Shown: positions 1 through 64,000 of the stretch, one piece after another
How the letters are laid out: each line of letters starts with the position of its first letter
Position numbering within the stretch: position 1 is the first letter of the stretch
From: Parafrankia irregularis
GTDB taxonomy: Bacteria > Actinomycetota > Actinomycetes > Frankiales > Frankiaceae
Length of the DNA stretch: 64,000 nucleotides
Direction: 5' to 3'
NCBI RefSeq assembly: GCF_001536285.1
Contig: NZ_FAOZ01000008.1
Location: forward strand, 275,118-339,117
Program-made: the position numbers and the translations under genes
The notes under the pieces: model-generated
Seen by the model: only the letters and a program-made list of their open reading frames with translations
What the model was told of the DNA's origin: nothing
The model's database searches: none

Positions 1-2
1 CC

Positions 3-281
3 GGAACCTGCGTCGTCGTCGGGCTGGGCAACATCCTCCAGGACGGCAACCTGCCGCTGTCGCTGCATGAGCTCGTGCTGTTCCAGAAGCGGCTGCAGGG
101 CTCTTTGTTCGGCGCGTGCAACCCGATGCGGGACATCCCGGCCCTGCTGGACCTGTACCGCGCCGGCAAGCTGCGCCTGGACGAGCTGATCACCACCCGC
201 TACTCGCTGGAGCAGATCAACGACGGCTTCGCGGACATGCACGCCGGGCGAAACATCCGTGGCGTCATCACCTTCGGCTAG
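3..281 (+). CDS. Zn-dependent alcohol dehydrogenase, C-terminal part (5' end outside window)
   Basis: The reading frame is open from the window edge to the TAG at 279-281, so only about the last 92 residues are seen. The tail reads GSLFGACNPMRDIPALLDLY, then DELITTRYSLEQINDGF and ends NIRGVITFG. This is the typical C-terminus of class III-like and NDMA-dependent medium-chain alcohol dehydrogenases of actinomycetes, which oxidise alcohols to aldehydes. The catalytic and structural zinc ligands lie upstream and cannot be checked. An aldehyde dehydrogenase follows about 110 bases downstream on the same strand, so the two probably carry out consecutive alcohol and aldehyde oxidation. Family is confident; cofactor subtype is not. 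Confidence 0.85.
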   Translation, partial: GTCVVVGLGNILQDGNLPLSLHELVLFQKRLQGSLFGACNPMRDIPALLDLYRAGKLRLDELITTRYSLEQINDGFADMHAGRNIRGVITFG

Positions 282-389
282 CACGGCCAGCACCGCGACC
301 ACGGCCCACGCGGGGCCGAAACGCCCCGTGGCGGAAGTGCCGAACCCGGGACGTCCGGCCACGGCGTGATGAGAACAAGGAGGCACGCG

Positions 390-1892
390 ATGAGCGTGGC
401 GACAGGCATCGAGCAACACGTAAAGCACCCGGACCAGTTGTACATCGGCGGCCAGTGGGTCGCCCCGTTATCCACCGCGTTGATCGACGTCGTCGACTCG
501 GCGACCGAGGAGGTCTTCCTCCGGGTCGCCGAGGCAGGCGAGGCGGACCTGGACCGGGCCATCACCGCCGCCCGCTCGGCCTTCGACGACGGGCCGTGGC
601 CTTCCCTCGCGCACACCGAGCGCGCAGCCTACCTGCGCCGGTTCGCCGCCGAGCTGGCGACCCGCGGGGAGGCCATCACGCAGCTCTGGCCGCGGGAGTC
701 CGGGGCGCTCGCGATGGTGGCCCCGCACATGGCACCGATGGCCGCGGGCGTCTTCGAGTACTACGCCGGCCTGGCCGACACCTATCCGTTCGAGGAGCCG
801 GTCACACCGACGATGGGCAGCGGGTTCGGTCTGCTCGTCCGGGAAGCGGTCGGTGTCGTGGGCGCGATCATCCCCTGGAACGTGCCACTGCAGCTCGCCG
901 TCCAGAAGGTCGCGCCGGCGCTGCTGGCGGGCTGCACGGTCGTGCTCAAGGCGGCCCCCGAGGCGCCCGGGTCGGCGTACGTGCTGGCCGAATGCGCCGA
1001 GGCCGCCGGCCTGCCAGCGGGCGTGTTCAACGTCGTGACGGCCGACCGCGCGGTGTCCGAGCGGCTGGTGACCGACGCCCGGGTCGACAAGATCGCCTTC
1101 ACCGGCTCCACCGCCGCCGGCCGGCGGATCGCGTCGCTGTGCGGGCAGCGCATCGCCCGGTTCACGCTCGAGCTCGGCGGGAAGTCCGCCGCGGTCGTGC
1201 TCGACGACGCCGACCTGACGAAGGCCGCGACGGCCCTCGCCGGCGCCGAGTGCTTCCTGACCGGCCAGGTCTGCGCCTCGCTCACCCGCATCGTCGTCCC
1301 GCGCGGCGTGCACGACGAGTTCGTGGAGACTCTCGCGCAGGTGTTCTCCCAGGTGGTCGTGGGCGATCCCTATGACCCGGCGACGCAGATGGGCCCGCTG
1401 GCGATGGCCCGGCAGCGTGATCGCGTCGAGGGCTACATCCGGGCCGGCGTCGACAGCGGCGCGAAGCTGGTCACCGGCGGCGGGCGGCCGGGCCATCTGG
1501 AGCGCGGCTACTACATCGAACCGACGGTCTTCGGCGGCGTCGACAACAGCTCGACGATCGCCCAGGAGGAGATCTTCGGCCCGGTGCTCAGCGTGATCCC
1601 GGCGGCCGACGAGGCCGACGCGATCAGGATCGCGAACGACACGATCTACGGGCTGAACGCCGCGGTGTTCACCGAGGACGTCGACCGGGCACGTGCCGTC
1701 GCCGGCAGGCTGCGGTCCGGGACGGTCGGCCACAACGCGATGCGGGCCGACACCGGCATCGCGTTCGGCGGGTTCAAGCAGTCGGGCATCGGGCGGGAAG
1801 GCGGCCTCGAGGGCCTGCTGCCCTATCTGGAGACGAAGATGATCCTGCTGGACGAGGCGCCGGCCAGGTACCGCGAGGAAGCGGCGCATTGA
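390..1892 (+). CDS. Aldehyde dehydrogenase (NAD(P)+-dependent, ALDH superfamily)
   Basis: A 500-residue cytoplasmic ALDH that oxidises an aldehyde to the acid. The substrate is unknown. Family marks are the N169-type motif IIPWNVPLQL, the general base in LELGGKS (Glu about 261) and the nucleophile in GQVCAS (Cys about 295), with the closing FGGFKQSGIGREGG segment. An upstream in-frame GTG at 366 exists, but the ATG at 390 has AAGGAGG six bases before it and is chosen. Length is normal for the family. It follows an alcohol dehydrogenase and precedes an amidohydrolase across a 327-base gap. It is a paralogue of the ALDH at 11010. Confidence 0.92.
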   Translation: MSVATGIEQHVKHPDQLYIGGQWVAPLSTALIDVVDSATEEVFLRVAEAGEADLDRAITAARSAFDDGPWPSLAHTERAAYLRRFAAELATRGEAITQLWPRESGALAMVAPHMAPMAAGVFEYYAGLADTYPFEEPVTPTMGSGFGLLVREAVGVVGAIIPWNVPLQLAVQKVAPALLAGCTVVLKAAPEAPGSAYVLAECAEAAGLPAGVFNVVTADRAVSERLVTDARVDKIAFTGSTAAGRRIASLCGQRIARFTLELGGKSAAVVLDDADLTKAATALAGAECFLTGQVCASLTRIVVPRGVHDEFVETLAQVFSQVVVGDPYDPATQMGPLAMARQRDRVEGYIRAGVDSGAKLVTGGGRPGHLERGYYIEPTVFGGVDNSSTIAQEEIFGPVLSVIPAADEADAIRIANDTIYGLNAAVFTEDVDRARAVAGRLRSGTVGHNAMRADTGIAFGGFKQSGIGREGGLEGLLPYLETKMILLDEAPARYREEAAH

Positions 1893-1965
1893 TCTCGCCT
1901 CCCGCGCCCGGCGACTTCCTGGGCCGCTGCCTGGTCGGCAGGTGCGCCTTCTCCACCGTACGAGC

Positions 1966-1986
1966 TACTAGAACCAGAATCTAGAA
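1966..1986. promoter_or_regulatory. Candidate operator TACTAGAACCAGAATCTA
   Basis: The 18 bases TACTAGAACCAGAATCTA differ at only two central positions from TACTAGAACACGAATCTA at 9827-9844, upstream of another amidohydrolase gene. Within the site CTAGA at 1968-1972 pairs with TCTAG at 1980-1984. The shape resembles TetR-family operators built on TAGAAC half-sites. The regulator is unknown. Confidence 0.5.
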
Positions 1987-2073
1987 TGGTCTCGATCGGG
2001 GCCGCGCCAAGGCGGCCCCGAGCCGACCTCGACCAGTCGACAGGAGTTGCCAGCACACATTAGGCTGTGCGCG

Positions 2074-2088
2074 TTGGATAAAATATTC
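2074..2088. promoter_or_regulatory. AT-rich motif TTGGATAAAATATTC
   Basis: TTGGATAAAATATTC is a strikingly AT-rich island in GC-rich DNA. It closely matches TTGGATAAATTATCC before the acyl-CoA ligase at 38065, where the core is a perfect palindrome. It may be a shared operator or an extended -10 region for the amidohydrolase gene starting at 2220. Confidence 0.35.
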
Positions 2089-2219
2089 AGCAGGCTCGAC
2101 GGTTGCCTGACACACGGGCAGACCGACCAGGCGCTCCCCCAAGCGGCATGAACATGAAACGATGTTCTACCTTGGAAGGCGAGCAGCTGTGTTCGAGGCC
2201 CACCTGGGGAGGTCGCGGC

Positions 2220-3392
2220 GTGACTACGGACGGACTGCGCGCTTTCGACGCGGACAATCACTACTACGAGGCCCTGGACGCCTTCACCCGCCACATCGAG
2301 CCCGAGTTCGCCAAGCGCTGCATGCAGTGGGCGGAGGTCGGTGGCCGCACCCGGCTGCTGGTCGGCGGGAAGGTCAACAAGTTCCTGCCCAACCCGACGT
2401 TCAGCGCGCTGGCCAAGCCCGGCGCGCTGGAGCGGTACTTCCGAGGCGAGGTCGGCGGCCCGGTCATCAACCTGTTCGGCGAGCTGGCCCCGCCCCGCCC
2501 CGAGTACCAGAACCGGGACGCCCGACTGCGGGTCATGGACGAGCTGGGCCTGGACGGCGCCTACTTCTTCCCGACCCTCGGAGTCGGCATGGAGCGGGCC
2601 CTGCAGAACGACCTGCCCGCGGCGCGGGCCGCCTTCCGGGCCTTCAACCGGTGGCTGGACGACGACTGGGGCTTCGCCTACCAGGAGAAGATCTTCGCCG
2701 CGCCCTACATCTCGCTGTCGGATCCGGCGGCGGCGGTCGCCGAGCTGCGGTGGGCGCTGGGCAGGGGAGCCCGCATCGTGGTGATGCGAGCCGGCCCGGT
2801 GCGCACCGAGATGGGCCTGAAGTCACCGGCCGACCGGATGTACGACGAGTTCTGGGCGCTCGCGAACGAGGCGCGGGTGGTGTGCGCCTACCACGGCGGC
2901 GACGACGTGTATTCGGAGCTGATCGGCTGGTGGAGCGAGAGCGACGAGACCGAGGCGTTCCGCCGCACCCCGCTGCGGGCCCTGCTCTCGCCGACGGCCG
3001 TGGCCGACACGTTCGCCGCGCTGCTCGCGCAGGGCACGATGCACCGCAACCCGCAGCTGCGGTTCGCCGCGATCGAGACCGGCTCGGACTGGGTCACCCC
3101 GCTGTTCAAGTCCCTGAAGAAGTCGTTCGTGCAGGGCGGCGAGGCGTGGGCGGAGGACCCGCGGGAGACCTTCCGGCGCCAGGTCTGGGTCTCACCGTTC
3201 CACGAGAACGACCTCGCCGAGCTCAAGAAGCTGATCGGCGTGGAGCGGATGCTGATGGGATCCGACTGGCCGCACGTCGAGGGACTGGCCGATCCGCTGT
3301 CGTTCACCAAGGACCTGGCCGCGGCCGGCTTCGACGACGCCGAGATCAGGCTTGTGATGCACGACAACGCGGCCTCGCTCATCGGCGTCTGA
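2220..3392 (+). CDS. Amidohydrolase-2 family metal-dependent hydrolase or decarboxylase
   Basis: A 390-residue TIM-barrel protein of the ACMSD/amidohydrolase-2 type, whose members hydrolyse or decarboxylate cyclic and aromatic acids at one divalent metal. Visible marks are the N-terminal AFDADNHYYE motif in place of the usual DxHxxE, and GSDWPHVEG near residue 345, carrying the conserved Asp and His. The frame opens at 2103, but the GTG at 2220 has GGGGAGG seven bases upstream and starts exactly at the conserved N-terminus. Two paralogues lie at 8574 and 16980. The similar operator upstream of the 8574 copy suggests joint regulation. The substrate cannot be told from sequence. Confidence 0.85.
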   Translation: MTTDGLRAFDADNHYYEALDAFTRHIEPEFAKRCMQWAEVGGRTRLLVGGKVNKFLPNPTFSALAKPGALERYFRGEVGGPVINLFGELAPPRPEYQNRDARLRVMDELGLDGAYFFPTLGVGMERALQNDLPAARAAFRAFNRWLDDDWGFAYQEKIFAAPYISLSDPAAAVAELRWALGRGARIVVMRAGPVRTEMGLKSPADRMYDEFWALANEARVVCAYHGGDDVYSELIGWWSESDETEAFRRTPLRALLSPTAVADTFAALLAQGTMHRNPQLRFAAIETGSDWVTPLFKSLKKSFVQGGEAWAEDPRETFRRQVWVSPFHENDLAELKKLIGVERMLMGSDWPHVEGLADPLSFTKDLAAAGFDDAEIRLVMHDNAASLIGV

Positions 3393-3436
3393 CCGCCCCC
3401 GGCGTCTCCCAGCGGCACTGTGAAGGAGTGACGGAC

Positions 3437-3573
3437 GTGTCCATCGGTCTCGACGAGGATCACAAGGCGCTGGCCGATTCGGTCCGCGGTTTCGTGTCCC
3501 GGCAGTCGAAATCCAGCTCAACGTCATCGCCGAGCGCATACTCGGGCTCCCGCGCGAGCTGACGCCCAGCTGA
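3437..3573 (+). pseudogene. Acyl-CoA dehydrogenase fossil: both ends kept, middle deleted
   Basis: GAAGGAG precedes a GTG at 3437 that encodes SIGLDEDHKALADSVRGFVS, a textbook ACAD N-terminus. After about 23 codons the reading shifts frame into EIQLNVIAERILGLPREL, a textbook ACAD C-terminus that ends at the TGA at 3571. The roughly 350 residues between, holding the FAD site and catalytic core, are gone. The junction is near 3508-3512. In the original N-terminal frame a stop is reached at 3562. No functional enzyme can be made. The start signals are still good, so the loss may be recent. Confidence 0.85.
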
Positions 3574-3598
3574 CGCCTGCTTTAGGGGTGACTCGACA

Positions 3599-5194
3599 AT
3601 GGACGGCAACTTAGGAATCGAGCTTCCTGCTCTGCACCCGTTCGTGGGTATGGACGTGACCTCGGCGCTGGAGGAACGGTCACGGCGGTACGGCGAGCGC
3701 CCGTTCCTCGTCTGGGAACCGCCGGACGGAGCGCGCCGCACCTGGACCTACGGCGAGTTCGCCCGCGACGTGCGTGCCGTCGCGGGCGGGCTGGCGAGCC
3801 GGGGCGTGCGCGCCGGCGACGCCATCGTGATCCATCTGGACAACAGTCCGGGCTTCCTGCTGGTCTGGTTCGCGTGCGCGCGGCTCGGCGCGGTCGCGGT
3901 CGACCTGAACACCCGGTACGCCGAGGATGAGCTGGCGCACGCCGTCGAACTGACCGGTGCCGTCGGGATCGTCACCGACCCGCGGCTCGGGCTCGCCGAC
4001 TGCCCGGCGGTGACCGCGCTCGGGTGGACGGCTCTGCTCGACCCGGCCACCGGGACCGTGCCGGAGCTGGTCGGTGACCCGGAGCTGGCCCCGCACCGGG
4101 AGGCCGACCCGGCGGCGGCACTGTGCGTCCAGCTGACCTCCGGGACCACGGCCCGTCCGAAGGCGGCCCTTTTCACCCACGCCAACGCCCTGTGGGCGGG
4201 CCGGGTGGGGGCGCTGCTCTGGCGGCTGGCGCCGGACACCATCCAGTTGGTCTACGCCCCGCTGTTCCACACCCACGCGCTGTGCTGGCAGCTGTTGCCC
4301 ACCTTCTGGGTGGGCGGCACCGTGGTGGTCCAGCCGAAGTTCTCCGCCTCCCGGTTCTGGGAGGTGTCCCTCCGCAACAGGTGCACCCACACCGGGCTGC
4401 TCCCGCTGCTGTTGAAGGTCGTCACCAGCCAGCCGGTTCCGGAGCACAGCTACCGCAGCTGGATCTTCGGTCTCGAGATGCCCCGGCTGGACGCCCTGCT
4501 CGGCGTCAGGATCTTCAGCGCCTGGGGCCAGACCGAGGTCGTCAGCACACCTGTCGTCGGTGAGCTCGACAACCCGGTCGACGAGGGCGCGATCGGCCGG
4601 CCGGCACCGGGCTATCAGGTCCGGGTCCGCCGGGACGACGGCGCCGACGCCGGCCCTGGAGAGACCGGTGATCTGCTCGTCGGAGGCATCCGCGGCCTGT
4701 CGGTGTTCGCCGGGTATCTCGCCGACCCGGCCGCCACCGCCGCCGCCTTCGAGGACGGATGGCTGCTGACCGGGGACCGGGTGACGGTGCTGCCCAGCGG
4801 CACCCTGAGGTTCGCCAGCCGCGCCAAGGACATGCTCAAGGTCAGCGGCGAGAACGTGGCCGCCGCGGAGATCGAACGCGTCATCACGACCGTGGCGGGA
4901 GTGGGCCAGGCCGCCGTCGTCGCTCGGCCGGACCCGGTTCGAGGTGAGGTGGCCGTCGCGTTCGTCATCGCCGCGGCCGCGGATCCCGACCCCGACGAGA
5001 CGGCCCTCCAGGAAGCCGTCGTCACCGCGTGCCAGCAGCAGCTCGCTGACTTCAAGGTCCCCCGCGCCGTGTATGTCGTGCCCGAGCTGCCGACGGCGAC
5101 CCTCGAGAAGGTGGCGAAGGGGACGCTGCGGCAGTGGGCCGCCGACCGGCACCGCGCGGAAAGCTCTCCGCCCCACCCGGAGATGTCCCGATAA
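3599..5194 (+). CDS. Acyl-CoA ligase (ANL superfamily)
   Basis: A 531-residue adenylate-forming ligase that should activate a carboxylic acid as acyl-AMP and transfer it to CoA. The phosphate-binding loop LTSGTTARPKAALFTH lies near residue 180. SAWGQTEVVS follows near 305, then the hinge region GDRVTVLPSGTLRFASRAKD and SGENVAAAEIE. The A10 lysine is in LEKVAKGTLRQ near the C-terminus. The order and length are complete. It starts 25 bases after an ACAD fossil, so it once belonged to a ligase-dehydrogenase unit. The Shine-Dalgarno is weak (GGGGTG). Substrate unknown; short or aromatic acids are as likely as fatty acids. Confidence 0.88.
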   Translation: MDGNLGIELPALHPFVGMDVTSALEERSRRYGERPFLVWEPPDGARRTWTYGEFARDVRAVAGGLASRGVRAGDAIVIHLDNSPGFLLVWFACARLGAVAVDLNTRYAEDELAHAVELTGAVGIVTDPRLGLADCPAVTALGWTALLDPATGTVPELVGDPELAPHREADPAAALCVQLTSGTTARPKAALFTHANALWAGRVGALLWRLAPDTIQLVYAPLFHTHALCWQLLPTFWVGGTVVVQPKFSASRFWEVSLRNRCTHTGLLPLLLKVVTSQPVPEHSYRSWIFGLEMPRLDALLGVRIFSAWGQTEVVSTPVVGELDNPVDEGAIGRPAPGYQVRVRRDDGADAGPGETGDLLVGGIRGLSVFAGYLADPAATAAAFEDGWLLTGDRVTVLPSGTLRFASRAKDMLKVSGENVAAAEIERVITTVAGVGQAAVVARPDPVRGEVAVAFVIAAAADPDPDETALQEAVVTACQQQLADFKVPRAVYVVPELPTATLEKVAKGTLRQWAADRHRAESSPPHPEMSR

Positions 5195-5219
5195 AGGCGG
5201 AGATGGCCCGGTCTCGCGA

Positions 5220-6131
5220 CTATCGGTCCAGGCTGGCCGGCCTGCCGTCGTCGTCGAACGCCGCGTTGACGGCGGCGGTGGCTCGGGTCACGTGGTTCGC
5301 GATCTCGTCGGCTCGCCTGGCGGACAGCGCCCGCAGCGGGTGGACGCCGATGCTCGCGGTGGCCTGGCGGGTGTGCGGGTCGAACACGGGCGCGGCGATC
5401 GCCGTGACAGGCCGCCGGTCCTGGTCCGTCGCGCCGGTGGAGGGCAGGCCGAGTCTGGCGATCTCGGCCAGGACGCCGTCCATCGCTCGCCGCACCGGCT
5501 GGGCCTGCGGGTCGGCCCGCAGGCTGGCCATGGCCCTGGCGGCCTGCGCCATGGCGGGGTCGAGGCGCTCGAGGGTGTGGCCGCGTTCGCGGGTGGCGGT
5601 GAGCAGGCCGTCGAGGCGCTCGGCCAGCACGGGGTCGGTGATCGCGCCGCGGTCCATCCAGGCCCGGCGCCCGTCGCTGTTCTCCCAGGCGGCGAAGACG
5701 ACGCCGAGCGGCGCCGCGAACGGGAAGCGGTCTCCGGCCGCGGCGTCGGCGACCTGGCACGCACCCAGGTCGATCGTCGTGATGACGAGCTCGTCGCCGA
5801 CGCGCTCGGTCATCACGGCGGGGTAGCCGAGGTCCTTCGCGAGTCGGTGGACCGCGGCCCGGGCCGGCTGATGACGCGAGCGCTCGGCGGCGGCTCGGGC
5901 CGCGACCGCCGCGAGCGCCGGGCCCAGGGTGAACGTCCGGTGGTCCGGGTCCCTGACGGCCCAGCCGCGTTCGCAGAGGGTCGCCATGATCGCGTGGGCG
6001 GTCGCCTGGGTCAGGCCGAGGTCGCGCACGAGGTCGCCCAGCCGCGGAGCGGGCCCGCTCTGCCCGCGCTGGGCGAGGAGTTCGAGGACGTCGAGCACCC
6101 GCGTCGTCGGCGGCGATGCGGCGTTCGGCAC
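5220..6131 (-). CDS. IclR-family transcriptional regulator
   Basis: A 303-residue regulator. The N-terminal winged helix (TTRVLDVLELLAQ, then LGDLVRDLGLTQATAHAIM) is followed by an effector-binding domain of IclR type with GVVFAAWENS and GHTLERLDPAMA. Such proteins bind small acids and control adjacent catabolic genes. The start is the GTG at 6131, with GAGAAAGG eight bases upstream. The frame stays open further upstream but without family sequence. It is divergent from the PPOX gene at 6306. The 174-base gap holds strong palindromes at 6175-6205 that are natural candidates for its operator. The exact ligand is unknown. Confidence 0.85.
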   Translation of the reverse strand: MPNAASPPTTRVLDVLELLAQRGQSGPAPRLGDLVRDLGLTQATAHAIMATLCERGWAVRDPDHRTFTLGPALAAVAARAAAERSRHQPARAAVHRLAKDLGYPAVMTERVGDELVITTIDLGACQVADAAAGDRFPFAAPLGVVFAAWENSDGRRAWMDRGAITDPVLAERLDGLLTATRERGHTLERLDPAMAQAARAMASLRADPQAQPVRRAMDGVLAEIARLGLPSTGATDQDRRPVTAIAAPVFDPHTRQATASIGVHPLRALSARRADEIANHVTRATAAVNAAFDDDGRPASLDR

Positions 6132-6174
6132 GGCTTGACCTTTCTCTCGCGGCCACTCTACGGTATCGAAATAA

Positions 6175-6205
6175 CGATGAGATCTCATCGAATATTCGAA
6201 ATATT
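6175..6205. promoter_or_regulatory. Candidate IclR operator: nested palindromes
   Basis: CGATGAGATCTCATCG at 6175-6190 is a perfect 16-base palindrome. It is followed at once by CGAATATTCG (6189-6198) and by AATATT repeated around CGA (6191-6205). This AT-rich island sits between the divergent IclR and PPOX genes, 44 bases before the IclR start codon, as expected for a dual operator. Confidence 0.6.
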
Positions 6206-6305
6206 CTTCGATCTCCGTCTCGGAGGTCGAGCGCCCCGGCCGAGCGCAGCAGAACACCCCGGCCAGGCGCGGCAGAAGAGAACGCCGACATGAGAGCGAG
6301 GCCTC

Positions 6306-6785
6306 GTGCAGCCTGACCTGATCAGCACCCAGCGTCGGGGACGCCGGATCGCCCTGACCTCCGACGAGGTCGACGCACTGCTCACCGAGCACCGCGTGTG
6401 CCGGGTCGCGACGCTGACGTCCAGCGGCGCGCCGCACGTCAGCCCGCTCTGGTACGTCTGGGACGGTACCTCGCTGTGGCTGTACTCGATCGTCCGCAGC
6501 CAGCGGTGGGCCGACCTGCTGCGCGACGGGCGGGCAGCCGTCGTCGTCGACGCCGGTGACGACTTCGGCGAGCTGCACGGCGTGGAGCTGCGCGGCCGGT
6601 TCGAGCAGGTCGGCAGCGCCCCCCGCACCGGCGCGGAGGACCACCCCGAGCTGGCTACGCCGGAACGGCTGTTCGCCGCGAAGTACATCGCCAACCCGGA
6701 TGGCTCGATGTACCACGACGGCCGGCACGCCTGGCTGCGTCTGACCCCCGAGAAGGTCGCCTCCTGGGACCACCGCAAGATCTAG
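6306..6785 (+). CDS. PPOX-class (split beta-barrel) F420 or flavin-dependent oxidoreductase
   Basis: A 159-residue protein of the pyridoxamine-phosphate-oxidase-like split-barrel fold. The motif CRVATLTSSGAPHVSPLWYV and the later HAWLRLTPEKVASWDHRKI are typical of the actinobacterial F420H2-dependent branch, which reduces or oxidises varied small molecules. The start is the GTG at 6306, preceded by GAGCGAGG. It is divergent from the IclR gene and upstream of an SDR and an MDMPI-family gene, so these three are probably one IclR-controlled unit. Whether it uses F420, FMN or heme-related ligands cannot be settled from sequence. Confidence 0.75.
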   Translation: MQPDLISTQRRGRRIALTSDEVDALLTEHRVCRVATLTSSGAPHVSPLWYVWDGTSLWLYSIVRSQRWADLLRDGRAAVVVDAGDDFGELHGVELRGRFEQVGSAPRTGAEDHPELATPERLFAAKYIANPDGSMYHDGRHAWLRLTPEKVASWDHRKI

Positions 6786-6826
6786 CGCCCACCAACGCAC
6801 ATTCCCAAGGCGGAGGCCAGGTTCAC

Positions 6827-7663
6827 ATGAGCCATCTGAACGGCAAGGTCGTGCTGGTCACCGGCGGCGCGAGCGGCTTCGGCCGGGAGATCACCACCCG
6901 GCTCGCGCGAGGCGGCGCGATCCCGGTCGCGCTCGACGTCAACGCCGAAGGCGCCGAGAAGCTGGCGGCCTCCCTCACCGCCGAGGGCCACCAGGCCCGC
7001 GGGCTCGGCCTGGACGTCCGCGACCGCCGGGCGTTCGCCGGGGTCGTCGACCGCGCGGTGGCGGACCTCGGGCGGGTCGACGTGCTCGTCAACAACGCCG
7101 GCATCATGCCCCTGGCCCACTTCGCCGACCACGAACGGGCCGCCGACGCCTGGGACCGGTGCATCGACATCAACCTCAAGGGCGTGCTGCACGGCATCTA
7201 CGCCGTCCACGACCACATGATCCGCCAGGGCGGCGGTCACATCGTCAACATCTCCTCGGTGTACGGCAACGCCGGCATCGCCGGGGCCGCGGTCTACGGC
7301 GCGACCAAGGCCGCCGTCGCCACCGTGTCGAACGCGCTGCGGGTCGAAAGCCAGGGCCGCATCAAGGTGACGGTCGTCCGCCCCAGCGGCGTCGTCGACA
7401 CGAACCTGTCGAGCGAGATCATCGACTTCACCGCGCCCGCCGCGCTCACGGCGCACCGCGCCGGCGTTTTCCAGGAGCACGCCCAGGCCTTCTTCGGCGG
7501 CGGCACGCCCGCCGCCGGGCTGACCGACCCCGAGGACGTCCGCTACTGGTCGCTGTCCGCCGCCCAGGTCGCGGACGAGATCGTCCGCCTCATCGACCAG
7601 CCGCTCGGCGTCGCCGTCACCGACATCACCCTGCGAGCCACCGGAGAGGACTATGTCTTCTGA
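6827..7663 (+). CDS. Short-chain dehydrogenase/reductase (SDR)
   Basis: A 278-residue classical SDR. The cofactor motif is TGGASGFG near residue 15, followed by NNAGIMPL near 90. The catalytic Ser lies in NISSVYG and the YxxxK in YGATKAAV. The C-terminus is longer than usual, with about 60 residues after the catalytic core. It should interconvert an alcohol and a ketone with NAD(P)H. AAGGCGGAGG lies upstream of the ATG. Its stop overlaps the start of the next gene by 11 bases, so the two are translationally coupled. Confidence 0.88.
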   Translation: MSHLNGKVVLVTGGASGFGREITTRLARGGAIPVALDVNAEGAEKLAASLTAEGHQARGLGLDVRDRRAFAGVVDRAVADLGRVDVLVNNAGIMPLAHFADHERAADAWDRCIDINLKGVLHGIYAVHDHMIRQGGGHIVNISSVYGNAGIAGAAVYGATKAAVATVSNALRVESQGRIKVTVVRPSGVVDTNLSSEIIDFTAPAALTAHRAGVFQEHAQAFFGGGTPAAGLTDPEDVRYWSLSAAQVADEIVRLIDQPLGVAVTDITLRATGEDYVF

Positions 7664-8510
7664 CGCCGCGTCCGCTGACGCCGCGATGTCCACCGCCTCC
7701 GTGCTCTCCGCCGGCAACAGCACGGTGGCGCTCGAGCACACCCTCGCCGAGACCCTCGACGTGTTCGGCGCTCTCACCGCCGACGAGCTCGCGGCCCCGT
7801 CCGCCTGCGACGGCTGGACGGTCCACACCACCCTCGCGCACCTCACCATCAGCGTGGCCGGGTTCGCCGGGCTGATTCCGATCACGCCCTACGACCAGGG
7901 CCTGGAGTTCGAAGCGGCGGTCGACGCCCACACCCACGAGGTCGCCGAACGGCCGACCGCGGAACTCCTCGACATCATCAGGTCATCGGTGCCAGCCGTC
8001 CTGGCCATCTTCGGCGGGCTGACCGACGAACTCGCCACCACGCCCGTGAACATGGGCACCGCCGGCACCTACCCGCTCGCGAGCCTCGCCGACGCCATCG
8101 TCTTCGACCACACCTGCCACACCCGCTGGGACGTCCTCACACCCCGCGGGCCCGTCCGGCGCGCCCTGCCCGGTCTCGACGGTGAACGCCTGGCCGCCGC
8201 GAACCGCTGGCTCATCGGCGGCATCCGGCAGATGACCACCGAACGGTTCCGTGAGCTGCTCACCGACCCGCTGGCCCTCGTCCTCACCGGACCGGGCGGC
8301 ACGGCTCTGCGGCTCCTCCCCCACGCCGAGGCAACCGAGATCCACCACGACGCCACGGCCGCGCAGGACGGGACGCGCGCCACCGTGCGCACGAGTGCCA
8401 CCGATTTCATCCTCTGGGGAACCGGCCGGGAAACACGACACGACCGAGTCGAGATCACCGGCGACACGGCCTACGCCAACACGGTCCTCGACGCCTTCCG
8501 CGTCTACTGA
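7653..8510 (+). CDS. Mycothiol-dependent maleylpyruvate isomerase (MDMPI)/DinB-like protein
   Basis: A 285-residue protein whose N-terminal half is the four-helix MDMPI/DinB-like domain. SACDGWTVHTTLAHLT contains the conserved W-x-V-x-x-x-x-x-H signature that ligates metal in mycothiol-using enzymes. These add, isomerise or detoxify with mycothiol, the actinomycete thiol. The C-terminal part with GPGGTALRLLPHAEAT resembles the MDMPI C-terminal domain. The ATG at 7653 has GGAGAGG upstream and lies inside the SDR gene's last codons. A stretch of Ser/Ala/Asp residues at the N-terminus is probably disordered. The exact reaction is unknown. Confidence 0.72.
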   Translation: MSSDAASADAAMSTASVLSAGNSTVALEHTLAETLDVFGALTADELAAPSACDGWTVHTTLAHLTISVAGFAGLIPITPYDQGLEFEAAVDAHTHEVAERPTAELLDIIRSSVPAVLAIFGGLTDELATTPVNMGTAGTYPLASLADAIVFDHTCHTRWDVLTPRGPVRRALPGLDGERLAAANRWLIGGIRQMTTERFRELLTDPLALVLTGPGGTALRLLPHAEATEIHHDATAAQDGTRATVRTSATDFILWGTGRETRHDRVEITGDTAYANTVLDAFRVY

Positions 8511-8533
8511 ACCGCCACCCGGGCAGGCCGAGC

Positions 8534-8562
8534 TGACGTCAGGCCGTTTCGGCCTGACGTCA
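8534..8562. terminator. Bidirectional terminator hairpin
   Basis: TGACGTCAGGCCG (8534-8546) and its exact reverse complement (8550-8562) enclose a TTT loop, giving a perfect 13-base-pair stem. It lies between the convergent MDMPI-family gene and amidohydrolase gene. It has no long U tract, as is common in GC-rich actinomycetes. Confidence 0.8.
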
Positions 8563-8573
8563 TGGCACGGCCT

Positions 8574-9788
8574 TCAGACGGTCGACAGCTGCTTCTGGGC
8601 GTTGAGCAGGGCGCTGTTGGAGTTCTCCGGAAGTGCGTCGAGCGGCTCGGCGATCTCCTCGACGCTCGGGCCGTACTGTTCGGCCAGCAGCGCGAGTGCG
8701 TCGAGGTCGAAGCCGTAGAGGCGGGCGGCGTTCCCCGCCAGCAGGTCGCGCAGCTCCGGCTCGGGCAGGTCGTGCATCACCTGACGCAGCGCCTGGCGGG
8801 TGTACGGTCCGGTTCCCTCGTCATGCGGGTAGTCGCTGCCCCACATCCACCGGTCCCGGCCGATCACCTCGCGGGCGGCGACGTCGTCCGGCCGCGGGAA
8901 GCTGGCGCCCACCCAGCAGTTCTGGTGGAAGTACTCGGTCGCCGAGCGGGGCAGCGCATTGTCGCTGGTGTACTTCAGCTCGCCGATCTCACCACCGCGG
9001 ATCTTGGCGATGATGTCGTCGAGCTGTCGCAGCAGCGGTGGAACGAACGAGGCCGAGGCCTCGGTGATGACGAACTTCAGCCGCGGAAAACGCTCGAACA
9101 CACCGGCGAGCAGCATGTGGACGAACGGGCGCAGGCCGTAGAAGCTGACTTCGCTCATCATGATCGCCGGTACCGAGGCGAAGCGGCCGTAGTTCGGTGA
9201 GCCGGTGCCGCCGTGCAGGTTGACCGGGATCTCAAGATCCTGCAGCGCCGCCCAGAGCCGGTCGTAGTCCGGGTGGTAGAGCGGCTTCACCCACTTCACG
9301 TCGGGCGCGACGTTCGGCAGCAGCACGCCGCCACGCAGGCCGTGCTCCTTGATCCAGGTCGCGTCCGCGATGGCGTCGTCGATGTCGTTGAGGAAGATCT
9401 GCCCGACGCCGGCGCGCTGCGCCGCCTTGCGGGCGCAGAAGTCGGCGAGCCACCGGTTGTGGGCCAGGATGCCGGCGCGGCGGTGCGGGTACTCCTCCGC
9501 GGTGGGCGGGCCGGCGAACAGCACGAAGCCCGGGTAGAACGGCGGTACAGTATTCGGGAAGATCACTTCGCCCACGACACCGTCGGCGAGCTGGTCGCTG
9601 TCGCGCCGATCGTCGTCCCAGTTGCGGACGCGCAGGTCGGTGTCGCGCAGGTCCTTCCAGGGGTTCTTGTACTTCCCCCGCCAGGCGTCGAAGTCGTCAT
9701 GGAAGGACGGGTCGAGGTACTCGCGGTAGGTCGCGTGGTTCGCGCCGGCGTGGGTGTCGGCGGAGATGATCGTGTAACGGGCGCCCAT
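8574..9788 (-). CDS. Amidohydrolase-2 family metal-dependent hydrolase
   Basis: A 404-residue TIM-barrel hydrolase. Metal-site marks are ISADTHAGANH at residues 8-18, NLHGGTGSP near 190 and GSDYPHDEG near 320, so a DxH pair, the strand-5 His and the strand-8 Asp are all present. It is closer to intact amidohydrolase-2 enzymes than the 2220 copy, where DTH is replaced by DNH. Members hydrolyse or decarboxylate ring compounds. The upstream region carries a near-identical copy of the operator before the 2220 paralogue. It reads towards the terminator at 8534. Confidence 0.86.
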   Translation of the reverse strand: MGARYTIISADTHAGANHATYREYLDPSFHDDFDAWRGKYKNPWKDLRDTDLRVRNWDDDRRDSDQLADGVVGEVIFPNTVPPFYPGFVLFAGPPTAEEYPHRRAGILAHNRWLADFCARKAAQRAGVGQIFLNDIDDAIADATWIKEHGLRGGVLLPNVAPDVKWVKPLYHPDYDRLWAALQDLEIPVNLHGGTGSPNYGRFASVPAIMMSEVSFYGLRPFVHMLLAGVFERFPRLKFVITEASASFVPPLLRQLDDIIAKIRGGEIGELKYTSDNALPRSATEYFHQNCWVGASFPRPDDVAAREVIGRDRWMWGSDYPHDEGTGPYTRQALRQVMHDLPEPELRDLLAGNAARLYGFDLDALALLAEQYGPSVEEIAEPLDALPENSNSALLNAQKQLSTV

Positions 9789-9826
9789 CAGAACTCCCTC
9801 AGATGGAACGGACTGGGCTCAACAGA

Positions 9827-9851
9827 TACTAGAACACGAATCTATTCCTAG
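9827..9851. promoter_or_regulatory. Candidate operator TACTAGAACACGAATCTA
   Basis: TACTAGAACACGAATCTA (9827-9844) matches the site at 1966 in all but two central bases and is followed by TTCCTAG, which adds a further half-site. It begins 39 bases before the amidohydrolase start, a normal operator distance. The flanking gap, 9789-10040, holds nothing else recognisable. Confidence 0.5.
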
Positions 9852-10040
9852 TCCTGCGTCGCCGTCCCGTCAGCCGTCGCGGCAGCACCGCGACGCGTCG
9901 GCCGCGGCAGGTACGGGCGGGCTCGGACGTCCCGGCCCGCCGTTTCGTGGTTCGAGCTGAAGCCGGCCCGACAGCGCGGCGACCAGACTGGAGTTCCGAC
10001 GCGGGACACGGACCCCCGCGGAGGGAGCCCGCCGGGTCTC

Positions 10041-10703
10041 CTACCCGGCCCCGCCGCGTACGACCGACTCGACCAGCGTTCTCATCCACTCCCGCACCCG
10101 ACGGTCGACGTCGGCGGTCGCCTCGACACCGGCGCCGGTGAGGCCGATCGAACCGAACAGCCGCCAGCCGAGCGCGACGACCTGCAGGAAGGCGGCAAGC
10201 AGCCGGGCCTCGTCCTCCGGCAGGTCCAGGCCGTCCTGCCGCGCGGCCCGGACCATCATCGACGCGACCTGCTGAAGTCCAGGCGAAGGCCCGAACACGT
10301 CGACCGGATCACCTTCGAGCGCCGCCCAGCCCATGATGCGCCCGACACTGTCGTCCGCGGTCAGGAAGATGTCGATCGCGTCGGCGAGGTCGTCGATGTG
10401 CTCGAACCGGGTCGCCGACCTCGCCGAGACCCGCTGGTACACCGCCCGCAGCAGTTCCTCCCGGGTGCCGAGGTACTGGTAGACGAGACCGAAGTTCACG
10501 TCGGCGTCCTCGGCGATCTCACGCAGCCGCACCTTGGACGGCCCCTGCTGCGCGATCAGCCGCTGCGCCGAATCCAGCAACGCCTCGCGCACCTCCGCAC
10601 GACCGCGCGGTCGCCGGGCGCGGCCCGCACCGTCGGCCGCCGAGTCCGAGTCGTCCGGGCGCGGCTCGGGCCGCGATTCCGTTCCGCTGCTACCTGGGGC
10701 CAC
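10041..10703 (-). CDS. TetR-family transcriptional regulator
   Basis: A 220-residue one-domain repressor type. The N-terminal 28 residues are an Arg/Asp/Pro-rich tail. They are followed by the TetR helix-turn-helix: REALLDSAQRLIAQQG, then VRLREIAEDADVNFGLVYQYL and GTREELLRAVY. The rest is a helical ligand domain of no specific subfamily. It is divergent from the large plus-strand operon that begins with the ALDH at 11010, and a clear inverted repeat lies between at 10780. It probably represses that operon until a pathway intermediate binds. The GTG start is a fair guess; a later start would remove only the disordered tail. Confidence 0.85.
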   Translation of the reverse strand: MAPGSSGTESRPEPRPDDSDSAADGAGRARRPRGRAEVREALLDSAQRLIAQQGPSKVRLREIAEDADVNFGLVYQYLGTREELLRAVYQRVSARSATRFEHIDDLADAIDIFLTADDSVGRIMGWAALEGDPVDVFGPSPGLQQVASMMVRAARQDGLDLPEDEARLLAAFLQVVALGWRLFGSIGLTGAGVEATADVDRRVREWMRTLVESVVRGGAG

Positions 10704-11009
10704 AGGGTCGCATCCTAGGCGCTCCCGGACGGCAAGGCCGGAGTCCTCGATGACCGACAGGATGGCCCTTGCATTGGTTTAGTCGCCCGACTACAGTCAC
10801 CTGACTAGGTTACCAATTAGAACTTTGATTCAGCGCTGCCGGCACGAGAGTTCATGTCGTGCCGGCGATGCTGGCCAGAGGCTCGCCGCGGGGCTCCCCC
10901 ACGGCGAGCCCGCATCGACGCCCGCGTCGGCCTGCGCACACAACCACGCGGCCGGCAAATCGCAGCTCAGAAACGACATCCCTACGGACGCACGGACCGG
11001 AGTCGCTTC
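10704..11009. other. Divergent promoter region of TetR gene and catabolic operon
   Basis: This 306-base gap lies between the TetR and ALDH starts. Its central part, 10770-10830, is AT-rich and contains the inverted repeat listed separately. The part from about 10840 to 11000 is GC-rich leader with no motif I recognise. The ALDH frame is open through it but carries no ALDH sequence. Confidence 0.5.
10780..10793. promoter_or_regulatory. Candidate TetR operator TAGTCG-CC-CGACTA
   Basis: TAGTCGCCCGACTA is an inverted repeat with perfect six-base arms. A second partial copy, CTGACTAGG, follows about 10 bases later. The position midway between the divergent TetR and ALDH genes makes it the likely autoregulatory operator. 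Confidence 0.6.
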
Positions 11010-12491
11010 GTGGCAGACCACCTCACGTTCGACCAGCTCTACATCGACGGCCGCGCCGTAGCCGGAGAGTCGGATGCCCTCGCGGTCGAAGACCCAGCAC
11101 TAGAACAGAATTTCACTCATGTGCCCACGGCCTCACTGGCCCAGGTGGACCAGGCGGTCGATGCGGCGCGACGGGCGTTCGATGACGGCCCGTGGAGTCG
11201 CCTCCCGGTGGCCGAACGGGTCACCGTGCTGCGGCGCTTCGCCGATCGGCTGCGCGAGAGCCGCGACGAACTGATCGAGACGGCGATCCGCGAGACCGGC
11301 GCGACCAGGCTCGTCGCGCAGTGGGCGCAGGTCGACATGGCCCTCGACCAGGCCCGTCAGCTGGCGGACCTGTTCGCGACGCTGCCCGAGTGGGAGCACA
11401 ACGAGCTGCCGCTGGCGGACTCGTTCGATCCGGCCGGCCGCGACGTGCTGCTCAGCATCCGCCGTTACGAGCCGTGCGGTGTGGTCGCGGCGATCAGTCC
11501 CTACAACTTTCCGCTCCAGACGAACGTGTGGAAGGTGGTCTCGGCGCTGGCAGCGGGGTGCAGCGTCGTCCTGCGCCCGAGCCCGCTGACGCCGCTGACC
11601 GCGCTGGCGCTGGGCGCGGCCGGGCTCGACGCCGGTCTGCCGCCCGGGGTGCTCAACGTCGTCGTCGAGCGTGACTCCCAGGGCGCGGAACTGCTCACCA
11701 GCGATCCGCGGATCGACTGTGTGTCGTTCACCGGGTCCACGGCGGTGGGCCGGCGGATCGCCGCCCAGGCGGCCCCGACGGTCAAGCGGCTGCTGCTGGA
11801 ACTCGGCGGCAAGTCGGTGCAGCTCTACCTGCCCGACGCGCTCGGCGGGGTGGAGGCCGGGGTGTCGACCGTCTTCGGCTCGCAGAGCGGACAGGGCTGC
11901 GCGCTGCAGACCAGGGTGCTGGTGCCGCTGGAGAACCTGGACGAGGTTGTCGGGCGGCTGGCCGCCGTCGCCGGCGCGCTGCGGGTGGGTGACCCTCACG
12001 ACCCGGCGACCGTCGTCGGCCCGGTCATCTCAGCGGCGCAGCGGGACCGCGTCGAGCAGCTGGTCGCCGCCGGCGTGGCGGCGGGTGGGCGGCTGGTGGC
12101 CGGCGGCGGTCGCCCGGCCCACCTGCCGGTCGGCTACTACATCGAGCCGACCGTCGTCGTGGTCGACGACAACCGCAATCCGCTTGCCCAGCAGGAGGTC
12201 TTCGGCCCGGTGGTGACCGTGCAGGGCTACCGCGACGTCGACCATGCCGTCGCCATCGCGAACGACAGCGAGTACGGCCTGTCCGGCGGCGTCTACACCG
12301 CCGACCTGCGGCTCGGGCTCTCCATCGCCGAGCGCATCCGCTCCGGGACAGTGCAGGTGAACCGGGGCGCCGCCAACGCCTACACCCCGATGGGCGGGTA
12401 CAAGCAGAGCGGGATCGGCCGCGAACGCGGCGTGGCGGGATTCCGGGAGTACCAGGAGCTCAAGCATGTCGTCGTCGCCGGCGCCCGCTGA
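11010..12491 (+). CDS. Aldehyde dehydrogenase (ALDH superfamily)
   Basis: A 493-residue ALDH that opens the long plus-strand operon. SPYNFPLQTN carries the oxyanion Asn, LLELGGKS the general base (Glu about 264) and SGQGCALQTR the nucleophile (Cys about 297). MGGYKQSGIGRERG closes the domain. The GTG at 11010 has GGAG seven bases before it and begins ADHLTFDQLYIDG, the normal ALDH start, so the longer upstream frame is not used. Codons 31-37 (cca gca cta gaa cag aat) are unusually AT-rich for this genome and contain a near copy of the operator seen at 1966 and 9827. It oxidises a pathway aldehyde to an acid. Confidence 0.9.
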   Translation: MADHLTFDQLYIDGRAVAGESDALAVEDPALEQNFTHVPTASLAQVDQAVDAARRAFDDGPWSRLPVAERVTVLRRFADRLRESRDELIETAIRETGATRLVAQWAQVDMALDQARQLADLFATLPEWEHNELPLADSFDPAGRDVLLSIRRYEPCGVVAAISPYNFPLQTNVWKVVSALAAGCSVVLRPSPLTPLTALALGAAGLDAGLPPGVLNVVVERDSQGAELLTSDPRIDCVSFTGSTAVGRRIAAQAAPTVKRLLLELGGKSVQLYLPDALGGVEAGVSTVFGSQSGQGCALQTRVLVPLENLDEVVGRLAAVAGALRVGDPHDPATVVGPVISAAQRDRVEQLVAAGVAAGGRLVAGGGRPAHLPVGYYIEPTVVVVDDNRNPLAQQEVFGPVVTVQGYRDVDHAVAIANDSEYGLSGGVYTADLRLGLSIAERIRSGTVQVNRGAANAYTPMGGYKQSGIGRERGVAGFREYQELKHVVVAGAR

Positions 12492-12741
12492 CCCGATGGC
12501 CACCGACGGGAACCGGCGTGCCGACGCGCGCGGATCCAGCCTGCACGTGGACCGCGACCTCTGCATGGGCTCAGGGTCCTGCCTGTTCCAGGCACCCGCG
12601 ACCTTCGACCTTGACGACGAGATGAAGGTCGTCGTCCTCGATGGATCCGACTCCGCGGACGCGGTCCGTGCCGCCGTCGATTCCTGCCCGTCCGGCGCGC
12701 TCAGATTCGTCGCCCGATCCGAACCAGGGGAGAACTCGTGA
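12466..12741 (+). CDS. Small ferredoxin, probably 3Fe-4S, P450 partner type
   Basis: A 91-residue electron carrier. DRDLCMGSGSC supplies a Cys-x5-Cys pair and DSCPSGAL the third Cys-Pro, the pattern of single-cluster [3Fe-4S] ferredoxins that feed actinomycete P450s. In most, the residue at the fourth position is His or another aromatic; here it is Ser. The ATG at 12466 has AGGAG seven bases upstream and lies inside the end of the ALDH gene; an ATG at 12496 is the alternative. The P450 four genes downstream is the obvious partner. No ferredoxin reductase is encoded nearby. Confidence 0.85.
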   Translation: MSSSPAPADPMATDGNRRADARGSSLHVDRDLCMGSGSCLFQAPATFDLDDEMKVVVLDGSDSADAVRAAVDSCPSGALRFVARSEPGENS

Positions 12742-13538
12742 CATCACCATCGTTAGCCGGACAGACAGCAGTGATCACCGGTGCCGGCTCCGGTGTGGGT
12801 CGTGCGTCCGCCCTGCGGTTCGCCGCCGCGGGTGCGCGGGTGGTCTGCGCCGACGTCCGAGAGGACTGGGCGAAGGAGACCGCGCGCCTGGTCGGCGCGG
12901 CGGGCGGGACCGGGGTGGTCACCCGCTGCGATGTCGCCGTGGAAGCCGATGTCGCCGATACGGTCGCGGCGGCCGTCGAGAACTTCGGCCGGCTCGACAT
13001 CATGTTCAACAACGTCGGAATCACCGGCTTCAAGCCGGGCGCGTCGTTCGAGGACTTCACCGCGGACGACTTCGCCCGGCTGACGGACGTCAACTTCCGG
13101 GGCGTCTTCAACGGCTGCAAGTTCGCGGTGAAGCAGTTCAAACAGCAGGGCCGCGACGGTGATCGCGGCGGCGTCATCGTCAACACCGGTTCGGTCGCGG
13201 GCATCGTCGGATTCGGCAGCGTCGTCTACGGCGCGACCAAGGGCGCGGTCAACCAGATCACCCGCGGTATCGCCATCGAGTGCGCGCCGTTCGGCATCCG
13301 ATGCAACGCCATCTGCCCGGGTGCCATGCCGCTGACGAACTTCACGCCCGTCTCCCCCGGAGCCGAGTTCTCCCCGCCGGCGCAGCAGTACCTCGACGAG
13401 GTCGCCGCCCTCCAGCCGCTGGGCCGCTACCTCACCGCCGAGGACTGCGCCGAGGCGGCGCTCTTCCTGGCATCGGACGCGTCGAAGAACATCACCGGCA
13501 TCCTGCTGCCGGTCGACGGCGGATACACCGCCCGTTGA
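12738..13538 (+). CDS. Short-chain dehydrogenase/reductase (SDR)
   Basis: A 266-residue classical SDR. TGAGSGVGRA near residue 13 binds the nucleotide. NNVGITGF near 90, NTGSVAG near 147 and YGATKGAV near 161 give the Asn, Ser, Tyr and Lys of the active site. CPGAMPLT and DGGYTAR close the domain. The Asp after the second beta strand (CADVRED) suggests NAD(H). The GTG start overlaps the ferredoxin stop (GTGA), so translation is coupled. It probably oxidises an alcohol made by the P450 two genes downstream, or a beta-hydroxyacyl intermediate. Confidence 0.9.
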   Translation: MTSPSLAGQTAVITGAGSGVGRASALRFAAAGARVVCADVREDWAKETARLVGAAGGTGVVTRCDVAVEADVADTVAAAVENFGRLDIMFNNVGITGFKPGASFEDFTADDFARLTDVNFRGVFNGCKFAVKQFKQQGRDGDRGGVIVNTGSVAGIVGFGSVVYGATKGAVNQITRGIAIECAPFGIRCNAICPGAMPLTNFTPVSPGAEFSPPAQQYLDEVAALQPLGRYLTAEDCAEAALFLASDASKNITGILLPVDGGYTAR

Positions 13539-13590
13539 GGACGCGACCGGGGCCGCGGTCCAGTGGCCCCAGGGAGAGGAGGCGAGATCC

Positions 13591-14049
13591 GTGACGGAGA
13601 ACCCCGCACCGACGACCGGCGACGGCGGTTACACGGCACCCGATCTGGCATTGTTCGGCGCGGAACACGTCCGCCGTTATGTCGAGACCGGCGGCGCCGT
13701 CGGCCACAGCTGGAACGGCGTGACCTGCCTGGTGCTCTGGACGACCGGGCGACGCACCGGGCAGCGCCGGGCGACGCCGCTCATCTACACCTCCGACGGC
13801 GACCGCTTCGTCGTCATCGCCTCCCAGGGCGGTGCCCCGGCTCATCCCGGCTGGTACCACAACCTCCTCGCCGAGCCCAAGGTCGAGGTGCAGGTGCTGG
13901 CGGACCGGTTCACGGCGACCGCCCGCACCGCCGAGGGCACCGAACACGAGCGTCTGTGGAGCCTGATGGCCCAGCGCTGGCCGAACTACGACGAGTACAC
14001 GAAGCGGACGACACGCAGGATTCCCGTCGTCGTTCTCGAGCGAGGCTGA
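13591..14049 (+). CDS. Deazaflavin (F420)-dependent nitroreductase-like protein, Ddn family
   Basis: A 152-residue protein of the Ddn/split-barrel family, which uses F420H2 to reduce quinones, enones or nitro compounds. WTTGRRTGQRRATPLIY near residue 50 and GGAPAHPGWYHNLLAEPKVE near 85 are the family signatures, the second forming part of the F420 pocket. A strong AGGGAGAGGAGG precedes the GTG start. It lies between an SDR and a P450 in the operon and ends one base before the P450 start. An F420-dependent double-bond reduction of an enone or enoyl intermediate is a reasonable guess. Confidence 0.85.
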   Translation: MTENPAPTTGDGGYTAPDLALFGAEHVRRYVETGGAVGHSWNGVTCLVLWTTGRRTGQRRATPLIYTSDGDRFVVIASQGGAPAHPGWYHNLLAEPKVEVQVLADRFTATARTAEGTEHERLWSLMAQRWPNYDEYTKRTTRRIPVVVLERG

Positions 14050-14050
14050 C

Positions 14051-15310
14051 ATGGTCGCGAGTGACGTTCCCACCCTGGACCCACAGCGCATCCGCGAGCT
14101 GTTCGACCTGCGCAGCGACGTCTACGCCGCCCGCGGCGGGGCCTTCGAGACGGACCCGTACCCGGCGTTCCACCAGCTGCGCGAGACCGGGCCGGTACAT
14201 CCCGGCATCGTCGGCCCGCTGGTCGGGTTCCACGGCGAGGCGTTCTTCCAGGGCCTGCCGTACCCGGAGCTGCCGCACTTCTCGGTCTTCGACCACGCCA
14301 CCTGCCAGTCGGTGTTGCGGGACAACGACACCTTCGTGTCGGCGCCGAGCGCGCCCGGCCCCGAACGCGCGATGGCCGACACGTTGCTGCTCTACATGGA
14401 CGGGGTGAAGCACCGCCGCTACCGCGCCCTTGTGCAGCCGTCGTTCGTGCCGAAGCGGGGCGGTTGGTGGAGCGAACGGTGGATCGAGTCCACGGTTCGG
14501 GCGCTGCTCGACGCGATCGAGCCGCTCGGCCGTTCCGATCTCAACGTGGATTTCTGCGCGGCGATTCCGCTGCTCACGATCTGCGGCAGCTTCGGCATCG
14601 GCGTGTCCGACGCGCTGCGGATCCGCGAGGCGGCCACCGCCGACGGACGCGACGCCCACACCCTGGTCGACATCCTGGCCCCGATCATCGCCGAACGCCG
14701 CCGGGAGCCGGCGGACGACCTGATCAGCGTGCTGGTCCAGGCGGAGGTCACCGAGGAGGACGGTGAGCGCCATCGGCTCTCCGACGTGGACATCCTGGGT
14801 TTCTCCCACCTGCTGCTCGCCGCCGGCTCGGGCACGACGTGGAAGCAGATGGGCATCACCCTGCTCGCTCTGCTGACCCACCCGCAGTGGCTCGCCGCCG
14901 CCCGGGCGGACCGGGCGGTGCTGCGCGCCGCGATCGAGGAGTCGCTGCGCTGGACGCCGACCGACCCGATGTTCTCCCGCTACGCCACGAAGGACACCAC
15001 CCTCGGCGGTGTCGACGTCCCGGCCGGATCGGTCATCCACCTGTGCTTCGGTGCGGCGAACCGCGATCCGGCCCGCTGGGAGCGGCCGGACGAGTTCGAC
15101 CCGTCCCGCCCGCCGGGCGCACACCTCGGTTTCGGCGGTGGCCCGCACATCTGCCTCGGGATGCACGTCGCCCGCGCGGAGATCCTCACCGCGATCTCCG
15201 CGCTGCTCGACCGCCTCCCGAACCTGCGCCTCGACCCGGACGCCGAGACGCCGCGGATCATCGGCATGTACGAGCGCGGGCCGACCGCGGTGCCGGTGGT
15301 GTGGGGATGA
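14051..15310 (+). CDS. Cytochrome P450
   Basis: A soluble 419-residue bacterial P450 that inserts oxygen into the pathway substrate. The heme loop is FGGGPHICLGMHVAR, with the Cys ligand near residue 368. The I-helix reads LAAGSGTTWKQ, replacing the common AGxDT by AGSGT. The K-helix ExxR is ESLR in EESLRWTPTD. The N-terminus has no membrane anchor. The loss of the I-helix Asp is unusual and could alter proton delivery. Its stop overlaps the DUF35 start (ATGA). The ferredoxin at 12466 is the likely electron donor. Subfamily cannot be assigned by eye; steroid or terpenoid hydroxylation is possible. Confidence 0.92.
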   Translation: MVASDVPTLDPQRIRELFDLRSDVYAARGGAFETDPYPAFHQLRETGPVHPGIVGPLVGFHGEAFFQGLPYPELPHFSVFDHATCQSVLRDNDTFVSAPSAPGPERAMADTLLLYMDGVKHRRYRALVQPSFVPKRGGWWSERWIESTVRALLDAIEPLGRSDLNVDFCAAIPLLTICGSFGIGVSDALRIREAATADGRDAHTLVDILAPIIAERRREPADDLISVLVQAEVTEEDGERHRLSDVDILGFSHLLLAAGSGTTWKQMGITLLALLTHPQWLAAARADRAVLRAAIEESLRWTPTDPMFSRYATKDTTLGGVDVPAGSVIHLCFGAANRDPARWERPDEFDPSRPPGAHLGFGGGPHICLGMHVARAEILTAISALLDRLPNLRLDPDAETPRIIGMYERGPTAVPVVWG

Positions 15311-15762
15311 CGTGGGTCGAGGAGTTCAGCCGGGTCGCGCCCCCGCTGACGGAGCGGACGGCGCCGTTCTGGACCTCGGGCGCGGACGGCGTGCTGCGGA
15401 TCGCGCACTGCCGTGACTGCGGGCGCTACCTGCACCCGCCGCGGCCGGTCTGCCCGGCCTGCCGGGGCCGCGACGTCGGGTTCGACCCGGTGTCCGGCCG
15501 CGGCACCGTGTGGTCGTGGACGCTGAACCGCTACCAGTGGGTTCCCTCCATGCCACCGCCATACCTGGTCGCGGACGTCGAGCTGGTCGAGCAGCCCGGG
15601 CTGCGCCTGCTGACCAACGTGGTCGACTGCCCGCCGGAGCGGATCCACGTCGGCCTGCCGGTGCGGGTGTGTTTCAGCCAGGCCGGTGACGCCTACATCC
15701 CGCTGTTCCGCCCCGATGGTCCGGCGAGCGAGGAGCGGGGAGCAGACGATGAGCGGGAGTGA
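15307..15762 (+). CDS. DUF35 OB-fold protein with Zn ribbon (ChsH2-like partner)
   Basis: A 151-residue protein with a rubredoxin-like zinc ribbon (CRDCGRYLHPPRPVCPAC, four Cys near residues 36-54) followed by an OB fold starting at GRGTVWSWT. In steroid side-chain catabolism such DUF35 domains bind the thiolase-like aldolase Ltp2 and hold the acyl-CoA. The next gene, overlapping by 14 bases, encodes just such an Ltp protein. The ATGA overlap with the P450 ties all three together. There is no separate MaoC hydratase domain as in ChsH2 itself; this is the DUF35 part alone. Confidence 0.82.
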   Translation: MTWVEEFSRVAPPLTERTAPFWTSGADGVLRIAHCRDCGRYLHPPRPVCPACRGRDVGFDPVSGRGTVWSWTLNRYQWVPSMPPPYLVADVELVEQPGLRLLTNVVDCPPERIHVGLPVRVCFSQAGDAYIPLFRPDGPASEERGADDERE

Positions 15763-16924
15763 CGGCCGCCGGCCCGAGGACGCGGCGCTGATCACCGGGG
15801 TCGGCCGGTCGGCGATCGGCCGTCGGCTGCGGGTGGACCCGTGGGTGCTCACCGCGGACTCCGCACTGGCCGCGATCGCCGACGCCGGGCTGACACCGGA
15901 CGACATCGACGGGGTCTCGACCTACCCGGGCGCGTTCTGGTCGACGCCCGGCATCACCGGCGCCGGTGTCGACGACGTCCGGGCGATGCTCGGGCTGAAC
16001 CTGCGCTGGCACACCGGTGGCGGCGAGCTTGCCGGCCAGCTCGGCTCGATCGTCAACGCCGTGCTGGCGGTCGCCGCCGGGCTCGCGACCCACGTGCTGT
16101 GCTTCCGGACGGTGTGGGAGTCGACCGCGCAGGAAGGCTTCGGCGGCCGGTCGGCGACGCTGCTCGGCGGCGGCGGAACCCCGGGCCAGCCGGTGCGCTT
16201 CGGCCGGGAGCTCACCCAGTGGTCGACCCCGTTCGGGATCGGTTATCCCTGCTACGCGGCGATGGAGATGCAGCGGCGCATCGAGCTGGCCGGCGCCAGC
16301 CGGGAGAAGTTCGCCACGCTCGCGCTCGTCACCCGCGCCTACGCGGCCCGCAACGAGGCCGCGGTGTACCGCGATCCGCTCACCCTCGACGAATACCTAG
16401 GCGCCCGGATGATCTCCGATCCGATCTGTGTCTACGACTGCGACGTCCCGGTCGACGGTTCGGTGGCGTTCGTGGTCTCGAACGCGGCGGCGGCCGGGGA
16501 CCCCGGGCGGGCGCTGCGGCTGGAGGCGATGGGCTCCGCCTCCGGGTTCGACGAGTCCGCCGCCATGATGTGGGAGCGGACCGACCTCAAACCGGCCGAC
16601 GTCGACCTCGCGCAGGTCTACGACGGCTTCTCGGTCTACGCGCTGCGCTGGCTGGAGGCCCTCGGGTTCTGCGGCCGCCACGAGGCGCTCGACTTCATCG
16701 AGGGCGGAGACCGGATCGGCCCGACCGGCGATCTGCCACTGAACACCGGCGGTGGCCAGCTTTCCGGCGGGCGGCTGCACGGCTACGGCGGCCTGCTGGA
16801 GGCCTGCCTGCAGCTGCGCGGCGAGGCCGGCGCCCACCAGCTACCCACCGCCCGTCAGCTTGCCGTCGTCACCAGTGGCGCGGAGTCGTTCACCTCGTCC
16901 CTGCTGGTCGGGGCACCGCGCTGA
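15749..16924 (+). CDS. Thiolase-fold lipid-transfer protein, Ltp2-like acyl-CoA retro-aldolase candidate
   Basis: A 391-residue SCP2-thiolase-type protein. The region that normally holds the thiolase nucleophilic Cys instead reads HTGGGELAGQLGSIVN, and the C-terminal thiolase Cys is also absent. Thiolysis is therefore unlikely. AQVYDGFSVYAL and SGGRLHGYGGLLEA keep the Tyr-rich segments seen in Ltp2, the aldolase that cleaves hydroxylated steroid side chains. Pairing with DUF35 supports the same chemistry here: retro-aldol release of an aldehyde or ketone from a beta-hydroxyacyl-CoA. The ATG at 15749 has GGAGCGGGGAG upstream. The substrate is unknown. Confidence 0.78.
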   Translation: MSGSDGRRPEDAALITGVGRSAIGRRLRVDPWVLTADSALAAIADAGLTPDDIDGVSTYPGAFWSTPGITGAGVDDVRAMLGLNLRWHTGGGELAGQLGSIVNAVLAVAAGLATHVLCFRTVWESTAQEGFGGRSATLLGGGGTPGQPVRFGRELTQWSTPFGIGYPCYAAMEMQRRIELAGASREKFATLALVTRAYAARNEAAVYRDPLTLDEYLGARMISDPICVYDCDVPVDGSVAFVVSNAAAAGDPGRALRLEAMGSASGFDESAAMMWERTDLKPADVDLAQVYDGFSVYALRWLEALGFCGRHEALDFIEGGDRIGPTGDLPLNTGGGQLSGGRLHGYGGLLEACLQLRGEAGAHQLPTARQLAVVTSGAESFTSSLLVGAPR

Positions 16925-16979
16925 GCGTGTGTCCCCATCAGCGGCACGGTCGCGAACATCGCGAACAGGAGTAGTGCAC

Positions 16980-18134
16980 ATGTTGCCAACGACCACCCGA
17001 ATCATGTCGGCGGACGACCATCTGATCGAACCGGCCCACCTGTGGGTCGACCGCGTCCCGGCGAAGTACCGCGACGGCTGCCCGAAGATCGTGGAGGTCG
17101 ACGGCCGGCAGGCCTGGCTCTACGAGGGTGAGCACACCTACATCCCGATGGGCTCCTGTCGTGCGCTGCCCGGCTTCTCCGAGGCCGGCTACCCACCGGC
17201 GCCCGGCACCGCCCGCTTCGACGAGATACGTCCCGGCTGCTACGACCCGGTCGAGCGGCTGAAGGACATGGACATCGACGGGACGTGGGGCCAGCTCTGC
17301 TTCCCGAACTACGCGCGGTTCGCCGGGCACCGCTTCTTCCTGAACGTCACCGACCTGGAGCTGGGGCTCGCCTGCCTGCGCACCTACAACGACTACCTGC
17401 TCGACGAGTGGTGCGCGACCGACCCCGAGCGCCTCTTCGGCGCCGTCATTCTCCCGCTGTTCGACGTCGAGAAGGCCGTCGAGGAGCTGAAGCGGGTGCT
17501 CGCCAAGGGCGCGCGGGCGATCGCCTTCTCGGAGAACCCGACCGTGCTCGGCCTTCCCTCGGTCCACACCGACCACTGGGATCCGCTGTGGGCGGTGGCG
17601 AACGAGGCCGGCATTCCCATCTGCATGCACATCGGGAGCTCGTCCCGGCTTGTCACGACCTCCGCGGACGCCCCGCCGACGGTGCTCGTCGCGCTCAACG
17701 GCGTGAACTCGATGATGGCCGGCGTCGACTGGCTGTTCGCCGGCATTCTGGAGCGCTTCCCCCGACTTAAGGTCATCCTCTCCGAGGGCGGCGCCGGGTG
17801 GATTCCCTACATTCTCGAGCGGGCGGAGAAGGCGTTTCACGACGGCCGCCTGAGCCAGGACACCTCCATCGGCCAGGCCGGCGTCAAGGCCACCCGGTCG
17901 CCCCGTGAGGTGTTCGCCGAGCACATGTACGTCTGCCTCGTCGACGAGCGGTTCGCGCTGCGCAGCCTCGCCGACGTCCCGGTCGACAACCTGCTGTTCG
18001 AAGGCGACTTCCCGCACGGGGACGGGCTGTGGCCGAACAACCGCGCCTACCTGGAGAAGGCCCTCGCGGACGTGCCCGACGCGGACGCCGTGAAGATCGC
18101 CGAAACGAACCTGCGCGGTCTGCTGCGCGTCTGA
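16980..18134 (+). CDS. Amidohydrolase-2 family metal-dependent hydrolase
   Basis: A 384-residue TIM-barrel hydrolase, the third of this type in the window. RIMSADDHLIEPAHLW at residues 7-22 holds the DDH metal pair with the downstream Glu. CMHIGSSS near 219 gives the strand His, and EGDFPHGDG near 345 the strand-8 Asp/His pair. The ATG at 16980 has AGGAG nine bases upstream and starts the family sequence. It follows the Ltp gene by 55 bases in the operon. Ring hydrolysis or decarboxylation of a product from the aldolase step is plausible. It is well diverged from the 2220 and 8574 copies. Confidence 0.86.
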   Translation: MLPTTTRIMSADDHLIEPAHLWVDRVPAKYRDGCPKIVEVDGRQAWLYEGEHTYIPMGSCRALPGFSEAGYPPAPGTARFDEIRPGCYDPVERLKDMDIDGTWGQLCFPNYARFAGHRFFLNVTDLELGLACLRTYNDYLLDEWCATDPERLFGAVILPLFDVEKAVEELKRVLAKGARAIAFSENPTVLGLPSVHTDHWDPLWAVANEAGIPICMHIGSSSRLVTTSADAPPTVLVALNGVNSMMAGVDWLFAGILERFPRLKVILSEGGAGWIPYILERAEKAFHDGRLSQDTSIGQAGVKATRSPREVFAEHMYVCLVDERFALRSLADVPVDNLLFEGDFPHGDGLWPNNRAYLEKALADVPDADAVKIAETNLRGLLRV

Positions 18135-18159
18135 GTTCGTTCTGCGTTCCTCCTTCTTC

Positions 18160-18197
18160 GTTCCTCGTCCGCCGCTCCTGATCCCGCGACGAGGAAC
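18160..18197 (+). promoter_or_regulatory. Intercistronic hairpin
   Basis: GTTCCTCGTC (18160-18169) and GACGAGGAAC (18188-18197) form a perfect ten-base-pair stem with an 18-base loop, 20 bases before the CoA-transferase start. The sequence before it is a run of TTCNTTCNTTC pyrimidines. It may be a partial terminator or an mRNA-stability element separating the first half of the operon from the second. Confidence 0.5.
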
Positions 18198-18217
18198 CGA
18201 CGAGAAACCGGAGAGTC

Positions 18218-19432
18218 ATGCCCTACGACCTGCTTGCCGGAGTGCGCGTCATCGAGGCGTCGATGTACGCGTTCGCGCCGTCCGCCGGCGCCGTACTCGC
18301 CGACTGGGGCGCCGACGTCATCAAGATTGTTCCCCCCGACGTGCGCGACCCGATGAGCGGCAACATCATCGCCGGTCTGCCGGAGCGCGAGGTGGGCGTC
18401 GCGTTCATGTGGGAGATCACGAACCGCGGGAAGCGCTGCATCGGCGTGGACCAGCGCACGAAACAGGGCCGGAGGATCGTGGCGGAGCTGGCGCGCGGCG
18501 CCGACGTCTTCATCACCAACCTGCTCCCGGACGCGCGCCGCCGGTTCCGGGTGGACGCCGAGGACCTCACCGCGATCAACCCGAACCTCGTCTACGCCCG
18601 GGCGAGCGCGCACGGGCCGGCAGGGCCGGAACGTGACGCCGGCGGCTTCGACCACACCGACTTCTGGGCGCGCACCGGGATGGCCCACGCGGCCAGCCAG
18701 GTGAGTGACGAGTTCGTCCCGCAGCCCGGCCCGGCGCTCGGCGACCTCGCCTCGGGCGCGTTTCTGGCTGGCGGCATCGCGGCCGCGCTCTTCCGGCGAG
18801 AGCGCACCGGCCGCGGTGGGGTCGTCGACGTCTCGCTGCTCTCCTCCGGCATGTGGATGTTCGGGCCCGGCGTGGTCGCGAGCCAGCTCTACGACGTCGA
18901 CGCGATCCCCCGCAACCGCCACCACGAGCTGCCGAACCCGTTCGTCGCCGCCTACACCACCCGGGACAGAAGGCTCGTCTACCTCTCCGGCATCCAGACG
19001 GAGAAGCACTTCGACCGCTTCTGCGAGACCGTCGACCGCACCGACCTGCTCACGGACCCGCGGTTCGCGACCGCCGCCGCCCGCGCGGAGAACGCGCCGG
19101 CCTGCATCGCCGTCCTCGACGAGATCTTCGCCTCCCGCGACCTCGTCGAATGGATCACGCTGCTGGAGAAGATCGCCACCCCCTGGTCGCTGGTGCAGAC
19201 CGCCCGGGAGGCGGCCGACGACCCGCAGGTACGCGCGAACAACTTCGTCACCACCGTCCAGAAGGACGCCGTCTCCTACCCGCTGGTGGCCAGCCCCGCG
19301 CAGTTCGACGGCGTCGCTCCGGCGCTCGCACCGGCCCCCGGCCACGGCGAGCACACCGAACAGGTCCTGCTGGAGCACGGCTACAGCTGGGACGACATCG
19401 TCCAACTCAAGATCGACGGAGCTGTGCTGTGA
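18218..19432 (+). CDS. CaiB/BaiF family (type III) CoA-transferase
   Basis: A 404-residue type III CoA-transferase that moves CoA between acids, or isomerises acyl-CoAs. The N-terminus RVIEASMYAFAPSAGAVLADWGAD and the segment NRGKRCIGVD are family marks. FDHTDFWARTGMAHAAS holds the Asp expected to form the glutamyl- or aspartyl-CoA intermediate. The C-terminal domain with VRANNFVTTV is complete. CGGAGA lies before the ATG. In the operon it precedes an acyl-CoA ligase, giving two alternative CoA-loading routes. It is only distantly related to the AMACR-like member at 30781. Confidence 0.87.
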   Translation: MPYDLLAGVRVIEASMYAFAPSAGAVLADWGADVIKIVPPDVRDPMSGNIIAGLPEREVGVAFMWEITNRGKRCIGVDQRTKQGRRIVAELARGADVFITNLLPDARRRFRVDAEDLTAINPNLVYARASAHGPAGPERDAGGFDHTDFWARTGMAHAASQVSDEFVPQPGPALGDLASGAFLAGGIAAALFRRERTGRGGVVDVSLLSSGMWMFGPGVVASQLYDVDAIPRNRHHELPNPFVAAYTTRDRRLVYLSGIQTEKHFDRFCETVDRTDLLTDPRFATAAARAENAPACIAVLDEIFASRDLVEWITLLEKIATPWSLVQTAREAADDPQVRANNFVTTVQKDAVSYPLVASPAQFDGVAPALAPAPGHGEHTEQVLLEHGYSWDDIVQLKIDGAVL

Positions 19433-19454
19433 GGACCGGACGGAGGCTGCCCCG

Positions 19455-21167
19455 ATGACCAGCGCCGCGTTACCGATACCGGCTTCCACCACACCGGTTT
19501 CCGCCGCCCCCGGTCTGGCCGCCGCCACCCTCTGGCAGCTCGTGCGGCGACGTGCCGACGCGACGCCGGACGTTCCCCTCCTGCTCGACGACCTCGGCCG
19601 CAGCCTCACCGCCGCCGGGCTGCGCGACGCGGCGGCGGCCACCGCCGGCGGGCTGCTGGACCTGGGGGTCGGCCACGACTCGGTGGTGAGCTGGCAGCTG
19701 CCGACCTCCCTGGAGGCGGTGGTGCTGGCCGTGGCCTGCGCACGGCTCGGGGTCAGCCAGAACCCGATTGTGCCCACGCTGCGCGAGCGCGAGGTCTCGT
19801 TCATCGTCGAGCAGGTCGGCACCACCCTGCTGGCCGTCCCACCGACCTGGCGCGGGTTCGACCACCAGGCGATGGCCACCGCGATCGGTGCCACCCGTGG
19901 CTCCCGCATCCTCGTGGTCGACCACCGCGCCGCCGCCGCTGCCGGCGAGCTCGGCCTCCCGACGGCCCGCAGCCCACTCCCGCCTCCCCCACCGCTCACG
20001 GTCGGTGTGGAGCAGGAGATCCGCTGGATCTACTACACATCCGGGACGACGGCAGCACCGAAAGGCGTGCTGCACACCGACGCCTCGGTGATGGCCGCCG
20101 CGGCCGGCTCGGTCACCGCGATGCGCCTCGGCCCGGACGACGTCTACCCGATCGCCTTCCCGATCGGGCACATCGGCGGCACCGTCATGCTCGCCGCCGC
20201 CCTGGCGTCCGGTACGCGGCTGCTGCTGGTGGACACCTTCGACCCGGCGACCAGCCCGCTGACGATGGCGGCGCACGGCGCGACCATCCTGGGCTCGGCG
20301 ACACCGTTCCTACGGGCGTACCTCGCGGCCCAGGCCGACCAGCACCACAGCGACCAGCACCGCGGCGACCAGCACCGCGGCGACGCGGACGGCGCTGCCG
20401 CGGCCCTGTTCCCGCGGCTGCGGGTGGCGGTCAGCGGTGGCGCGGCCAAACCCGCCGGCCTGCACCGGGAGATCGCCGACGGGCTCGGTGGACGTGGCCT
20501 GGTGTCGAGCTGGGGCATGACCGAGTTCCCGCTCGCCACCCACGGCGCCCTGGACGACACCGACGACGACCTGGCCCGCACCGAGGGCCGCGCGACGCCC
20601 GGCGTCGAGATGCGCGTCGTCGGGCCGGACGGCCTGGACTGCCCGGCCGGCGTCGACGGCGAGCTGCTGGTCCGCGGCCCGCAGATGTTCGCGGGCTACC
20701 TCGCCGCGGCCGAGTCGGGTGCGGGCCGTCGGCGGCCGATCGGCGAGCGGCGGTCACGCCCGGCGGAGCTGTTCGACCCGGACGGCTTCTTCCGCACCGG
20801 CGATGTCGGCGTCGTCGGCCCGCGTGGGCATGTCCGGATCTCCGGCCGGCGCAAGGACATCGTGATCCGCAACGCCGAGAACATCTCGGCGAGCGAGGTC
20901 GAGGAGGTCATCGCCACCCATCCGGCGGTCGGCGAGGTCGCCGTCATCGGACTGCCCGACCCACGTACCGGCGAACGCTGCTGTGCGGTGATCACCCTTG
21001 TTCCCGGGGCGGCCCCGGTCGGCCTCACCGACCTGGCCCGCCACTGCGAAGACGCCGGCCTCGCCCGCTACAAGATCCCGGAACAGGTCGAGATCGTCGA
21101 CGTCCTTCCCCGCACCGACATGGGGAAGATCGCCAAGCCCGTCCTCCGGAATCGGTTCCAGCCCTGA
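19455..21167 (+). CDS. Acyl-CoA ligase (ANL superfamily)
   Basis: A 570-residue adenylate-forming ligase. WIYYTSGTTAAPKGVLHTD near residue 190 is the P-loop, SSWGMTEFPLATH near 350 the adenylate site, RTGDVGVVGPRGHVRISGRRKD the hinge and LPRTDMGKIAKPVLR the A10 lysine. Two low-complexity inserts make it longer than usual. One is a His/Asp-rich repeat at about residues 295-309 (DQHHSDQHRGDQHRG), encoded by a 15-base tandem repeat. The other is a basic loop after GYLAAAESGAG. GGACGGAGG lies upstream. It starts 22 bases after the CoA-transferase and should activate the pathway acid. Confidence 0.88.
   Translation: MTSAALPIPASTTPVSAAPGLAAATLWQLVRRRADATPDVPLLLDDLGRSLTAAGLRDAAAATAGGLLDLGVGHDSVVSWQLPTSLEAVVLAVACARLGVSQNPIVPTLREREVSFIVEQVGTTLLAVPPTWRGFDHQAMATAIGATRGSRILVVDHRAAAAAGELGLPTARSPLPPPPPLTVGVEQEIRWIYYTSGTTAAPKGVLHTDASVMAAAAGSVTAMRLGPDDVYPIAFPIGHIGGTVMLAAALASGTRLLLVDTFDPATSPLTMAAHGATILGSATPFLRAYLAAQADQHHSDQHRGDQHRGDADGAAAALFPRLRVAVSGGAAKPAGLHREIADGLGGRGLVSSWGMTEFPLATHGALDDTDDDLARTEGRATPGVEMRVVGPDGLDCPAGVDGELLVRGPQMFAGYLAAAESGAGRRRPIGERRSRPAELFDPDGFFRTGDVGVVGPRGHVRISGRRKDIVIRNAENISASEVEEVIATHPAVGEVAVIGLPDPRTGERCCAVITLVPGAAPVGLTDLARHCEDAGLARYKIPEQVEIVDVLPRTDMGKIAKPVLRNRFQP
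20337..20381 (+). repeat. 15-base in-frame tandem repeat, three copies
   Basis: GACCAGCACCACAGC is followed by two copies of GACCAGCACCGCGGC, encoding DQHHS-DQHRG-DQHRG inside the acyl-CoA ligase. It lies between core motifs of the ligase and keeps the frame, so it looks like a slippage-generated surface loop. Confidence 0.85.
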
Positions 21168-21295
21168 CACCCCGATCGACCGTCACCCCCCATGGCCCGG
21201 GGCTCCCGTAGTTCTCCGGACCCGCGTCCCCTTCCGCGCCTCGGCAGGGGCACCTGAAACCCGCTTCCCGCACCTGAACGCCCACGGAGGAACCG

Positions 21296-22633
21296 ATGAG
21301 ACGATCCAGGACCGGCCTGGTCATCGCCAGTGTTCTCTTACTCGGCATCGCCGCATGTGGCGGCGGAGACGACTCCGCTGCCACAACGGCGATCGATCAG
21401 AAGATGTTCGACCCGGGACCGGCCACCGGCTGGGACAACACGGGCCTTTCCGTGGACCCGGCCAGCCTGAAATGCGCCGACCCGGGCGGCCCGCAGGCCC
21501 GCGGCGTGACCGACACCGAGATCCGGGTCGGTGGCCTGTTGAGCATGACCAGCGCCGCCGGGGTGGCGCTCGCGGCTGCCGAGGCCGGGGCGAAGGTCCG
21601 GTTCGACCGTGCCAACGCCGAGGGCGGCGTGAACGGCCGAAAGATCAACTATGTGGGCACCCTCGACGACGGAAGCGACCCGGCCCGCAACGTCTCCCAG
21701 GCCAAGGCACTCGTCAACGAAAACGTCTTCGCGGCCGTTCCGACGATGGTCCGCTCGCCCAACTATCGGGACACCTTCTGCAACGACGGCGTGCCCTACT
21801 TCGGCTGGGGCACCCAGGAGGCGTACTGCGACACCGCGATCGGCTTCGGTATCACCGGCTGCCTGGTTCCCAGCTCGGGGCACAGCACCAGCTCGGCGTG
21901 GGGCATGGTCGGGCGGTCGATTCTCGGTGACAAGGCCACCGGCGGCAGCGTCGCGGCCATCGGGACCGACCAGGACAACGCACGTCTCGGTCTCGCGAGC
22001 ATCACCAGGTCCTTCGAGCAGTCCGGGATGGAGGTCGTCTACGACAAGAGCCCGGTACCGGCAGCCGGGCTGGCCGACGCCACCCCGATCATCGGGGACG
22101 TCATGAGCGCCGACGGTGGCGCGCCGCCCGACCTGGTCGTGCTGACCACGGACTTCGGGCCGACCGCGAAGATCGCCGAGGCACTCGCCGCCGCCGGCTA
22201 CCAGGGCGCGGTCCTGAGCGCCGTCGGCTACGACCCACGGCTGGAGGGGTACGCAGGGCTCCAGGGCACCTACACGCTGCTCCAGTGGTCATCGACACAG
22301 ACTGACTCGCCCGCGATGGAGCAGCTCGAGGCCGACTTCGCCAAGTACGCCCCGGACCAGGCGGTAGGGCTGGTCGCGATGGCCGGTTACTGGTCTGCCG
22401 ACTTCTTCCTCGACGCGGTGGCCAAAACCGGCAAGGACCTCACCGTCGACAATCTGTTGAAGACCATCAACGGCGGTGGCTACACCTTCCACCGGGACGG
22501 CGCGCTCGCCGAGACGCAGTGGCCGCTCAACCACACCATCTCGGCGCCGTGTGCCAGCACGGTCAAGCTGCAGGACAAGAAATACGTCGAGACCCTGAAG
22601 CTGTCCTGCGGCGCCCCGCTGCCCAGCAGCTGA
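21296..22633 (+). CDS. Type 1 periplasmic-binding-protein lipoprotein (LivJ-like substrate-binding protein)
   Basis: A 445-residue exported binding protein. MRRSRTGLVIASVLLLGIAAC is a signal peptide ending in a lipobox (GIAAC), with lipidated Cys21. The mature protein begins with a Ser/Asp/Ala linker, then a Peripla_BP_6 domain from DTEIRVGGLLSMTSAAGVAL onwards. Such proteins deliver amino acids, aromatic acids or other small carboxylates to ABC permeases. No permease or ATPase gene lies in the window, so it must use a distant transporter or act as a sensor. Its place in the operon suggests that it captures the pathway substrate or a breakdown product at the cell surface. Confidence 0.9.
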   Translation: MRRSRTGLVIASVLLLGIAACGGGDDSAATTAIDQKMFDPGPATGWDNTGLSVDPASLKCADPGGPQARGVTDTEIRVGGLLSMTSAAGVALAAAEAGAKVRFDRANAEGGVNGRKINYVGTLDDGSDPARNVSQAKALVNENVFAAVPTMVRSPNYRDTFCNDGVPYFGWGTQEAYCDTAIGFGITGCLVPSSGHSTSSAWGMVGRSILGDKATGGSVAAIGTDQDNARLGLASITRSFEQSGMEVVYDKSPVPAAGLADATPIIGDVMSADGGAPPDLVVLTTDFGPTAKIAEALAAAGYQGAVLSAVGYDPRLEGYAGLQGTYTLLQWSSTQTDSPAMEQLEADFAKYAPDQAVGLVAMAGYWSADFFLDAVAKTGKDLTVDNLLKTINGGGYTFHRDGALAETQWPLNHTISAPCASTVKLQDKKYVETLKLSCGAPLPSS

Positions 22634-22657
22634 CCATCGACCGACCAGCGGCCCATC

Positions 22658-23719
22658 ATGGATGCGACAGACTCGGCGGCGCGACAGACGCCGCGGACTC
22701 GACAGGCACGCGACCTGCTCACGGGCGGCGAGGTGACGGTCGGCTGTGTGGCACCGCGGTCCCGGGCCGGGGTCGCCGCGCTGGAAGCGGCGGGCGCGGA
22801 CACGCTCTGGGTCGGCGGGCATGTCGCCTCGCCGAACCAGAGCCCGGAGGCGATGGCGTGGCTGGCCCGGCTGAGCGCGCAGGCGGAACGGGCCGTGATC
22901 GGCACAGCGGTCCTGCTCCTGCCGCTGTACCAACCCGCCATCGTCGCCAAGCAGATCGCCGATCTCGACACGGCCACCGACGGCCGGATCGCGCTCGGGA
23001 TCGGAGTCGGCGGCGAGTACCCGGCCGAGTTCGACGCCTGCGGGGTGCCGCTGGCCGGTCGGGGCCGCCGTACCGACGAGGCGATCGGGGTGCTGCGTGA
23101 TCTGTGGGGCGGCACCCCGGTCGACCGGCCGGGCCCGCTTTTCCCGATGACGGGCGTACGGATCGGCCCGCCACCGTGCCAGCCGGGTGGGCCGCCGGTC
23201 ATCGTCGCCGGCCGCCGGGAGCCGGCGATGCGCCGCGCCGCCCGGCTGGGCGACGGCTGGATGCCCTACCTGTACTCCGCCGAGCGCTACCGGCGGTCCG
23301 TCGACATCGTCCGAGCCGAGGCACATGCGGCCGGCCGTACCCTGGACGGTTTCGTCTGGGCGGCGTACCTGCCGGTCGTGGTCGACGACGACAACGAGGT
23401 CGCCCGGCGGCGCGCGGCGGAGTTTCTCGGCGGGACCTACCGGCAGGACTTCCTGCCGATGGTCGACCGAGTCGCCGTCGCCGGGACCCCGGCGCAGGTG
23501 GAGGCACGGCTGCACGACTACATCCGAGCCGGCGCCCGCCACCTGGTGCTCCTGCCGGCCGTCCGTGACGGCGGTGACGACCTGCTCCTGCATCTCATGA
23601 CGGACATCGCCCCGCGGCTGCGCACGGCACCCACGGAGCAGCCGTCCACCGCCAGCCCACCGAGGCCGGACCGCGGCGACAGCGACAGCGGCAGCAGCGA
23701 CAAGAGAGGCTACGCATGA
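22658..23719 (+). CDS. Luciferase-like monooxygenase fold, probable F420-dependent oxidoreductase
   Basis: A 353-residue LLM-class TIM-barrel protein. VTVGCVAPRSRAGVAALEAAGADTLWVGGH begins the barrel. GRIALGIGVGGEYPAEFDACGV near residue 120 and the GPPPCQPGGPPVIVAG strand are typical of the F420 branch. Members carry out hydride transfer on enoyl, keto or secondary alcohol groups. The C-terminal 35 residues are a Ser/Asp/Gly tail. It follows the lipoprotein gene by 24 bases, and its stop overlaps the next start (ATGA). Use of FMN instead of F420 cannot be excluded. Confidence 0.8.
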   Translation: MDATDSAARQTPRTRQARDLLTGGEVTVGCVAPRSRAGVAALEAAGADTLWVGGHVASPNQSPEAMAWLARLSAQAERAVIGTAVLLLPLYQPAIVAKQIADLDTATDGRIALGIGVGGEYPAEFDACGVPLAGRGRRTDEAIGVLRDLWGGTPVDRPGPLFPMTGVRIGPPPCQPGGPPVIVAGRREPAMRRAARLGDGWMPYLYSAERYRRSVDIVRAEAHAAGRTLDGFVWAAYLPVVVDDDNEVARRRAAEFLGGTYRQDFLPMVDRVAVAGTPAQVEARLHDYIRAGARHLVLLPAVRDGGDDLLLHLMTDIAPRLRTAPTEQPSTASPPRPDRGDSDSGSSDKRGYA

Positions 23720-24765
23720 CCGTTCCCGTTCCCGGCACGCTCGACGAGATGCTGTCGCCGGACTGGCTGACCGGCGCGCTCGGCGCCCGGTTCCCCGGCA
23801 TCGCCGTCACCGCGGTCACGCCAGGATCCGTGATCAGCCGGATCGCCACCAACGCCCGGTTCCGGATCGAGTGCGCGGACGGTGTCCCGGCAGGGCTCTC
23901 CCCCGATCTGTGCGGCAAGGGCTACTTCACCGAGGCAGGCCACGCGTTCCGGCACGCGGGGATTCCGGAGGCCTGCTTCTACCGTGACGTCGCGGCCAGA
24001 TCGGGCGTACGCACGCTGCGCAGCGTCTACGCCGACGTCGACCCGCGGGAGCGGCAGGGCGTCGTCATCACCGAGGATGTGATCGTCGAAGGCGCGGAGT
24101 TCCTCGACGCACGTAGCGACTACACGCCCGACCAGGCCGCCGAGAGCCTTGCGCAGCTCGCCACGCTGCATGCCTCGACCTGGGGTGCCGCCGACCTCGC
24201 CACCACCGAGTGGCTCGCCCCGCGGCTGACCAGCTACCTCCAGCTGCGCGGGGTGGACGACATCCGGGTCAACTTCGACGGGCCGATCGGCGCCGGCGTG
24301 CCAGCGGAGGTGCGCGACGCCGATCGGCTGGTGCGCGCCTACCGGTCGCTCGCCACGCTGACCGCGCAGGACGACGAGCCCTGGTGCGTGATCCACGGCG
24401 ACGCCCATGTCGGGAACGTCTTCCTCGACGGCGCGGGCCGGCCGTCCTTCCTCGACTGGCAGCTGGTCCAGCGCGGGCCGTGGTACCTCGACGTCGGCTA
24501 CCACATCGCATCCGCGCTGACCGTCTCCGACCGCCGCCGGACCGAACGGGACCTCGTCGCGCACTACCTCGACCGGCTTCGGGCGGCCGGGGTCGAGGCG
24601 CCGCCTGACAACGCCGTCTGGCCGGGGATCGGGCGCGGCATCATCCATGGCCTCTACCTGTGGGCCATCACCCTCAAGGTCGACCCGGCGGTCACCAGCC
24701 TGCTGCTGACGCGGCTGGGTACCGCCGCGGCTGACCACGACGCCCTCACCGCATTCGACCGATGA
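23716..24765 (+). CDS. APH-like phosphotransferase family protein
   Basis: A 349-residue kinase-fold protein. CVIHGDAHVGNVFLDG near residue 235 contains the catalytic HGDxHxxN loop, and PSFLDWQLVQRGPWYLDV the metal-binding DxQ in place of DWE. RNAs or antibiotics are unlikely targets. Homologues beside acyl-CoA genes phosphorylate hydroxylated small molecules or hydroxyacyl-CoAs. No ACAD partner lies directly next to it, unlike the 43327 kinase. Translation is coupled to the LLM gene through ATGA. The actual substrate is unknown. Confidence 0.72.
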   Translation: MTVPVPGTLDEMLSPDWLTGALGARFPGIAVTAVTPGSVISRIATNARFRIECADGVPAGLSPDLCGKGYFTEAGHAFRHAGIPEACFYRDVAARSGVRTLRSVYADVDPRERQGVVITEDVIVEGAEFLDARSDYTPDQAAESLAQLATLHASTWGAADLATTEWLAPRLTSYLQLRGVDDIRVNFDGPIGAGVPAEVRDADRLVRAYRSLATLTAQDDEPWCVIHGDAHVGNVFLDGAGRPSFLDWQLVQRGPWYLDVGYHIASALTVSDRRRTERDLVAHYLDRLRAAGVEAPPDNAVWPGIGRGIIHGLYLWAITLKVDPAVTSLLLTRLGTAAADHDALTAFDR

Positions 24766-24853
24766 CCCGCGTTGTTACAACCACCCACCTCGCCGGACAC
24801 GACCGATGAAAAGCCGGAACCAGCGTCAGACCGAACAGGACGGAGTACGGACG

Positions 24854-25960
24854 ATGACGACGTCGATCGAGGACCGCTGGCTGCGCCTCGAGCCGATCAG
24901 GATCGGCTGGCTGGGCATGGAATGGCAGCGTTTCAAGCGAGAAATCCAGATGGCCTTCGACGAGGGCATCGAGCGCGGCCTGCTCGACCGCCGCTACGAG
25001 TTCCTCTTCGAGGACAACGCGGGCCTGCCCCAGGGCACCGCCAAGGGCGGCATCGACGCGTTCAACCGGCTGGTGGACGCCGGCTGCCTGGCGGTGGTCG
25101 GCGCCAACTACACCGACTCGGCGATGGCGCTGGCCGAGCACGCGAACGCCCGGAAGGTCCCGCTCATCAGTATGTGCGGAACGGACGCGTTCCACGGCGA
25201 GTACTGCTTCAGGCTCGGCAACGGTGACGTCGGTGGCGACCCCGCGTTGATGGTCAACTGGCTGAAGCGCGAGGGTCACCGCCGCGTGGCGGTCGTCATG
25301 CCCTGGTCGCCGATCAGCCCCGAGTACGTCCGGTTCTTCCACCAGGAGTGCCGCCGGCTCGGCATCTCGGTCGCCGCCGTCGAGTCGATCACGAACAAGA
25401 CCACCACCGACGAGCTCGCGGAGAAGTTCGCCCTGCTGCGCGATGCGAAGGCCGATGCGCTGGCCTGGCTCGGCTACGGCGGCCTGGTCGTGAACGGGAC
25501 GGTCCGCGCGGCGCTGGAAAAGATCGACTGGGATCCGCCGCGGATCATGACCACCGCGTTCATGCAGTACATCTGGGGCTTCGAACAGCTGGAAGGCTGG
25601 GTCGGCATCGACCAGTGGTGCCCGGAGAACCCGCGCATGCACCGGTTCCACGAGCGGTTCGTCGCCCGCTACGGCGAGGACCCCTGGATGTGGCCGAACG
25701 CCATTCCCGGCCTCGCCTACGACATGGCTGCCACCACCGTTGAGGCCCTGCATCGCGCCACCGTCCTGACCGGCCAGGGCGTCAAGGAGGGGATCGAACG
25801 GATCCGTTTCATGCCAGCCGTCACCGGCGGCCCGAACACCCACATCGCCGGCGGCCCGTTCGACCACCAGCTGTTCAAGGGCGACTGGCTGCACTTCGGC
25901 CGGGTCCGCGACGGCAAGCTCGAGTTCGCCGGCCTCTTCGAGCCGACCGACGACTACTGA
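24854..25960 (+). CDS. Binding-protein-fold (Peripla_BP_6) homologue without signal peptide
   Basis: A 368-residue protein with the fold of LivJ/AmiC-type ligand binders. IRIGWLGMEWQRFKREIQMA begins the first lobe, FEDNAGLPQGTAKGGIDAFN and VVGANYTDSAMALAEH follow, and RVAVVMPWSPISPEYVRFF opens the second lobe. The ATG at 24854 has GGAG eight bases upstream; an earlier ATG at 24806 has none. Neither start gives a hydrophobic signal or lipobox, so the protein should be cytoplasmic. It may be an intracellular sensor like AmiC, or an enzyme derived from the fold. The last ten bases, CGACTACTGA, are duplicated directly after the stop. Confidence 0.7.
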   Translation: MTTSIEDRWLRLEPIRIGWLGMEWQRFKREIQMAFDEGIERGLLDRRYEFLFEDNAGLPQGTAKGGIDAFNRLVDAGCLAVVGANYTDSAMALAEHANARKVPLISMCGTDAFHGEYCFRLGNGDVGGDPALMVNWLKREGHRRVAVVMPWSPISPEYVRFFHQECRRLGISVAAVESITNKTTTDELAEKFALLRDAKADALAWLGYGGLVVNGTVRAALEKIDWDPPRIMTTAFMQYIWGFEQLEGWVGIDQWCPENPRMHRFHERFVARYGEDPWMWPNAIPGLAYDMAATTVEALHRATVLTGQGVKEGIERIRFMPAVTGGPNTHIAGGPFDHQLFKGDWLHFGRVRDGKLEFAGLFEPTDDY

Positions 25961-26095
25961 CGACTACTGACGACATTCAGGGCGTCCGGCGCCTGGTCAG
26001 CCGCCGGACCGCACCGCCGGATTCATGAGAGCAGACGCCGGCCGGCCCGAGAACAGAGGCCGGCCGGCCCGTCGGCGTCGATCGGAAGGGCAGAA

Positions 26096-26593
26096 ATGCT
26101 TCGGTGGCCCGACCTTCACCGAGTTCCAGAATCGGTTCGCCCGAGGCTCGTCGGGCCCGGTGCGCCATTCGAACTGGCCCGCGAGGACGTTCGCGGTGGG
26201 TCGGCGACGAACGCCGCCTCGAACGGCTCGCCAGGATGACGGATGTACCTGGAGAGCCGCCTGCGCGACATGATCATCCGTGGCGGCGAGAACATCTACC
26301 CGATCGAGATCGAGAACCGGCTGATCGAGCATCCGGGCGTCGCCGAGGCCGCGGTGATCGGGGTGCCACACGAAAAGCTCGGCCAGGAGGTGCTGGCCGT
26401 ACTGGTCCCGCGCGACGGGACCACCCTCGACCCGGCGGACGTACGCGACTGGGTTGCGGCCACGCTGGCCGCCTTCAAGGTCCCCGCCCGGGTACGCGTT
26501 GTCGACGCGCTTCCCCACAACGCGTCCGGCAAGGTCATCAAACGCGATCTCGAGGACCGTTTCGCCACGGGCGCCGATCTTCCACACCCCTGA
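26096..26593 (+). pseudogene. Acyl-CoA ligase fossil: N- and C-terminal pieces, in-frame stop between
   Basis: GGAAGGG precedes the ATG at 26096. The frame reads a ligase-like N-terminus with VGPGAPFELAREDVRG, then about 15 unrecognisable residues and a TGA at 26237. Directly after, in the same frame, an ATG at 26243 opens YLESRLRDMIIRGGENIYP and runs through FKVPARVRVV and SGKVIKRDLEDRF, the complete ANL C-terminal lid with its A10 lysine. The roughly 400-residue adenylation core is missing. The C-terminal piece could be translated as a 116-residue domain, but it has no own Shine-Dalgarno. I read it as a decayed ligase. Confidence 0.8.
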
Positions 26594-26724
26594 CCCGGCG
26601 GCGTCCAGCCGGTTCCGGAGCTGCCGTCCATCGAACCGACGAAGGACGGGCTCGTCGCTCACCGGCCGGCGTGTGACAGCCTGGCGCGGCATCGATGTGA
26701 CGCCGTGCGAAAGGGAGTGCAGCA

Positions 26725-27366
26725 GTGCCCCGACGGGACGCGGCCGGACTGCCGCCGACCAGCTACGCGGTACTCGGGCTGTTGGCAGTCGCGGACGTGC
26801 CGTTGTCCGCGGTCGAGCTCAAGACCCGCGCGGACTTCAGCCTGCGGTTCTTCTACTGGGCACCGGCGGTCAGCCACATCCGCAAGGAGCTGGCCCGCCT
26901 CGGCGAGCTGGCGCTCGTCACCGCCGAGGTGGTGCCGGCGCCGCGGGCCCGGCACACCGTCGTCCATGAGATCACCCCAGCGGGCCGGGCGGTGCTGCGC
27001 GGCTGGCTGGACGACCTGCCCGACGACGAGCCCGTCGTCGTCAAGGATTCCGTCCTTCTGCGGGTGTGGCTGGGTGCGGAGGGCGAGCCGGAACAGATCG
27101 TGCGGCTGCTCGACCAGCACCTGGAGCGGACCCGGGCCGCGATCGACGAGCTGCAGTGGGGCCGCCGGCGAGCCCGTGAGGTCCGCCTGGACAGCGTGAC
27201 GCGGCTGCGTCACTCCCACGCGGTCGGCGACTACGTGCTGCGCCGGATGTACGCCGAGCTCGCGAACCTCACCCAGCTGCGGGACCAGATCGCCGATCGG
27301 CCGACCGAGCCACGCCCGCCGACGGCCGGCCCGCCGCCCCTGCACGACTACGACGAACCGGAATGA
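26725..27366 (+). CDS. PadR-family transcriptional regulator
   Basis: A 213-residue regulator with an N-terminal winged helix: TSYAVLGLLAVADVPLSAVEL, then SLRFFYWAPAVSHIRKELARL and the wing VHEITPAGRAVLRGWL. The C-terminal half, with EQIVRLLDQHLERTRAAID, is the helical dimerisation arm typical of long PadR proteins. The last 25 residues are Pro-rich. The GTG start has GGGAG at a good distance. It is convergent with the fused ACAD gene and lies just after the ligase fossil. Its target is not evident; its own promoter region up to 26600 shows no clear inverted repeat. Confidence 0.85.
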   Translation: MPRRDAAGLPPTSYAVLGLLAVADVPLSAVELKTRADFSLRFFYWAPAVSHIRKELARLGELALVTAEVVPAPRARHTVVHEITPAGRAVLRGWLDDLPDDEPVVVKDSVLLRVWLGAEGEPEQIVRLLDQHLERTRAAIDELQWGRRRAREVRLDSVTRLRHSHAVGDYVLRRMYAELANLTQLRDQIADRPTEPRPPTAGPPPLHDYDEPE

Positions 27367-27458
27367 CGACCCCGGAATGACGACCGGCGGCACCCGTCTG
27401 GCCAGCCCAGGTCAGGGCGCACGCGGGGCCGCGGCGTGCGCCGGTCGGCGGGAACGGT

Positions 27459-29618
27459 TCAGATCGCCAGCGGGTCGCGCGGCAGGCCGAGAATGCGTTC
27501 CGCGATCTGGTTGCGGGCGATCTCCGAGGTTCCGCCCGCGATCGTCGCCGCGCGGGAGATCAGCTGGCGCCATCCGACGCCGCCGAGCTCGTCGCTGAAC
27601 GCGGTCTGTTCACCGACGAGGTCGGCGGCCAGGGTCGCGGTTCGCTGCGCGTGCTCGGCGACGACCAGCTTGGTGATGTTGCCCTCCGGCCCTGGGGCGC
27701 CACCGGCGACCGCCCGCTCGGCGCGGCGCAGGTTCAGCTGGCGCAGCGCGAGGTTCTCGGCCAGATGCGCGCCGATCCGGGACTCGGCGCCGGGCAGCCG
27801 GTGACCGTGCGCCCGGTACAGGTCGAGGTAGTCGACCGATCCCATCATGTCGACGCTGCCACCGAGGCTGACCCGCTCGTTGCCGAGAGTCGCGCGGGCA
27901 ACCGTCCAGCCCGCTCCCGGGACCCCGACGACGTCGGCGTCCGGGACGAAGACGTCCGTGAAGAAGACCTCGTTGAACATGCTGTCGCCGGTGCTCTGGC
28001 GCAGCGGGCGGATCTCCACCCCGGGCGCGGTCATGTCGATCACCAGGGTGGTGATGCCCTGGTGCTTGCCGGCCCCGCGCTCGGTGCGCACCGTGGCCAG
28101 GCCCCAGCGGGCCCGGTGCGCGTCGGAGGTCCAGACCTTCTGGCCGTTGACCACCCAGCCCCCGTCGGCCCGCACCGCCGAGGTCCGCACGGCGGCGGCG
28201 TCGGAGCCGGCGGCCGGCTCGCTGAACAGCTGGCACCAGATCTCGTCCCCGGCCAGCGCGGCCCGGACCCACCGTTCGACCTGGTCGGAGCTGCCGTGCT
28301 GGATCAGGGTGAGGATGACCCAGCCGGTGATCGACAGGTTCACCCGCGCGACGCCGGCGGCGCCGAACTCCTCCTCGATCACCAGCTGCAGGCCGGCGGG
28401 AGCCTCGATGCCCCACGGCTTCGGCCAGTGCGGCTGCACGTAGCCGGTCTCGATGAGGCGCTGGCGCTGCTCGGCCGCGGGCAGCGCGGCGAGCTCGGCC
28501 GCGAGCCTCCGGACGCGCGGTCGCTCCGCCTCGACCTCGGGCGGCAGGTCGAGAGCCGTCGAGCGGGTCACCCCGGCCGCGCTCAGGCGGGTGACGTCGG
28601 CCGCCGCCGCGATCGGTGAGAACAGGGCGCTGAGCACCACGGCGCGCCGCTGCAGCAGGTGGGCGTCGTGCTCCCAGGTGAAGCCGATGCCGCCGTGCAG
28701 CTGGGTGTTGCGCTCCGCGTTGGTGACGAAGGCCGGCATGGCAAGCGCTGCCGCAGCCGCCGCGGCCAGCACGAACTCGTCCTGGGAGCCCGCGGCGGCC
28801 CGCGCCGCGTCCCAGGTCGCCGCGGTACCGAGCTCGGCCGCGACCAGCATGTTCGCCAGGTGGTGCTTGACTGCCTGGAAGGTGCCGATCGTGCGGCCGA
28901 ACTGCTCGCGGACCTTCGCGTACTCGGTCGCGGCCGTCACGCATTCATGGGCACCGCCGACCGCCTCGGCGGCGACCAGCGTACGGACGAGCGCCTGCGC
29001 GAAGGGGCGGGCCCCGGCGAGGACGGCGTCGGTGGCGATCGGGACGTTGTCGAGGCGCAGCCGCGCTGACGGGCGGGAACGGTCGAGGTTCGACGCCGGT
29101 ACCTCGACCGTGACCCCTGATGCGGCGGTCGAGATCAGCATCAGGTCGTCGCCGACCGCGACCAGCACGATCTCGGCCAGGGCGCCGCCGAGCACGGCAC
29201 CGGCATCACCGGTAAGCACGTCGCCGCCACGCGTCAGCGTCCCGCCGAGGCCGATCGCCGCCACCGTCTCGCCACCGGCGAGGCCGGGCAGCAGCCGGGC
29301 ACGCAGGTCCGGGCTGCCCTTGGCCGCGATGACCGCGGAGACCGCCAGCGTCGGCAGCACCGGGCCGGGGGCGAGCGCCCGGCCGAGTTCCTCGACCACG
29401 GCGACGAGTTCCGGCAGCCCCGCCCCGCCGCCGCCGAACTCCTCTGGGAGGTGCAGGCCGAGCAGGCCCAGGGAGGCGAGTCCCTTCCAGAAGTCCGGCA
29501 CCGTTGTGGGCGGCGCGTTCAGCAGTTCCCGGCCCGCGGCCCGCGCCCCGTGGCTCTCCAGACAGGCCCGCGTTGTACGCGCGATCTCCTGGTGCTCGTC
29601 GCTGATGGCGATCGCCAT
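27459..29618 (-). CDS. Fused double acyl-CoA dehydrogenase
   Basis: A 719-residue protein with two complete ACAD-like halves. Residues 1 to about 345 run from ISDEHQEIARTTRACLESHG to HGGIGFTWEHDAHLLQRR, a pattern seen in the non-catalytic subunit. Residues about 380-719 carry LFSEPAAGSDAAAVRTSAVR, NGQKVWTSDAHRARWGLATV and TSEIARNQIAERILGLPRD, the FAD and active-site half. It thus fuses the two chains of an alpha2-beta2 ACAD such as those of steroid catabolism. It introduces a double bond into an acyl-CoA. It is divergent from the TetR gene at 29821, with a TetR-type operator between. Confidence 0.9.
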   Translation of the reverse strand: MAIAISDEHQEIARTTRACLESHGARAAGRELLNAPPTTVPDFWKGLASLGLLGLHLPEEFGGGGAGLPELVAVVEELGRALAPGPVLPTLAVSAVIAAKGSPDLRARLLPGLAGGETVAAIGLGGTLTRGGDVLTGDAGAVLGGALAEIVLVAVGDDLMLISTAASGVTVEVPASNLDRSRPSARLRLDNVPIATDAVLAGARPFAQALVRTLVAAEAVGGAHECVTAATEYAKVREQFGRTIGTFQAVKHHLANMLVAAELGTAATWDAARAAAGSQDEFVLAAAAAAALAMPAFVTNAERNTQLHGGIGFTWEHDAHLLQRRAVVLSALFSPIAAAADVTRLSAAGVTRSTALDLPPEVEAERPRVRRLAAELAALPAAEQRQRLIETGYVQPHWPKPWGIEAPAGLQLVIEEEFGAAGVARVNLSITGWVILTLIQHGSSDQVERWVRAALAGDEIWCQLFSEPAAGSDAAAVRTSAVRADGGWVVNGQKVWTSDAHRARWGLATVRTERGAGKHQGITTLVIDMTAPGVEIRPLRQSTGDSMFNEVFFTDVFVPDADVVGVPGAGWTVARATLGNERVSLGGSVDMMGSVDYLDLYRAHGHRLPGAESRIGAHLAENLALRQLNLRRAERAVAGGAPGPEGNITKLVVAEHAQRTATLAADLVGEQTAFSDELGGVGWRQLISRAATIAGGTSEIARNQIAERILGLPRDPLAI

Positions 29619-29657
29619 GACGCCTCCGCTTCGCCGCGCCCATTAAGGGTGAGATTT

Positions 29658-29674
29658 CAGACGAACTCGTTCTG
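29658..29674. promoter_or_regulatory. Candidate TetR operator (AGAACGAGTTC core)
   Basis: On the minus strand the site reads CAGAACGAGTTCGTCTG. Its core AACnnGTT matches the KstR consensus TnnAACnnGTTnnA, although the flanking T and A are not kept. It lies 40 bases before the fused ACAD start and 147 bases before the divergent TetR gene. Either the neighbouring TetR or a KstR-like protein could bind it. Confidence 0.45.
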
Positions 29675-29820
29675 TAATAGGCGCAAAGTATTCGACCGAC
29701 CAGCCGGCGTCAAGACGGCCCAGGACCCGCGCCCGGCCATGGCCACCACCGTCGGATCGTGCACCAGGGGGGACACCCACGTGATCAACCGATCATGTGG
29801 GGCTGTGGGATGGTGGGGCG

Positions 29821-30447
29821 ATGTCCACCCCTCCCAGGCGCCGTATCGGTCGTCCCGTGGATCCGACCATCGAGGAGAAGGTCACCGGCGCGGCGATCCA
29901 GATCTACGCCGAGGTGGGTTGGTCAGGCTTCACCTTCGACGCGATCGCGGCCCGTGCCGGCGTCGGCAAGGCCGCCATCTACCGCCGCTGGTCCTCCAAG
30001 ATGGAGATCCTCTCCAGCGCCTTCGCGGCGACGCAGCCGGACCTCGTCGAGCTTCCGGACACGGGCAGCATCCGCGGCGACCTCCTCGCGCTGGCCCTGG
30101 CCCTGCTCGACCGCCTGGACCAGCCCGCGGGGATCGCGGAGATCCGGCTCCTCCTGGACACCAAGCTGTACACGGGAGACGTCGCCTTCCCGGACATCGA
30201 CCCGGGCAGGCGGCGCAGCCGCGCGCTGGTCCGGGAGGGGGTGAACCGCGCGATCGAGCGGGGCGAGCTCCCGCACGGCACCCGCCCCGAAATGATCGTC
30301 GACGCGGTCCGCGGGACCATCATCCACAACTTCCTCCTCCTGCCGTCGGACAAGACCGACGTCTGGCACGCCCGGCGGGACGCCTACGCGGAGGAGGTCG
30401 TGGATCTGGTCCTGGCGGGGGTCCACGCCCGCGCCGCGATCAGCTGA
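29821..30447 (+). CDS. TetR-family transcriptional regulator
   Basis: A 208-residue repressor. GRPVDPTIEEKVTGAAIQIY, then GFTFDAIAARAGVGKAAIYRRW and SSKMEILSSAF, form the helix-turn-helix, of the subgroup with C-terminal TetR_C helices (RRSRALVREGVNRAIERG). The ATG at 29821 begins the basic N-terminal arm; an in-frame GTG at 29797 is less likely. Both have weak Shine-Dalgarno sequences. It is divergent from the fused ACAD and probably controls it. It could also control the AMACR-like operon downstream, although a strong hairpin separates them. Confidence 0.85.
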   Translation: MSTPPRRRIGRPVDPTIEEKVTGAAIQIYAEVGWSGFTFDAIAARAGVGKAAIYRRWSSKMEILSSAFAATQPDLVELPDTGSIRGDLLALALALLDRLDQPAGIAEIRLLLDTKLYTGDVAFPDIDPGRRRSRALVREGVNRAIERGELPHGTRPEMIVDAVRGTIIHNFLLLPSDKTDVWHARRDAYAEEVVDLVLAGVHARAAIS

Positions 30448-30455
30448 TCGCGGCC

Positions 30456-30497
30456 GGACTCCGGACTCCGGACTCCGGATTCCGGACCCCGGGCTCC
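30456..30497. repeat. 7-base tandem repeat GGACTCC, six units
   Basis: Three perfect GGACTCC units are followed by GGATTCC, GGACCCC and GGGCTCC in strict 7-base register. They begin eight bases after the TetR stop. The array is decaying towards its 3' end, as in old slippage repeats. Confidence 0.85.
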
Positions 30498-30512
30498 CGA
30501 CCCCCGTATTGA

Positions 30513-30533
30513 TCCGGACGACTCTCGTCCGGA
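30513..30533 (+). terminator. Terminator hairpin after TetR gene
   Basis: TCCGGACGA and its exact complement TCGTCCGGA enclose CTC, giving a nine-base-pair stem, followed by ACTCTTG. It ends the TetR transcript and precedes the promoter of the racemase gene. An operator role is also possible. Confidence 0.65.
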
Positions 30534-30537
30534 ACTC

Positions 30538-30567
30538 TTGACTCCGCGCTTGCGGCGGCCTTAGCGT
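30538..30567 (+). promoter_or_regulatory. Candidate promoter of AMACR-like operon
   Basis: TTGACT at 30538 and TAGCGT at 30562, which fits TAnnnT, are separated by 18 bases, a plausible actinomycete sigma-70 promoter. It would give an untranslated leader of about 205 bases. The match is based on pattern only. Confidence 0.35.
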
Positions 30568-30780
30568 GCCGCCGAGCACACATCGCCGGACTTCGCCCTG
30601 GTTCGCCCGGCCGCTTCCGGCCGGAAGTCTCGTCGGTGCACGCACTCGCACCTGATCCGCGCGGCGCCGGGCGGCTCCGCGGCGGGAAGTAGCCGCACTC
30701 CCCGAACCGGCACAGGACTCAACGCGTCCGGGTGCCCGGCAGGCCGGTTCCACTCGTCAAGAGCACGTTCGGAGACAGGA

Positions 30781-31989
30781 ATGACCGATAGCACGCTCGG
30801 CGGTGCGACCACGGAGGTCGAGCCTGTTCCACCCACGCCTCGCCGTGGCGGCCCGCTCGCGCGCCTGCGCGTCGTTGAGCTGGCCGGCATCGGGCCTGGC
30901 CCGCACGCCGCCATGCTGCTCGCCGACCTGGGCGCGGACGTCGTGCGCGTCCAGCGTCCCGGGGCGGCCGGCATGAACGATCTGATGCTGCGCAACCGTC
31001 GCTGGATCGGCGCGGACCTCAAGGACCCCGCCGGACGGGAAGCCGTGTTGGGGCTGGTGGAGCACGCGCATGTGCTGATCGAGGGGTTCCGCCCCGGCAC
31101 GACCGAGCGCCTGGGGCTGGGCCCGGACGACTGTCTCGCCCGCAATCCGCGGCTGGTCTACGCACGGATGACCGGGTGGGGGCAGAGCGGGCCGCTGTCC
31201 CAGCGGGCCGGCCACGACATCAACTACCTGTCGCTGACCGGGCTCCTGCACGCGATCGGCCCCGCGGACGCCCCACCCGTCCCGCCGCTCAATCTCGCCG
31301 GGGACTTCGGCGGAGGCTCGATGTTCCTGGTCACCGGAGTGCTGGCGGCTCTGTGGGAACAGGCGGTCTCCGGGCGCGGGCAGGTCGTGGACGCCGCCAT
31401 GGTGGACGGGGCCAGCGTGCTCGGGCAGATGGCCTGGGCGCATCGGGCCATGGGGGTCTGGTCGGACGAGCGGTCGTCGAACATCCTCGACGGGGCCGCG
31501 CCGTTCTACCGCACCTACGTCTGCGGGGACGGGCGCTACGTCGCGGTCGGCGCGATCGAGCCGCAGTTCTACGCCCAGCTGCTCGCCGGCGTCGGGCTCA
31601 CCGCCGAGGAGCTGCCGGGCCAGTACGACCGGGCCGGGTGGCCGGTGGTGGGCGCTCGTCTGGCCGGGATCTTCGCCACCCGCCCGCGCGACGAGTGGGC
31701 CGCGGTGTTCGCCGGCACCGACGCCTGCGTCACGCCGGTTCTCGCGTTCGGCGAGGTGTCGACCCATCCGCACATGGCCGAACGACAGACGATCGTGACG
31801 GTCGACGGCGTGGAACAGGCCGCCCCCGCGCCGCGCTTCACCCGCACCCCGACCGCCGCCCCGATCGGCCCGCGGCCCACGGGCACGCCGATCGAGGACG
31901 TCCTGGCCGGCTGGAGGCAACAGACGGCGGCGCCGGAGCCGGCGCCACCGCCCGTCGAACTCGACCAGCGGACCCCACGGACACCATGA
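30781..31989 (+). CDS. Alpha-methylacyl-CoA racemase-like protein (CaiB/BaiF superfamily)
   Basis: A 402-residue family III protein. [30 protein letters not shown] opens it. [19 protein letters not shown] near residue 150 is the AMACR hallmark with its active-site Asp, and [24 protein letters not shown] follows as in mycobacterial and human AMACR. Such racemases epimerise 2-methyl-branched acyl-CoAs so that beta-oxidation can proceed, as in sterol side chains and pristanate. This is the best-supported sign of branched substrates outside the HIP block. Its stop overlaps the next start (ATGA). Confidence 0.85.
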
Positions 31990-33119
31990 GCCACACATAC
32001 GCCCTGCCGTCCGACGGCACGCCGACGCTCCTCACCCGCGCGGCGATCATCGAGACGGCCGATGCCATCGCGGCGATGCAGGAACCCGACGGGGCGATTC
32101 CCTGGTCCCCCGGCGACCACACCGATGCCTGGGACCATCTCGAGTGCGTGATGGCCCTGCAGCTGGCGGGGCGGTCCGACGCCGCCGCCGCGGGGTGGGA
32201 GTGGCTGGCACGCAGCCAGCGCCCGGACGGCTCCTGGCCGATGCGGACAGTGGCCGGTGTCGTCGAGGACGCGGGTGCGGACAGCAACCAGTGCGCGTAC
32301 GTCGCCGCCGCCGCCTGGCACCACTGGCTCATCACCGGCGACCGCGAACACGCGGCCCGCGTGTGGCCGGTGGTGCGGGCCGCGCTCGACTTCGTCCTGG
32401 ACCTGCAGCAGCCGGCCGGGCAGGTGTGGTGGGCCCGCGCGGCCGACGGCAGTCCGCACCCCGAGGCACTGCTCACCGGGTGCTCCAGCACGCTGCACAG
32501 CCTGAGATGCGGCCTCGCCCTGGCCGACCTCGTCGGTGAGCCGCGGTCCGAGTGGGAGCTCGGGGCCGGGATGCTGCGGCACGCGCTGCGCACTCGTCCC
32601 GAGCTGTTCGGCCGCCGGGACCGCTGGTCGATGGACCTGTACTACCCGGTGATCGGCGGCGTGTTCCGCGGCGCCGAGGGGCGGGCCCGGCTGCGGTCGC
32701 GCTGGGACGACTTCGTCGTCGCCGGGCTGGGTGCCCGCTGCGTCGACGACCAGCCGTGGGTGACCGGTGCCGAGACCTGCGAGCTGGCCATCGCCCTGCA
32801 TCTGGTCGGGGAGACCGAGGCGGCCTGTCAGCTGGTGCGCGACATCGGGCACCTGCGCCACGACGACGGCAGCTACTGGACCGGCTGGCAGTTCGAGGCC
32901 GAGGCCAACTGGCCCGAGGAACGCAGCTCCTGGACGGCCGCGGCGGTGATCCTGGCCGTGGACACGCTGGCCGGTGGGGTGACCGAGACCCTCTTCCGCG
33001 GCGACGATCTGCCCACCGGCCTCGTTTTCCCGCGCGACGAAACCGCGGTCCGTCCAGGGCCGGACGAGGTCCTTCTCCCACGGCCGCGGATGGGCCAACT
33101 CGACGAGCGCCGCAAGTAA
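31986..33119 (+). CDS. Alpha/alpha-toroid protein with prenyltransferase/squalene-cyclase-like repeats
   Basis: A 377-residue protein with repeats of the terpene-cyclase (QW) type: [12 protein letters not shown] near residue 36, [14 protein letters not shown] near 78 and [20 protein letters not shown] near 300. The repeats suggest an alpha/alpha barrel as in squalene-hopene cyclase or glycosidase-like GH toroids. No DxDD or DDxxD catalytic motif is visible, so cyclase activity is doubtful. Related mycobacterial proteins are usually annotated 'prenyltransferase'. It is translationally coupled to the AMACR-like gene by ATGA, so a role with a lipid or terpenoid acyl-CoA is likely. Function unknown. 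Confidence 0.65.
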
Positions 33120-33157
33120 CGCGCCCGCGCCCGCACCAGGTCGACTGCTACCGTCAA

Positions 33158-33177
33158 TGTCGACGTCAAGGTCGACA
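33158..33177. promoter_or_regulatory. Inverted repeat TGTCGAC-6-GTCGACA
   Basis: TGTCGAC (33158-33164) and GTCGACA (33171-33177) form perfect seven-base arms around GTCAAG. A further TCGAC lies at 33141-33145. It is 118 bases before the SDR start at 33295 and 39 bases after the toroid gene, so it may be an operator or part of a short terminator. Confidence 0.45.
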
Positions 33178-33294
33178 GTCTCTGACCGTCATCGGTCGTG
33201 TGGTGCGCGGGGATGCTGGTGCCGGAGCTGAGCAGAGCGCGGCCCCACCGTCCCCCTGGCCTTGGCCGCGGCTGTTGAGATGACGGAGGCAGTG

Positions 33295-34134
33295 ATGAGC
33301 AAGGACGTGGTGGTCGTCCTCGGTGTGGGTGGCATGGGCGCGGCGATCGCCCGCCGGTTCGGTGGATCGCGAACCCTGTTACTCGCCGACGCCAACGACG
33401 ACACGCTCGCGGCGGTCGCGGGCGCGCTGCGGGATGAGGGGCACGAGGTCGTCACCCGTCCCGTGGACGTGGCCGAGGGAGAGTCCGTCGCCGCGCTGGC
33501 GGACGTCGCCGCCGGCCTGGGCCCCGTCACACATGTCGCCCACACGGCCGGCCTCTCGATGGCACAGGCGGCGCCGGACGCGATCATCCGGGTGGACCTG
33601 CTCGGTGTCGCGCACTTCCTCGACGAGTTCGCACGCGTCGTCGCGCCCGGCGGAGCAGGCGTGGTCATCTCCAGCACCGCCGGGCACTTCGCGCCGCGGC
33701 TGCCCGCCGACCAGGAGCGGGCACTGGCCATCACGCCGGCCTCCGAGCTGCTGGAGCTCCCGTTCCTGTCGAGCGAGGTCGTCACGGAACCGGCCAGCGC
33801 CTACAGCCTGGCCAAGCTGGGGGCGATGCTGCGCGTGCGGGCGGCGGCTCCGTCCTGGGGGCGGCGCAAGGCCCGCGTCAACTCGGTGAGCCCGGGGGTG
33901 ATCTCGACGCCGATGGGGCGCCTCGAACTGGACGGGCCCTGGGGTGACGCGCTGCGCTCCGTCACCGACACGGCCCCCGCGGGACGGATCGGAACACCGG
34001 ACGACGTGGCCGACGCGGTCTCGTTCCTGCTCGGCCCCCAGTCGACGTTCATCACCGGCACGGACCTCCTGGTGGACGGTGGTTCGGTCGCGATGAGCCT
34101 GAGCGAGAGCTGGGCTCGTCACCCACTCCGGTAG
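33295..34134 (+). CDS. Short-chain dehydrogenase/reductase (SDR), divergent cofactor motif
   Basis: A 279-residue SDR. The cofactor loop is LGVGGMGAAIARRFG, i.e. GxGGMG instead of the usual GxxxGIG, as in some carveol- and hydroxysteroid-type SDRs. The catalytic Ser is in VISSTAGHFAPRL and the Tyr/Lys in YSLAKLGAML. Between them is a long insertion of about 40 residues, giving a distinct substrate pocket. DGGSVAMSL closes the domain. The ATG at 33295 has GGAGG five bases upstream; the frame extends earlier to a TTG without support. It probably belongs with the SDR at 34457 in ketone/alcohol steps. Confidence 0.85.
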   Translation: MSKDVVVVLGVGGMGAAIARRFGGSRTLLLADANDDTLAAVAGALRDEGHEVVTRPVDVAEGESVAALADVAAGLGPVTHVAHTAGLSMAQAAPDAIIRVDLLGVAHFLDEFARVVAPGGAGVVISSTAGHFAPRLPADQERALAITPASELLELPFLSSEVVTEPASAYSLAKLGAMLRVRAAAPSWGRRKARVNSVSPGVISTPMGRLELDGPWGDALRSVTDTAPAGRIGTPDDVADAVSFLLGPQSTFITGTDLLVDGGSVAMSLSESWARHPLR

Positions 34135-34456
34135 GCGTGGCGGCCATACGAGGGGCGAGATGGTCATGGATGTCCCAGGTCTCCGGTGAGACAGATCTGT
34201 CGTACTGTGTCGCTGTACAACGTCGGACAAAAGCTGTCTCGCCGTTCGTGATCGCTCCGCGTCCACCGGCACGGGCGTCCGCCGGCGCGGGGCAGGACCG
34301 TCGCCGGTTCCGTCACCCGATCCGGTTCCGCATCCGGCGGGCCGCGGGCTCGGACAGGACACCAGCGGCGCCCACACTGCCAGGAGGCCGCCAGATGGCG
34401 CGAGATGTTCACAGCGGGGACCAGCACAGCCGTCCCTTACGGCGAGTCGAGGGCCG
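34135..34456. other. Intergenic region
   Basis: This 322-base gap holds the ten-base palindrome ACAGATCTGT at 34191-34200, followed by GTAC repeats and an AT-richer stretch (ACAACGTCGGACAAAAGCTGTC) that probably forms the promoter of the next SDR. A short open frame across it lacks a ribosome binding site and any family sequence. I see no gene. Confidence 0.45.
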
Positions 34457-35284
34457 ATGACGAGCGGCGCACGCTCCGGGTGGGTCGGTGTGGTCACCGG
34501 GGCCGCCAACGGCATCGGCAGGGCCGTCACCAGGCGGTTCGTCGCCGAAGGCGGGAGAGTCGTCGGCGGTGACATCGACGAGGCGGGCCTGGCGGCGCTG
34601 AGCGCCGAGCTCGGCCCCGATGCCTTCGCGGCCGCCCGGTGCGACGTGACCGACGAGGACGACGTGGCGGCACTGGTCGCGCTGGCCTCGGCCAGGTTCG
34701 GCGGCCTCGACGTCGTGGTCGCCAATGCTGGTGGCGGAACTCTCGGCGAGGTCGCCGACCACGATTTCGGCGAGTGGCGGCGGATTGTCGATCTGAGTCT
34801 GCACGGGGCGTTCCTGACCCTCAAGCACGGCGGGCGGGCACTGCGGGAGGCTGGGCGCGGAGGTTCGATCGTCACGGTCGCGAGCCTCAACGCGGTGCAG
34901 CCCGGCCGCGGTGTGGCGGCCTACTGCGCGGCGAAGGCGGGTGCCGTGGCGCTGACCGAGGTCGCCGCGCTGGAGCTGGGCCGGCACGGAATCCGGGTGA
35001 ACGCGGTCGCCCCGGGCCTGGTCCGCACCGGGCTCACCGGCGGTGTGTGGCACCTGCCCGGTCTGGTCGACGAGTTCGTCGACAACGCCCCCCTCGGCCG
35101 GTTCGCGGAACCGGAGGAGATCGCGAACGTCATCTACTTCCTCGCCTCGGAGCAGGCGTCCTTCGTCTCCGGCTCCCTGTACAGCGTCGACGGGGGCGCG
35201 CGGACCGGGCGCTATCCCGACATGATCGCCGGAATGGAGCGGGCGATCCGCTCCGCCGGGGTCTCTCCGGAAGGCAGGGCGTGA
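34457..35284 (+). CDS. Short-chain dehydrogenase/reductase (SDR), 3' end altered by IS insertion
   Basis: A 275-residue classical SDR. TGAANGIGRAVTRRF near residue 15 binds the nucleotide. ANAGGGTLGE, VASLNAVQPG and YCAAKAGAVAL complete the active site, with Ser replaced by the SLN segment in the usual SS position. DGGARTGRY ends the core and 24 residues follow. The stop codon TGA at 35282 lies in sequence that looks like the terminus of the adjacent IS200/IS605 element (TGACTACTCCGACGG). The natural C-terminus may therefore have been replaced by a few IS-derived bases. The catalytic domain is intact. Confidence 0.85.
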   Translation: MTSGARSGWVGVVTGAANGIGRAVTRRFVAEGGRVVGGDIDEAGLAALSAELGPDAFAAARCDVTDEDDVAALVALASARFGGLDVVVANAGGGTLGEVADHDFGEWRRIVDLSLHGAFLTLKHGGRALREAGRGGSIVTVASLNAVQPGRGVAAYCAAKAGAVALTEVAALELGRHGIRVNAVAPGLVRTGLTGGVWHLPGLVDEFVDNAPLGRFAEPEEIANVIYFLASEQASFVSGSLYSVDGGARTGRYPDMIAGMERAIRSAGVSPEGRA

Positions 35285-35289
35285 CTACT

Positions 35290-35440
35290 CCGACGGCTGA
35301 AGCCGTCGGCTTCTCAGGCCGCTTGCGCGACCTGACGGGCCAGCCCGGCCCGCAGGATGTTGACCGCCGCGTTGACGTCGGCGTGCGCCGTGTGCCCGCA
35401 GGCGACGCAGGCAAACACCGCCTGGGTCGTGCGGTTCCCG
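35290..35440 (-). ncRNA. Predicted TnpB guide RNA scaffold (omega RNA/reRNA)
   Basis: In this family the right end of the element, overlapping the end of tnpB, is transcribed as the TnpB guide RNA, with the guide taken from the flanking host sequence. Here the scaffold would end in the 35290-35309 hairpin. The next bases on the minus strand are AGTAGTCACGCCCTGC. Part of AGTAGTCA probably still belongs to the IS, so the guide would come from the 3' end of the SDR gene. The 5' limit is a guess. No promoter was identified. Confidence 0.45.
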
Positions 35441-36534
35441 GCGGCACAGTGGCCGCATTCGGCGCAGGTGCGGGACGTGTTGAGGGCGGGAACCGGGACC
35501 ACCGTCCGTCCGGCGCTTTCAGCCTTGGCGTGCAGGATTCCCAGGAACACCCCCCATCCCGCGTCGTGGATCGACCGGTTCAGCCCGGACTTAGCCGCCT
35601 GCCCGTTCGGCAGGAACACCCCCGGGTCGTCGGGATCGGGCCTGGCCTTGGCCCGGCGGACCATACCCTTGATGTTGAGGGCCTCGTGGGCGACCAGGTC
35701 ATGGTCGCGGACCAGCCCGAGCGCCGTCTTGTGCGCGAGGTCAGCGCGCTGGCGGCCGACCTCGCGGTGCAGCCCGGCGACCCGGGCGACGGCCCTGCCC
35801 CGCCGATTCGAGCCACGCTTCTTCCGCGACAGGTCCCGCTGCGCGTCGGCGAGCCGGCCCGCGGCGCGTTCCAGGAACTGGGGGTTGCCGTAGTGCCGAC
35901 CGTGGCTGGTCGTCGCCAGCGAGGCGATCCCGAGGTCGACGCCGACCACAGCGCCGGTCGGCGGCAGCGGTTCGGCGGGCACACCGTCGCAGGACAGGAC
36001 CACGTACCAGCGCCGCCCCTCCCGCTTGACCGAGACCGTCTTGACGACGCCGGCGACGGGGCGATGCTGGTTGACCTTGACGTGGCCGACACCCTGGAGA
36101 CGGACGAACGTCTGGGTGGGGTTGTCGGGCTGGGAGTCCCAGCGGCAACCGTCACCGTCCTTCGGCCAGTCGACGGTGTCGAACCAGCCGGCGCCTTTGA
36201 AACGCGGGTAACCGGGCGTCTCGCCTGCCTTGACCCGGCGGAAGAATGCGGTGAACGCCCTGTCGAGCCGGCGCAGCGTCGCCTGCTGCGACGAAAACGA
36301 CCAGCGGGCCTGGCCCGGGTCGTACGCCCGGATCTCCTTCAACTGGGCCGACTGGTCCCCATACCTGACCCTCGTCTTCGACGGGTGCCGGTAGGCATCT
36401 CGCCGCTCCCGCAACGCCGCGTTGTAGAGGTCTCGGTGGTCGTCGAGCATCACGACCAGCGCGACGGCCTGCCGCGCCGTGGGCCGCAACTGGAACTTGA
36501 AGGTCCGTCTCAACGGGCTACACCCCTGCGCCAC
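35314..36534 (-). CDS. tnpB: TnpB RNA-guided endonuclease (OrfB of IS605)
   Basis: A 406-residue TnpB, the ancestor-type relative of Cas12. The N-terminal RRTFKFQLRPTARQ segment is followed by the wedge/REC part. The RuvC nuclease triad is complete: Asp200 in VVGVDLGIASLA, Glu284 in VAHEALNIKGM and Asp386 in AHADVNAAVNIL. The zinc ribbon has Cys357, Cys360, Cys376 and Cys379. Nothing is truncated, so it should cut DNA guided by RNA from the element's right end. Its start overlaps the end of tnpA by 25 bases. A slightly later start at the RRTF segment is possible. Confidence 0.93.
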   Translation of the reverse strand: MAQGCSPLRRTFKFQLRPTARQAVALVVMLDDHRDLYNAALRERRDAYRHPSKTRVRYGDQSAQLKEIRAYDPGQARWSFSSQQATLRRLDRAFTAFFRRVKAGETPGYPRFKGAGWFDTVDWPKDGDGCRWDSQPDNPTQTFVRLQGVGHVKVNQHRPVAGVVKTVSVKREGRRWYVVLSCDGVPAEPLPPTGAVVGVDLGIASLATTSHGRHYGNPQFLERAAGRLADAQRDLSRKKRGSNRRGRAVARVAGLHREVGRQRADLAHKTALGLVRDHDLVAHEALNIKGMVRRAKARPDPDDPGVFLPNGQAAKSGLNRSIHDAGWGVFLGILHAKAESAGRTVVPVPALNTSRTCAECGHCAAGNRTTQAVFACVACGHTAHADVNAAVNILRAGLARQVAQAA

Positions 36535-36932
36535 GGGCGTTCGTTCTGCGTGTCGATGTACCGCTGGACCGTGTCGGCGGACACCGCGCCGACGGTGGCG
36601 ACGAAGTACGACCGCGACCAGAGCGTGGGAAGCCGGGAGCGCAGGTGCGCGAACTCGCCGCGTAGCACGTGGGACGTAAAGCCCTTGAGCTGGTTGGCGA
36701 TGTACGACGGGGCGTGCTTCGGGTGAGCTTTCACGAACAGGTGCACGTGATCGGGCTCAATCTCCAGTGCGACGACCGACCAGTCATGCTCGGCGCACTT
36801 CTCGCGGATCAGCCCGTCAAGCCGATCTCGGACCGGACCGACGAGGACAGCGCGGCGGTACTTCGGGCACCACACGACGTGGTAGCCGAGGTCATAGGCG
36901 CCACCCGCGCCGACCCCCACCGTGCGGGACAT
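36510..36932 (-). CDS. tnpA: TnpA Y1 HUH transposase of IS200/IS605 family
   Basis: A 140-residue single-strand transposase. DLGYHVVWCPKYRRAVL is the family N-terminus. PDHVHLFVKAHPK contains the HUH pair His62/His64, and TVQRYIDTQ provides the catalytic Tyr125. All residues needed for cleavage and joining of single-stranded ends are present and the length is standard. It moves the element through the hairpin ends described for the IS. It is encoded upstream of, and overlapping, tnpB. Confidence 0.94.
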   Translation of the reverse strand: MSRTVGVGAGGAYDLGYHVVWCPKYRRAVLVGPVRDRLDGLIREKCAEHDWSVVALEIEPDHVHLFVKAHPKHAPSYIANQLKGFTSHVLRGEFAHLRSRLPTLWSRSYFVATVGAVSADTVQRYIDTQNERPWRRGVAR

Positions 36933-37027
36933 GCCGCTGATTATGCCAGCGTGGCCGGTATAATCATTGCGGTCCGCACCGGATTCCCCTGTCGCCTGAA
37001 GGCGACAGTTCCCTCCGGAGGTACCCG

Positions 37028-37891
37028 ATGAAACTCTCTGGCGTCGGTGTGTGGAGCCAGCAGCTGCGCTACAGCGACCTCGGCGAAGCCGCCGAGGCGG
37101 CCGCCGAGCTCGAGGAGCTCGGCTTCAGCGCGCTGTGGATCCCGGACATGGGCGGAGACACGTTCGAGGCCGCCGAGCGCCTGCTCGCCGCCACTAGCTC
37201 CGTCGTCGTGGCGACCGGCGTCCTCAACCTGTGGTACTGCCCGGCGGAGCAGGCGGCCGCCTCCCATGCGGCGCTGGCGGCGAAATACGACAACCGGCTG
37301 CTGCTCGGCATCGGGGTCAGCCATGCGATCGCCGTGGACTCCACGGCGGAGCCCGGCAGATACCGGCGGCCGCTGACCGCGATGAAGACCTACCTGGACG
37401 GCCTCGACGCCGCGGAACAGCCCGTCCCCCAGGACAGCCGGGTCCTCGCCGCGCTCGGCCCCCGCATGCTGGAGCTCGCGTCCAGGCGGGCCCGCGGTGT
37501 CCATCCCTACCTGGTCACGCCGGAGCACACCCGGATCGCGCGGGAGGCGGTGGGCGACGGTCCGCTCGTGCTGCCCGAGCAGGCCGTCGTCCTGTGCTCC
37601 GACAAGGAGGAGGCCCAGGCGATCGCGGGCGGGTGGCTGCGCGGCTACCTCTCCCTCCCGAACTACGCCAACAGCCTGATCCGACTGGGATTCGAGCCCG
37701 ACGAGGTGGCAGCCGCGGACGGCAGGGTGTTCGACGCGATGATCGCCTGGGGGGACGAGGCGGCGGTCAGGCGCAGGGTGGAGGAGCACCGGGCCGCGGG
37801 CGCGGACCACGTCACCCTCCAGGTGCTCACCGCGGACCAGACCGCCTTCCCCCGTGAGGAGTGGCGCAGGCTCGCAGCGGCTCTGCTTTAG
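37028..37891 (+). CDS. LLM-class F420-dependent oxidoreductase
   Basis: A 287-residue luciferase-like TIM barrel. GVGVWSQQLRYSDLGEAAEAA opens it. LEELGFSALWIPDMGG, VVVATGVLNLWYC and NRLLLGIGVSHAIAVD are typical of the short F420-dependent subfamily with a C-terminus like HVTLQVLTAD. It should transfer hydride between F420 and a hydroxy, keto or enoyl substrate. The start has CCGGAGG eight bases upstream, immediately beside the IS left-end hairpin. The insertion may thus have changed its promoter, since its natural upstream partner could have been the SDR at 34457. Confidence 0.82.
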   Translation: MKLSGVGVWSQQLRYSDLGEAAEAAAELEELGFSALWIPDMGGDTFEAAERLLAATSSVVVATGVLNLWYCPAEQAAASHAALAAKYDNRLLLGIGVSHAIAVDSTAEPGRYRRPLTAMKTYLDGLDAAEQPVPQDSRVLAALGPRMLELASRRARGVHPYLVTPEHTRIAREAVGDGPLVLPEQAVVLCSDKEEAQAIAGGWLRGYLSLPNYANSLIRLGFEPDEVAAADGRVFDAMIAWGDEAAVRRRVEEHRAAGADHVTLQVLTADQTAFPREEWRRLAAALL

Positions 37892-38007
37892 CCGGGCTGG
37901 ACGTCCTGCCGTTCCCAGCTTCCCCGCTCACCGGGCGCTGTCGCCACCGCCGGCCGCGCCCGGGCGCTCGGGACTGTTGCGTCTACCCCCGAGCGCGCTG
38001 GATGATT

Positions 38008-38020
38008 GGATAAATTATCC
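38008..38020. promoter_or_regulatory. Palindrome GGATAAATTATCC
   Basis: GGATAAATTATCC is a perfect palindrome with six-base arms and one central A, in a context TTGGATAAATTATCCGAGGAG. It is 45 bases before the ligase start at 38065. The related TTGGATAAAATATTC lies before the gene at 2220. It is a good candidate operator or an AT-rich promoter core. Confidence 0.5.
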
Positions 38021-38064
38021 GAGGAGCACCAGAGCCACCGGTACAACCTGAGAGGTCACCGCCG

Positions 38065-39768
38065 TTGCTCAGCAACCAGGAAATTCACGAGGCACTCTGC
38101 GCACCGGGGCAGTTCTTCGAGTGGGAGACCGTCGAGGTACGCGGCGTGCCGACCCGGACCTGGAAGAACGCTCCCCGAAACCTCGGTGCCGTCCTCGCTC
38201 AGGGAGCGGCGGCCGGCGGCTCACGGGATTTCATCGTCCTCGGCGAGGAACGGATCTCCCACGTTCGGCACCTCCAGCTCGTCGAGGCCCTCGCCGCCTC
38301 ACTCGTCGACGAGCTCGGCGTCCGCAAGGGCGACCGGGTGGCGATCGCGATGCGCAACATCCCGGAATGGTCGATCGCGTTCTTCGCCGCGGCCAGGGTC
38401 GGCGCCGTCGCCGTGGCGCTGAACTCGTTCGGCAACGGCGCCGAGCTCGCCTACACCCTCGACGACTCCGCCGCCACGGTCGTCATCGCCGACGGTGAGC
38501 GGATCGAGCGGCTCGCGACCGTCGCCGGCGCGCTCGACGGGCGCACGGTCATCGGTACCCGGCTCGACGACCGCAAGGGCACCGCCGACCTGCCCGCGGG
38601 AATCCTGCCTTTCTCGGCGCTCACCGAACGGGAGCACGGCCCCGTCGACGTCGACGTCGAGCCCGACGACCTCGCCACGATCTTCTACACCTCCGGCAGC
38701 ACGGCCAATCCCAAGGGCGTCGTGGGAACCCACCGCAACGCCTGCGCGAACCTCATGAACATGATGTTCGTCGGCGCCCGCACCATGCAGCGCGACGCGA
38801 CGCCGTCGGCAACTCCCGCGGGGCCGACCGTCCAGATGCTGTCGGTGCCCCTGTTCCACGCCACCGGCTGCCACGCGACGCTGGTCGGCACCGCCGCCTT
38901 CGGCGGGACCCTCGTCCTCATCCGCCGGTGGGACGCGGAGGTCGCCCTCGATCTCATGGAGCGCGAGCGGGTCACCTCCTTCTCCGGTGTGCCGACGATG
39001 CTGTGGGACCTCCTCAACGCGCCGTCGGTCGACCGCCGCGACCTCAGCGCCCTGCAGAGGTTCGGCGGCGGGGGCGCCGCCTCGCCGCCGGCGCTCTCAC
39101 GCCGCATCCGCGAGCGGTTCCCCACCGTGATCGCGGCAACGGGCTACGGCCTGACCGAGACCTCGGCGCTCACCACCTCGATCAACGGCTCCGACTACCA
39201 GAACCGGCCCGCGAGCGTCGGCGCACCCGTCCCGGTGGCCGAGGTGCGCATCGTCGGTGACGACGGCTCGGACGTCCAGCCCGGCGACTCCGGGGAGATC
39301 TGGGTCCGGGGGCCGAACGTCTGCGCCGGCTACTGGAGCCGGACCGAGCTGGCCGCGGTGCCGTTCGAGGACGGCTGGCTGCGCAGCGGCGACCTCGGGC
39401 GCTTCGACGACGAGGGCTTCCTCTACATCGTCGACCGGCTGAAGGACATCGTCATCCGGGGCGGCGAGAACATCTCGACGCTCGAGGTGGAGGCCGCGCT
39501 GATGGAGCACCCGGCCGTGCTGGAGGCGACCGTCTTCGCGGTGGGGCACCCGACCCTCGGCGAGGAGGTCGGCGCGGTCGTCCATGTCGCGGCCGGCTCA
39601 CCGAGCACCGCCGACGACCTGCGCGCGCATGTCGGCACGCTCCTCGCCGCACACAAGGTCCCGGCCCACGTGTGGCTGTCCGCGGAGCCGCTGCCCCGCA
39701 GCGACACCGGCAAGCTGCTCAAGCGCGCCATCCGGGCCACCTACTCGCCCCTGGCCGGCAGCGCCTGA
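38065..39768 (+). CDS. Acyl-CoA ligase (FadD-like, ANL superfamily)
   Basis: A 567-residue ligase that should form an acyl-CoA from a fatty or alicyclic acid. TIFYTSGSTANPKGVVGTH near residue 210 is the P-loop, GYGLTETSALTTS near 360 the adenylate site, RSGDLGRFDDEGFLYIVDR the hinge, and LPRSDTGKLLKRAIR the A10 lysine. The N-terminus LCAPGQFFEWETVEVRGVP resembles that of the 26096 fossil, so the two were paralogues. The start is a TTG with GAGAGG upstream. It stands alone, between the LLM gene and a strong terminator at 39773. It could serve as the HIP-type ligase missing from the 50-60 kb block, but nothing shows that directly. Confidence 0.88.
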   Translation: MLSNQEIHEALCAPGQFFEWETVEVRGVPTRTWKNAPRNLGAVLAQGAAAGGSRDFIVLGEERISHVRHLQLVEALAASLVDELGVRKGDRVAIAMRNIPEWSIAFFAAARVGAVAVALNSFGNGAELAYTLDDSAATVVIADGERIERLATVAGALDGRTVIGTRLDDRKGTADLPAGILPFSALTEREHGPVDVDVEPDDLATIFYTSGSTANPKGVVGTHRNACANLMNMMFVGARTMQRDATPSATPAGPTVQMLSVPLFHATGCHATLVGTAAFGGTLVLIRRWDAEVALDLMERERVTSFSGVPTMLWDLLNAPSVDRRDLSALQRFGGGGAASPPALSRRIRERFPTVIAATGYGLTETSALTTSINGSDYQNRPASVGAPVPVAEVRIVGDDGSDVQPGDSGEIWVRGPNVCAGYWSRTELAAVPFEDGWLRSGDLGRFDDEGFLYIVDRLKDIVIRGGENISTLEVEAALMEHPAVLEATVFAVGHPTLGEEVGAVVHVAAGSPSTADDLRAHVGTLLAAHKVPAHVWLSAEPLPRSDTGKLLKRAIRATYSPLAGSA

Positions 39769-39772
39769 CGGC

Positions 39773-39803
39773 GGCGGGCCGGGCCCAGCAGGCCCGGCCC
39801 GCC
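39773..39803. terminator. Bidirectional terminator hairpin
   Basis: GGCGGGCCGGGCC (39773-39785) and its exact complement (39791-39803) flank a CAGCA loop, giving a perfect 13-base-pair GC stem. It lies between the ligase stop and the end of the convergent minus-strand operon and should stop both transcripts. Confidence 0.8.
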
Positions 39804-39805
39804 AC

Positions 39806-40099
39806 TCAACGGCCCTGCGCGGACATGCCTCCGTCCACGGTGATCACCGCGCCGTTCACGAACGACGCCTCCGGCGCGGTCAACGCCACGATCATGTGCG
39901 CGACCTCCTCGGGGCGGCCGTAGTCGCCCGCGCGGTCGAGAACGGCCACCCGCACCCCCTGCGCCGCGAGCAGGCCGGCGGTGGCCTGGCCGATCCCACT
40001 CGCCCCGCCGGTCACCACCGCGACCCGCGGCCAGCCGGGCTGTGGCGTCTCCTGCGCGGCGGCCCGGTCCGCGGACCCGGCCGGGTCCGGCCCGCTCAC
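39806..40099 (-). pseudogene. SDR fossil: in-frame internal deletion joining N- and C-termini
   Basis: A 97-codon frame that starts with a SDR Rossmann entry (RVAVVTGGASGIGQATAGLL, VRVAVLDR) and passes directly to the SDR C-terminus (DYGRPEEVAHMIVALTAPEA, NGAVITVDGG). About 150 residues, including the NNAG motif and the catalytic Ser, Tyr and Lys, are missing. The junction falls at codons for DRAGDYGR. The reading frame and the coupled GTG start (GTGA with the ADH stop, GGAGG upstream) are intact, so a small non-enzymatic protein could still be made. It is the last gene of the GntR-flanked operon. Confidence 0.82.
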
Positions 40100-41181
40100 C
40101 GGCCTCCGTCCTGATTGGCGGCCTGATCGGCGGCTGGCGCCGGCATCTCGATGACGACCTTGCCGAGCGCCCGGCGCTGCCGCACGACCCGCAGCGCCTC
40201 GGCCGCCTGCTCGAGCGGGAACCGGTGCCCGATCGACGGCCGGACCAGGCCCTGGCGGTACCAGTCGAACAGCGCCCGCATGTCCTGTTCGTTCGAGGCC
40301 GGGTCGCGCAGGGCGGACATCCCGTAGGCGACACCGATAATCGAGACGCACTTGAGGATGGTCTGGTTGACGCTCACGGTCGGGATGCCTCCCGCGAACC
40401 CGATCGTCAGATAGCGCCCATACCAGGCGAGGGAACGCAGCGGCTCGCGGATGTCGGTGCCGCCCACGGTGTCGAACACGACGTCGACCCCCTCGCCACC
40501 GGTGTGCCCGCGCACCAGCACCGAGAGGGCCTTCGGATCCCGCGGGTCGAGCTCCCGGTGGTCGATGACGACGTCGGCGCCGAGCTGGCGGACCAGCGCG
40601 GTCTTCTCGGCGCCGCCGGCGACCGCCAGAACCCGCGCGCCGGCCGCCCTGGCCACCTGGACGGCGGCCGAACCGCAGCCGCCGCTCGCCCCGGTGATCA
40701 GCACCGACTCGCCGGCCCGCAGGCCGCCGCGGCGGATCAGCCCGTGGTAGGCGGTGCCGTAGGTGATGGTGAACGCCGCGGCCTCGTCGTAGGGCATCTC
40801 GGCCGGGATGCGGTGCGTCTGCTGCCACGGCGGCACGGCGTCGGCCTCGGTGGCGAAGGCCCCGCTGCCGACGACCGACAGCACCCGGTCGCCGACGGCG
40901 ATCCCGCCGGCCACTGCTGCGATCTCGGCTCCGACCTCAATAACGTCGCCGGCGACCTCCGTCCCGGGCACGAACGGCGGCTCCGTCCGGGCCTGGTACT
41001 CGCCGCGGATCATCAGCACGTCGGGATAGTTGACCGACGCGGCCCGGACCCTGATCCGGACGGCCTTCGGCCCCAGCGGCGCGCGGGGGCGGTCCCGCAG
41101 CTCCAGGGCGTCCTCGCCCACCAGGTCGGTGCAGACGACCGCGCGCACCGTCTCTCCGGCGGGGGTCACAGTCGATGTCAA
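40096..41181 (-). CDS. Zinc-independent medium-chain dehydrogenase/quinone oxidoreductase
   Basis: A 361-residue MDR of the quinone oxidoreductase or enoyl reductase type. RPRAPLGPKAVRIRVRAASVNYPDVLMIRGEY is the N-terminal domain, GTEVAGDVIEVG follows, and the cofactor motif is ITGASGGCGSAAVQVARAAG near residue 155. The Cys/His zinc ligands of alcohol dehydrogenases are absent. It probably reduces an enoyl-CoA or enone with NADPH. The TTG start has GGAGG six bases before it and lies two bases after the SDR stop. It is fourth in the operon APH-ACAD-SDR-MDR. Confidence 0.86.
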   Translation of the reverse strand: MTSTVTPAGETVRAVVCTDLVGEDALELRDRPRAPLGPKAVRIRVRAASVNYPDVLMIRGEYQARTEPPFVPGTEVAGDVIEVGAEIAAVAGGIAVGDRVLSVVGSGAFATEADAVPPWQQTHRIPAEMPYDEAAAFTITYGTAYHGLIRRGGLRAGESVLITGASGGCGSAAVQVARAAGARVLAVAGGAEKTALVRQLGADVVIDHRELDPRDPKALSVLVRGHTGGEGVDVVFDTVGGTDIREPLRSLAWYGRYLTIGFAGGIPTVSVNQTILKCVSIIGVAYGMSALRDPASNEQDMRALFDWYRQGLVRPSIGHRFPLEQAAEALRVVRQRRALGKVVIEMPAPAADQAANQDGGR

Positions 41182-41183
41182 GA

Positions 41184-41939
41184 TCAGCCTCCGTCCAGCG
41201 CGAGCAGCGCGCCGGTCATGTAGGACGACGCGTCCGACGCGAGGAACAGCGCCGTTCCGATGATCTCGTCGGGGCCGGCGATCCGGCCGAGCACGATCCG
41301 GCCGGCGACCTGTTCGGCGAGCTCCGGCGTCGGGATCGAGCGGTCGAAGCTGTCCGTGTGGAAGCTCCCGCAGACGATCGCGTTCACCCGGACACCTCGG
41401 CTGCCGAGCTCGCTGGCCGCGGCGACGGTCAGCGCGTTCAGCCCGGCCTTCGCCGCCGCGTACACGACGGTGTGCGGGGCGGGGTGGGTCGCGGCCTTCG
41501 AGCTGATGTTGATCACCGATCCGCCCGGGGGCAGATGCTCGGCCGCGAGCCCGGTCAGCCGCAGCGGGCCCTTGAGGTTGACCGCGACCGTCTTGTCGAA
41601 CAGCGCCTCGGTGACACCGGCCAGCGACGGTGGCACCGGCGCGATCCCGGCGTTGTTCACCAGCACGTCGAGCCGGCCCAGCTCGCCAACGGTCCGGGCG
41701 ACCAGCCGCTCGCAGTCGTGCCAGTCGCCGACGTGCGCGCCGACCGCGAGCGCCCGGCGGCCCTGCGCCCGGATCTCGGCGGCCACCGGTTCGCAGGCCG
41801 CCGCCGTGCGGCTGGACACGACCACGTCGGCGCCGGCCGCGGCGAACCCGAGCGCGATGGCCCGGCCCAGCCCCCGGCTCGCGCCGGTGACCAGTGCCAC
41901 CTTGCCGTCGAGGCGGAACGAGGGCCCCGGAGAGACCAT
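41184..41939 (-). CDS. Short-chain dehydrogenase/reductase (SDR)
   Basis: A 251-residue classical SDR. TGASRGLGRAIALGF near residue 16 binds NAD(P). NNAGIAPV, NISSKAATHP and YAAAKAGLNAL supply Asn, Ser, Tyr and Lys. SSYMTGALLALDGG ends it. RSR-type residues after the second strand (SSRTA) favour NADP(H). The ATG is one base after the ACAD stop, so the genes are coupled. In analogy with hydroxyacid catabolism it may oxidise a 3-hydroxyacyl-CoA formed after the ACAD and a hydratase, or reduce the keto group of a 4-keto acid. Confidence 0.9.
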   Translation of the reverse strand: MVSPGPSFRLDGKVALVTGASRGLGRAIALGFAAAGADVVVSSRTAAACEPVAAEIRAQGRRALAVGAHVGDWHDCERLVARTVGELGRLDVLVNNAGIAPVPPSLAGVTEALFDKTVAVNLKGPLRLTGLAAEHLPPGGSVINISSKAATHPAPHTVVYAAAKAGLNALTVAAASELGSRGVRVNAIVCGSFHTDSFDRSIPTPELAEQVAGRIVLGRIAGPDEIIGTALFLASDASSYMTGALLALDGG

Positions 41940-41940
41940 C

Positions 41941-43227
41941 TCAGCCCTCCAGAAGATCTGCGTAGCGGGCACGGGCGGCGTCACGGCGGTCCGGGACATG
42001 CTCGCTGGGCCAGCTGCCCGAGCTGGGGCGATGCTCCTTGAGGACCTCACGCGCCAGGGTGGCCTGGTGGACCTCGGTGGGCCCGTCGGCGATCCCGAGT
42101 GCGATCGAGCCGAGCAGCATCCGCGCCAGCGGCATCTCGTTGGAGATCCCGAGGGCGCCGTGCGCGTGCATGGTGCGCACCACCGCGTCGTGGTAGACCT
42201 TCGGCGTCGCGACCTTGACCGCGGCGATCTCCCGGCGGGCGGCCTTCGCCCCGTAGGTGTCCACGCACCAGGCCGCGTGCAGCACCTGAAGGCGGAACTG
42301 GGTCAGCTCGATCCAGGCGTCCGCGATCTTCTGCTGAGTCAGCTGCTTACGCGCCAGCAGCTCACCCTGCGTGGTCCGGCTCAGCGCCCGCTCGCACAGC
42401 ATGTCCAGGCAACGGGCGACCGCGCCGACCGTGCGCATGGCGTGATGCAGCCGGCCGCCGCCGAGCCGGGTCTGGGCGATGACGAACGCCTGCCCCTCGG
42501 CGCCGAGCAGGTTCTCCGCCGGGACGGTGACCCCGTCATAACGCACGTAGGGATGGTTGCCGGTCCCAGCGGCGTCGTAGCCCAGCCCGGTACGCCGGAT
42601 CACCTCCAGCCCGGGTGTTCCCGCCGGCACGAGGAACATCGACGTGCCCTGGTAGACGGACACGTCCGGGTTGGTGACCGCCATGACGATCGTGAACGCG
42701 GCCTTCTCGAAGCTCGAGGAGAACCACTTCTCCCCGTCGATCACCCAGTGGTCGCCGTCGCGGACCGCCCGGGTGGTGAACAGCGCCGGGTCCGCGCCGC
42801 CCTGCGGCTCGGTCATCGCGTAACAGGACGAGATCCGCCCGTCGAGCAACGGGGTGAGATAGCGCTCCCGCTGCCCGGGGGTTCCGTAGTGCGCGAGGAT
42901 CTCGGCGTTGCCGGAGTCCGGTGCCTGGCAGCCGAACACCGTCGGCGCGAACGCCGAGCGCCCCAGGATCTCGTTCATGAGCGCGAGCTGGACCTGCCCG
43001 TAGCCCTGGCCGCCGAACTCCGGGGTCAGGTGACACGACCACAGCCCGCGCTCGCGCACCCGGTCCTGTAGCGGGCGCAGGTGACGCCCGTGCACGGGGT
43101 GGGACTTGTCGTACACGACCTCCTCGTCACCGAACGCCAGGTCCAGCGGCTCGATCTCGGTGGCGACGAACTCCCGGATCCAGGCGAGCTCCGCGGCGAG
43201 CGCCGGCTCCACCCCAAAACTGATCAT
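41941..43227 (-). CDS. Acyl-CoA dehydrogenase, ACAD10/ACAD11/LvaC-like
   Basis: A 428-residue ACAD. CYAMTEPQGGADPALFTTRA is the FAD/substrate segment, EKWFSSSFEKAAFTIVMAV follows, and RTGLGYDAAGTGNHPYVRY and LGIADGPTEVHQATLAREVL mark the ACAD10/11 branch. In animals these are fused to an APH-like kinase and help to turn 4-hydroxyacyl-CoAs into enoyl-CoAs through a phosphate intermediate. The Pseudomonas LvaA/LvaC pair does the same in levulinate use. Here the kinase is the adjacent upstream gene at 43327. The usual C-terminal ACAD residues are followed by about 30 extra, mostly polar ones. Confidence 0.86.
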   Translation of the reverse strand: MISFGVEPALAAELAWIREFVATEIEPLDLAFGDEEVVYDKSHPVHGRHLRPLQDRVRERGLWSCHLTPEFGGQGYGQVQLALMNEILGRSAFAPTVFGCQAPDSGNAEILAHYGTPGQRERYLTPLLDGRISSCYAMTEPQGGADPALFTTRAVRDGDHWVIDGEKWFSSSFEKAAFTIVMAVTNPDVSVYQGTSMFLVPAGTPGLEVIRRTGLGYDAAGTGNHPYVRYDGVTVPAENLLGAEGQAFVIAQTRLGGGRLHHAMRTVGAVARCLDMLCERALSRTTQGELLARKQLTQQKIADAWIELTQFRLQVLHAAWCVDTYGAKAARREIAAVKVATPKVYHDAVVRTMHAHGALGISNEMPLARMLLGSIALGIADGPTEVHQATLAREVLKEHRPSSGSWPSEHVPDRRDAARARYADLLEG

Positions 43228-43326
43228 CTGTTGTCCCCTTCTGCCCAGAAGGACTGGTGACGCGCAACGTGTGGACCGGCCACGACCCGGCGGCCCTGCG
43301 GACGGGCCGCCGGGCGGGACCCGGGC

Positions 43327-44322
43327 CTAGCCGTGCAGGTGGACGAGCTGGCGGGCGCGGTCGAGGTTCCACCGGGCCCGCGCCCCGACGTCCTCCATGG
43401 CGGGGCGGGTGGGATCCCGCAGCGAACGCTGGTAGATGCCCTCCAGCAGCACGGTGAGCCGGAAGTTGTAGAGGACCTGGTAATAGGTCAGGTCGGCCAG
43501 GCCGAGCGGGCTCACCGCGCCGGGCCCCCGGGCAGCCGTGTACCACTCGATCAGCTGGTCGGGGGTTCCCCACCCGTCGCCCAGGGAGGTGCTCCAGATC
43601 TCGCAGAACCCGGCCAGGTCAAGCAGCGGGTCACCGATCGTCGCGGTCTCCCAGTCGAGGATCGCGACGACCCGCCCCGGAGGCTCCGGCGCGATCAGCA
43701 CGTTGAGCATGTGGTAGTCGCCGTGGATGAGCGTGGGCGTGAACGACTCCGGCAGATGGCCGCGCAGCCAGGCGGTCACCCCGTCGACGCCCGGGAGCTC
43801 CCGGCCCTCGTAGGAGCGCAGCTGGCGCGTCCAGCGCTCGGTCTGCCGCTCGTGGAACCCCTCGGGCCGCCCCAGGTCCGCCAGTTGACGGCCGCGCCAG
43901 TCGACGGCGTGCAGCCGGGCCAGTGACTCGGCCATGGACCTGCTGATCTCGACGCGGCCCCTGTCGGTCGCCAGCGGTTGCGGCGGCGGTGTCAGCGCCA
44001 CGCCGTCGACCCGTTCCATCAGGTAGAAGGTGCGGCCGAGCACGGCCGGGTCCTCGCACAGCGCGACGACCGCCGGGTGGGGCACGCCGGTGCCCTCCAG
44101 CGCGGCGAGGATGCGGTACTCGCGCACCATCCCGGCGTCGGCGTTCGGCATGGCGACGGCCGCCGGCCGGCGCAGCACCCACCGCTGGTTCCCGCGGTCC
44201 ACGGTGAACATGGCGTTGGACCTGCCGCCGGCCAACGGCGCCGCCGAGACCGGCAGTCGTGCTTCGAGTCCCTGTGCGTCGAGCCAGCGTGCCAGGCGGT
44301 CGACATCGAGCAGTCCGCTCAC
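43327..44322 (-). CDS. APH-like kinase, probable hydroxyacyl-CoA kinase (LvaA/ACAD11 kinase-like)
   Basis: A 331-residue phosphotransferase. PLAGGRSNAMFTVDRG is the ATP-binding start seen in ACAD10/11 kinases, TLIHGDYHMLNVLIAPE holds the catalytic Asp and Asn, and VAILDWETATIGDPLLDL the metal-binding Asp. The GTG start has AAGGAG four bases before it. It is the first gene of the minus-strand operon with an ACAD of the matching type next to it. The most likely job is phosphorylation of a 4-hydroxy (or similar) acyl-CoA. Antibiotic modification is unlikely. It is under the GntR-type operator at 44351. Confidence 0.8.
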   Translation of the reverse strand: MSGLLDVDRLARWLDAQGLEARLPVSAAPLAGGRSNAMFTVDRGNQRWVLRRPAAVAMPNADAGMVREYRILAALEGTGVPHPAVVALCEDPAVLGRTFYLMERVDGVALTPPPQPLATDRGRVEISRSMAESLARLHAVDWRGRQLADLGRPEGFHERQTERWTRQLRSYEGRELPGVDGVTAWLRGHLPESFTPTLIHGDYHMLNVLIAPEPPGRVVAILDWETATIGDPLLDLAGFCEIWSTSLGDGWGTPDQLIEWYTAARGPGAVSPLGLADLTYYQVLYNFRLTVLLEGIYQRSLRDPTRPAMEDVGARARWNLDRARQLVHLHG

Positions 44323-44350
44323 GGCGCTCCTTCGCGGCGTTACGCGAATC

Positions 44351-44364
44351 TTTGTCTAGACAAA
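44351..44364. promoter_or_regulatory. GntR operator candidate TTTGTCTAGACAAA
   Basis: TTTGTCTAGACAAA is a perfect 14-base palindrome in the divergent gap between the kinase and GntR genes, 29 bases before the kinase start. The shape TnGTCTAGACnA is typical of GntR/HutC operators. The core TGTCTAGA recurs at 49832. Confidence 0.75.
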
Positions 44365-44544
44365 CTGTGCTGAGGGGACGATAGCCTTGGATCCGCGGAC
44401 GCGCCAGCCTCGAACCAGTCCGCCCGCACTGGCCCCGCCACCACGGGCGTCCAGGACGGACATCCGAGACGGACATCCGAGACGGGCATCCGGGAAGCTC
44501 GGCGACAGGACCGGGCGACCACAGGAACCAGGGAAGGACGTAGC

Positions 44545-45231
44545 GTGGCGGTGCCGCGACATCGGGTACTCACCGAGGAGCTGCTCGCCGGCATCGCCGA
44601 CGGCCGCTACCCGGTCGGCAGCCGGTTGCCCACCGAGGAACAACTGTGCGCGGCGCACGGCCTGGCCAGGGAGACGGTGCGGCGGGCGCTACGGCGACTC
44701 GAGGAACTGGGGCTCGTCAACCGCCGGCCCGGCGCCGGGACCACGGTGGTCGCGACCAGGCCGGTCGCCGACTACCAGCCGTTCGCCCAGTCGGCGGACG
44801 ACATCCTCGCCCTCGCGGTCGAGACCCGGATAGCCCGGCCCACCTCCGCGGACATCGTTCTCGACGCCGACACCGCCCGCCGGGTCGGCGCCGAGGCGGG
44901 AACGTCGTGGTTCGTCGTCCGCGGGGCGCGGACCCGGCGCGGCGACGACACCCCGGTCTGCTGGAGCGAGCAGTACCTGCGGGGCGACCTGCCGCACGAC
45001 CTGATCCTGCGGGTCAGCTTCCAGGCCGCGGACCTCGCCGGCAAACCCGTCGAGCAGATCATCTCGGCCGCCCTGCTCACCGACGAGATGGGCCGCGCCC
45101 TCGGAGCCGCCCCCGGATCACCGGCTCTGGTCATCACCCGGCGTCACTACGGCTCCGACGGCCGTCTGGTGAGCACCGGCATCCACACCCACCCCGCCGA
45201 CCGCTACCAGATCTCCACCCGGCTCAGCTGA
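44545..45231 (+). CDS. GntR-family regulator, HutC/UTRA type
   Basis: A 228-residue regulator. The N-terminal winged helix reads LTEELLAGIADGRYPVGSRLPTEEQL, AHGLARETVRRALRRLEELG and VNRRPGAGTTV, the textbook GntR pattern. The remainder, including YLRGDLPHDLILRV and GSPALVITRRHYGSDGRLV, is the UTRA ligand domain of the HutC subfamily. It is divergent from the kinase-ACAD operon and probably represses it through the palindrome at 44351. A carboxylic acid or acyl derivative is the expected effector. GGAAGGACG lies upstream of the GTG start. Confidence 0.9.
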   Translation: MAVPRHRVLTEELLAGIADGRYPVGSRLPTEEQLCAAHGLARETVRRALRRLEELGLVNRRPGAGTTVVATRPVADYQPFAQSADDILALAVETRIARPTSADIVLDADTARRVGAEAGTSWFVVRGARTRRGDDTPVCWSEQYLRGDLPHDLILRVSFQAADLAGKPVEQIISAALLTDEMGRALGAAPGSPALVITRRHYGSDGRLVSTGIHTHPADRYQISTRLS

Positions 45232-45238
45232 TCGGCCA

Positions 45239-45286
45239 GGGTGTCACGCGCGCAGGGTGTCACGCGCGCAGAGTGTCACGCGCGCC
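45239..45286. repeat. 16-base tandem repeat, three copies
   Basis: GGGTGTCACGCGCGCA occurs twice in perfect tandem, followed by a third copy with two changes. It fills the gap between the convergent GntR and TetR genes. GTGTCACGCGCGC contains no long inverted repeat, so it is not an obvious terminator. Confidence 0.85.
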
Positions 45287-45308
45287 CGCGGCGGGAGCGC
45301 ACGTGGCG

Positions 45309-45941
45309 TCAGGCCTCGTCGTAGGGGCCCAGGATGAGGCGGACGACCTCCTCCAGCTGGCGGGAGAAGTCGGCGAAGGTGAGCCGGCCGTAGGTCCATG
45401 CGGTCAGGCCGGAGCCGAGCGTCGCGTTGATGGCCGTCATCGCCGGGCGGACCACATCAGCGGGAACACCCTCCATGAGGGCCATGAGGGTCGCGAAATT
45501 GTCCGAGCGCAGGCCGGCGAGCTCCTCACTGGCGAACGGGTCGCTCGACACCTCGACGTAGGCGACGAGGCGGGCGAAGTTCGGGTGCCGCTGGAACGCC
45601 CGCGTCTCCCGGCTGAGGAAAGCCAGCACGCGGGTGCAGGCACCGCCCGGGGCGGAGCGGTTGCGCGAGGCGTCCCGGCTCACCTCGACGCGGACCCGGT
45701 CGGTAAGCCGCCGCTGCCAGTCCGCCCAGGCCGCCGCGAGCAGGTGGTCCTTGGAGGAGAAGTAGCGGTACGCGGTGCCGAGCGCCACACCGGACCGTTC
45801 CGCCACGTCGCGCATCTGCAGCTGCTCGGGACCCATCTGGTCGATCATCTCGATGACCGTGTCGGTCAGCCGGCGCCGTCGCTCGAGCTGGGCCGGCGTC
45901 ATGGTGCTGACCGGCTGCGGCAGCGTCTCCTCTTTCGCCAC
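45309..45941 (-). CDS. TetR-family regulator, KstR-like helix-turn-helix
   Basis: A 210-residue repressor. LERRRRLTDTVIEMIDQMG, then LQMRDVAERSGVALGTAYRYF and SSKDHLLAAAW, give a helix-turn-helix very like that of KstR, the cholesterol-catabolism repressor. The ligand domain, with FQRHPNFARLVAYVEVSSD and WTYGRLTFADFSRQLEEVVRLI, is also of that general type but not close enough to call it KstR. An operator-like palindrome lies 80-105 bases upstream at 46022. Likely effectors are acyl-CoA thioesters. Its targets may include other genes in this window. Confidence 0.82.
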   Translation of the reverse strand: MAKEETLPQPVSTMTPAQLERRRRLTDTVIEMIDQMGPEQLQMRDVAERSGVALGTAYRYFSSKDHLLAAAWADWQRRLTDRVRVEVSRDASRNRSAPGGACTRVLAFLSRETRAFQRHPNFARLVAYVEVSSDPFASEELAGLRSDNFATLMALMEGVPADVVRPAMTAINATLGSGLTAWTYGRLTFADFSRQLEEVVRLILGPYDEA

Positions 45942-46021
45942 GACTACACGCTACCTGAAAGCCGATTCCATCCTGGGGCGACCACCCACGAACCGACAGC
46001 CGATGAGAGCAGCACCCGCCA

Positions 46022-46045
46022 CAAAAGAACATCGTTCTAGTTTTG
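46022..46045. promoter_or_regulatory. TetR operator candidate AGAACATCGTTCT
   Basis: AGAAC-ATC-GTTCT (46026-46038) lies within a longer imperfect palindrome flanked by CAAAA and TTTTG. The half-site AGAAC is that of the KstR consensus, but the spacer is three bases, not two. It is the probable autoregulatory site of the TetR gene at 45309. Confidence 0.55.
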
Positions 46046-46050
46046 ACAGG

Positions 46051-46860
46051 TCAGGTGTGCGTTCCGTCGACGTGGACGTCGACCTTCTCGTCGTAGAAGC
46101 AGACCAGGCCGGCGATGCGGATGCTCTCCGCCAGCGGGGTGCGGTAGATCCAGACGACGTCCTCGTGGAGCTTGTCGTTGACCTGGACGGAGAAGTAGCC
46201 CGCGGTGCCCTTGTACGGGCAGTGCGTGGATGACTCCGACGCCACCAGCAGCTCTGTCCGCACGTCGGTCAGCGGCAGATAGTAGCGCGGGCGGATACCG
46301 GACTCGAACAGGACGACCGGGCGGGTCGACTCGGCGACCGTCACACCGTCGATCTCCACCCGCACGTGCCGGGAGCTGGAGAGGACGTCGATGCGGTGAT
46401 AGGGGTTACGCGCGTGCCCGTAGACGGGCTCGTCCTCCTCCAGCCATTCGTCCATCGCGTCCCAGTCGAGCCGGACGAGGCCACGCAGCTGCGGGATGGG
46501 GGAATCGGGGTAGGTGCCCGCGGCGTCCGGGGCCGTCCGGCCGCCGATGACCACGTCGTGGCGGACCGCGTCACCCCGGCTCGGCGAGCGCGCGATCTTC
46601 CCGTTCGGCTCCAGGGTCGCGCGGACGTCCTCGGCCGGCAGGTAGTACACGGGATAGTGCGGGCCCTCCCAGACCAGCACGGGCCGGATCGTGTCGACGA
46701 CGACGTGACCGCCGAGCAGCGCACGGACCCGCTTGTTCGCCTGCTCGGCGTGGACCCGCCCACGGCCGACGGTGGTCGCCGGCTTCATCGACCCGGCTGC
46801 CGGCAGGGACTCCGGTGGTGCCGGCGTGCTGGCGCCGGTGGTGGGAGGAGGTGTCGTCAT
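46051..46860 (-). CDS. DUF427 domain protein (two domains)
   Basis: A 269-residue protein with two DUF427 units. VHAEQANKRVRALLGGHVVV and WEGPHYPVYYLPAEDVRATL mark the first; VRVEIDGVTVAESTRPVVLFE, RYYLPLTDVRTELL and CPYKGTAGYFSV the second. The fold is a small beta-barrel common in actinomycetes. It binds unknown small ligands, and function is not established. The N-terminal 35 residues are Thr/Pro-rich. GGAAGG precedes the ATG. It is head-to-tail with the TetR gene and may be co-regulated, as its end is nine bases before the TetR operator. Confidence 0.8.
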   Translation of the reverse strand: MTTPPPTTGASTPAPPESLPAAGSMKPATTVGRGRVHAEQANKRVRALLGGHVVVDTIRPVLVWEGPHYPVYYLPAEDVRATLEPNGKIARSPSRGDAVRHDVVIGGRTAPDAAGTYPDSPIPQLRGLVRLDWDAMDEWLEEDEPVYGHARNPYHRIDVLSSSRHVRVEIDGVTVAESTRPVVLFESGIRPRYYLPLTDVRTELLVASESSTHCPYKGTAGYFSVQVNDKLHEDVVWIYRTPLAESIRIAGLVCFYDEKVDVHVDGTHT

Positions 46861-46962
46861 GGTCTCGTTCCTTCCGCCGGGTCCACCCGCGTACACGGTT
46901 CTTCGCCCAACCATTCGATCGTGCGCCAGGCGCCGGGGTCCAGCGGAACAGCGCACGCGCCT

Positions 46963-47071
46963 GGTACCGCGGTTCCGCAGTGCCGCGGTTCCGCGGTTCC
47001 GCAGTGCCGCGGTACCAGGGTGCCGTGGAACCGGAGGCACTCCGGAACCGGCGGTTCCGCGGAACCGCCGG
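46963..47071. repeat. GC-rich palindromic repeat cluster (GGTTCCGCGG units)
   Basis: The gap upstream of DUF427 contains CCGCGGTTCCGCAGTG twice between two GGTACC boxes (46963 and 47011), then a perfect 24-base palindrome at 47048-47071 with core GGTTCCGCGGAACC. A related 26-base palindrome is at 62317-62342. No gene fits this segment. It can fold into long hairpins and may act as terminator or as a dispersed repeat. Confidence 0.8.
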
Positions 47072-47132
47072 CACCGCAGATCAGCGACATGCGATACGGC
47101 GGAGCATGAAGGAGACGGCGGGCGCTGGCGCG

Positions 47133-48044
47133 TCAGGTGCTGCGCCTGCGATCCAGCAGGTGCGCCGGATCCGCGCGGCCCGCGTTGGCGAGCGCCGTCG
47201 TCGTGCAGGTGCCGAGCAGGCCGGCGGCGTCGTGGATGGTCGTGAGGCCGAACGAGACGCCGTCGACGGCGTACTGGTCCTGGGCGAGCACGCCGAAGAA
47301 CTCGCCCACCGGCTCGCGGACCAGCGTCAGGGTGAAGTCCGTGTTGATGTACTGGAGGCCGCCGGTGCCGCGGTGGGTCAACGGGCTGGTCATGTCGGCG
47401 ACCAGGATCGCCCGCGCCAGGGGTGTCAGCGGCGTGCCCTCGACCACCTCACGCACCTCACGCAGCCACGACCCACCCCGCTGGACGCCGGCCGTCGGAA
47501 CCACCGCACCGCCGGACTCGTCACCGCGCACCATCGGCCGCACGTCGGCACGCGAGCCCTCCGGCTGCTGCGGGACGGGCGAGCCCAGCCGCGGGGCGGG
47601 CCAGACCTCGCGCTCGGCGTGCCAGATCTCGCCGGGCGCGTTGCTGGACGGGCGCAGGAACACCGCCGTCGCCCGGGTGACAACCACACCGTCGTGGCTG
47701 ACGTGGACGTCGGCGACCCTGATCCGCCCACCGGCCCGGACCAGCGACGTGCTCACCTGCAGCGGCGCGTACGGGATCGAGCGGAACATGTCGACCGTGA
47801 GCCGGGCGAGCTGGTAGCCGGGCTCCGCCTGCTCCTGCACCAGGACGTGCCCGATCAGACCGCCGAGGATGCGCCCGCTCACGGATCCGCTCGCCCAGAT
47901 GCCGCTGGCGAAGCGGCCGGGCTGGTAGCGGCCGTCGTCGAGACGACGGAAGTAGGCCGACGACGGGCCGCCGTCGGAACCCGGATCGCCGGCCGAGGCC
48001 TGGTCCGCGAGCATCGCGGGCTGGCCCCCACCCGGGTCGGACAT
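47133..48044 (-). CDS. Acyl-CoA thioesterase-like double-hotdog protein (TesB-like)
   Basis: A 303-residue protein of the TesB/thioesterase-like family. FASGIWASGSVSGRILGGLIGH near residue 45 and VDMFRSIPYAPLQVSTSLVRAG form the first hotdog; GTGGLQYINTDFTLTLVREP and VDGVSFGLTTIHDAAGLLGT the second. Related actinobacterial proteins hydrolyse acyl-CoA. The ATG at 48044 has GAGGAGGTAGGT upstream. It would release CoA from stalled intermediates, and may be transcribed with the Ltp/DUF35 genes behind it across a 139-base gap. Confidence 0.75.
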   Translation of the reverse strand: MSDPGGGQPAMLADQASAGDPGSDGGPSSAYFRRLDDGRYQPGRFASGIWASGSVSGRILGGLIGHVLVQEQAEPGYQLARLTVDMFRSIPYAPLQVSTSLVRAGGRIRVADVHVSHDGVVVTRATAVFLRPSSNAPGEIWHAEREVWPAPRLGSPVPQQPEGSRADVRPMVRGDESGGAVVPTAGVQRGGSWLREVREVVEGTPLTPLARAILVADMTSPLTHRGTGGLQYINTDFTLTLVREPVGEFFGVLAQDQYAVDGVSFGLTTIHDAAGLLGTCTTTALANAGRADPAHLLDRRRST

Positions 48045-48183
48045 ACCTACCTCCTCGCACGGCACGCGGCACGCGGCACAACGGGAACAGGGAGCTTAAG
48101 AACGCCTTTCCCGTACTACACGTCGGTTGCCACGACCGGCAAGCAGTCCCGCGGCCCCCAGCTCCCGCGGGCCCCGCCAACGG

Positions 48184-49329
48184 TCAAAGGGAGAGGATGG
48201 TGACGGCCGCGGTGCCGGGGGCTCCGTAGACCTGCGCGTAGCCGACCCGCGGGCTGCCGGGAACCTGCCGCTCGCCGGCCTGCCCGCGAAGCTGGCGCAC
48301 CAGCTCGTGCACCTGCCGCAGCCCGGAGGCTCCGATCGGCTCGCCGTTGGCGATCAGGCCACCGTCGGTGTTCACCGGCAGCCGGCCGCCGATCTCGGTG
48401 GCGCCCTCGGCGAGCAGCTTCTCCTGCTCACCATCGGCGCAGAAACCGTTCTCGGCGAGATGTATGACCTCTGCACCGGCGTCGGTGTCCTGCAACTGGA
48501 CGACGTCCACGTCCTCGGGGCCGATCCCGGCGGCCTCGTAGGCCGCCCGCGAGGCGTACACCGTCGGCGCGGCATCCTCCTCGACGGCCGCCCAGGTGGT
48601 GTTCACCTCGTACGCGCCGTAACGGCGGGTACGGATCACCGAGGCTCGCACGAAGACCGGCGCGTCGGTGTAGCGGTGGGCGATGTCGGCCCGGCACAGG
48701 ACCACGGCCGCCGCGCCCTCGTCCGGAGCGCAGAACATGAACTGCGTCAGCGGGTAGTTGAGCACCGGCGAGGCCAGGATCTCATCCTCGGAGATCGGCT
48801 TGCGCCGGAACGCGTTGGGATTGAGCACGCCGTTGCGGAAGTTCTTCGCCGCCACCCGGGCCAGTGTGCGGGAGGTGATTCCGTGGTCGTGCATATAACG
48901 ATTGATCTTCATTCCGAAGAACTTCGTCGTGACGTACTGGCCGTTCTCCGCGTACCACGACGGCATGTTCACCAGCATCGGGTCTTCGACGAAGGCCCCG
49001 CGCGGATGCTTGTCCAGCCCGACGGCGACGGCGATCTCGCACTGACCGGTCCGGATGGCACTGGCCGCCTGCTGGATCGCGCTGGCCGCCGTCGCGCAGG
49101 CGTTGAAGACGTTGATGAACGGGATACCGGTCAGGCCGAGCAGCCCGGTCAGGGGGTCGGTCTGCGCCACCTCCCAGCTGCCCCCGCAGGCGAACTGGAC
49201 GTCCTGCCAGCCCACTCCCGCGTCGGCGAGCGCGAGGTCGATCGCCTCCGCGCCCATGGCGAACGCCGACTTGGCGCCGAACCGGCCGAAGGGATGAAGA
49301 CCGGCTCCGATGATCGCGACATCGTTCAT
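48184..49329 (-). CDS. Thiolase-fold lipid-transfer protein (Ltp), partner of DUF35
   Basis: A 381-residue thiolase-like protein. FINVFNACATAASAIQQAA keeps the N-terminal Cys (Cys78), but the usual GHPxGASG active-site His is Glu in NGEPIGASG, and the C-terminal Cys-Gly motif is absent (GAPGTAAVTILSL). Ordinary thiolysis is therefore unlikely. The immediately upstream gene encodes a DUF35 protein, as in Ltp/ChsH2-type retro-aldolases. This pair differs from the 15749 pair, which lacks Cys altogether. The ATG at 49329 has GAGGAG before it. It probably cleaves or condenses a branched acyl-CoA. Confidence 0.8.
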   Translation of the reverse strand: MNDVAIIGAGLHPFGRFGAKSAFAMGAEAIDLALADAGVGWQDVQFACGGSWEVAQTDPLTGLLGLTGIPFINVFNACATAASAIQQAASAIRTGQCEIAVAVGLDKHPRGAFVEDPMLVNMPSWYAENGQYVTTKFFGMKINRYMHDHGITSRTLARVAAKNFRNGVLNPNAFRRKPISEDEILASPVLNYPLTQFMFCAPDEGAAAVVLCRADIAHRYTDAPVFVRASVIRTRRYGAYEVNTTWAAVEEDAAPTVYASRAAYEAAGIGPEDVDVVQLQDTDAGAEVIHLAENGFCADGEQEKLLAEGATEIGGRLPVNTDGGLIANGEPIGASGLRQVHELVRQLRGQAGERQVPGSPRVGYAQVYGAPGTAAVTILSL

Positions 49330-49339
49330 CGTGGACTCC

Positions 49340-49822
49340 TCAGCGGCCATCGGTGCTGTCGGTGCTGTCGGAAACCGGCGCGAAGGCGAAGGTCATGACC
49401 TCGTCACCGGTGTCGTCGACATAGAAGGGAACGATCGACAGCTCCATCTCCATGTCAAAAGCCAGTTTCGCCGGGTCGTTCTCCGTCAGCCTCGACTCGA
49501 CCCGGATGACATCGTCCAGCTGCACGAGGCCGACCCCGAACGGAGTGAATCCATCCGCCTTGTCGGATCCCGCGTAGGGCAGCTTGGGAACGAAACCCTG
49601 TGTCGTCCAGGCCACCAGCCGGCCGCGCCTCGGCAGGAGCAGCTCGGCCATGCTGGACCGCCCGCAGCGGGGGCAGCGGGACTGCGCGGGAAACGTCGTC
49701 GCCGCGCAGTCGCCGCACCGACTGCCGATCAGCTGCGGCGTGTCGTGCGGCCAGGTGAAGACTTCGGCCAGTGGCCTTTGCATGAGCGCCTCGCCCTCTG
49801 CTCGATCGACGCCGCTCACCAT
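49340..49822 (-). CDS. DUF35 OB-fold protein with Zn ribbon
   Basis: A 160-residue protein with zinc ribbon GSRCGDCAATTFPAQSRCPRC (Cys near residues 35-52) followed by an OB fold from RRGRLVAWTTQG. It is the acyl-CoA-holding partner of the Ltp protein encoded next. The C-terminus DSTDSTDGR is repetitive. The promoter region carries TGTCTAGA only ten bases before the start codon, matching the core of the GntR operator at 44351, so this pair may be under the same regulator. Confidence 0.82.
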   Translation of the reverse strand: MVSGVDRAEGEALMQRPLAEVFTWPHDTPQLIGSRCGDCAATTFPAQSRCPRCGRSSMAELLLPRRGRLVAWTTQGFVPKLPYAGSDKADGFTPFGVGLVQLDDVIRVESRLTENDPAKLAFDMEMELSIVPFYVDDTGDEVMTFAFAPVSDSTDSTDGR

Positions 49823-49831
49823 AACACCAAA

Positions 49832-49839
49832 TGTCTAGA
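49832..49839. promoter_or_regulatory. Second TGTCTAGA core site (possible GntR site)
   Basis: CCAAATGTCTAGAGGTTTC contains TGTCTAGA, the centre of the perfect palindrome at 44351-44364, with weaker outer symmetry. It sits directly before the DUF35 start in a short AT-rich island. An eight-base match could arise by chance. Confidence 0.35.
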
Positions 49840-49850
49840 GGTTTCACGGG

Positions 49851-51032
49851 TCACGGCGACCCGTGCGGCCGCTCGACACGGTAGACGCAGCGCGTCCTCG
49901 AGTAGATGGTCGGCATGCACTCGTTGCAGTGCACACAGGCGGACCGGGTGGATTCCTCCGCCTGGATCCGCAGGAGCAGGTCCGGCTCGCGCAGCAGAGC
50001 GCGGCCCATGGCGACGAGGTCGAAGCCCTCCGCCATCGCCTGGCGCATCATGTCCAGGTTCGTGATGCCGCCGAGCAGCACCAGCGGCATGGACAGCTCG
50101 CGGCGGAACTGCCGGGCCCGCTCGAGCAGGTATCCGTCCCGGTAGGGGTACTCCCGGAGGAAGGGGCGGCCGACCAGCCGGAATCCCCAGCGCGCCGGCG
50201 GCGGGAGGGCCTGCGCGAAGGACTTCCGCGGTGCGTCGCCGTGGAAGAGCAGCATCGGGTTGAGCAGCGAGCTGCCGGCGGTCAGTTCCAGTGCGTCCAG
50301 CGCGCCGTCCGTCTCCAGCCAGACCGCCACCTGCAGCGACTCGGGAACCGTGAGGCCACCCGAAACCCCGTCCTCCATGTTCAGCTTCGCGATCACCGCC
50401 AGCCGGCCGCCCACCGCCTCCCGCACCGCACGGGCGACCTCACGCGCCAGTCGGGCCCGGTTCTCCAGCGGCCCGCCGTAACGGTCCCCGCGCCGGTTCA
50501 GCCTGGGGCTCAGGAACGAGCTGACCAGGTAGTTGTGGCCGAAGTGGAGCTCGACCGCGTCGAACCCGGCCTGCTCCGCCAGCTTCGCCGCATCCGCGTG
50601 GGCGGCGACGACCCGCGCGATCCCGTCGATGTCGGGAACCTGCACCGGCCGCATCGCGAGCGGGCTGAACATCCGGCTGGGTGCGAGGGCGGGGGCCCGG
50701 TTCGAGGCCGCGTTGGCCACCGGGCCGGCGTGCCCGATCTGCGCGCTCGCCGCCGCGCCGTGCGCGTGGACCGCGTCGGTCAGCCGGCGCAGTCCCGGGA
50801 CGGCCTGCGGGCGCATCCAGATCTGGTGGCGGTCGGTGCGCCCGCCCGGGGCGACCGCGCAGTAGGCCACGGTGGTCATCCCGACCCCGCCGGCGGCGAC
50901 CTCCCGGTGGAACTCGATCAGCTCGTCGGTCACCAGGGCGTCCGGGGTGCGGCCCTCGAACGTCGCCGATTTGATCACTCTGTTGCGCAGGGTGATCGGG
51001 CCGAGCGCGGCCGGAGCGAAGACCTCGTTCAT
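49851..51032 (-). CDS. Old-yellow-enzyme family flavin oxidoreductase (2,4-dienoyl-CoA reductase-like)
   Basis: A 393-residue FMN TIM barrel. LGPITLRNRVIKSATFEGRTPD starts it. YCAVAPGGRTDRHQIWM and QIGHAGPVA follow, then FDAVELHFGHNYLVSSFLSP, RVSVI-like VIAKLNMEDG and LVAMGRALLREPDLLLR, all family marks. The end CVHCNECMPTIYSRTRC resembles the cluster-binding Cys set of 2,4-dienoyl-CoA reductases but without the second domain. It should reduce a conjugated double bond. It overlaps the FadA6-like gene by one base. In the known HIP pathway another flavoprotein (IpdC) fills a double-bond step and is not seen here, so this may replace it. Confidence 0.85.
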   Translation of the reverse strand: MNEVFAPAALGPITLRNRVIKSATFEGRTPDALVTDELIEFHREVAAGGVGMTTVAYCAVAPGGRTDRHQIWMRPQAVPGLRRLTDAVHAHGAAASAQIGHAGPVANAASNRAPALAPSRMFSPLAMRPVQVPDIDGIARVVAAHADAAKLAEQAGFDAVELHFGHNYLVSSFLSPRLNRRGDRYGGPLENRARLAREVARAVREAVGGRLAVIAKLNMEDGVSGGLTVPESLQVAVWLETDGALDALELTAGSSLLNPMLLFHGDAPRKSFAQALPPPARWGFRLVGRPFLREYPYRDGYLLERARQFRRELSMPLVLLGGITNLDMMRQAMAEGFDLVAMGRALLREPDLLLRIQAEESTRSACVHCNECMPTIYSRTRCVYRVERPHGSP

Positions 51033-52183
51033 CAGAGGCGTTCGATGATGGTGACGTTTGCCTGGCCGCCGCCCTCGCACATCACCTGCAGGCCGTAGCG
51101 GCCGCCGGTGCGTTCGAGCTCGTGCAGCAGAGTCGCCATCAGCCTGGTGCCGGTGGCACCGATCGGATGCCCCAGCGCGATGGCGCCGCCGTTGACGTTG
51201 GTGCGGTCGTGGTCGGCGCCGGTCTCCCGCAACCAGGCCAGCACGACGGAGGCGAACGCCTCGTTGACCTCGAACAGGTCGATGTCGTCGATTGACATCC
51301 CGGCGCGTTCCAGCGCCCGCCGTGTCGCCGGGATCGGCGCGGTGAGCATCCACACCGGGTCGTCGGCGTACGCGCTGAGGTGGTGGACGCGGGCCCGCGG
51401 GGTCAGCCCATGGGTGCGCACCGCCGCCTCGGACGCCACCAGCAGCGCCGAGGCCGCGTCGCTGATCTGGGAGGCGACGGCGGCGGTGAGCCGGCCGCCT
51501 TCGGTCAGGGTGCGCAGGCCGGCCATTTTCACGAGCGAGGTCTCCCGGCGCGGCCCCTCGTCCACCGCGAAGTCGCCGACCGGCTCGATCTCCCGCGCGA
51601 AACGACCCTCGTCGATCGCCGTGAGCGCACGCTGATGGCTGGCGAACGCGAACTGTTCCATCTGCTCACGGGAGGCGCCCCACTTCTCGGCGATCATCTC
51701 CGCGGCGCGGAACTGGGAGACCTCCTGGTCGCCGTAACGTTCCCGCCAGCCGGGTGACTGTGCGAACGGCGTGCTGAAACCGAACTGCGCGCCGACGGTC
51801 ATCGCCGCGGAGATCGGGATCGCGGACATGTTCTGCACCCCGCCGGCGACGACGAGATCGGCCGTCCCGGACAGGACGCCCTGCGCGGCGAAGTGCACCG
51901 CCTGCTGGCTGGAGCCGCACTGCCGGTCGACCGTCACCCCCGGGACGTGCTCGGGCAGGCCGGCGACCAGCCAGGACGTCCGGGCGATGTCGCCGGCCTG
52001 GGAGCCGAGGGTGTCGGTGCAGCCGAAGATCACGTCGTCGACGGCGCCCGGGTCGATCCCGGTGCGCCGCATCAGCGCGCGCAGCGCGTGCCCGCCGAGG
52101 TCGGCGGAGTGCACCCGCGCCAGCGAGCCACCGCGGCGGCCGACCGGCGTCCGCACCGCGTCGATGATGTAGGCCTGACCCAC
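51032..52183 (-). CDS. fadA6: 3-ketoacyl-CoA thiolase, FadA6-like
   Basis: A 383-residue thiolase. Cys89 in DRQCGSSQQAV, the His of GHPIGATG and the Cys of CEGGG make a complete thiolase active site. AYIIDAVRTPVGRRGGSLA, ARTSWLVAGLPEHVPGVTV and GDQEVSQFRAAEMIAEKWG closely follow mycobacterial FadA6, the thiolase of steroid C/D-ring (HIP-CoA) degradation. The GTG at 52183 has GGGAG upstream; longer starts are unsupported. It lies beside ipdF and fadE30 homologues, as in the KstR2 regulon. It should cleave the ring-opened intermediate with CoA. Confidence 0.88.
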   Translation of the reverse strand: MGQAYIIDAVRTPVGRRGGSLARVHSADLGGHALRALMRRTGIDPGAVDDVIFGCTDTLGSQAGDIARTSWLVAGLPEHVPGVTVDRQCGSSQQAVHFAAQGVLSGTADLVVAGGVQNMSAIPISAAMTVGAQFGFSTPFAQSPGWRERYGDQEVSQFRAAEMIAEKWGASREQMEQFAFASHQRALTAIDEGRFAREIEPVGDFAVDEGPRRETSLVKMAGLRTLTEGGRLTAAVASQISDAASALLVASEAAVRTHGLTPRARVHHLSAYADDPVWMLTAPIPATRRALERAGMSIDDIDLFEVNEAFASVVLAWLRETGADHDRTNVNGGAIALGHPIGATGTRLMATLLHELERTGGRYGLQVMCEGGGQANVTIIERL

Positions 52184-52226
52184 CTGAGTCTCCCGTCGCT
52201 CACGGATACCGGCCACGAATCGCCGG

Positions 52227-53057
52227 CTATGGATGCTGGCTGCTGACCGAGACGACCTCGCCGGTCAGGTAGGACGAGTAGTCGCTGGCGAGGAAGACCA
52301 TGACGTTCGCGACCTCCCACGGCGCCGCGGCGCGGCCGAACGCCTCCCGGCCCCTGAGCTCGGCGAGCAGGTCGGCGCTCGTCACCTTCTCCAGGAACGG
52401 ATGCATCGCCAGGCTCGGGGCGACCGCGTTCACCCGGATGCCGTGCGCGGCGACGTCGATGGCCGCGCACCTCGTCAGCGCCATCACGCCGGCCTTCGCC
52501 GCCGCGTAGTGGGCCTGGCCTTCCTGCGCGCGCCAGCCGACGACCGAGGCGTTGTTGACGATGACCCCGCGGGTACCGCGCTCGATCATCCGCCGGGCGG
52601 CGGCGCGCACGCAGCGGAACGTGCCGTTGAGCGTGACGTCCAGAACCTTCGACCACTGCTCGTCGGTCATGTCCACGATGGAGGCGGTGCCACCGAGACC
52701 AGCATTGTTGATCATGACGGAGACTCCGCCGAACCGTTCCGCCGCGTCGATCAGGGCGGCGACGTCGGCCTCGCGGGTGACGTCGCAGACCAGCGAAGCG
52801 ACACGCTCGGTGCCGAACTCGGCGCCGAGGGCCTCGGTCGCCTCGGCGAGCCGCCGGGAGTGGGTGTCGCTGAGCACCACGGCGCGGGCGCCCTCCTCCA
52901 GGCAGCGGCGGACCACGGCGGCGCCGATGCCGGCGCCCGCCGCGGCCGTCACGACCACCGTCCGCTCCGCGAGCAGCCCGTGCCCGGGCACGTACGGCGG
53001 CGTCGGCGGCACCTCCGCCGGCCCGCCACCGCTGCTGGTTCTGGACACCCCGGTCAA
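52227..53057 (-). CDS. ipdF: SDR, IpdF-like hydroxy-HIP-CoA dehydrogenase
   Basis: A 276-residue SDR. TAAAGAGIGAAVVRRCLEEG near residue 36 replaces the ordinary TGxxxGIG. NNAGLGGTASIVDMTDEQW, NNASVVGWRAQEGQAHYAAAK and DYSSYLTGEVVSVSSQHP follow IpdF of mycobacteria almost word for word. IpdF oxidises the ring hydroxyl of HIP-CoA intermediates. The start is a TTG overlapping the fadE30 stop (TTGA) with GGAG eight bases upstream; a GTG nearby is too far from it. The N-terminal 30 residues are extra compared with the mycobacterial protein. Confidence 0.87.
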   Translation of the reverse strand: MTGVSRTSSGGGPAEVPPTPPYVPGHGLLAERTVVVTAAAGAGIGAAVVRRCLEEGARAVVLSDTHSRRLAEATEALGAEFGTERVASLVCDVTREADVAALIDAAERFGGVSVMINNAGLGGTASIVDMTDEQWSKVLDVTLNGTFRCVRAAARRMIERGTRGVIVNNASVVGWRAQEGQAHYAAAKAGVMALTRCAAIDVAAHGIRVNAVAPSLAMHPFLEKVTSADLLAELRGREAFGRAAAPWEVANVMVFLASDYSSYLTGEVVSVSSQHP

Positions 53058-54289
53058 CCGCGTGGCTCCTTCGGGAGACCGAGCACCCGCTCGGCGATGA
53101 TGTTGCGCTGGATCTCGTCGGAGCCGCCGTAGATCGTGTCGGCCCGGCTGAACAGGTACAGAGCCTGCAGCCGGTCGAGGCCGTAGGGCGGCTCCGCGAC
53201 GGTCAGGCCGGCGGCGCCGCGCACCGCCATCGCCAGCTCGCCGAGGTCACGGTGCCAGCGCCCCCACAGCAGCTTCGAGACCGAGGCGGCGGACGCCGAC
53301 ACCGCCGACTGCGAGGACGCCGCCGACGACGACACCGATGCCGCCGGCACCGCGGAACCGGCGTCGTCGGCGCTCAGCGTCCGCAGCGCGTGGGTGCGCA
53401 GCACCTCCAGACCGAGCCGGGCCCGCGCGAGGCGATCGGCGAGCACCGGGTCGTCGACCGCGCCGGTGCGCCGCGCCTCGGCGACCACCGCGTCCAGCTC
53501 CCGGGCGAAACCGACCTGCTGGCCGACGGTGGACACCCCGCGCTCGAACCCGAGCGTCGCCATCGCCACCCGCCACCCGTCGCCCGGGGCGCCAACGACC
53601 AGGTCGGCGGCGGTCCGCGCGCCGTCGAAGAAGACCTCGTTGAACTCCGACGTCCCGGTCAGCTGCACGATCGGACGGACCTGCACCCCGGGCTGGTCCA
53701 TCGGAACCAGCAGGTACGACAGGCCGGCATGGCGACGCGAGCCCGGATCGGTGCGGACGACGGCGAAACACCAGTCGGCCTGCTGCGCCAGCGACGTCCA
53801 CACCTTCTGCCCGTCGATCACCCACTGGTCGCCGTCGCGCCGCGCCCGGGTGCGGACGGAGGCGAGGTCGGAGCCGGCGTCCGGCTCCGAGTAGCCCTGG
53901 CACCACAGCTCGGTCGCCGCGGCGATGCCGGGCAGGAAACGGGCGCGCTGCTCGTCGGTGCCATGCGCGATCAGCGTCGGGCCGAGCAGCTCCTCGCCGA
54001 GGTGGTTCACCCGGGCCGGCGCGTCGGCCCGGGCGTACTCCTCGTGGAAGATCACCTGCTGGAACAGGCTGAGCCCACGCCCGCCGAACTCGACCGGCCA
54101 GCCCAGGCACGTCCACCCGGCGGCGGCCAGGTGCCGGTTCCAGGCCACCCGGGCCTCGAACGCCTCGTGCTCGCGGCCGGAGCCGCCGAGCCCGCGCAGG
54201 GCGGCGAACTCTCCAACGAGGTTCTCGGCGAGCCACTGCCGCACCTGCTGACGGAACTCCTCGTCGGCAACGGAACTGGTCAGATCCAT
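53054..54289 (-). CDS. fadE30: Acyl-CoA dehydrogenase, FadE30-like
   Basis: A 411-residue ACAD. GEFAALRGLGGSGREHEAFE near residue 26, LWCQGYSEPDAGSDLASVRT, NGQKVWTSLAQQADWCFAVV-type sequence (here DGQ) and EIQRNIIAERVLGLPKEPRG match FadE30 of the HIP pathway along the whole length. FadE30 dehydrogenates a ring-C/D acyl-CoA. A Ser/Ala-rich insert of about 25 residues (AASVSSSAASSQSAVSASAA) near residue 340 has no counterpart there. It is the first gene of the minus-strand arm and starts 55 bases from the KstR2-type site. Confidence 0.88.
   Translation of the reverse strand: MDLTSSVADEEFRQQVRQWLAENLVGEFAALRGLGGSGREHEAFEARVAWNRHLAAAGWTCLGWPVEFGGRGLSLFQQVIFHEEYARADAPARVNHLGEELLGPTLIAHGTDEQRARFLPGIAAATELWCQGYSEPDAGSDLASVRTRARRDGDQWVIDGQKVWTSLAQQADWCFAVVRTDPGSRRHAGLSYLLVPMDQPGVQVRPIVQLTGTSEFNEVFFDGARTAADLVVGAPGDGWRVAMATLGFERGVSTVGQQVGFARELDAVVAEARRTGAVDDPVLADRLARARLGLEVLRTHALRTLSADDAGSAVPAASVSSSAASSQSAVSASAASVSKLLWGRWHRDLGELAMAVRGAAGLTVAEPPYGLDRLQALYLFSRADTIYGGSDEIQRNIIAERVLGLPKEPRG
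53275..53360 (-). repeat. Low-complexity Ser/Ala insert coding region in fadE30
   Basis: The sequence codes for alternating Ser and Ala codons, with repeated GCCGNCGACG-type units, and contains ACCGCGGAACC, close to the core of the palindromes at 47048 and 62317. It interrupts a region otherwise collinear with FadE30 and looks like slippage expansion or a captured repeat. Confidence 0.55.
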
Positions 54290-54344
54290 GGCGACCTCCC
54301 GGCCCACCGTCCGGTGCCGGCAGCGGGCGGCCACACACTATCCC

Positions 54345-54358
54345 ACCAAGCACTTGTT
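54345..54358. promoter_or_regulatory. KstR2-type operator ACCAAGCACTTGTT
   Basis: ACCAAGCACTTGTT fits the KstR2 consensus AnCAAGnnCTTGnT at every fixed position. Symmetry extends outwards to ACCAA and TTGGT. It lies in the only gap between the two divergent arms of the HIP-CoA block, 56 bases before fadE30 and 59 bases before the ECH gene, so one site can control all nine genes. The kstR2 gene itself is not in the window. Confidence 0.85.
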
Positions 54359-54417
54359 TGGTACGGTCACGGCCGGCCCGCACAGTCTGGAGACCCGCAC
54401 GGCCTGGAGGCGCGACC

Positions 54418-55344
54418 TTGAAGACGCAGGAGCCCGCCGACGACACCGACTCAGTCGTCACCTACGAGGTGCGCGGCCCGGTCGCGGTCGTGACCGTCAA
54501 CCGCCCGCAGTACACCAACGCGCAGAACTCGAAAGTCACCTACGCACTGGACGCCGCCTTCGTCCGCGCCACCGATGACGACGATGTGAAGGTCATCGTG
54601 CTTGCCGGCAATGGCAGACACTTCAGCGGCGGGCACGACATCGGCACCCCCGGCCGTGACATCGACGAGACCTTCGACCGCCGGGCCGTGATCTGGTGGG
54701 ACCACGTCGGCCGGCCCGGCCTCGACGGGCGCTTCGCCCGCGAGTCGGAGGTCTACCTCGGCATGTGCCGGCGCTGGCGCGAGATCCCCAAGCCGATGAT
54801 CGCCATGGTGCAGGGCGCCTGCATCGCCGGCGGCCTGATGCTGGCCTGGAGCTGCGACTTCATCATCGCCTCCGACGACGCCTTCTTCTCCGACCCGGTG
54901 GTGCGGATGGGCATCCCGGGGGTGGAGTACTTCGCCCACCCCTGGGTGATGAACCCGCGGGCGGCCAAGGAGTTCCTCTACACCGGCGACCGTTTCCCGG
55001 CGTGGCGGGCGCACCAGCTCGGGATGGTCAACCACGTCGTGCCCCGCGCCGAGCTCGCCGACTTCGTGTTCGCGATGGCCGGGCGGATCGCCGCGATGCC
55101 GAGGCTGGGCCTCGCGCTCACGAAGAAGGCCGTCAACCAGGTCGAGGACATCCAGGGCCTGCGCACCGGGATGGACTCCGCGTTCGGCCTGCACCACGCC
55201 GCGCACGCGCACAACGCCGAGGTCGGTGCCGACTCCCTCGGCGGCCTGGACGCGAAGGCCATGGCCCGCACCAACAAGCAGGCGGCTGGTGAGGCCATGC
55301 CGGACGAGGCCGCCGCGCGCGGGGCAACGGCAGGCGACGCATGA
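54418..55344 (+). CDS. Enoyl-CoA hydratase/isomerase (crotonase) family, active-site Glu absent
   Basis: A 308-residue crotonase. VVTVNRPQYTNAQNSKVTYA and GNGRHFSGGHDIGTPGRD form the first oxyanion loop, and ACIAGGLMLAWSCDFIIAS the second. Where hydratases have Pro-Glu, the sequence is SDPVVRMGIPG, so the catalytic Glu144 is Val. The protein is longer than EchA20 of the HIP pathway and has a distinct C-terminus. It starts at a TTG with GGAGG seven bases upstream. It is the first gene of the plus-strand arm; it may be an isomerase, a hydrolase or the local substitute for EchA20. Confidence 0.8.
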   Translation: MKTQEPADDTDSVVTYEVRGPVAVVTVNRPQYTNAQNSKVTYALDAAFVRATDDDDVKVIVLAGNGRHFSGGHDIGTPGRDIDETFDRRAVIWWDHVGRPGLDGRFARESEVYLGMCRRWREIPKPMIAMVQGACIAGGLMLAWSCDFIIASDDAFFSDPVVRMGIPGVEYFAHPWVMNPRAAKEFLYTGDRFPAWRAHQLGMVNHVVPRAELADFVFAMAGRIAAMPRLGLALTKKAVNQVEDIQGLRTGMDSAFGLHHAAHAHNAEVGADSLGGLDAKAMARTNKQAAGEAMPDEAAARGATAGDA

Positions 55345-56516
55345 GCCTGGAATTCACTCCGCGGGAGCTGGCGTTCCGCGCCGAGGCGCGGGCCTGGCTG
55401 ACCCGGAACAACCCCGGCCGGCTGCCGTCGATGGACACCCCGGCCGGTGCCGCCGAGCACCGGGCCTGGGAGCGGGCGCTGGCCGCCGGGCGCTGGTCGG
55501 TCGTCGCCTGGCCGGCCCGGTTCGGCGGGCGCGACGCGACGCTCACCGAATGGGTGATCTTCGAGGAGGAGTACTACCTCAGTGGCGCGCCGACCCGGAT
55601 CGCCCAGAACGGCATCTCGCTGCTCGCCCCGATCCTGTTCGAGCACGGCACCGCCGAACAGCGCCGGCGCTACCTGCCCCCGATGGCGGACGGCACCGAG
55701 GTCTGGGCGCAGGCCTGGTCGGAGCCGGAGGCCGGCAGCGACCTCGCGGCCCTGCGTGCCCGGGCGCGCCGCGACGACGAACGCGGCGGCTGGCTGCTGA
55801 CCGGGCAGAAGACGTGGAGCTCCCGGGCCCCGTTCGCCGACCGCGGGTTCGGCCTGTTCCGCACCGACCCGGGCGCCGAGCGCCACCGCGGCCTGACCTA
55901 CTTCCTGTTCCCGCTCGACGCCCCCGGGGTCACCGTCCGTCCCATCGCGCAGCTCGACGGCGACGCCGGCTTCGCGGAGATCTTCTTCGACGACGTCCTC
56001 GTTCCCGACGCCGACGTCCTCGGCGCGGTCGGCGACGGCTGGCGGGTGGCGATGAGCACCGCCGGCAACGAGCGTGGGCTGTCACTGCGCGCCCCGGGCC
56101 GGTTCCTCGCCGCCGCCGGGCGCCTGCTCGAGCTGTGGCAGGAGCGCGGCGCCGACGCCGGGCACCTGCGGGACCGGGTGGCCGACGCCTGGATCGGCGC
56201 GCAGGCCTACCGCTGGTACACCTGGGGAACCGTCGACCGGCTGCGCGCCGGCGCGGACATCGGCCCGGCGGGCAGCGTCAACAAGCTGTTCTGGTCGGAG
56301 CTGGACGTCGACCTGCACGAAACCGCCCTGCAGCTGCTCGGCCCCGACCAGGAGCTGCGCGGCCCGGGAGCACCGGCCGGGGGAGCCTGGCTCGACGACT
56401 ACCTGTTCGCCCTCGGCGGCCCGATCTACGCCGGGACGAACGAGATCCAGCGCAACATCGTCGCCGAGCGGGTGCTGGGCCTGCCCCGCGGGGACAGCCG
56501 GCGGGCCGGCGCATGA
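55341..56516 (+). CDS. fadE31: Acyl-CoA dehydrogenase, FadE31-like
   Basis: A 391-residue ACAD alpha-type subunit. VVAWPARFGGRDATLTEWVI, FEEEYYLSGAPTRIAQNG, WAQAWSEPEAGSDLAALR and TGQKTWSSRAPFADRGFGLF, then ALGGPIYAGTNEIQRNIVAE, follow mycobacterial FadE31. In that system it pairs with FadE32 or FadE33 into heterotetramers that oxidise short alicyclic or branched acyl-CoAs. Its ATG overlaps the ECH stop (ATGA), and its own stop overlaps fadE32 the same way. Four genes are thus coupled or nearly so. Confidence 0.88.
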   Translation: MSLEFTPRELAFRAEARAWLTRNNPGRLPSMDTPAGAAEHRAWERALAAGRWSVVAWPARFGGRDATLTEWVIFEEEYYLSGAPTRIAQNGISLLAPILFEHGTAEQRRRYLPPMADGTEVWAQAWSEPEAGSDLAALRARARRDDERGGWLLTGQKTWSSRAPFADRGFGLFRTDPGAERHRGLTYFLFPLDAPGVTVRPIAQLDGDAGFAEIFFDDVLVPDADVLGAVGDGWRVAMSTAGNERGLSLRAPGRFLAAAGRLLELWQERGADAGHLRDRVADAWIGAQAYRWYTWGTVDRLRAGADIGPAGSVNKLFWSELDVDLHETALQLLGPDQELRGPGAPAGGAWLDDYLFALGGPIYAGTNEIQRNIVAERVLGLPRGDSRRAGA

Positions 56517-57580
56517 GGTTCTCGCTCTCCCCCGAGCAGGGCGCGTTCGCGGCGGCGCTCGACGACCTGCTCACCGCCTCGGACGTACCAGGCGCCCACC
56601 GGGCGTGGGCCGGCGGTGACACCGCCCCGGGAATCGCGCTGTGGGAGCGGCTGGCCAAGCTCGGTGTCACAGCCCTCGCCATCGGGCCGGAGCACGGCGG
56701 CCTCGGTGGCAGCCCTCTCGACCTGGCCGTCGCGTTCGAACGGCTCGGCTACCACGCCGTTCCCGGGCCCTGGGTCGAGACGGTGGCCCTCGCCCCGGTC
56801 CTGCTGCGCACCACTGCGGATGAGCGCCTGCTGCCCGAGATCGCCGACGGCGCGGCGCGGGTCACCTTCGCCCTGCCGCCGACCGCCCCCTACGCCCTGG
56901 ACTGCGACGTCACCACCCACGCCTACCTCGTCGACAGCGTTGACCGCGTCGACCGCGTCGACCGCGTCGCCGACCGTGCGCTGCTGCGCGGGCGGCCGGG
57001 CGAGGCACTGCGGTCGGTGGACCCGGCCCGGCGGCTGCACGTCCTGACCGGCGGCGCGCCGATCGCCGGCCTCAGCGGGGGCACGGTACGCGCCGGGCTC
57101 GATCGGGCCGCCCTCGCCGCCGCGGCGATCCTGGTCGGCGCCGGGGAGCGCCTGCTCGCCGAGTCCGTCCAGTATGTCGGCGCCCGCCGCCAGTTCGGGC
57201 GGGCCATCGGCGAGTACCAGGCCGTCAAGCACGCGCTCGCGGATGTCCGCGTCGGCCTCGACTTCGCCCGCCCGCTGCTGCACGGCGCCGCCCTCGAGCT
57301 CGCGGCGGACACCACCGGCGGGGCTGGAGCCGGGGTCGCGACCGCGGCGGACTCCGCGACCGCGGCGCGGGAGGTGTCCGCGGCGAAGGTGCTCGCCTCG
57401 ACGGCGGCGCTGCGGGCGGCCCGCACCGCGCTGCAGGTCCACGGCGCCATCGGCTACACCCTGGAATGTGACCTGAGCATCTGGGTCCTCGGAGTCCGCG
57501 CGCTCGTCGGCGCCTGGGGCACACCCGCGGACCACCGGGCCCGCGTCCTGCGCTCCCTGATGGCCCAGACAGGGGCCTGA
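56513..57580 (+). CDS. fadE32: Acyl-CoA dehydrogenase, FadE32-like beta-type subunit
   Basis: A 355-residue ACAD. It starts RFSLSPEQGAFAAALDDLLT, contains QYVGARRQFGRAIGEYQAVK near residue 225 and ends HGAIGYTLECDLSIWVLGVR. This pattern, with the SEP/GSD FAD segment missing, is that of the non-catalytic half of heteromeric ACADs. It is shorter than FadE31 and pairs with it. A 9-base tandem repeat encodes VDR three times near residue 145. It is coupled to fadE31 by ATGA and to fadE33 by a two-base gap. Confidence 0.85.
   Translation: MRFSLSPEQGAFAAALDDLLTASDVPGAHRAWAGGDTAPGIALWERLAKLGVTALAIGPEHGGLGGSPLDLAVAFERLGYHAVPGPWVETVALAPVLLRTTADERLLPEIADGAARVTFALPPTAPYALDCDVTTHAYLVDSVDRVDRVDRVADRALLRGRPGEALRSVDPARRLHVLTGGAPIAGLSGGTVRAGLDRAALAAAAILVGAGERLLAESVQYVGARRQFGRAIGEYQAVKHALADVRVGLDFARPLLHGAALELAADTTGGAGAGVATAADSATAAREVSAAKVLASTAALRAARTALQVHGAIGYTLECDLSIWVLGVRALVGAWGTPADHRARVLRSLMAQTGA
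56939..56965 (+). repeat. 9-base in-frame tandem repeat (VDR) in fadE32
   Basis: GTTGACCGC is followed by two GTCGACCGC units, encoding VDRVDRVDR before VADR. It lies in a loop region of the ACAD middle domain and keeps the frame. Confidence 0.85.
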
Positions 57581-57582
57581 CC

Positions 57583-58716
57583 ATGCACTTCGCTCTCAGC
57601 GACGAACAGCAGGAGCTCGCCCGCGCGGTCCGCCAGCTGGTCGACCGTCGGGCGGCCGTCCTCGGCACCCGGGACGCGGCCGCGAGCGGCCTCGGCTACG
57701 ACGACATCCTGTGGAAGACCCTGTGCACCCAGATCGGCGGCGCCGCGCTGGCCATCCCGCAGGAGTACGGCGGTGCCGGCGCGACTCTGCTGGAAAGCCA
57801 CGTGATCCTCGAGCAGCTCGGCGCGACGCTGACCCCCTCGCCCTACCTGGGCTCCGCGGTCCTCGCCGCGCAGGCGGTGCTCGGTGCCGCCGGGCCCGAG
57901 CACCGCGAACGACTGTTGCCCGCGCTGGCCGACGGCACCGTCGGGGCACTCGCCTGGGCCGACCGCACCGGCCGTTGGCGCACGGACGGCGCGGGCGTCC
58001 GGGCCACACCGACCGGCCGCGGCACCGGTACCTGGGACGGCGGATGGCGGCTCTCGGGCCGGTCCACCCTGGTCCTGGACGGCTCGCACGCCGAGATCCT
58101 GCTCACGGTCGCGGAGAGCCCCGACGGCCTGGACCTGTTCGAGGTGGACCCGACCAGCCCCGGAGTCACCCGCACCCGTGTCCGCGCGCTCGACCTGACC
58201 CTGGATCTGGCGACCGTCACCTTCGACGAGGTCCCAGCCGTCGCGCTGACGTCCGAGGACGCCGGAGTCGGGCCCGCGCTGCGCCATCTGCACGCCGTCG
58301 CGGCGACCGCGGTCACCGCGCTGCAGGTCGGCGGTGCCCAGCGCGCACTCGACCGGACCGTCGGCCATCTGCGCGACCGGGTCCAGTTCGGCCGCCCGCT
58401 GGGCTCCTTCCAGGCGCTCAAACACCGGGCCGCCGACATGTTCGTCGCGGTCGAGACAGCCCGGTCGATGTCCTGGGCCGCCGCCTGGGCCGCGGCCCAC
58501 GACCCCGCGGACCTGCCACTGCGGGCCGCGCTGGCGAAGGCGTGGTGCTCCGAGGCGTTCGCCGCGGTCGCCGGCGAGTCCATCCAGCTGCACGGCGGTA
58601 TCGCCATCACCTGGGAGGACGACACCCAGCTCTACTTCAAGCGGGCGCACGCCACCGGCCAGCTGTTCGGCCAGGCCCACGAACACCGGAAGCTGCTCCT
58701 GGACGACCCCCGCTGA
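57583..58716 (+). CDS. fadE33: Acyl-CoA dehydrogenase, FadE33-like beta-type subunit
   Basis: A 377-residue ACAD. FALSDEQQELARAVRQLVDR opens it. LAIPQEYGGAGATLLESHVI, HLRDRVQFGRPLGSFQALKH and HGGIAITWEDDTQLYFKRAH follow in the order of FadE33. It is the second possible partner of FadE31. Together with fadE31 and fadE32 it gives two different alpha-beta enzymes for successive oxidations of ring-derived acyl-CoAs. It begins two bases after the fadE32 stop and ends 39 bases before ipdA. Confidence 0.86.
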   Translation: MHFALSDEQQELARAVRQLVDRRAAVLGTRDAAASGLGYDDILWKTLCTQIGGAALAIPQEYGGAGATLLESHVILEQLGATLTPSPYLGSAVLAAQAVLGAAGPEHRERLLPALADGTVGALAWADRTGRWRTDGAGVRATPTGRGTGTWDGGWRLSGRSTLVLDGSHAEILLTVAESPDGLDLFEVDPTSPGVTRTRVRALDLTLDLATVTFDEVPAVALTSEDAGVGPALRHLHAVAATAVTALQVGGAQRALDRTVGHLRDRVQFGRPLGSFQALKHRAADMFVAVETARSMSWAAAWAAAHDPADLPLRAALAKAWCSEAFAAVAGESIQLHGGIAITWEDDTQLYFKRAHATGQLFGQAHEHRKLLLDDPR

Positions 58717-58755
58717 CGACACCGACAGCTCGATACATCCGACGGAGGAGGTCAG

Positions 58756-59634
58756 GTGCGGGACAAGACCATGTCCCTGGCAGACGTCTCACAGCAGATC
58801 GAGTCGGGGATGACCATCGGCATCGGCGGCTGGGGCTCCCGGCGCAAGCCGATGGCCCTGGTGCGAGAACTTCTGCGCACCGACATCAAGGACCTGACCG
58901 TGGTCTCCTTCGGCGGCCCGGACGTCGGCCTGCTGTGTGCCGCGGGCCGGGTGCGGCGGGTGGTCTACGGCTTCGTCTCCCTCGACAGCATCCCGCTCGA
59001 CCCGCACTTCCGCGCCGCCCGCGAGAACGGCTCCGTCGCGACGTCCGAGTACGACGAGGGCATGTTCGTCGCCGCGCTGCGCGCCGGTGCCAGCCGACTC
59101 TCCTTCCTGCCGACCCGGGCCGGGCTGGAAAGCGACGTCATGGCCATGAACCCGCAGCTGCGCACGGTCGCGTCTCCCTACGACGACGACGTGTACGTCG
59201 CCGTGCCCGGCATCCGCCTCGACGTCTCGCTCATCCACCTCAACCGGGGCGACATCCACGGCAACGGGCAGTACCTCGGCCCGGACCCGTACTTCGACGA
59301 CCTGTTCGCGATGGCCGCCGACCGCTGCTACCTCAGCGTCGAGCGGATCGTGGACACCGCCGAGCTGACCGCGGCCGCCCCCGTGCAGTCACTTCTGGTC
59401 AGCCGCCTGTTCGTGACCGGCGTCGTCGAAGCGCCCAGCGGCGCCCACTTCACCAGCTGCGAACCCGACTACGCCCGGGACGAGCCCTTCCAGGCCGCCT
59501 ACGCACGGGCGGCCCGCGACGAGCAGTCCTGGCGGGAGTTCACCGAACGGTTCCTCGCCGTGGACGACGCCGGCTACCAGGGGGCCGTCGAGAAGCTGCG
59601 CGCGAGCGCCGCTGCCTCCGGAGGGAAGCCATGA
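58756..59634 (+). CDS. ipdA: IpdA, alpha subunit of the COCHEA-CoA hydrolase (CoA-transferase fold)
   Basis: A 292-residue protein of the type I CoA-transferase fold. SGMTIGIGGWGSRRKPMALV, GGPDVGLLCAAGRVRRVVYG, YFDDLFAMAADRCYLSVERI and VEAPSGAHFTSCEPDYARDE match IpdA. IpdA and IpdB form a CoA-transferase-like enzyme that in fact hydrolyses the last steroid ring (COCHEA-CoA). The GTG start has GGAGGAGG upstream. The stop overlaps ipdB (ATGA), so the subunits are made together. This pair is the clearest marker that the cluster acts on steroid-type C/D rings. Confidence 0.9.
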   Translation: MRDKTMSLADVSQQIESGMTIGIGGWGSRRKPMALVRELLRTDIKDLTVVSFGGPDVGLLCAAGRVRRVVYGFVSLDSIPLDPHFRAARENGSVATSEYDEGMFVAALRAGASRLSFLPTRAGLESDVMAMNPQLRTVASPYDDDVYVAVPGIRLDVSLIHLNRGDIHGNGQYLGPDPYFDDLFAMAADRCYLSVERIVDTAELTAAAPVQSLLVSRLFVTGVVEAPSGAHFTSCEPDYARDEPFQAAYARAARDEQSWREFTERFLAVDDAGYQGAVEKLRASAAASGGKP

Positions 59635-60404
59635 CGACGACCAGCCGGACGGACGCCACCCGGGCCGAGATCTGCGCGGTGGCCTGCGCCGACGCCTGGC
59701 GGGGCGCCGGCGAGGTGCTGGCTCACGCGGTCGGCACGATCCCCGCCGTCGGCGTCCGGCTCGCCCGGCTCACCCACTCCCCCGATCTGGTCCTCTCCGA
59801 CGGCGAGGCCTTCCTGATGAGCGACCCGCCACCGCTCGGCCGGACCGCCGCCTCGGGCGGGACCATCGAGGGCTGGGTGCCCTTCCGGCGGATCTTCGAC
59901 ATCCTGAGCTCCGGGCGCCGCCACAGCATGATGGGCGCCAGCCAGGTCGACCAGTACGGCAACCAGAACATCTCCGCGATCGGCGACTGGCGGCGACCGG
60001 AACGGGCGCTGATCGGGGTCCGCGGCGCGCCCGGCAACACCGTGAACCACCGCACCGACTACTGGGTCGCCAGGCACACCGCCCGCGTCTTCGTCCCGGC
60101 CGTGGACGTCGTCTCCGGCGTCGGCAACGACCGCGCGCGGGCACATTCCAGCACCTCGCTGCGGTTCCACAACCTCGGTGTGGTGATCTCGAACCTCGGC
60201 GTGTTCGACTACGACGACCAGGGCCGGATGAGGGTCCGCTCCCTGCATCCCGGGGTGGGCGCGGACGAGGTCGCGGCGAACACCGGCTTCGAGCTCGACG
60301 CCTCCGCGGCGGTCACCACCCGGCTGCCCGACGACCACGAGCTGGAGCTCATCCGCACCGTCATCGACCCGACCACGGCCCGCGACCGCGAGGTCCCCGG
60401 CTGA
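59631..60404 (+). CDS. ipdB: IpdB, beta subunit of the COCHEA-CoA hydrolase
   Basis: A 257-residue partner of IpdA. EICAVACADAWRGAGEVLAH, IEGWVPFRRIFDILSSGRRH, QVDQYGNQNISAIGDW and GVRGAPGNTVNHRTDYWV, with DVVSGVGND, follow IpdB closely; GNQNISA belongs to the ring-hydrolase active site region. The fold is that of a CoA-transferase beta subunit. It is the last gene of the plus-strand arm and is followed by a tandem-repeat spacer. Its target, the ring-opened COCHEA-CoA, would be made by the crotonase and FadE30/IpdF steps. Confidence 0.9.
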   Translation: MTTTSRTDATRAEICAVACADAWRGAGEVLAHAVGTIPAVGVRLARLTHSPDLVLSDGEAFLMSDPPPLGRTAASGGTIEGWVPFRRIFDILSSGRRHSMMGASQVDQYGNQNISAIGDWRRPERALIGVRGAPGNTVNHRTDYWVARHTARVFVPAVDVVSGVGNDRARAHSSTSLRFHNLGVVISNLGVFDYDDQGRMRVRSLHPGVGADEVAANTGFELDASAAVTTRLPDDHELELIRTVIDPTTARDREVPG

Positions 60405-60427
60405 GGACCGCTCTCGGGCGGGCTGCG

Positions 60428-60512
60428 TCAGCCGTTCGGGGTGTTCAGCCGTTCGGGGTGTTCAGCCGTTCGGGGTGTTCAGCCGTTCGGGGTTTTCAGC
60501 CGTTCGGGGTGT
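60428..60512. repeat. 17-base tandem repeat, five copies
   Basis: TCAGCCGTTCGGGGTGT starts at 60428, 60445, 60462, 60479 and 60496. The last copy codes (on the minus strand) for HTPNG and the stop of the SDR gene ending at 60496; the other four extend into the convergent gap. The fourth differs by one base. It looks like a slippage or duplication array seeded from the gene's own end. Confidence 0.9.
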
Positions 60513-61266
60513 GCTGCAGGAACGCCGGCCATTCGCCGCCGCCGTCGACGTTGAGGACGGCGCCGGTGACATGGCTCGCCAGCGGCGAGGCGAGCAGCAG
60601 GCAGGCCGCGCCGACCTCGGCGGGGGTCGCGAAGACCCCGCGCGGAATCGTGGCCGCGACCTTGGCGACCTGCTCGGCGTCACCGTAGTGGTCCATCGAG
60701 CCCGGCGTCGCGACGATGCCGCAGCGCACCGCGTTCACCCGGATCCGCGGCGCCCACTCGACCGCCAGGCTGCCGGTCAGGCTCTCCAGTGCCGCCTTCG
60801 CCGCGCCGTAGACGGCGGTGCCCGGGCTCGGCCGGCGCGCCGAGATCGAGGTGATGTTGAGCAGCACTCCCTCCCCCGCGTAGGCCAGCAGCGGATGCAC
60901 CGCATGCGCGACATGCACCGCCGCCATGAAGTTCAACTGCGCGATCTTGCCGTACAGCTGTGCCGACGATGTCGCCAGCGGCGCGTACGGGGAGCCCCCC
61001 GCGTTGTTGACCGCGATGTCGAGGCGCCCGCGGCGCTCGGCGATTTCGGCCACCCAGGCCTGGACCGCCGCGGCGTCCCGGACGTCGACCGGGCTGAAGT
61101 GCGGCCGGCGCCCGTCGACCTCACGCAGCGAGCCGGGGGCCCGGCGACCGCAGATCTCCAGCTCCGCACCGGCTCGCAGGAACGTCTCGACGATCCCGTC
61201 GCCGACTCCGCGACTGCCGCCGGTGACCAGGACGACCTTCCCGGACATGTCGATGGTGAAGGACAC
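60496..61266 (-). CDS. Short-chain dehydrogenase/reductase (SDR) of the HIP-cluster neighbourhood
   Basis: A 256-residue SDR. TGGSRGVGDGIVETFLRAG near residue 15, NNAGGSPYAPLATSSAQLYG near 90, NITSISARRPSPGTAVYGAA near 140 and NVDGGGEW form the domain; the Tyr/Lys pair is in YGAAKAAL. It resembles the SDR genes next to ipdAB in mycobacteria, which act on ring intermediates. Its last codons are the source of the 17-base tandem repeat. The start ATG follows GGAGGGAGAACAGC. It is convergent with ipdB. Confidence 0.85.
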   Translation of the reverse strand: MSFTIDMSGKVVLVTGGSRGVGDGIVETFLRAGAELEICGRRAPGSLREVDGRRPHFSPVDVRDAAAVQAWVAEIAERRGRLDIAVNNAGGSPYAPLATSSAQLYGKIAQLNFMAAVHVAHAVHPLLAYAGEGVLLNITSISARRPSPGTAVYGAAKAALESLTGSLAVEWAPRIRVNAVRCGIVATPGSMDHYGDAEQVAKVAATIPRGVFATPAEVGAACLLLASPLASHVTGAVLNVDGGGEWPAFLQHTPNG

Positions 61267-61305
61267 CGTGCTGTTCTCCCTCCGCTGCGCCTGACGGAAT
61301 CGATC

Positions 61306-62253
61306 TCACTCAGCGCCGCGCCCCGGCACGGCGGGAATGATCTCCGCCGCGAACCACCGGAGGAAATCGAGGTACTCCGCCAGGGAGTCGACACCGCGCG
61401 GCTGCTCGACGGAGGTTCGCGTGATTCCCAGCGCCGGATACTGTTCCGTGTACGCCTCGAGGAGCCGCTCGCGGTAGGCCCGGCGCTCGCCGGGGCCGGC
61501 GGCGGTGAACCCACCGGCCGGTTCGACGCCGGCCGGCGGTTTGAGCCAGTTGACGTCGAAGGTCTGCTCCTTGCCCGCGAAGTCGGGCTGGGCCCGGATG
61601 TAGTCGAGCAGCGGCGGAATCCCGGTGGCCTCGAAGCCGACCGGATTGGGCTGCCAGCCGTCGTACCGGGCCGCCCGGCGCAGCGCCGGCAGGGAATTCC
61701 CCCCGACGCGGATCGGCGGGCGCGGTTTCTGGGTCGGCCTCGGCTCGATCGCGAGCCCCTCGATCGCGAAACGCTTTCCCTGATGGTGGGGCGGATCGCT
61801 GGTCCAGAGCGCGTCGAGCGCCGCGAGGATCTCGTCCGCAATGGCACCCCGTTCGGCGAACGGGACACCCAACGCGGTGAACTCCGCCTCCGCATGGCCG
61901 ACCCCGACCGACACGCCGAGCCGTCCGCCGGAAAGGACGTCGATGGTCGCCAACGCCTTGGCCAGCCGCAGCGGATGGTGATAGGGCAGGACGAGTACGG
62001 CCGTGTCGAGGCGGATCCGCTCGGTCGCGGCGGCGATGAACGCCAGCACGGTCAGCGCGTCCTGCCAGTAGGGCCCGAGTCGCCCGACCTCGGCGTCCGG
62101 CATGCCGAGATGCTCGGAGACCGACACGCTCGCGAATCCGAGAGTGTCCAGCACTGTCAGCATCTGACGGATCTCCCGTGGGGAGAGGTGCCGGGCCCAG
62201 GGATACATGTCCGGGAGATGGCTTGTGCCCGGCAGGATGACGTCGAACTTCAT
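61306..62253 (-). CDS. LLM-class F420-dependent oxidoreductase
   Basis: A 315-residue luciferase-like TIM barrel. KFDVILPGTSHLPDMYPWAR begins it; RIRLDTAVLVLPYHHPLRLA, GRLGVSVGVGHAEAEFTALG and KPRPPIRVGGNSLPALRRAA are typical of the F420 branch. The long C-terminus, with GITRTSVEQPRGVDSLAEYL, is also usual. The ATG at 62253 has GGGGGAAAGG upstream. It follows the SDR-side genes and may perform a redox step on a ring or side-chain alcohol. It is one of three LLM proteins in the window. Confidence 0.83.
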   Translation of the reverse strand: MKFDVILPGTSHLPDMYPWARHLSPREIRQMLTVLDTLGFASVSVSEHLGMPDAEVGRLGPYWQDALTVLAFIAAATERIRLDTAVLVLPYHHPLRLAKALATIDVLSGGRLGVSVGVGHAEAEFTALGVPFAERGAIADEILAALDALWTSDPPHHQGKRFAIEGLAIEPRPTQKPRPPIRVGGNSLPALRRAARYDGWQPNPVGFEATGIPPLLDYIRAQPDFAGKEQTFDVNWLKPPAGVEPAGGFTAAGPGERRAYRERLLEAYTEQYPALGITRTSVEQPRGVDSLAEYLDFLRWFAAEIIPAVPGRGAE

Positions 62254-62316
62254 GGAGCCTTTCCCCCTCGCATTCCGCACTCCCGCATGGACGGTTCTCC
62301 GGTGGCACCCGGACGG

Positions 62317-62342
62317 TTCCGCGGTTCCGCGGAACCGCGGAA
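62317..62342. repeat. 26-base perfect palindrome, GGTTCCGCGGAACC core
   Basis: The gap between the LLM and hydratase genes contains a perfect 26-base palindrome centred between 62329 and 62330. Its core GGTTCCGCGGAACC is the same as in the 24-base palindrome at 47048. Further TTCCGCGG and GCGCCGCGG palindromic units follow to about 62375. No gene fits. Confidence 0.85.
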
Positions 62343-62376
62343 GGCTTCCGCGGCGCCGCGGGTACCCGTGGCGCCG

Positions 62377-63162
62377 TCAGCCGAACAGCGCTCGGCCGGC
62401 GTCGAGCGCGGGGCCCCGCTGTGACCGGACGTCGAAGCCGCCATCGGTCCAACCACGCAGCGCCAGCGTCTCGCCCGGGATGACCGGCCCGGCGAAGCGC
62501 CCCTCCAGCAGCGTGAGATCCGCCGGATGTGCCCCGGTCCGCGCGGCGACGACGAGTGTCGACGCGGCGAGAGTGGCCAGCCCGTGCAGGATCGGCCGGT
62601 CCTGGCCGATCGCCGCCGCGGCGGCCGGGTCGATATGGATGTGATGCCGGTCCCCCAGCAGTCGGTAGAGCGCCGCGGCGTTGGCGGCGACGGTGAGGTC
62701 ACACGCCCACTCCGGGTCAACGGCCGGCGCCGGGGGCCGGCCTGGGCCGCGCGCGCCCCCGAAACCGCCCGCCCCGGGCGCGAACAGGGACCAGGTGGCG
62801 ACGAAGTACCCGCTTTCCACCACGACCTCGAAGACCGCGGCGCCGCCCTTGTCCCACACGTCACCGACCCGCGCCGCCATGGTCAGCTCTCCCTCCGTCG
62901 GCAACGGCGCCAGCACCTCCAGCCGCTGGGCGCCGTGCAGCGTCGTGCCGACCTCGAACGCGCCCGCCGCACCGAGCTGGTCCGGTGCCCACTGGGCCAG
63001 CGTCAGCGCGAACGGCGGCAGCACCCGCAGCCGCTCCTCGAAGACGAGATCAAGCTGGTCGGCGCGGGCACCGACGGCCAGCGCGAACAGGATGACGTCC
63101 CGGTCGACCCACCCGACCGTCCGCTCCCCGAGGGACCGCCCGCGCCAGTCACCAGCGGTCAT
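62377..63162 (-). CDS. MaoC-like double-hotdog enoyl-CoA hydratase 2
   Basis: A 261-residue protein of two hotdog domains, as in hydratase 2 of peroxisomal MFE-2. RTVGWVDRDVILFALAVGA and VLPPFALTLAQW belong to the N-terminal part, and NAAALYRLLGDRHHIHIDPAAA to the active site. There the Asp and the catalytic-loop His are kept, but the usual Asn-Pro of GDxNPLH is His-His. DRPILHGLATLA follows. It would hydrate trans-2-enoyl-CoA to the (R)-3-hydroxy form. ATG overlaps the SDR stop, so it forms a split MFE-2 with the next gene. Confidence 0.83.
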   Translation of the reverse strand: MTAGDWRGRSLGERTVGWVDRDVILFALAVGARADQLDLVFEERLRVLPPFALTLAQWAPDQLGAAGAFEVGTTLHGAQRLEVLAPLPTEGELTMAARVGDVWDKGGAAVFEVVVESGYFVATWSLFAPGAGGFGGARGPGRPPAPAVDPEWACDLTVAANAAALYRLLGDRHHIHIDPAAAAAIGQDRPILHGLATLAASTLVVAARTGAHPADLTLLEGRFAGPVIPGETLALRGWTDGGFDVRSQRGPALDAGRALFG

Positions 63163-64000
63163 CCGCGGGCCCCGTAGACCGGCTCGGGGCGCGTGGCCTG
63201 CGCCAGCAGGCTGCGCAGCGTGCCCCCGACCGCGGCCGCGTCCCACCGCGCGCCCAGGTCCTTCGCCGGCCCGTGCCGCCAGCCCTCCTCGACGCAGATC
63301 CGGCCGCCCTCGATCTCGATCAGCCGCCCGGTGACATCCGCGGCGTCGACGCTGGCGAGCCAGGCCACCACCGGGGAGACGTTGCCCGGGTGCATGGCGT
63401 CGAAGCCTTCGGCGGGCGGGGCCATCCGCTGCGCGAACGGCCCCTCGGTCATCCGCGTGCGCGCCGACGGCGCGATGGCGTTCACCGTCACTCCGTACGG
63501 ACGCAGTTCCTCGGCGGCGACCAGGGTGAGCGCGGCGATCCCGGCCTTGGCCGTGGAGTAGGTGCCCTGACCGACACTGCCCTGCAGGCCCGCGCCGGAC
63601 GAGGTGTTGATCACCCTGGCCGCCCGCAGCCGCCCCGCCTTGGCCTGGGCCCGCCAGTACGCCGCAGCCTGGCGCAACGGCGCGAAATGCCCGGTGAGGT
63701 GGACCCGCAGCACCGCCTCCCACTCCGCCTCGGTGGTGTTCACCAGCATCCGGTCCCGCACGAAGCCGGCGTTGTTGACCAGGATGTCCAGGCTCCCGAA
63801 GGTGTCGATCGCCTGCTGCACCAGGGTCTGCGCCGCCGCGAAGTCGGCCACGTCGGCACCGTTGGCGACCGCGATACCCCCGGCGAGCCTGATCGCGTTC
63901 GCCACCTCCTCGGCCGGGCCCGCCGACGCTCCCTCACCCGAGCCAGAGGTGCCGAGGTCGTTCACCACGACCGCCGCGCCCTGACGGGCCAGCTCCAGCG
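63159..64000 (-). CDS. MFE-2-type short-chain dehydrogenase, N-terminus outside window
   Basis: The frame is open to the right edge (about 280 codons seen). LELARQGAAVVVNDLGTSG is the diagnostic (VVNDLG) sequence of the long SDRs of MFE-2/HSD17B4 type, followed by VANAIRLAGGIAVANGADV, NNAGFVRDRMLVNTTEAEW, NTSSGAGLQGSVGQGTYSTA with the YSTAK pair, and NAIAPSARTRMTEG. It oxidises (R)-3-hydroxyacyl-CoA. The glycine-rich entry loop is cut off by the window. Coupling with the hydratase gene gives the two central activities of side-chain beta-oxidation. Confidence 0.88.
   Translation of the reverse strand, partial: LELARQGAAVVVNDLGTSGSGEGASAGPAEEVANAIRLAGGIAVANGADVADFAAAQTLVQQAIDTFGSLDILVNNAGFVRDRMLVNTTEAEWEAVLRVHLTGHFAPLRQAAAYWRAQAKAGRLRAARVINTSSGAGLQGSVGQGTYSTAKAGIAALTLVAAEELRPYGVTVNAIAPSARTRMTEGPFAQRMAPPAEGFDAMHPGNVSPVVAWLASVDAADVTGRLIEIEGGRICVEEGWRHGPAKDLGARWDAAAVGGTLRSLLAQATRPEPVYGARG

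Follow-up and report, generated by a model that had tools for sequence, protein, structure and literature searches.

The 14 co-directional genes at 11010-25960 of a 64,000-nt window (the whole stretch of DNA analysed) of Parafrankia irregularis (assembly GCF_001536285.1, contig NZ_FAOZ01000008.1, positions 275,118-339,117 of the forward strand) raised the question of which chemistry they encode and on what kind of substrate. The answer proposed here is that this operon, with a divergent TetR gene alongside, probably cuts a C-C bond of a bulky terpene-like acid after the addition of a hydroxyl by an oxygen-using metal enzyme. Gene identities were assigned by Pfam and NCBIfam, and the features follow in their order along the window:

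10041-10703, - strand: divergent TetR-family regulator (TetR_N)
10780-10807, no strand: twin 14-bp palindrome TAGTCGCCCGACTA-CAGTCACCTGACTA, predicted operator, between TetR and ALDH
11010-12491, + strand: aldehyde dehydrogenase (ALDH), GTG start, 493 aa (Aldedh 5.5e-133; catalytic Cys motif)
12466-12741, + strand: small ferredoxin, CMGSGSC...CPSG (Fer4_19, Fer4_13, Fer4_15)
12738-13538, + strand: short-chain dehydrogenase, SDR (adh_short_C2)
13591-14049, + strand: Ddn-like deazaflavin (F420)-dependent reductase (PF04075 9e-47; TIGR00026)
14051-15310, + strand: cytochrome P450, heme motif FGGGPHICLG (PF00067)
15307-15762, + strand: DUF35 protein, partner of Ltp, four-Cys zinc ribbon and OB fold (zf-ChsH2, OB_ChsH2_C; best PDB chain 6ok1_B)
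15749-16924, + strand: thiolase-like Ltp, candidate retro-aldolase, YDGF at residue 291 and Arg342 (best PDB chain 6ok1_A)
16980-18134, + strand: PF04909 protein AH2, candidate dinuclear beta-hydroxylase (Amidohydro_2 5e-25; DitZ/PtmU3 PDB matches)
18218-19432, + strand: CaiB/BaiF class III CoA-transferase, GDLASG at residue 175 (CoA_transf_3 9e-88)
19455-21167, + strand: AMP-forming acyl-CoA ligase, accessory (profile match)
21296-22633, + strand: solute-binding lipoprotein SBP1 (Peripla_BP_6), N-terminus ending in lipobox-like GIAAC
22658-23719, + strand: LLM F420-dependent oxidoreductase (Bac_luciferase; F420_Rv2161c just under the cut-off, 163.0 of 166.9 bits)
23716-24765, + strand: APH/EcKL-type small-molecule kinase (profile match; no PDB relative at E 0.01)
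24806-25960, + strand: leaderless Peripla_BP_6 protein SBP2 (orthologues 85-99%)

The co-directional, overlapping arrangement described in the first-pass annotation was borne out: five of the 13 junctions overlapped (by 26, 4, 4, 14 and 4 bases) and the remaining ones were gaps of 1 to 128 bases. The scan found no + strand terminator-like site between the operon genes, the sole + strand match within the operon (at 21317) lying inside the lipoprotein gene; the matches overall numbered five against a shuffle mean of 3.3 (sd 1.8), i.e. near chance, and the same sequence scan gave no sigma-70-type promoter. Two start positions deserved attention. The GTG at 11010 was preferred for ALDH over the longest-ORF start at 10854, since five of the six extracted orthologues had 495-518 aa; the sixth, at 544 aa, came from G001, a near-identical genome. 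SBP2 probably starts at 24854 (MTTSIEDRW), and no signal peptide was visible in the sequences inspected.

A search for the same gene order in other actinomycetes, suggested in the first-pass annotation as a check, found the order conserved in relatives and the core enzymes recurring in a second, rearranged cassette. Orthologues of Ltp (at least 79% identity), AH2 (at least 84%) and SBP2 (at least 85%) co-occurred in the same nine of 35 family genomes and were absent at those identity levels from the other 26. These nine orthologous operons, the own genome included, are called type A and comprise eight loci from relatives. The second cassette, type B, had the order CaiB-DUF35-Ltp-ALDH-AH2-(Fd)-(SDR)-P450-Ddn and was found at 20 loci, some of them in a second genus and in two MAGs. 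With an order that relatives conserve and that has been assembled anew in another arrangement, the operon is more than a chance grouping. DUF35 adjoined Ltp in all nine type A operons and all 20 type B loci, while the SDR was present in 2/9 and 18/20, respectively. Of the two CoA-loading enzymes originally proposed, CaiB stood, being present in every type A operon, while the AMP-ligase did not, as it occurred in only two of the nine, in one of them (G001) frameshifted into two frames. The LLM and APH genes were variable among type A operons, with the LLM of G001 reduced to 63 residues, and G026 gave no match for ALDH, ferredoxin or Ddn.

The proposed control of the unit by the divergent TetR was strengthened by the predicted operator. 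The tandem pattern occurred at a single place in the own 9.5-Mb genome, allowing up to two mismatches, and a TetR orthologue was divergent at the front block in 7/8 of the relatives' loci, the eighth (L039) beginning at a contig end within the operon. In two relatives (G010 and G028) the operon was split, with the front block (ALDH to Ltp) away from the back block (AH2-CaiB-SBP1-LLM-APH-SBP2), and each block carried its own twin operator. As read from these sequence features, the operon is one regulon under the divergent TetR.

The best PDB matches of AH2 by sequence were DitZ (8uyr, 3e-48) and PtmU3 (6omp, 8e-39), and the same two were again on top for the predicted model, which had a pLDDT of only 60 and 26-27% identity over the fold. 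Six metal ligands (D12, H14, H217, E269, D343 and H346) were invariant in the eight aligned sequences and in 20/20 type B copies; AibH2 and LynB7 are described with the same set of Asp, His, His, Glu, Asp and His. An acidic residue two positions after the last His has been reported only at dinuclear sites (PMC7782822), and the corresponding D348 was found in 7/7 aligned type A copies, an alignment that left out those of G010 and G028, and in 20/20 type B copies. The Pfam name Amidohydro_2 and the weak PDB matches to ACMSD and resorcylate decarboxylases would suit another reading, in which AH2 is a hydrolase or decarboxylase with a mononuclear site and the operon opens a ring by hydrolysis. That reading is very unlikely, because the decarboxylase matches (6e-8 or weaker) are far behind DitZ and PtmU3 and because D348 is of the kind reported only at dinuclear sites. 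The ligand set indicates that the database label "amidohydrolase" is wrong for AH2 and that it is most likely a dinuclear-metal monooxygenase of the amidohydrolase-related group that includes PtmU3, AibH2 and SfbO, so the ring or amide hydrolysis assigned to it earlier finds no support. None of the papers searched dealt with the reaction of DitZ, and its family name is uninformative on the reaction.

The closest PDB relatives of Ltp and of the DUF35 protein were the two chains of one solved aldolase, Ltp2-ChsH2(DUF35) (6ok1), which favors the earlier suggestion of a retro-aldol pair. The DUF35 partner has the zinc ribbon, with four Cys and an OB domain, that goes with the Ltp2/Sal aldolases, and the YDxF tyrosine, the catalytic base, is kept as Tyr291. 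Neither Ltp2 nor Sal shares its second catalytic residue with this protein, Arg342 standing for Tyr344 of TcLtp2 and Gly293 for Cys304 of Sal; Ltp2 has YDHF with Tyr and Sal has YDCY with Gln. Because of Arg342 and Gly293 the protein was filed neither as Ltp2 nor as Sal, and with these replacements C-C cleavage by the YDGF/Arg clade is putative only. Judged by sequence, YDGF with Arg appears to be a new active-site pattern for a candidate aldolase. All 21 further Ltp relatives examined (46-55% identity) had YDGF and Arg, and an AH2 relative lay within 1.5 kb in just one of them (L021); the Ltp-AH2 pairing is not obligatory. Seen from AH2, DUF35/Ltp genes were nearby at 26 of 79 loci, five of the 26 being orthologous or type B, compared to 2 of 20 random own-genome stretches in a small, single-genome control in which one of the two was itself type B. 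The association is thus enriched and partial.

A thiolase or C-acyltransferase function of the pair, as in BbsAB or PhlABC, with the operon performing Claisen-type cleavage or acylation, would account for the weaker PDB matches of Ltp to benzoylsuccinyl-CoA thiolase and PhlC and for the fact that at 1e-5 the DUF35 protein matches no NCBIfam family but BbsA (far under the BbsA cut-off), and the SDR could yield the 3-keto acid. This is nevertheless improbable: Ltp has no cysteine in the segment aligned with the thiolase nucleophile, where NACATAAS stands in the window's other DUF35-linked thiolase, and the SDR is absent from 7/9 type A operons. Classical degradation of a sterol or bile-acid side chain has more in its favor and is still unlikely. 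It would take the dehydrogenase and hydratase from elsewhere in the genome, use DUF35-Ltp as in igr and leave the PF04909 protein to hydrolyze something else; it agrees with the proximity of the pair to 6ok1 and with a gene for a fused double acyl-CoA dehydrogenase at 27459-29618, on the opposite strand 1.5 kb past the end of the operon. P450 and LLM genes are also found in sterol operons. However, profile searches found no acyl-CoA dehydrogenase or hydratase gene among the 14 operon genes, and the 20 type B cassettes cannot accommodate one between CaiB and AH2, where matched genes are never more than 245 bases apart (onward to the core end less than 350, with one exception of 944). Moreover, the fused dehydrogenase was unmatched in the 3-9 kb downstream of four orthologous operons (G014, G025, G026 and G023), the second catalytic Tyr is Arg, and a separate DUF35-thiolase pair within a beta-oxidation cluster at 48-59 kb of the window represents the classical arrangement here. 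Of the original idea of side-chain removal from a polycyclic or terpenoid substrate, terpenoids remain the best candidate substrate class, and classical sterol or bile-acid removal is unlikely. Finally, the operon might tailor an endogenous terpenoid rather than degrade a foreign compound, given that PtmU3 is biosynthetic and that the operon has no genes for aromatic- or steroid-ring degradation. This is highly improbable, as the operon has a binding lipoprotein and a TetR operator of its own, which point to uptake and induction, and no terpene synthase was present among the scanned window genes (part of the ORFs) or the scanned flank genes of L126, L035, L127 and L191.

The preferred reading, a catabolic TetR regulon in which an oxygenase and a retro-aldolase together cleave a C-C bond in place of beta-oxidation, is held with moderate confidence. 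The regulon, the gene conservation, the ligand residues and the missing dehydrogenase and hydratase are read from the sequence, and we infer each of the reaction steps. The P450 with ferredoxin, followed by the SDR (where present) and ALDH, would oxidize a methyl or alcohol group to a carboxylate, onto which CaiB would load CoA, with the AMP-ligase helping in some strains. AH2 would then hydroxylate the beta carbon of the acyl-CoA as a dinuclear non-heme oxygenase like PtmU3. C-5 of a diterpenoid lies beta to the C-19 carboxyl. It is C-5 of a diterpenoid-CoA that PtmU3 hydroxylates, according to an excerpt of PMC10127204. DUF35-Ltp would break the alpha-beta bond by retro-aldol cleavage, which would leave a shortened acyl-CoA together with a ketone or aldehyde. 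The SBP1 lipoprotein may capture the substrate, the leaderless SBP2 may act as a cytosolic sensor or carrier, and the F420 enzymes and the kinase may handle side intermediates. As the substrate, the best fit is a terpenoid acid whose alpha carbon is blocked, since the scheme suits acids with a quaternary alpha carbon, where alpha,beta-dehydrogenation is impossible; examples would be C4 of resin acids or of C23-oxidized triterpenoids. As hints to the substrate, excerpts of two papers describe the formation of a 5-hydroxy-23-oic oleanane by Rhodococcus rhodochrous IEGM 757 (PMC11279926) and of 5-hydroxy-dehydroabietic acid, with the enzyme unknown, by Pseudomonas abietaniphila (PMC13063091).

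More tentatively, the system may represent a widespread actinomycete O2-dependent bypass of beta-oxidation for blocked-alpha acids that opens ring A of C4-gem-dimethyl di- and triterpenoids by a new YDGF/Arg aldolase class. Here the C4 methyl would be converted to the acid by P450, SDR and ALDH and loaded with CoA by CaiB, C5 would be hydroxylated by the PF04909 dinuclear oxygenase, and the C4-C5 bond would undergo retro-aldol cleavage by the YDGF/Arg DUF35-Ltp, which would protonate a fully substituted enolate, with SBP2 as a cytosolic substrate reporter. If true, many actinomycete "amidohydrolase" and "lipid-transfer protein" genes would gain a joint function, namely retro-aldol cleavage primed by an oxygenase in cases where beta-oxidation has no way to begin, and a candidate would be at hand for the unknown enzymes making 5-hydroxy resin acids and 5-hydroxy-23-oic triterpenoids. 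The aldolase active site would be of a new pattern, and the compact regulon, its operator being defined, would help in finding the inducer.

Among known systems, the igr Ltp2-ChsH2(DUF35) and Sal-Shy(DUF35) steroid aldolases likewise consist of a DUF35-dependent thiolase-like pair with the YDxF base Tyr. In contrast to igr, the operon has no paired acyl-CoA dehydrogenases or MaoC hydratase and its DUF35 is free-standing instead of fused to MaoC; its Ltp also differs from both Ltp2 and Sal in combining YDGF with Arg. The dit cluster of Pseudomonas abietaniphila, as far as the published excerpt goes, encodes a P450, along with a sterol-carrier-like protein, for the degradation of diterpenoids in a strain that makes a 5-hydroxy resin acid, but it includes the ring-hydroxylating dioxygenase DitA and the ring-cleavage dioxygenase DitC, neither kind of which occurs in the operon. 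The aib operon (AibH1H2GF) similarly joins a PF04909 dinuclear oxygenase with an aldehyde dehydrogenase in a catabolic operon, although its substrate is a free amino acid and it relies on a Rieske protein and a reductase, whereas the present operon has neither a Rieske protein nor a ferredoxin reductase; the aib genes shown include no CoA-transferase or aldolase. The solved structures nearest to AH2 are PtmU3 of platensimycin/platencin biosynthesis and DitZ of Rhodococcus rhodochrous, and AH2 keeps all of the metal ligands; unlike in those systems, its gene stands beside DUF35-Ltp in a 14-gene uptake-type operon together with P450, ALDH, CaiB and F420 enzymes.

The operon belongs to a 9.54-Mb Frankia-family genome assembled in 82 contigs, and the layout read in the first-pass annotation was confirmed: fourteen co-directional plus-strand genes, with five overlapping junctions, stand opposite a divergent TetR gene, and domain searches agreed with the gene families guessed there. 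The families are Aldedh (ALDH), a small Fer4-type ferredoxin (Fd), SDR, an F420H2-dependent Ddn-like reductase, P450, DUF35 (zf-ChsH2 plus OB), Ltp, the PF04909 protein AH2, a class III CoA-transferase (CaiB), an AMP-ligase, the binding lipoprotein SBP1 (Peripla_BP_6), LLM, an APH/EcKL kinase, and SBP2, a further Peripla_BP_6 protein that lacks a signal peptide. The enzyme families are known, while their combination appears to be new insofar as no description of this gene set was found in the literature by title or abstract, subscription journals being mostly outside the coverage. The principal features are as follows.

10041–10703, minus strand: divergent TetR gene
10780–10807: twin 14-bp palindrome TAGTCGCCCGACTA-CAGTCACCTGACTA, between TetR and ALDH
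11010–25960, plus strand: the operon of 14 genes
15307–15762, plus strand: DUF35, zinc-ribbon partner of Ltp
15749–16924, plus strand: Ltp, thiolase-like candidate retro-aldolase
16980–18134, plus strand: AH2, annotated as 'amidohydrolase'

Among the 58 genomes searched, the source genome included, Ltp orthologues (79–96% identity) were present in eight relatives, and within 35 family genomes Ltp, AH2 (84–98%) and SBP2 (85–99%) occurred at that level in the same nine and in no other. All nine operons share P450, DUF35, Ltp, AH2, CaiB and SBP2, while AMP-ligase and SDR were found only in the source genome and its near relative G001, where the ligase is split over two frames. LLM (63 residues remain in G001) and APH are variable, and genome G026 had no ALDH, Fd or Ddn match. 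An Acidimicrobiia MAG (locus L044) has the same order as the operon, with DUF35 at 53%, Ltp at 61%, AH2 at 70% (in two frames) and CaiB at 65% (cut by the contig end). The P450 was also present as an orphan gene in two further family genomes, the operon-free G003 and G004 of the same genus; these orphan copies are 75–76% identical to the operon P450 and were not counted as operons, the other partners being absent. ABC-transporter, P450 and desaturase genes are located near the orphan of G003 (L191). Just beyond the operon, at 26243–26593 (plus strand), lies a C-terminal relic of an AMP-ligase, which must have lost its N-terminal part since G001 keeps the gene complete in this position (L034). 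Elsewhere in the window, 35314–36932 (minus strand) contains an OrfB/IS605-type (TnpB-like) gene with a Cas12f1-like domain together with a small upstream ORF of 140 aa that overlaps it.

The palindrome core AGTC-N(2–4)-GACT occurs within the 64-kb window only at the twin site, and its frequency in the other fetched loci was 1.5 per 100 kb. All nine genomes that carry the operon were searched for the tandem operator pattern, with at most two mismatches allowed, and for a backwards control pattern. The tandem pattern was found in seven of them, the remaining two being G020, with a degenerate site, and G023, whose contig begins inside the operon. The source genome had the tandem pattern at one place. 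Over all nine genomes, nine places were operon-linked and two were not (both in G025), and the control matched once; a scan of 15 of the 26 operon-free family genomes gave in total a single tandem match (one direction, two mismatches), fewer than the 12 of the control. Both G025 sites were set aside: C264 is operator-like in one direction only, with two mismatches, and C220 (L224, ~9875), a one-mismatch copy, has no operon gene near it, its neighbours being unnamed genes, an integrase-domain gene and a TPR/NB-ARC gene. In two operon-bearing genomes, G010 and G028, the operon is broken into a front piece (TetR and ALDH-Fd-Ddn-P450-DUF35-Ltp) and a back piece (AH2-CaiB-SBP1-LLM-APH-SBP2), the two being ~0.73 Mb apart in G010 and on different contigs in G028. 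Because a copy of the twin operator is present at each piece, with the back-piece copy less than 20 bases before the AH2 start, the halves can be linked functionally without recourse to adjacency. Judged from these sequence patterns, the operon with its divergent TetR is one predicted regulon.

The closest PDB matches of AH2 were DitZ (3e-48) and PtmU3 (8e-39), while decarboxylases appeared only at 6e-8 or weaker. PF04909 is described in PMC10811679 as comprising carboxylases, hydratases and hydrolases together with a class of dinuclear monooxygenases. The ligands of AibH2 and LynB7 are given as Asp, His, His, Glu, Asp and His, with an extra acidic residue only at dinuclear sites (PMC7782822 and PMC10127204). 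The AH2 equivalents are D12, H14, H217, E269, D343 and H346, plus the acidic D348. All seven were invariant in eight aligned sequences and in 20/20 copies from a second cassette order (type B), and a wider alignment of AH2 relatives had them in 99 of 115 rows, the others being truncated rows, proteins matched more than once, or additional PF04909 genes that lack the acidic residue. According to PMC10127204, the position of a diterpenoid-CoA that PtmU3 hydroxylates is C-5. From the PDB matches, the ligand residues and this C-5 hydroxylation we infer that AH2 is a candidate acyl-CoA beta-hydroxylase; the hydrolysis suggested for the 'amidohydrolase' on first reading is not supported, since the ligand set of a dinuclear oxygenase is complete and DitZ and PtmU3 are nearest. 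An AlphaFold model of AH2 from a shallow alignment (six or eight sequences) had a pLDDT of 60 and was used for one Foldseek search only, in which DitZ and PtmU3 again ranked first, with no geometry drawn. The window encodes a further two PF04909 proteins that carry every ligand of the dinuclear pattern, at 2103–3392 (plus strand) and 8574–9788 (minus strand). In G010 and G028, whose AH2 gene is at another site, an inverted relative of the latter (41–42%) immediately follows Ltp.

The type B order, CaiB-DUF35-Ltp-ALDH-AH2-(Fd)-(SDR)-P450-Ddn, was found by P450 and AH2 searches at 20 loci: the source genome has two of them, the other family genomes and a second actinomycete genus eight each, and MAGs two. 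Compared with the window proteins, its P450, SDR and Ddn were 52–62% and its ALDH 47–52% identical, while Ltp, DUF35, AH2 and CaiB reached only ~32–45%. Twenty stretches were fetched from the 40 + 12 listed P450 places; 15 were counted as type B and five were not, namely L190 and L191 (orphan P450), L198 (no Ltp, CaiB, ALDH or Ddn match), L202 (short contig end) and L209 (no DUF35 or Ltp match, other order), and the total was completed by L050, L058, L125, L126 and L127. Ferredoxin was undetected in four of the 20 (L050, L125, L199, L206) and SDR in two (L203, L208), and Ddn precedes Fd-P450 in L196. One copy in the source genome is adjoined by a kinase (67%), a Peripla_BP_6 protein and an AMP-ligase. 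Such a P450 was present in 12 of 98 genomes of the second genus and in two of 396 genomes drawn from the phylum, source genome included (the source itself and G104), so the cassette is not universal. It would be difficult to account for two assemblies of the same functions if these did not act jointly.

Ltp and DUF35 had the same best solved complex, 6ok1. As given in PMC12329534, the catalytic residues are Tyr294 and Tyr344 in TcLtp2, which has the motif YDHF, and Tyr302 and Cys304 in CtSal, which has YDCY. Ltp of the window carries YDGF with Tyr291, and Arg342 at the place of Tyr344, as do 21/21 Ltp relatives at 46–55% identity and 20/20 type B copies; a wider YDGF tally came from loci mostly picked by AH2 or P450 and is therefore biased, and no rate was drawn. 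Cys is absent from the segment aligning with the thiolase nucleophile, while the thiolase at 48184–49350 of the window has one. In contrast to YDHF plus Tyr and YDCY plus Gln, the YDGF plus Arg pattern places Ltp in neither Ltp2 nor Sal and would be consistent with a third active-site pattern in an aldolase-like enzyme. With 6ok1 nearest and the nucleophile Cys missing, retro-aldol cleavage by the pair is retained as a prediction; together with TetR control it is the part of the first interpretation that held up, hydrolysis being the part that did not. A fixed Ltp–AH2 pairing is disfavoured, since a search within 1.5 kb of the 21 Ltp relatives showed a relative of AH2 for only one. DUF35–Ltp pairs nevertheless cluster around AH2 relatives by distance: at 17 of 79 loci, of which five are orthologous or type B, they were located within 3 kb (~3.8 per 100 kb of scanned sequence), and at nine farther out (~1.1 per 100 kb). 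Altogether, 25 of the 79 loci had DUF35 and Ltp matches, or 26 under the pair rule, the difference being explained by cut-offs. Two of 20 random control stretches of the source genome, taken from five contigs and in part mutually overlapping, also held such matches, one of them being a type B locus.

Sequence searches produced one weak PDB relative for SBP1 and none for the kinase or, at E 0.01, for SBP2, and an AlphaFold model of the binding protein from a shallow alignment (six or eight sequences) had a pLDDT of 45. Judged by context, SBP2 might be a sensor and the kinase might phosphorylate a hydroxyacyl-CoA. Phosphorylation of hydroxyacyl-CoA is known from LvaA and ACAD10/11. A cytosolic binding-protein family may be tied to AH2-type loci. 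Relatives of SBP2 (33–34%), also leaderless-looking, are located near AH2 relatives in L057, L060 and L066 of other actinomycetes.

The domain search of the operon genes detected neither an acyl-CoA dehydrogenase nor a hydratase, and at the type B loci no gap on the stretch between CaiB and AH2 exceeded 245 bases. After CoA loading, the dinuclear oxygenase would be the one gene that could set the beta-hydroxyl for the retro-aldolase, unless the P450 does. In contrast to the operon, a conventional beta-oxidation cluster is present in the same window at 48184–59634, with a second DUF35-thiolase pair (48184–49822, minus strand) having the classical Cys segment. Its neighbours there are several acyl-CoA dehydrogenases, an enoyl-CoA hydratase, an SDR and a true thiolase. 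A single protein at 27459–29618 (minus strand) consists of two fused acyl-CoA dehydrogenase halves, matched one each, below cut-offs, by the PimC and IpdE2 models.

Two bacterial products match the predicted hydroxylation pattern: the hydroxyl is beta to a carboxyl whose neighbouring carbon is quaternary, which prevents ordinary beta-oxidation from starting there. They are described as a 5-hydroxy-23-oic oleanane from Rhodococcus rhodochrous (PMC11279926) and 5-hydroxy-dehydroabietic acid from Pseudomonas abietaniphila, for which the authors suspect another P450 (PMC13063091); for R. rhodochrous IEGM 107, PMC12294881 reports no high-identity match to reference diterpenoid enzymes. The analogy with the two products favours, short of proof for the operon, a terpenoid acid as its substrate.
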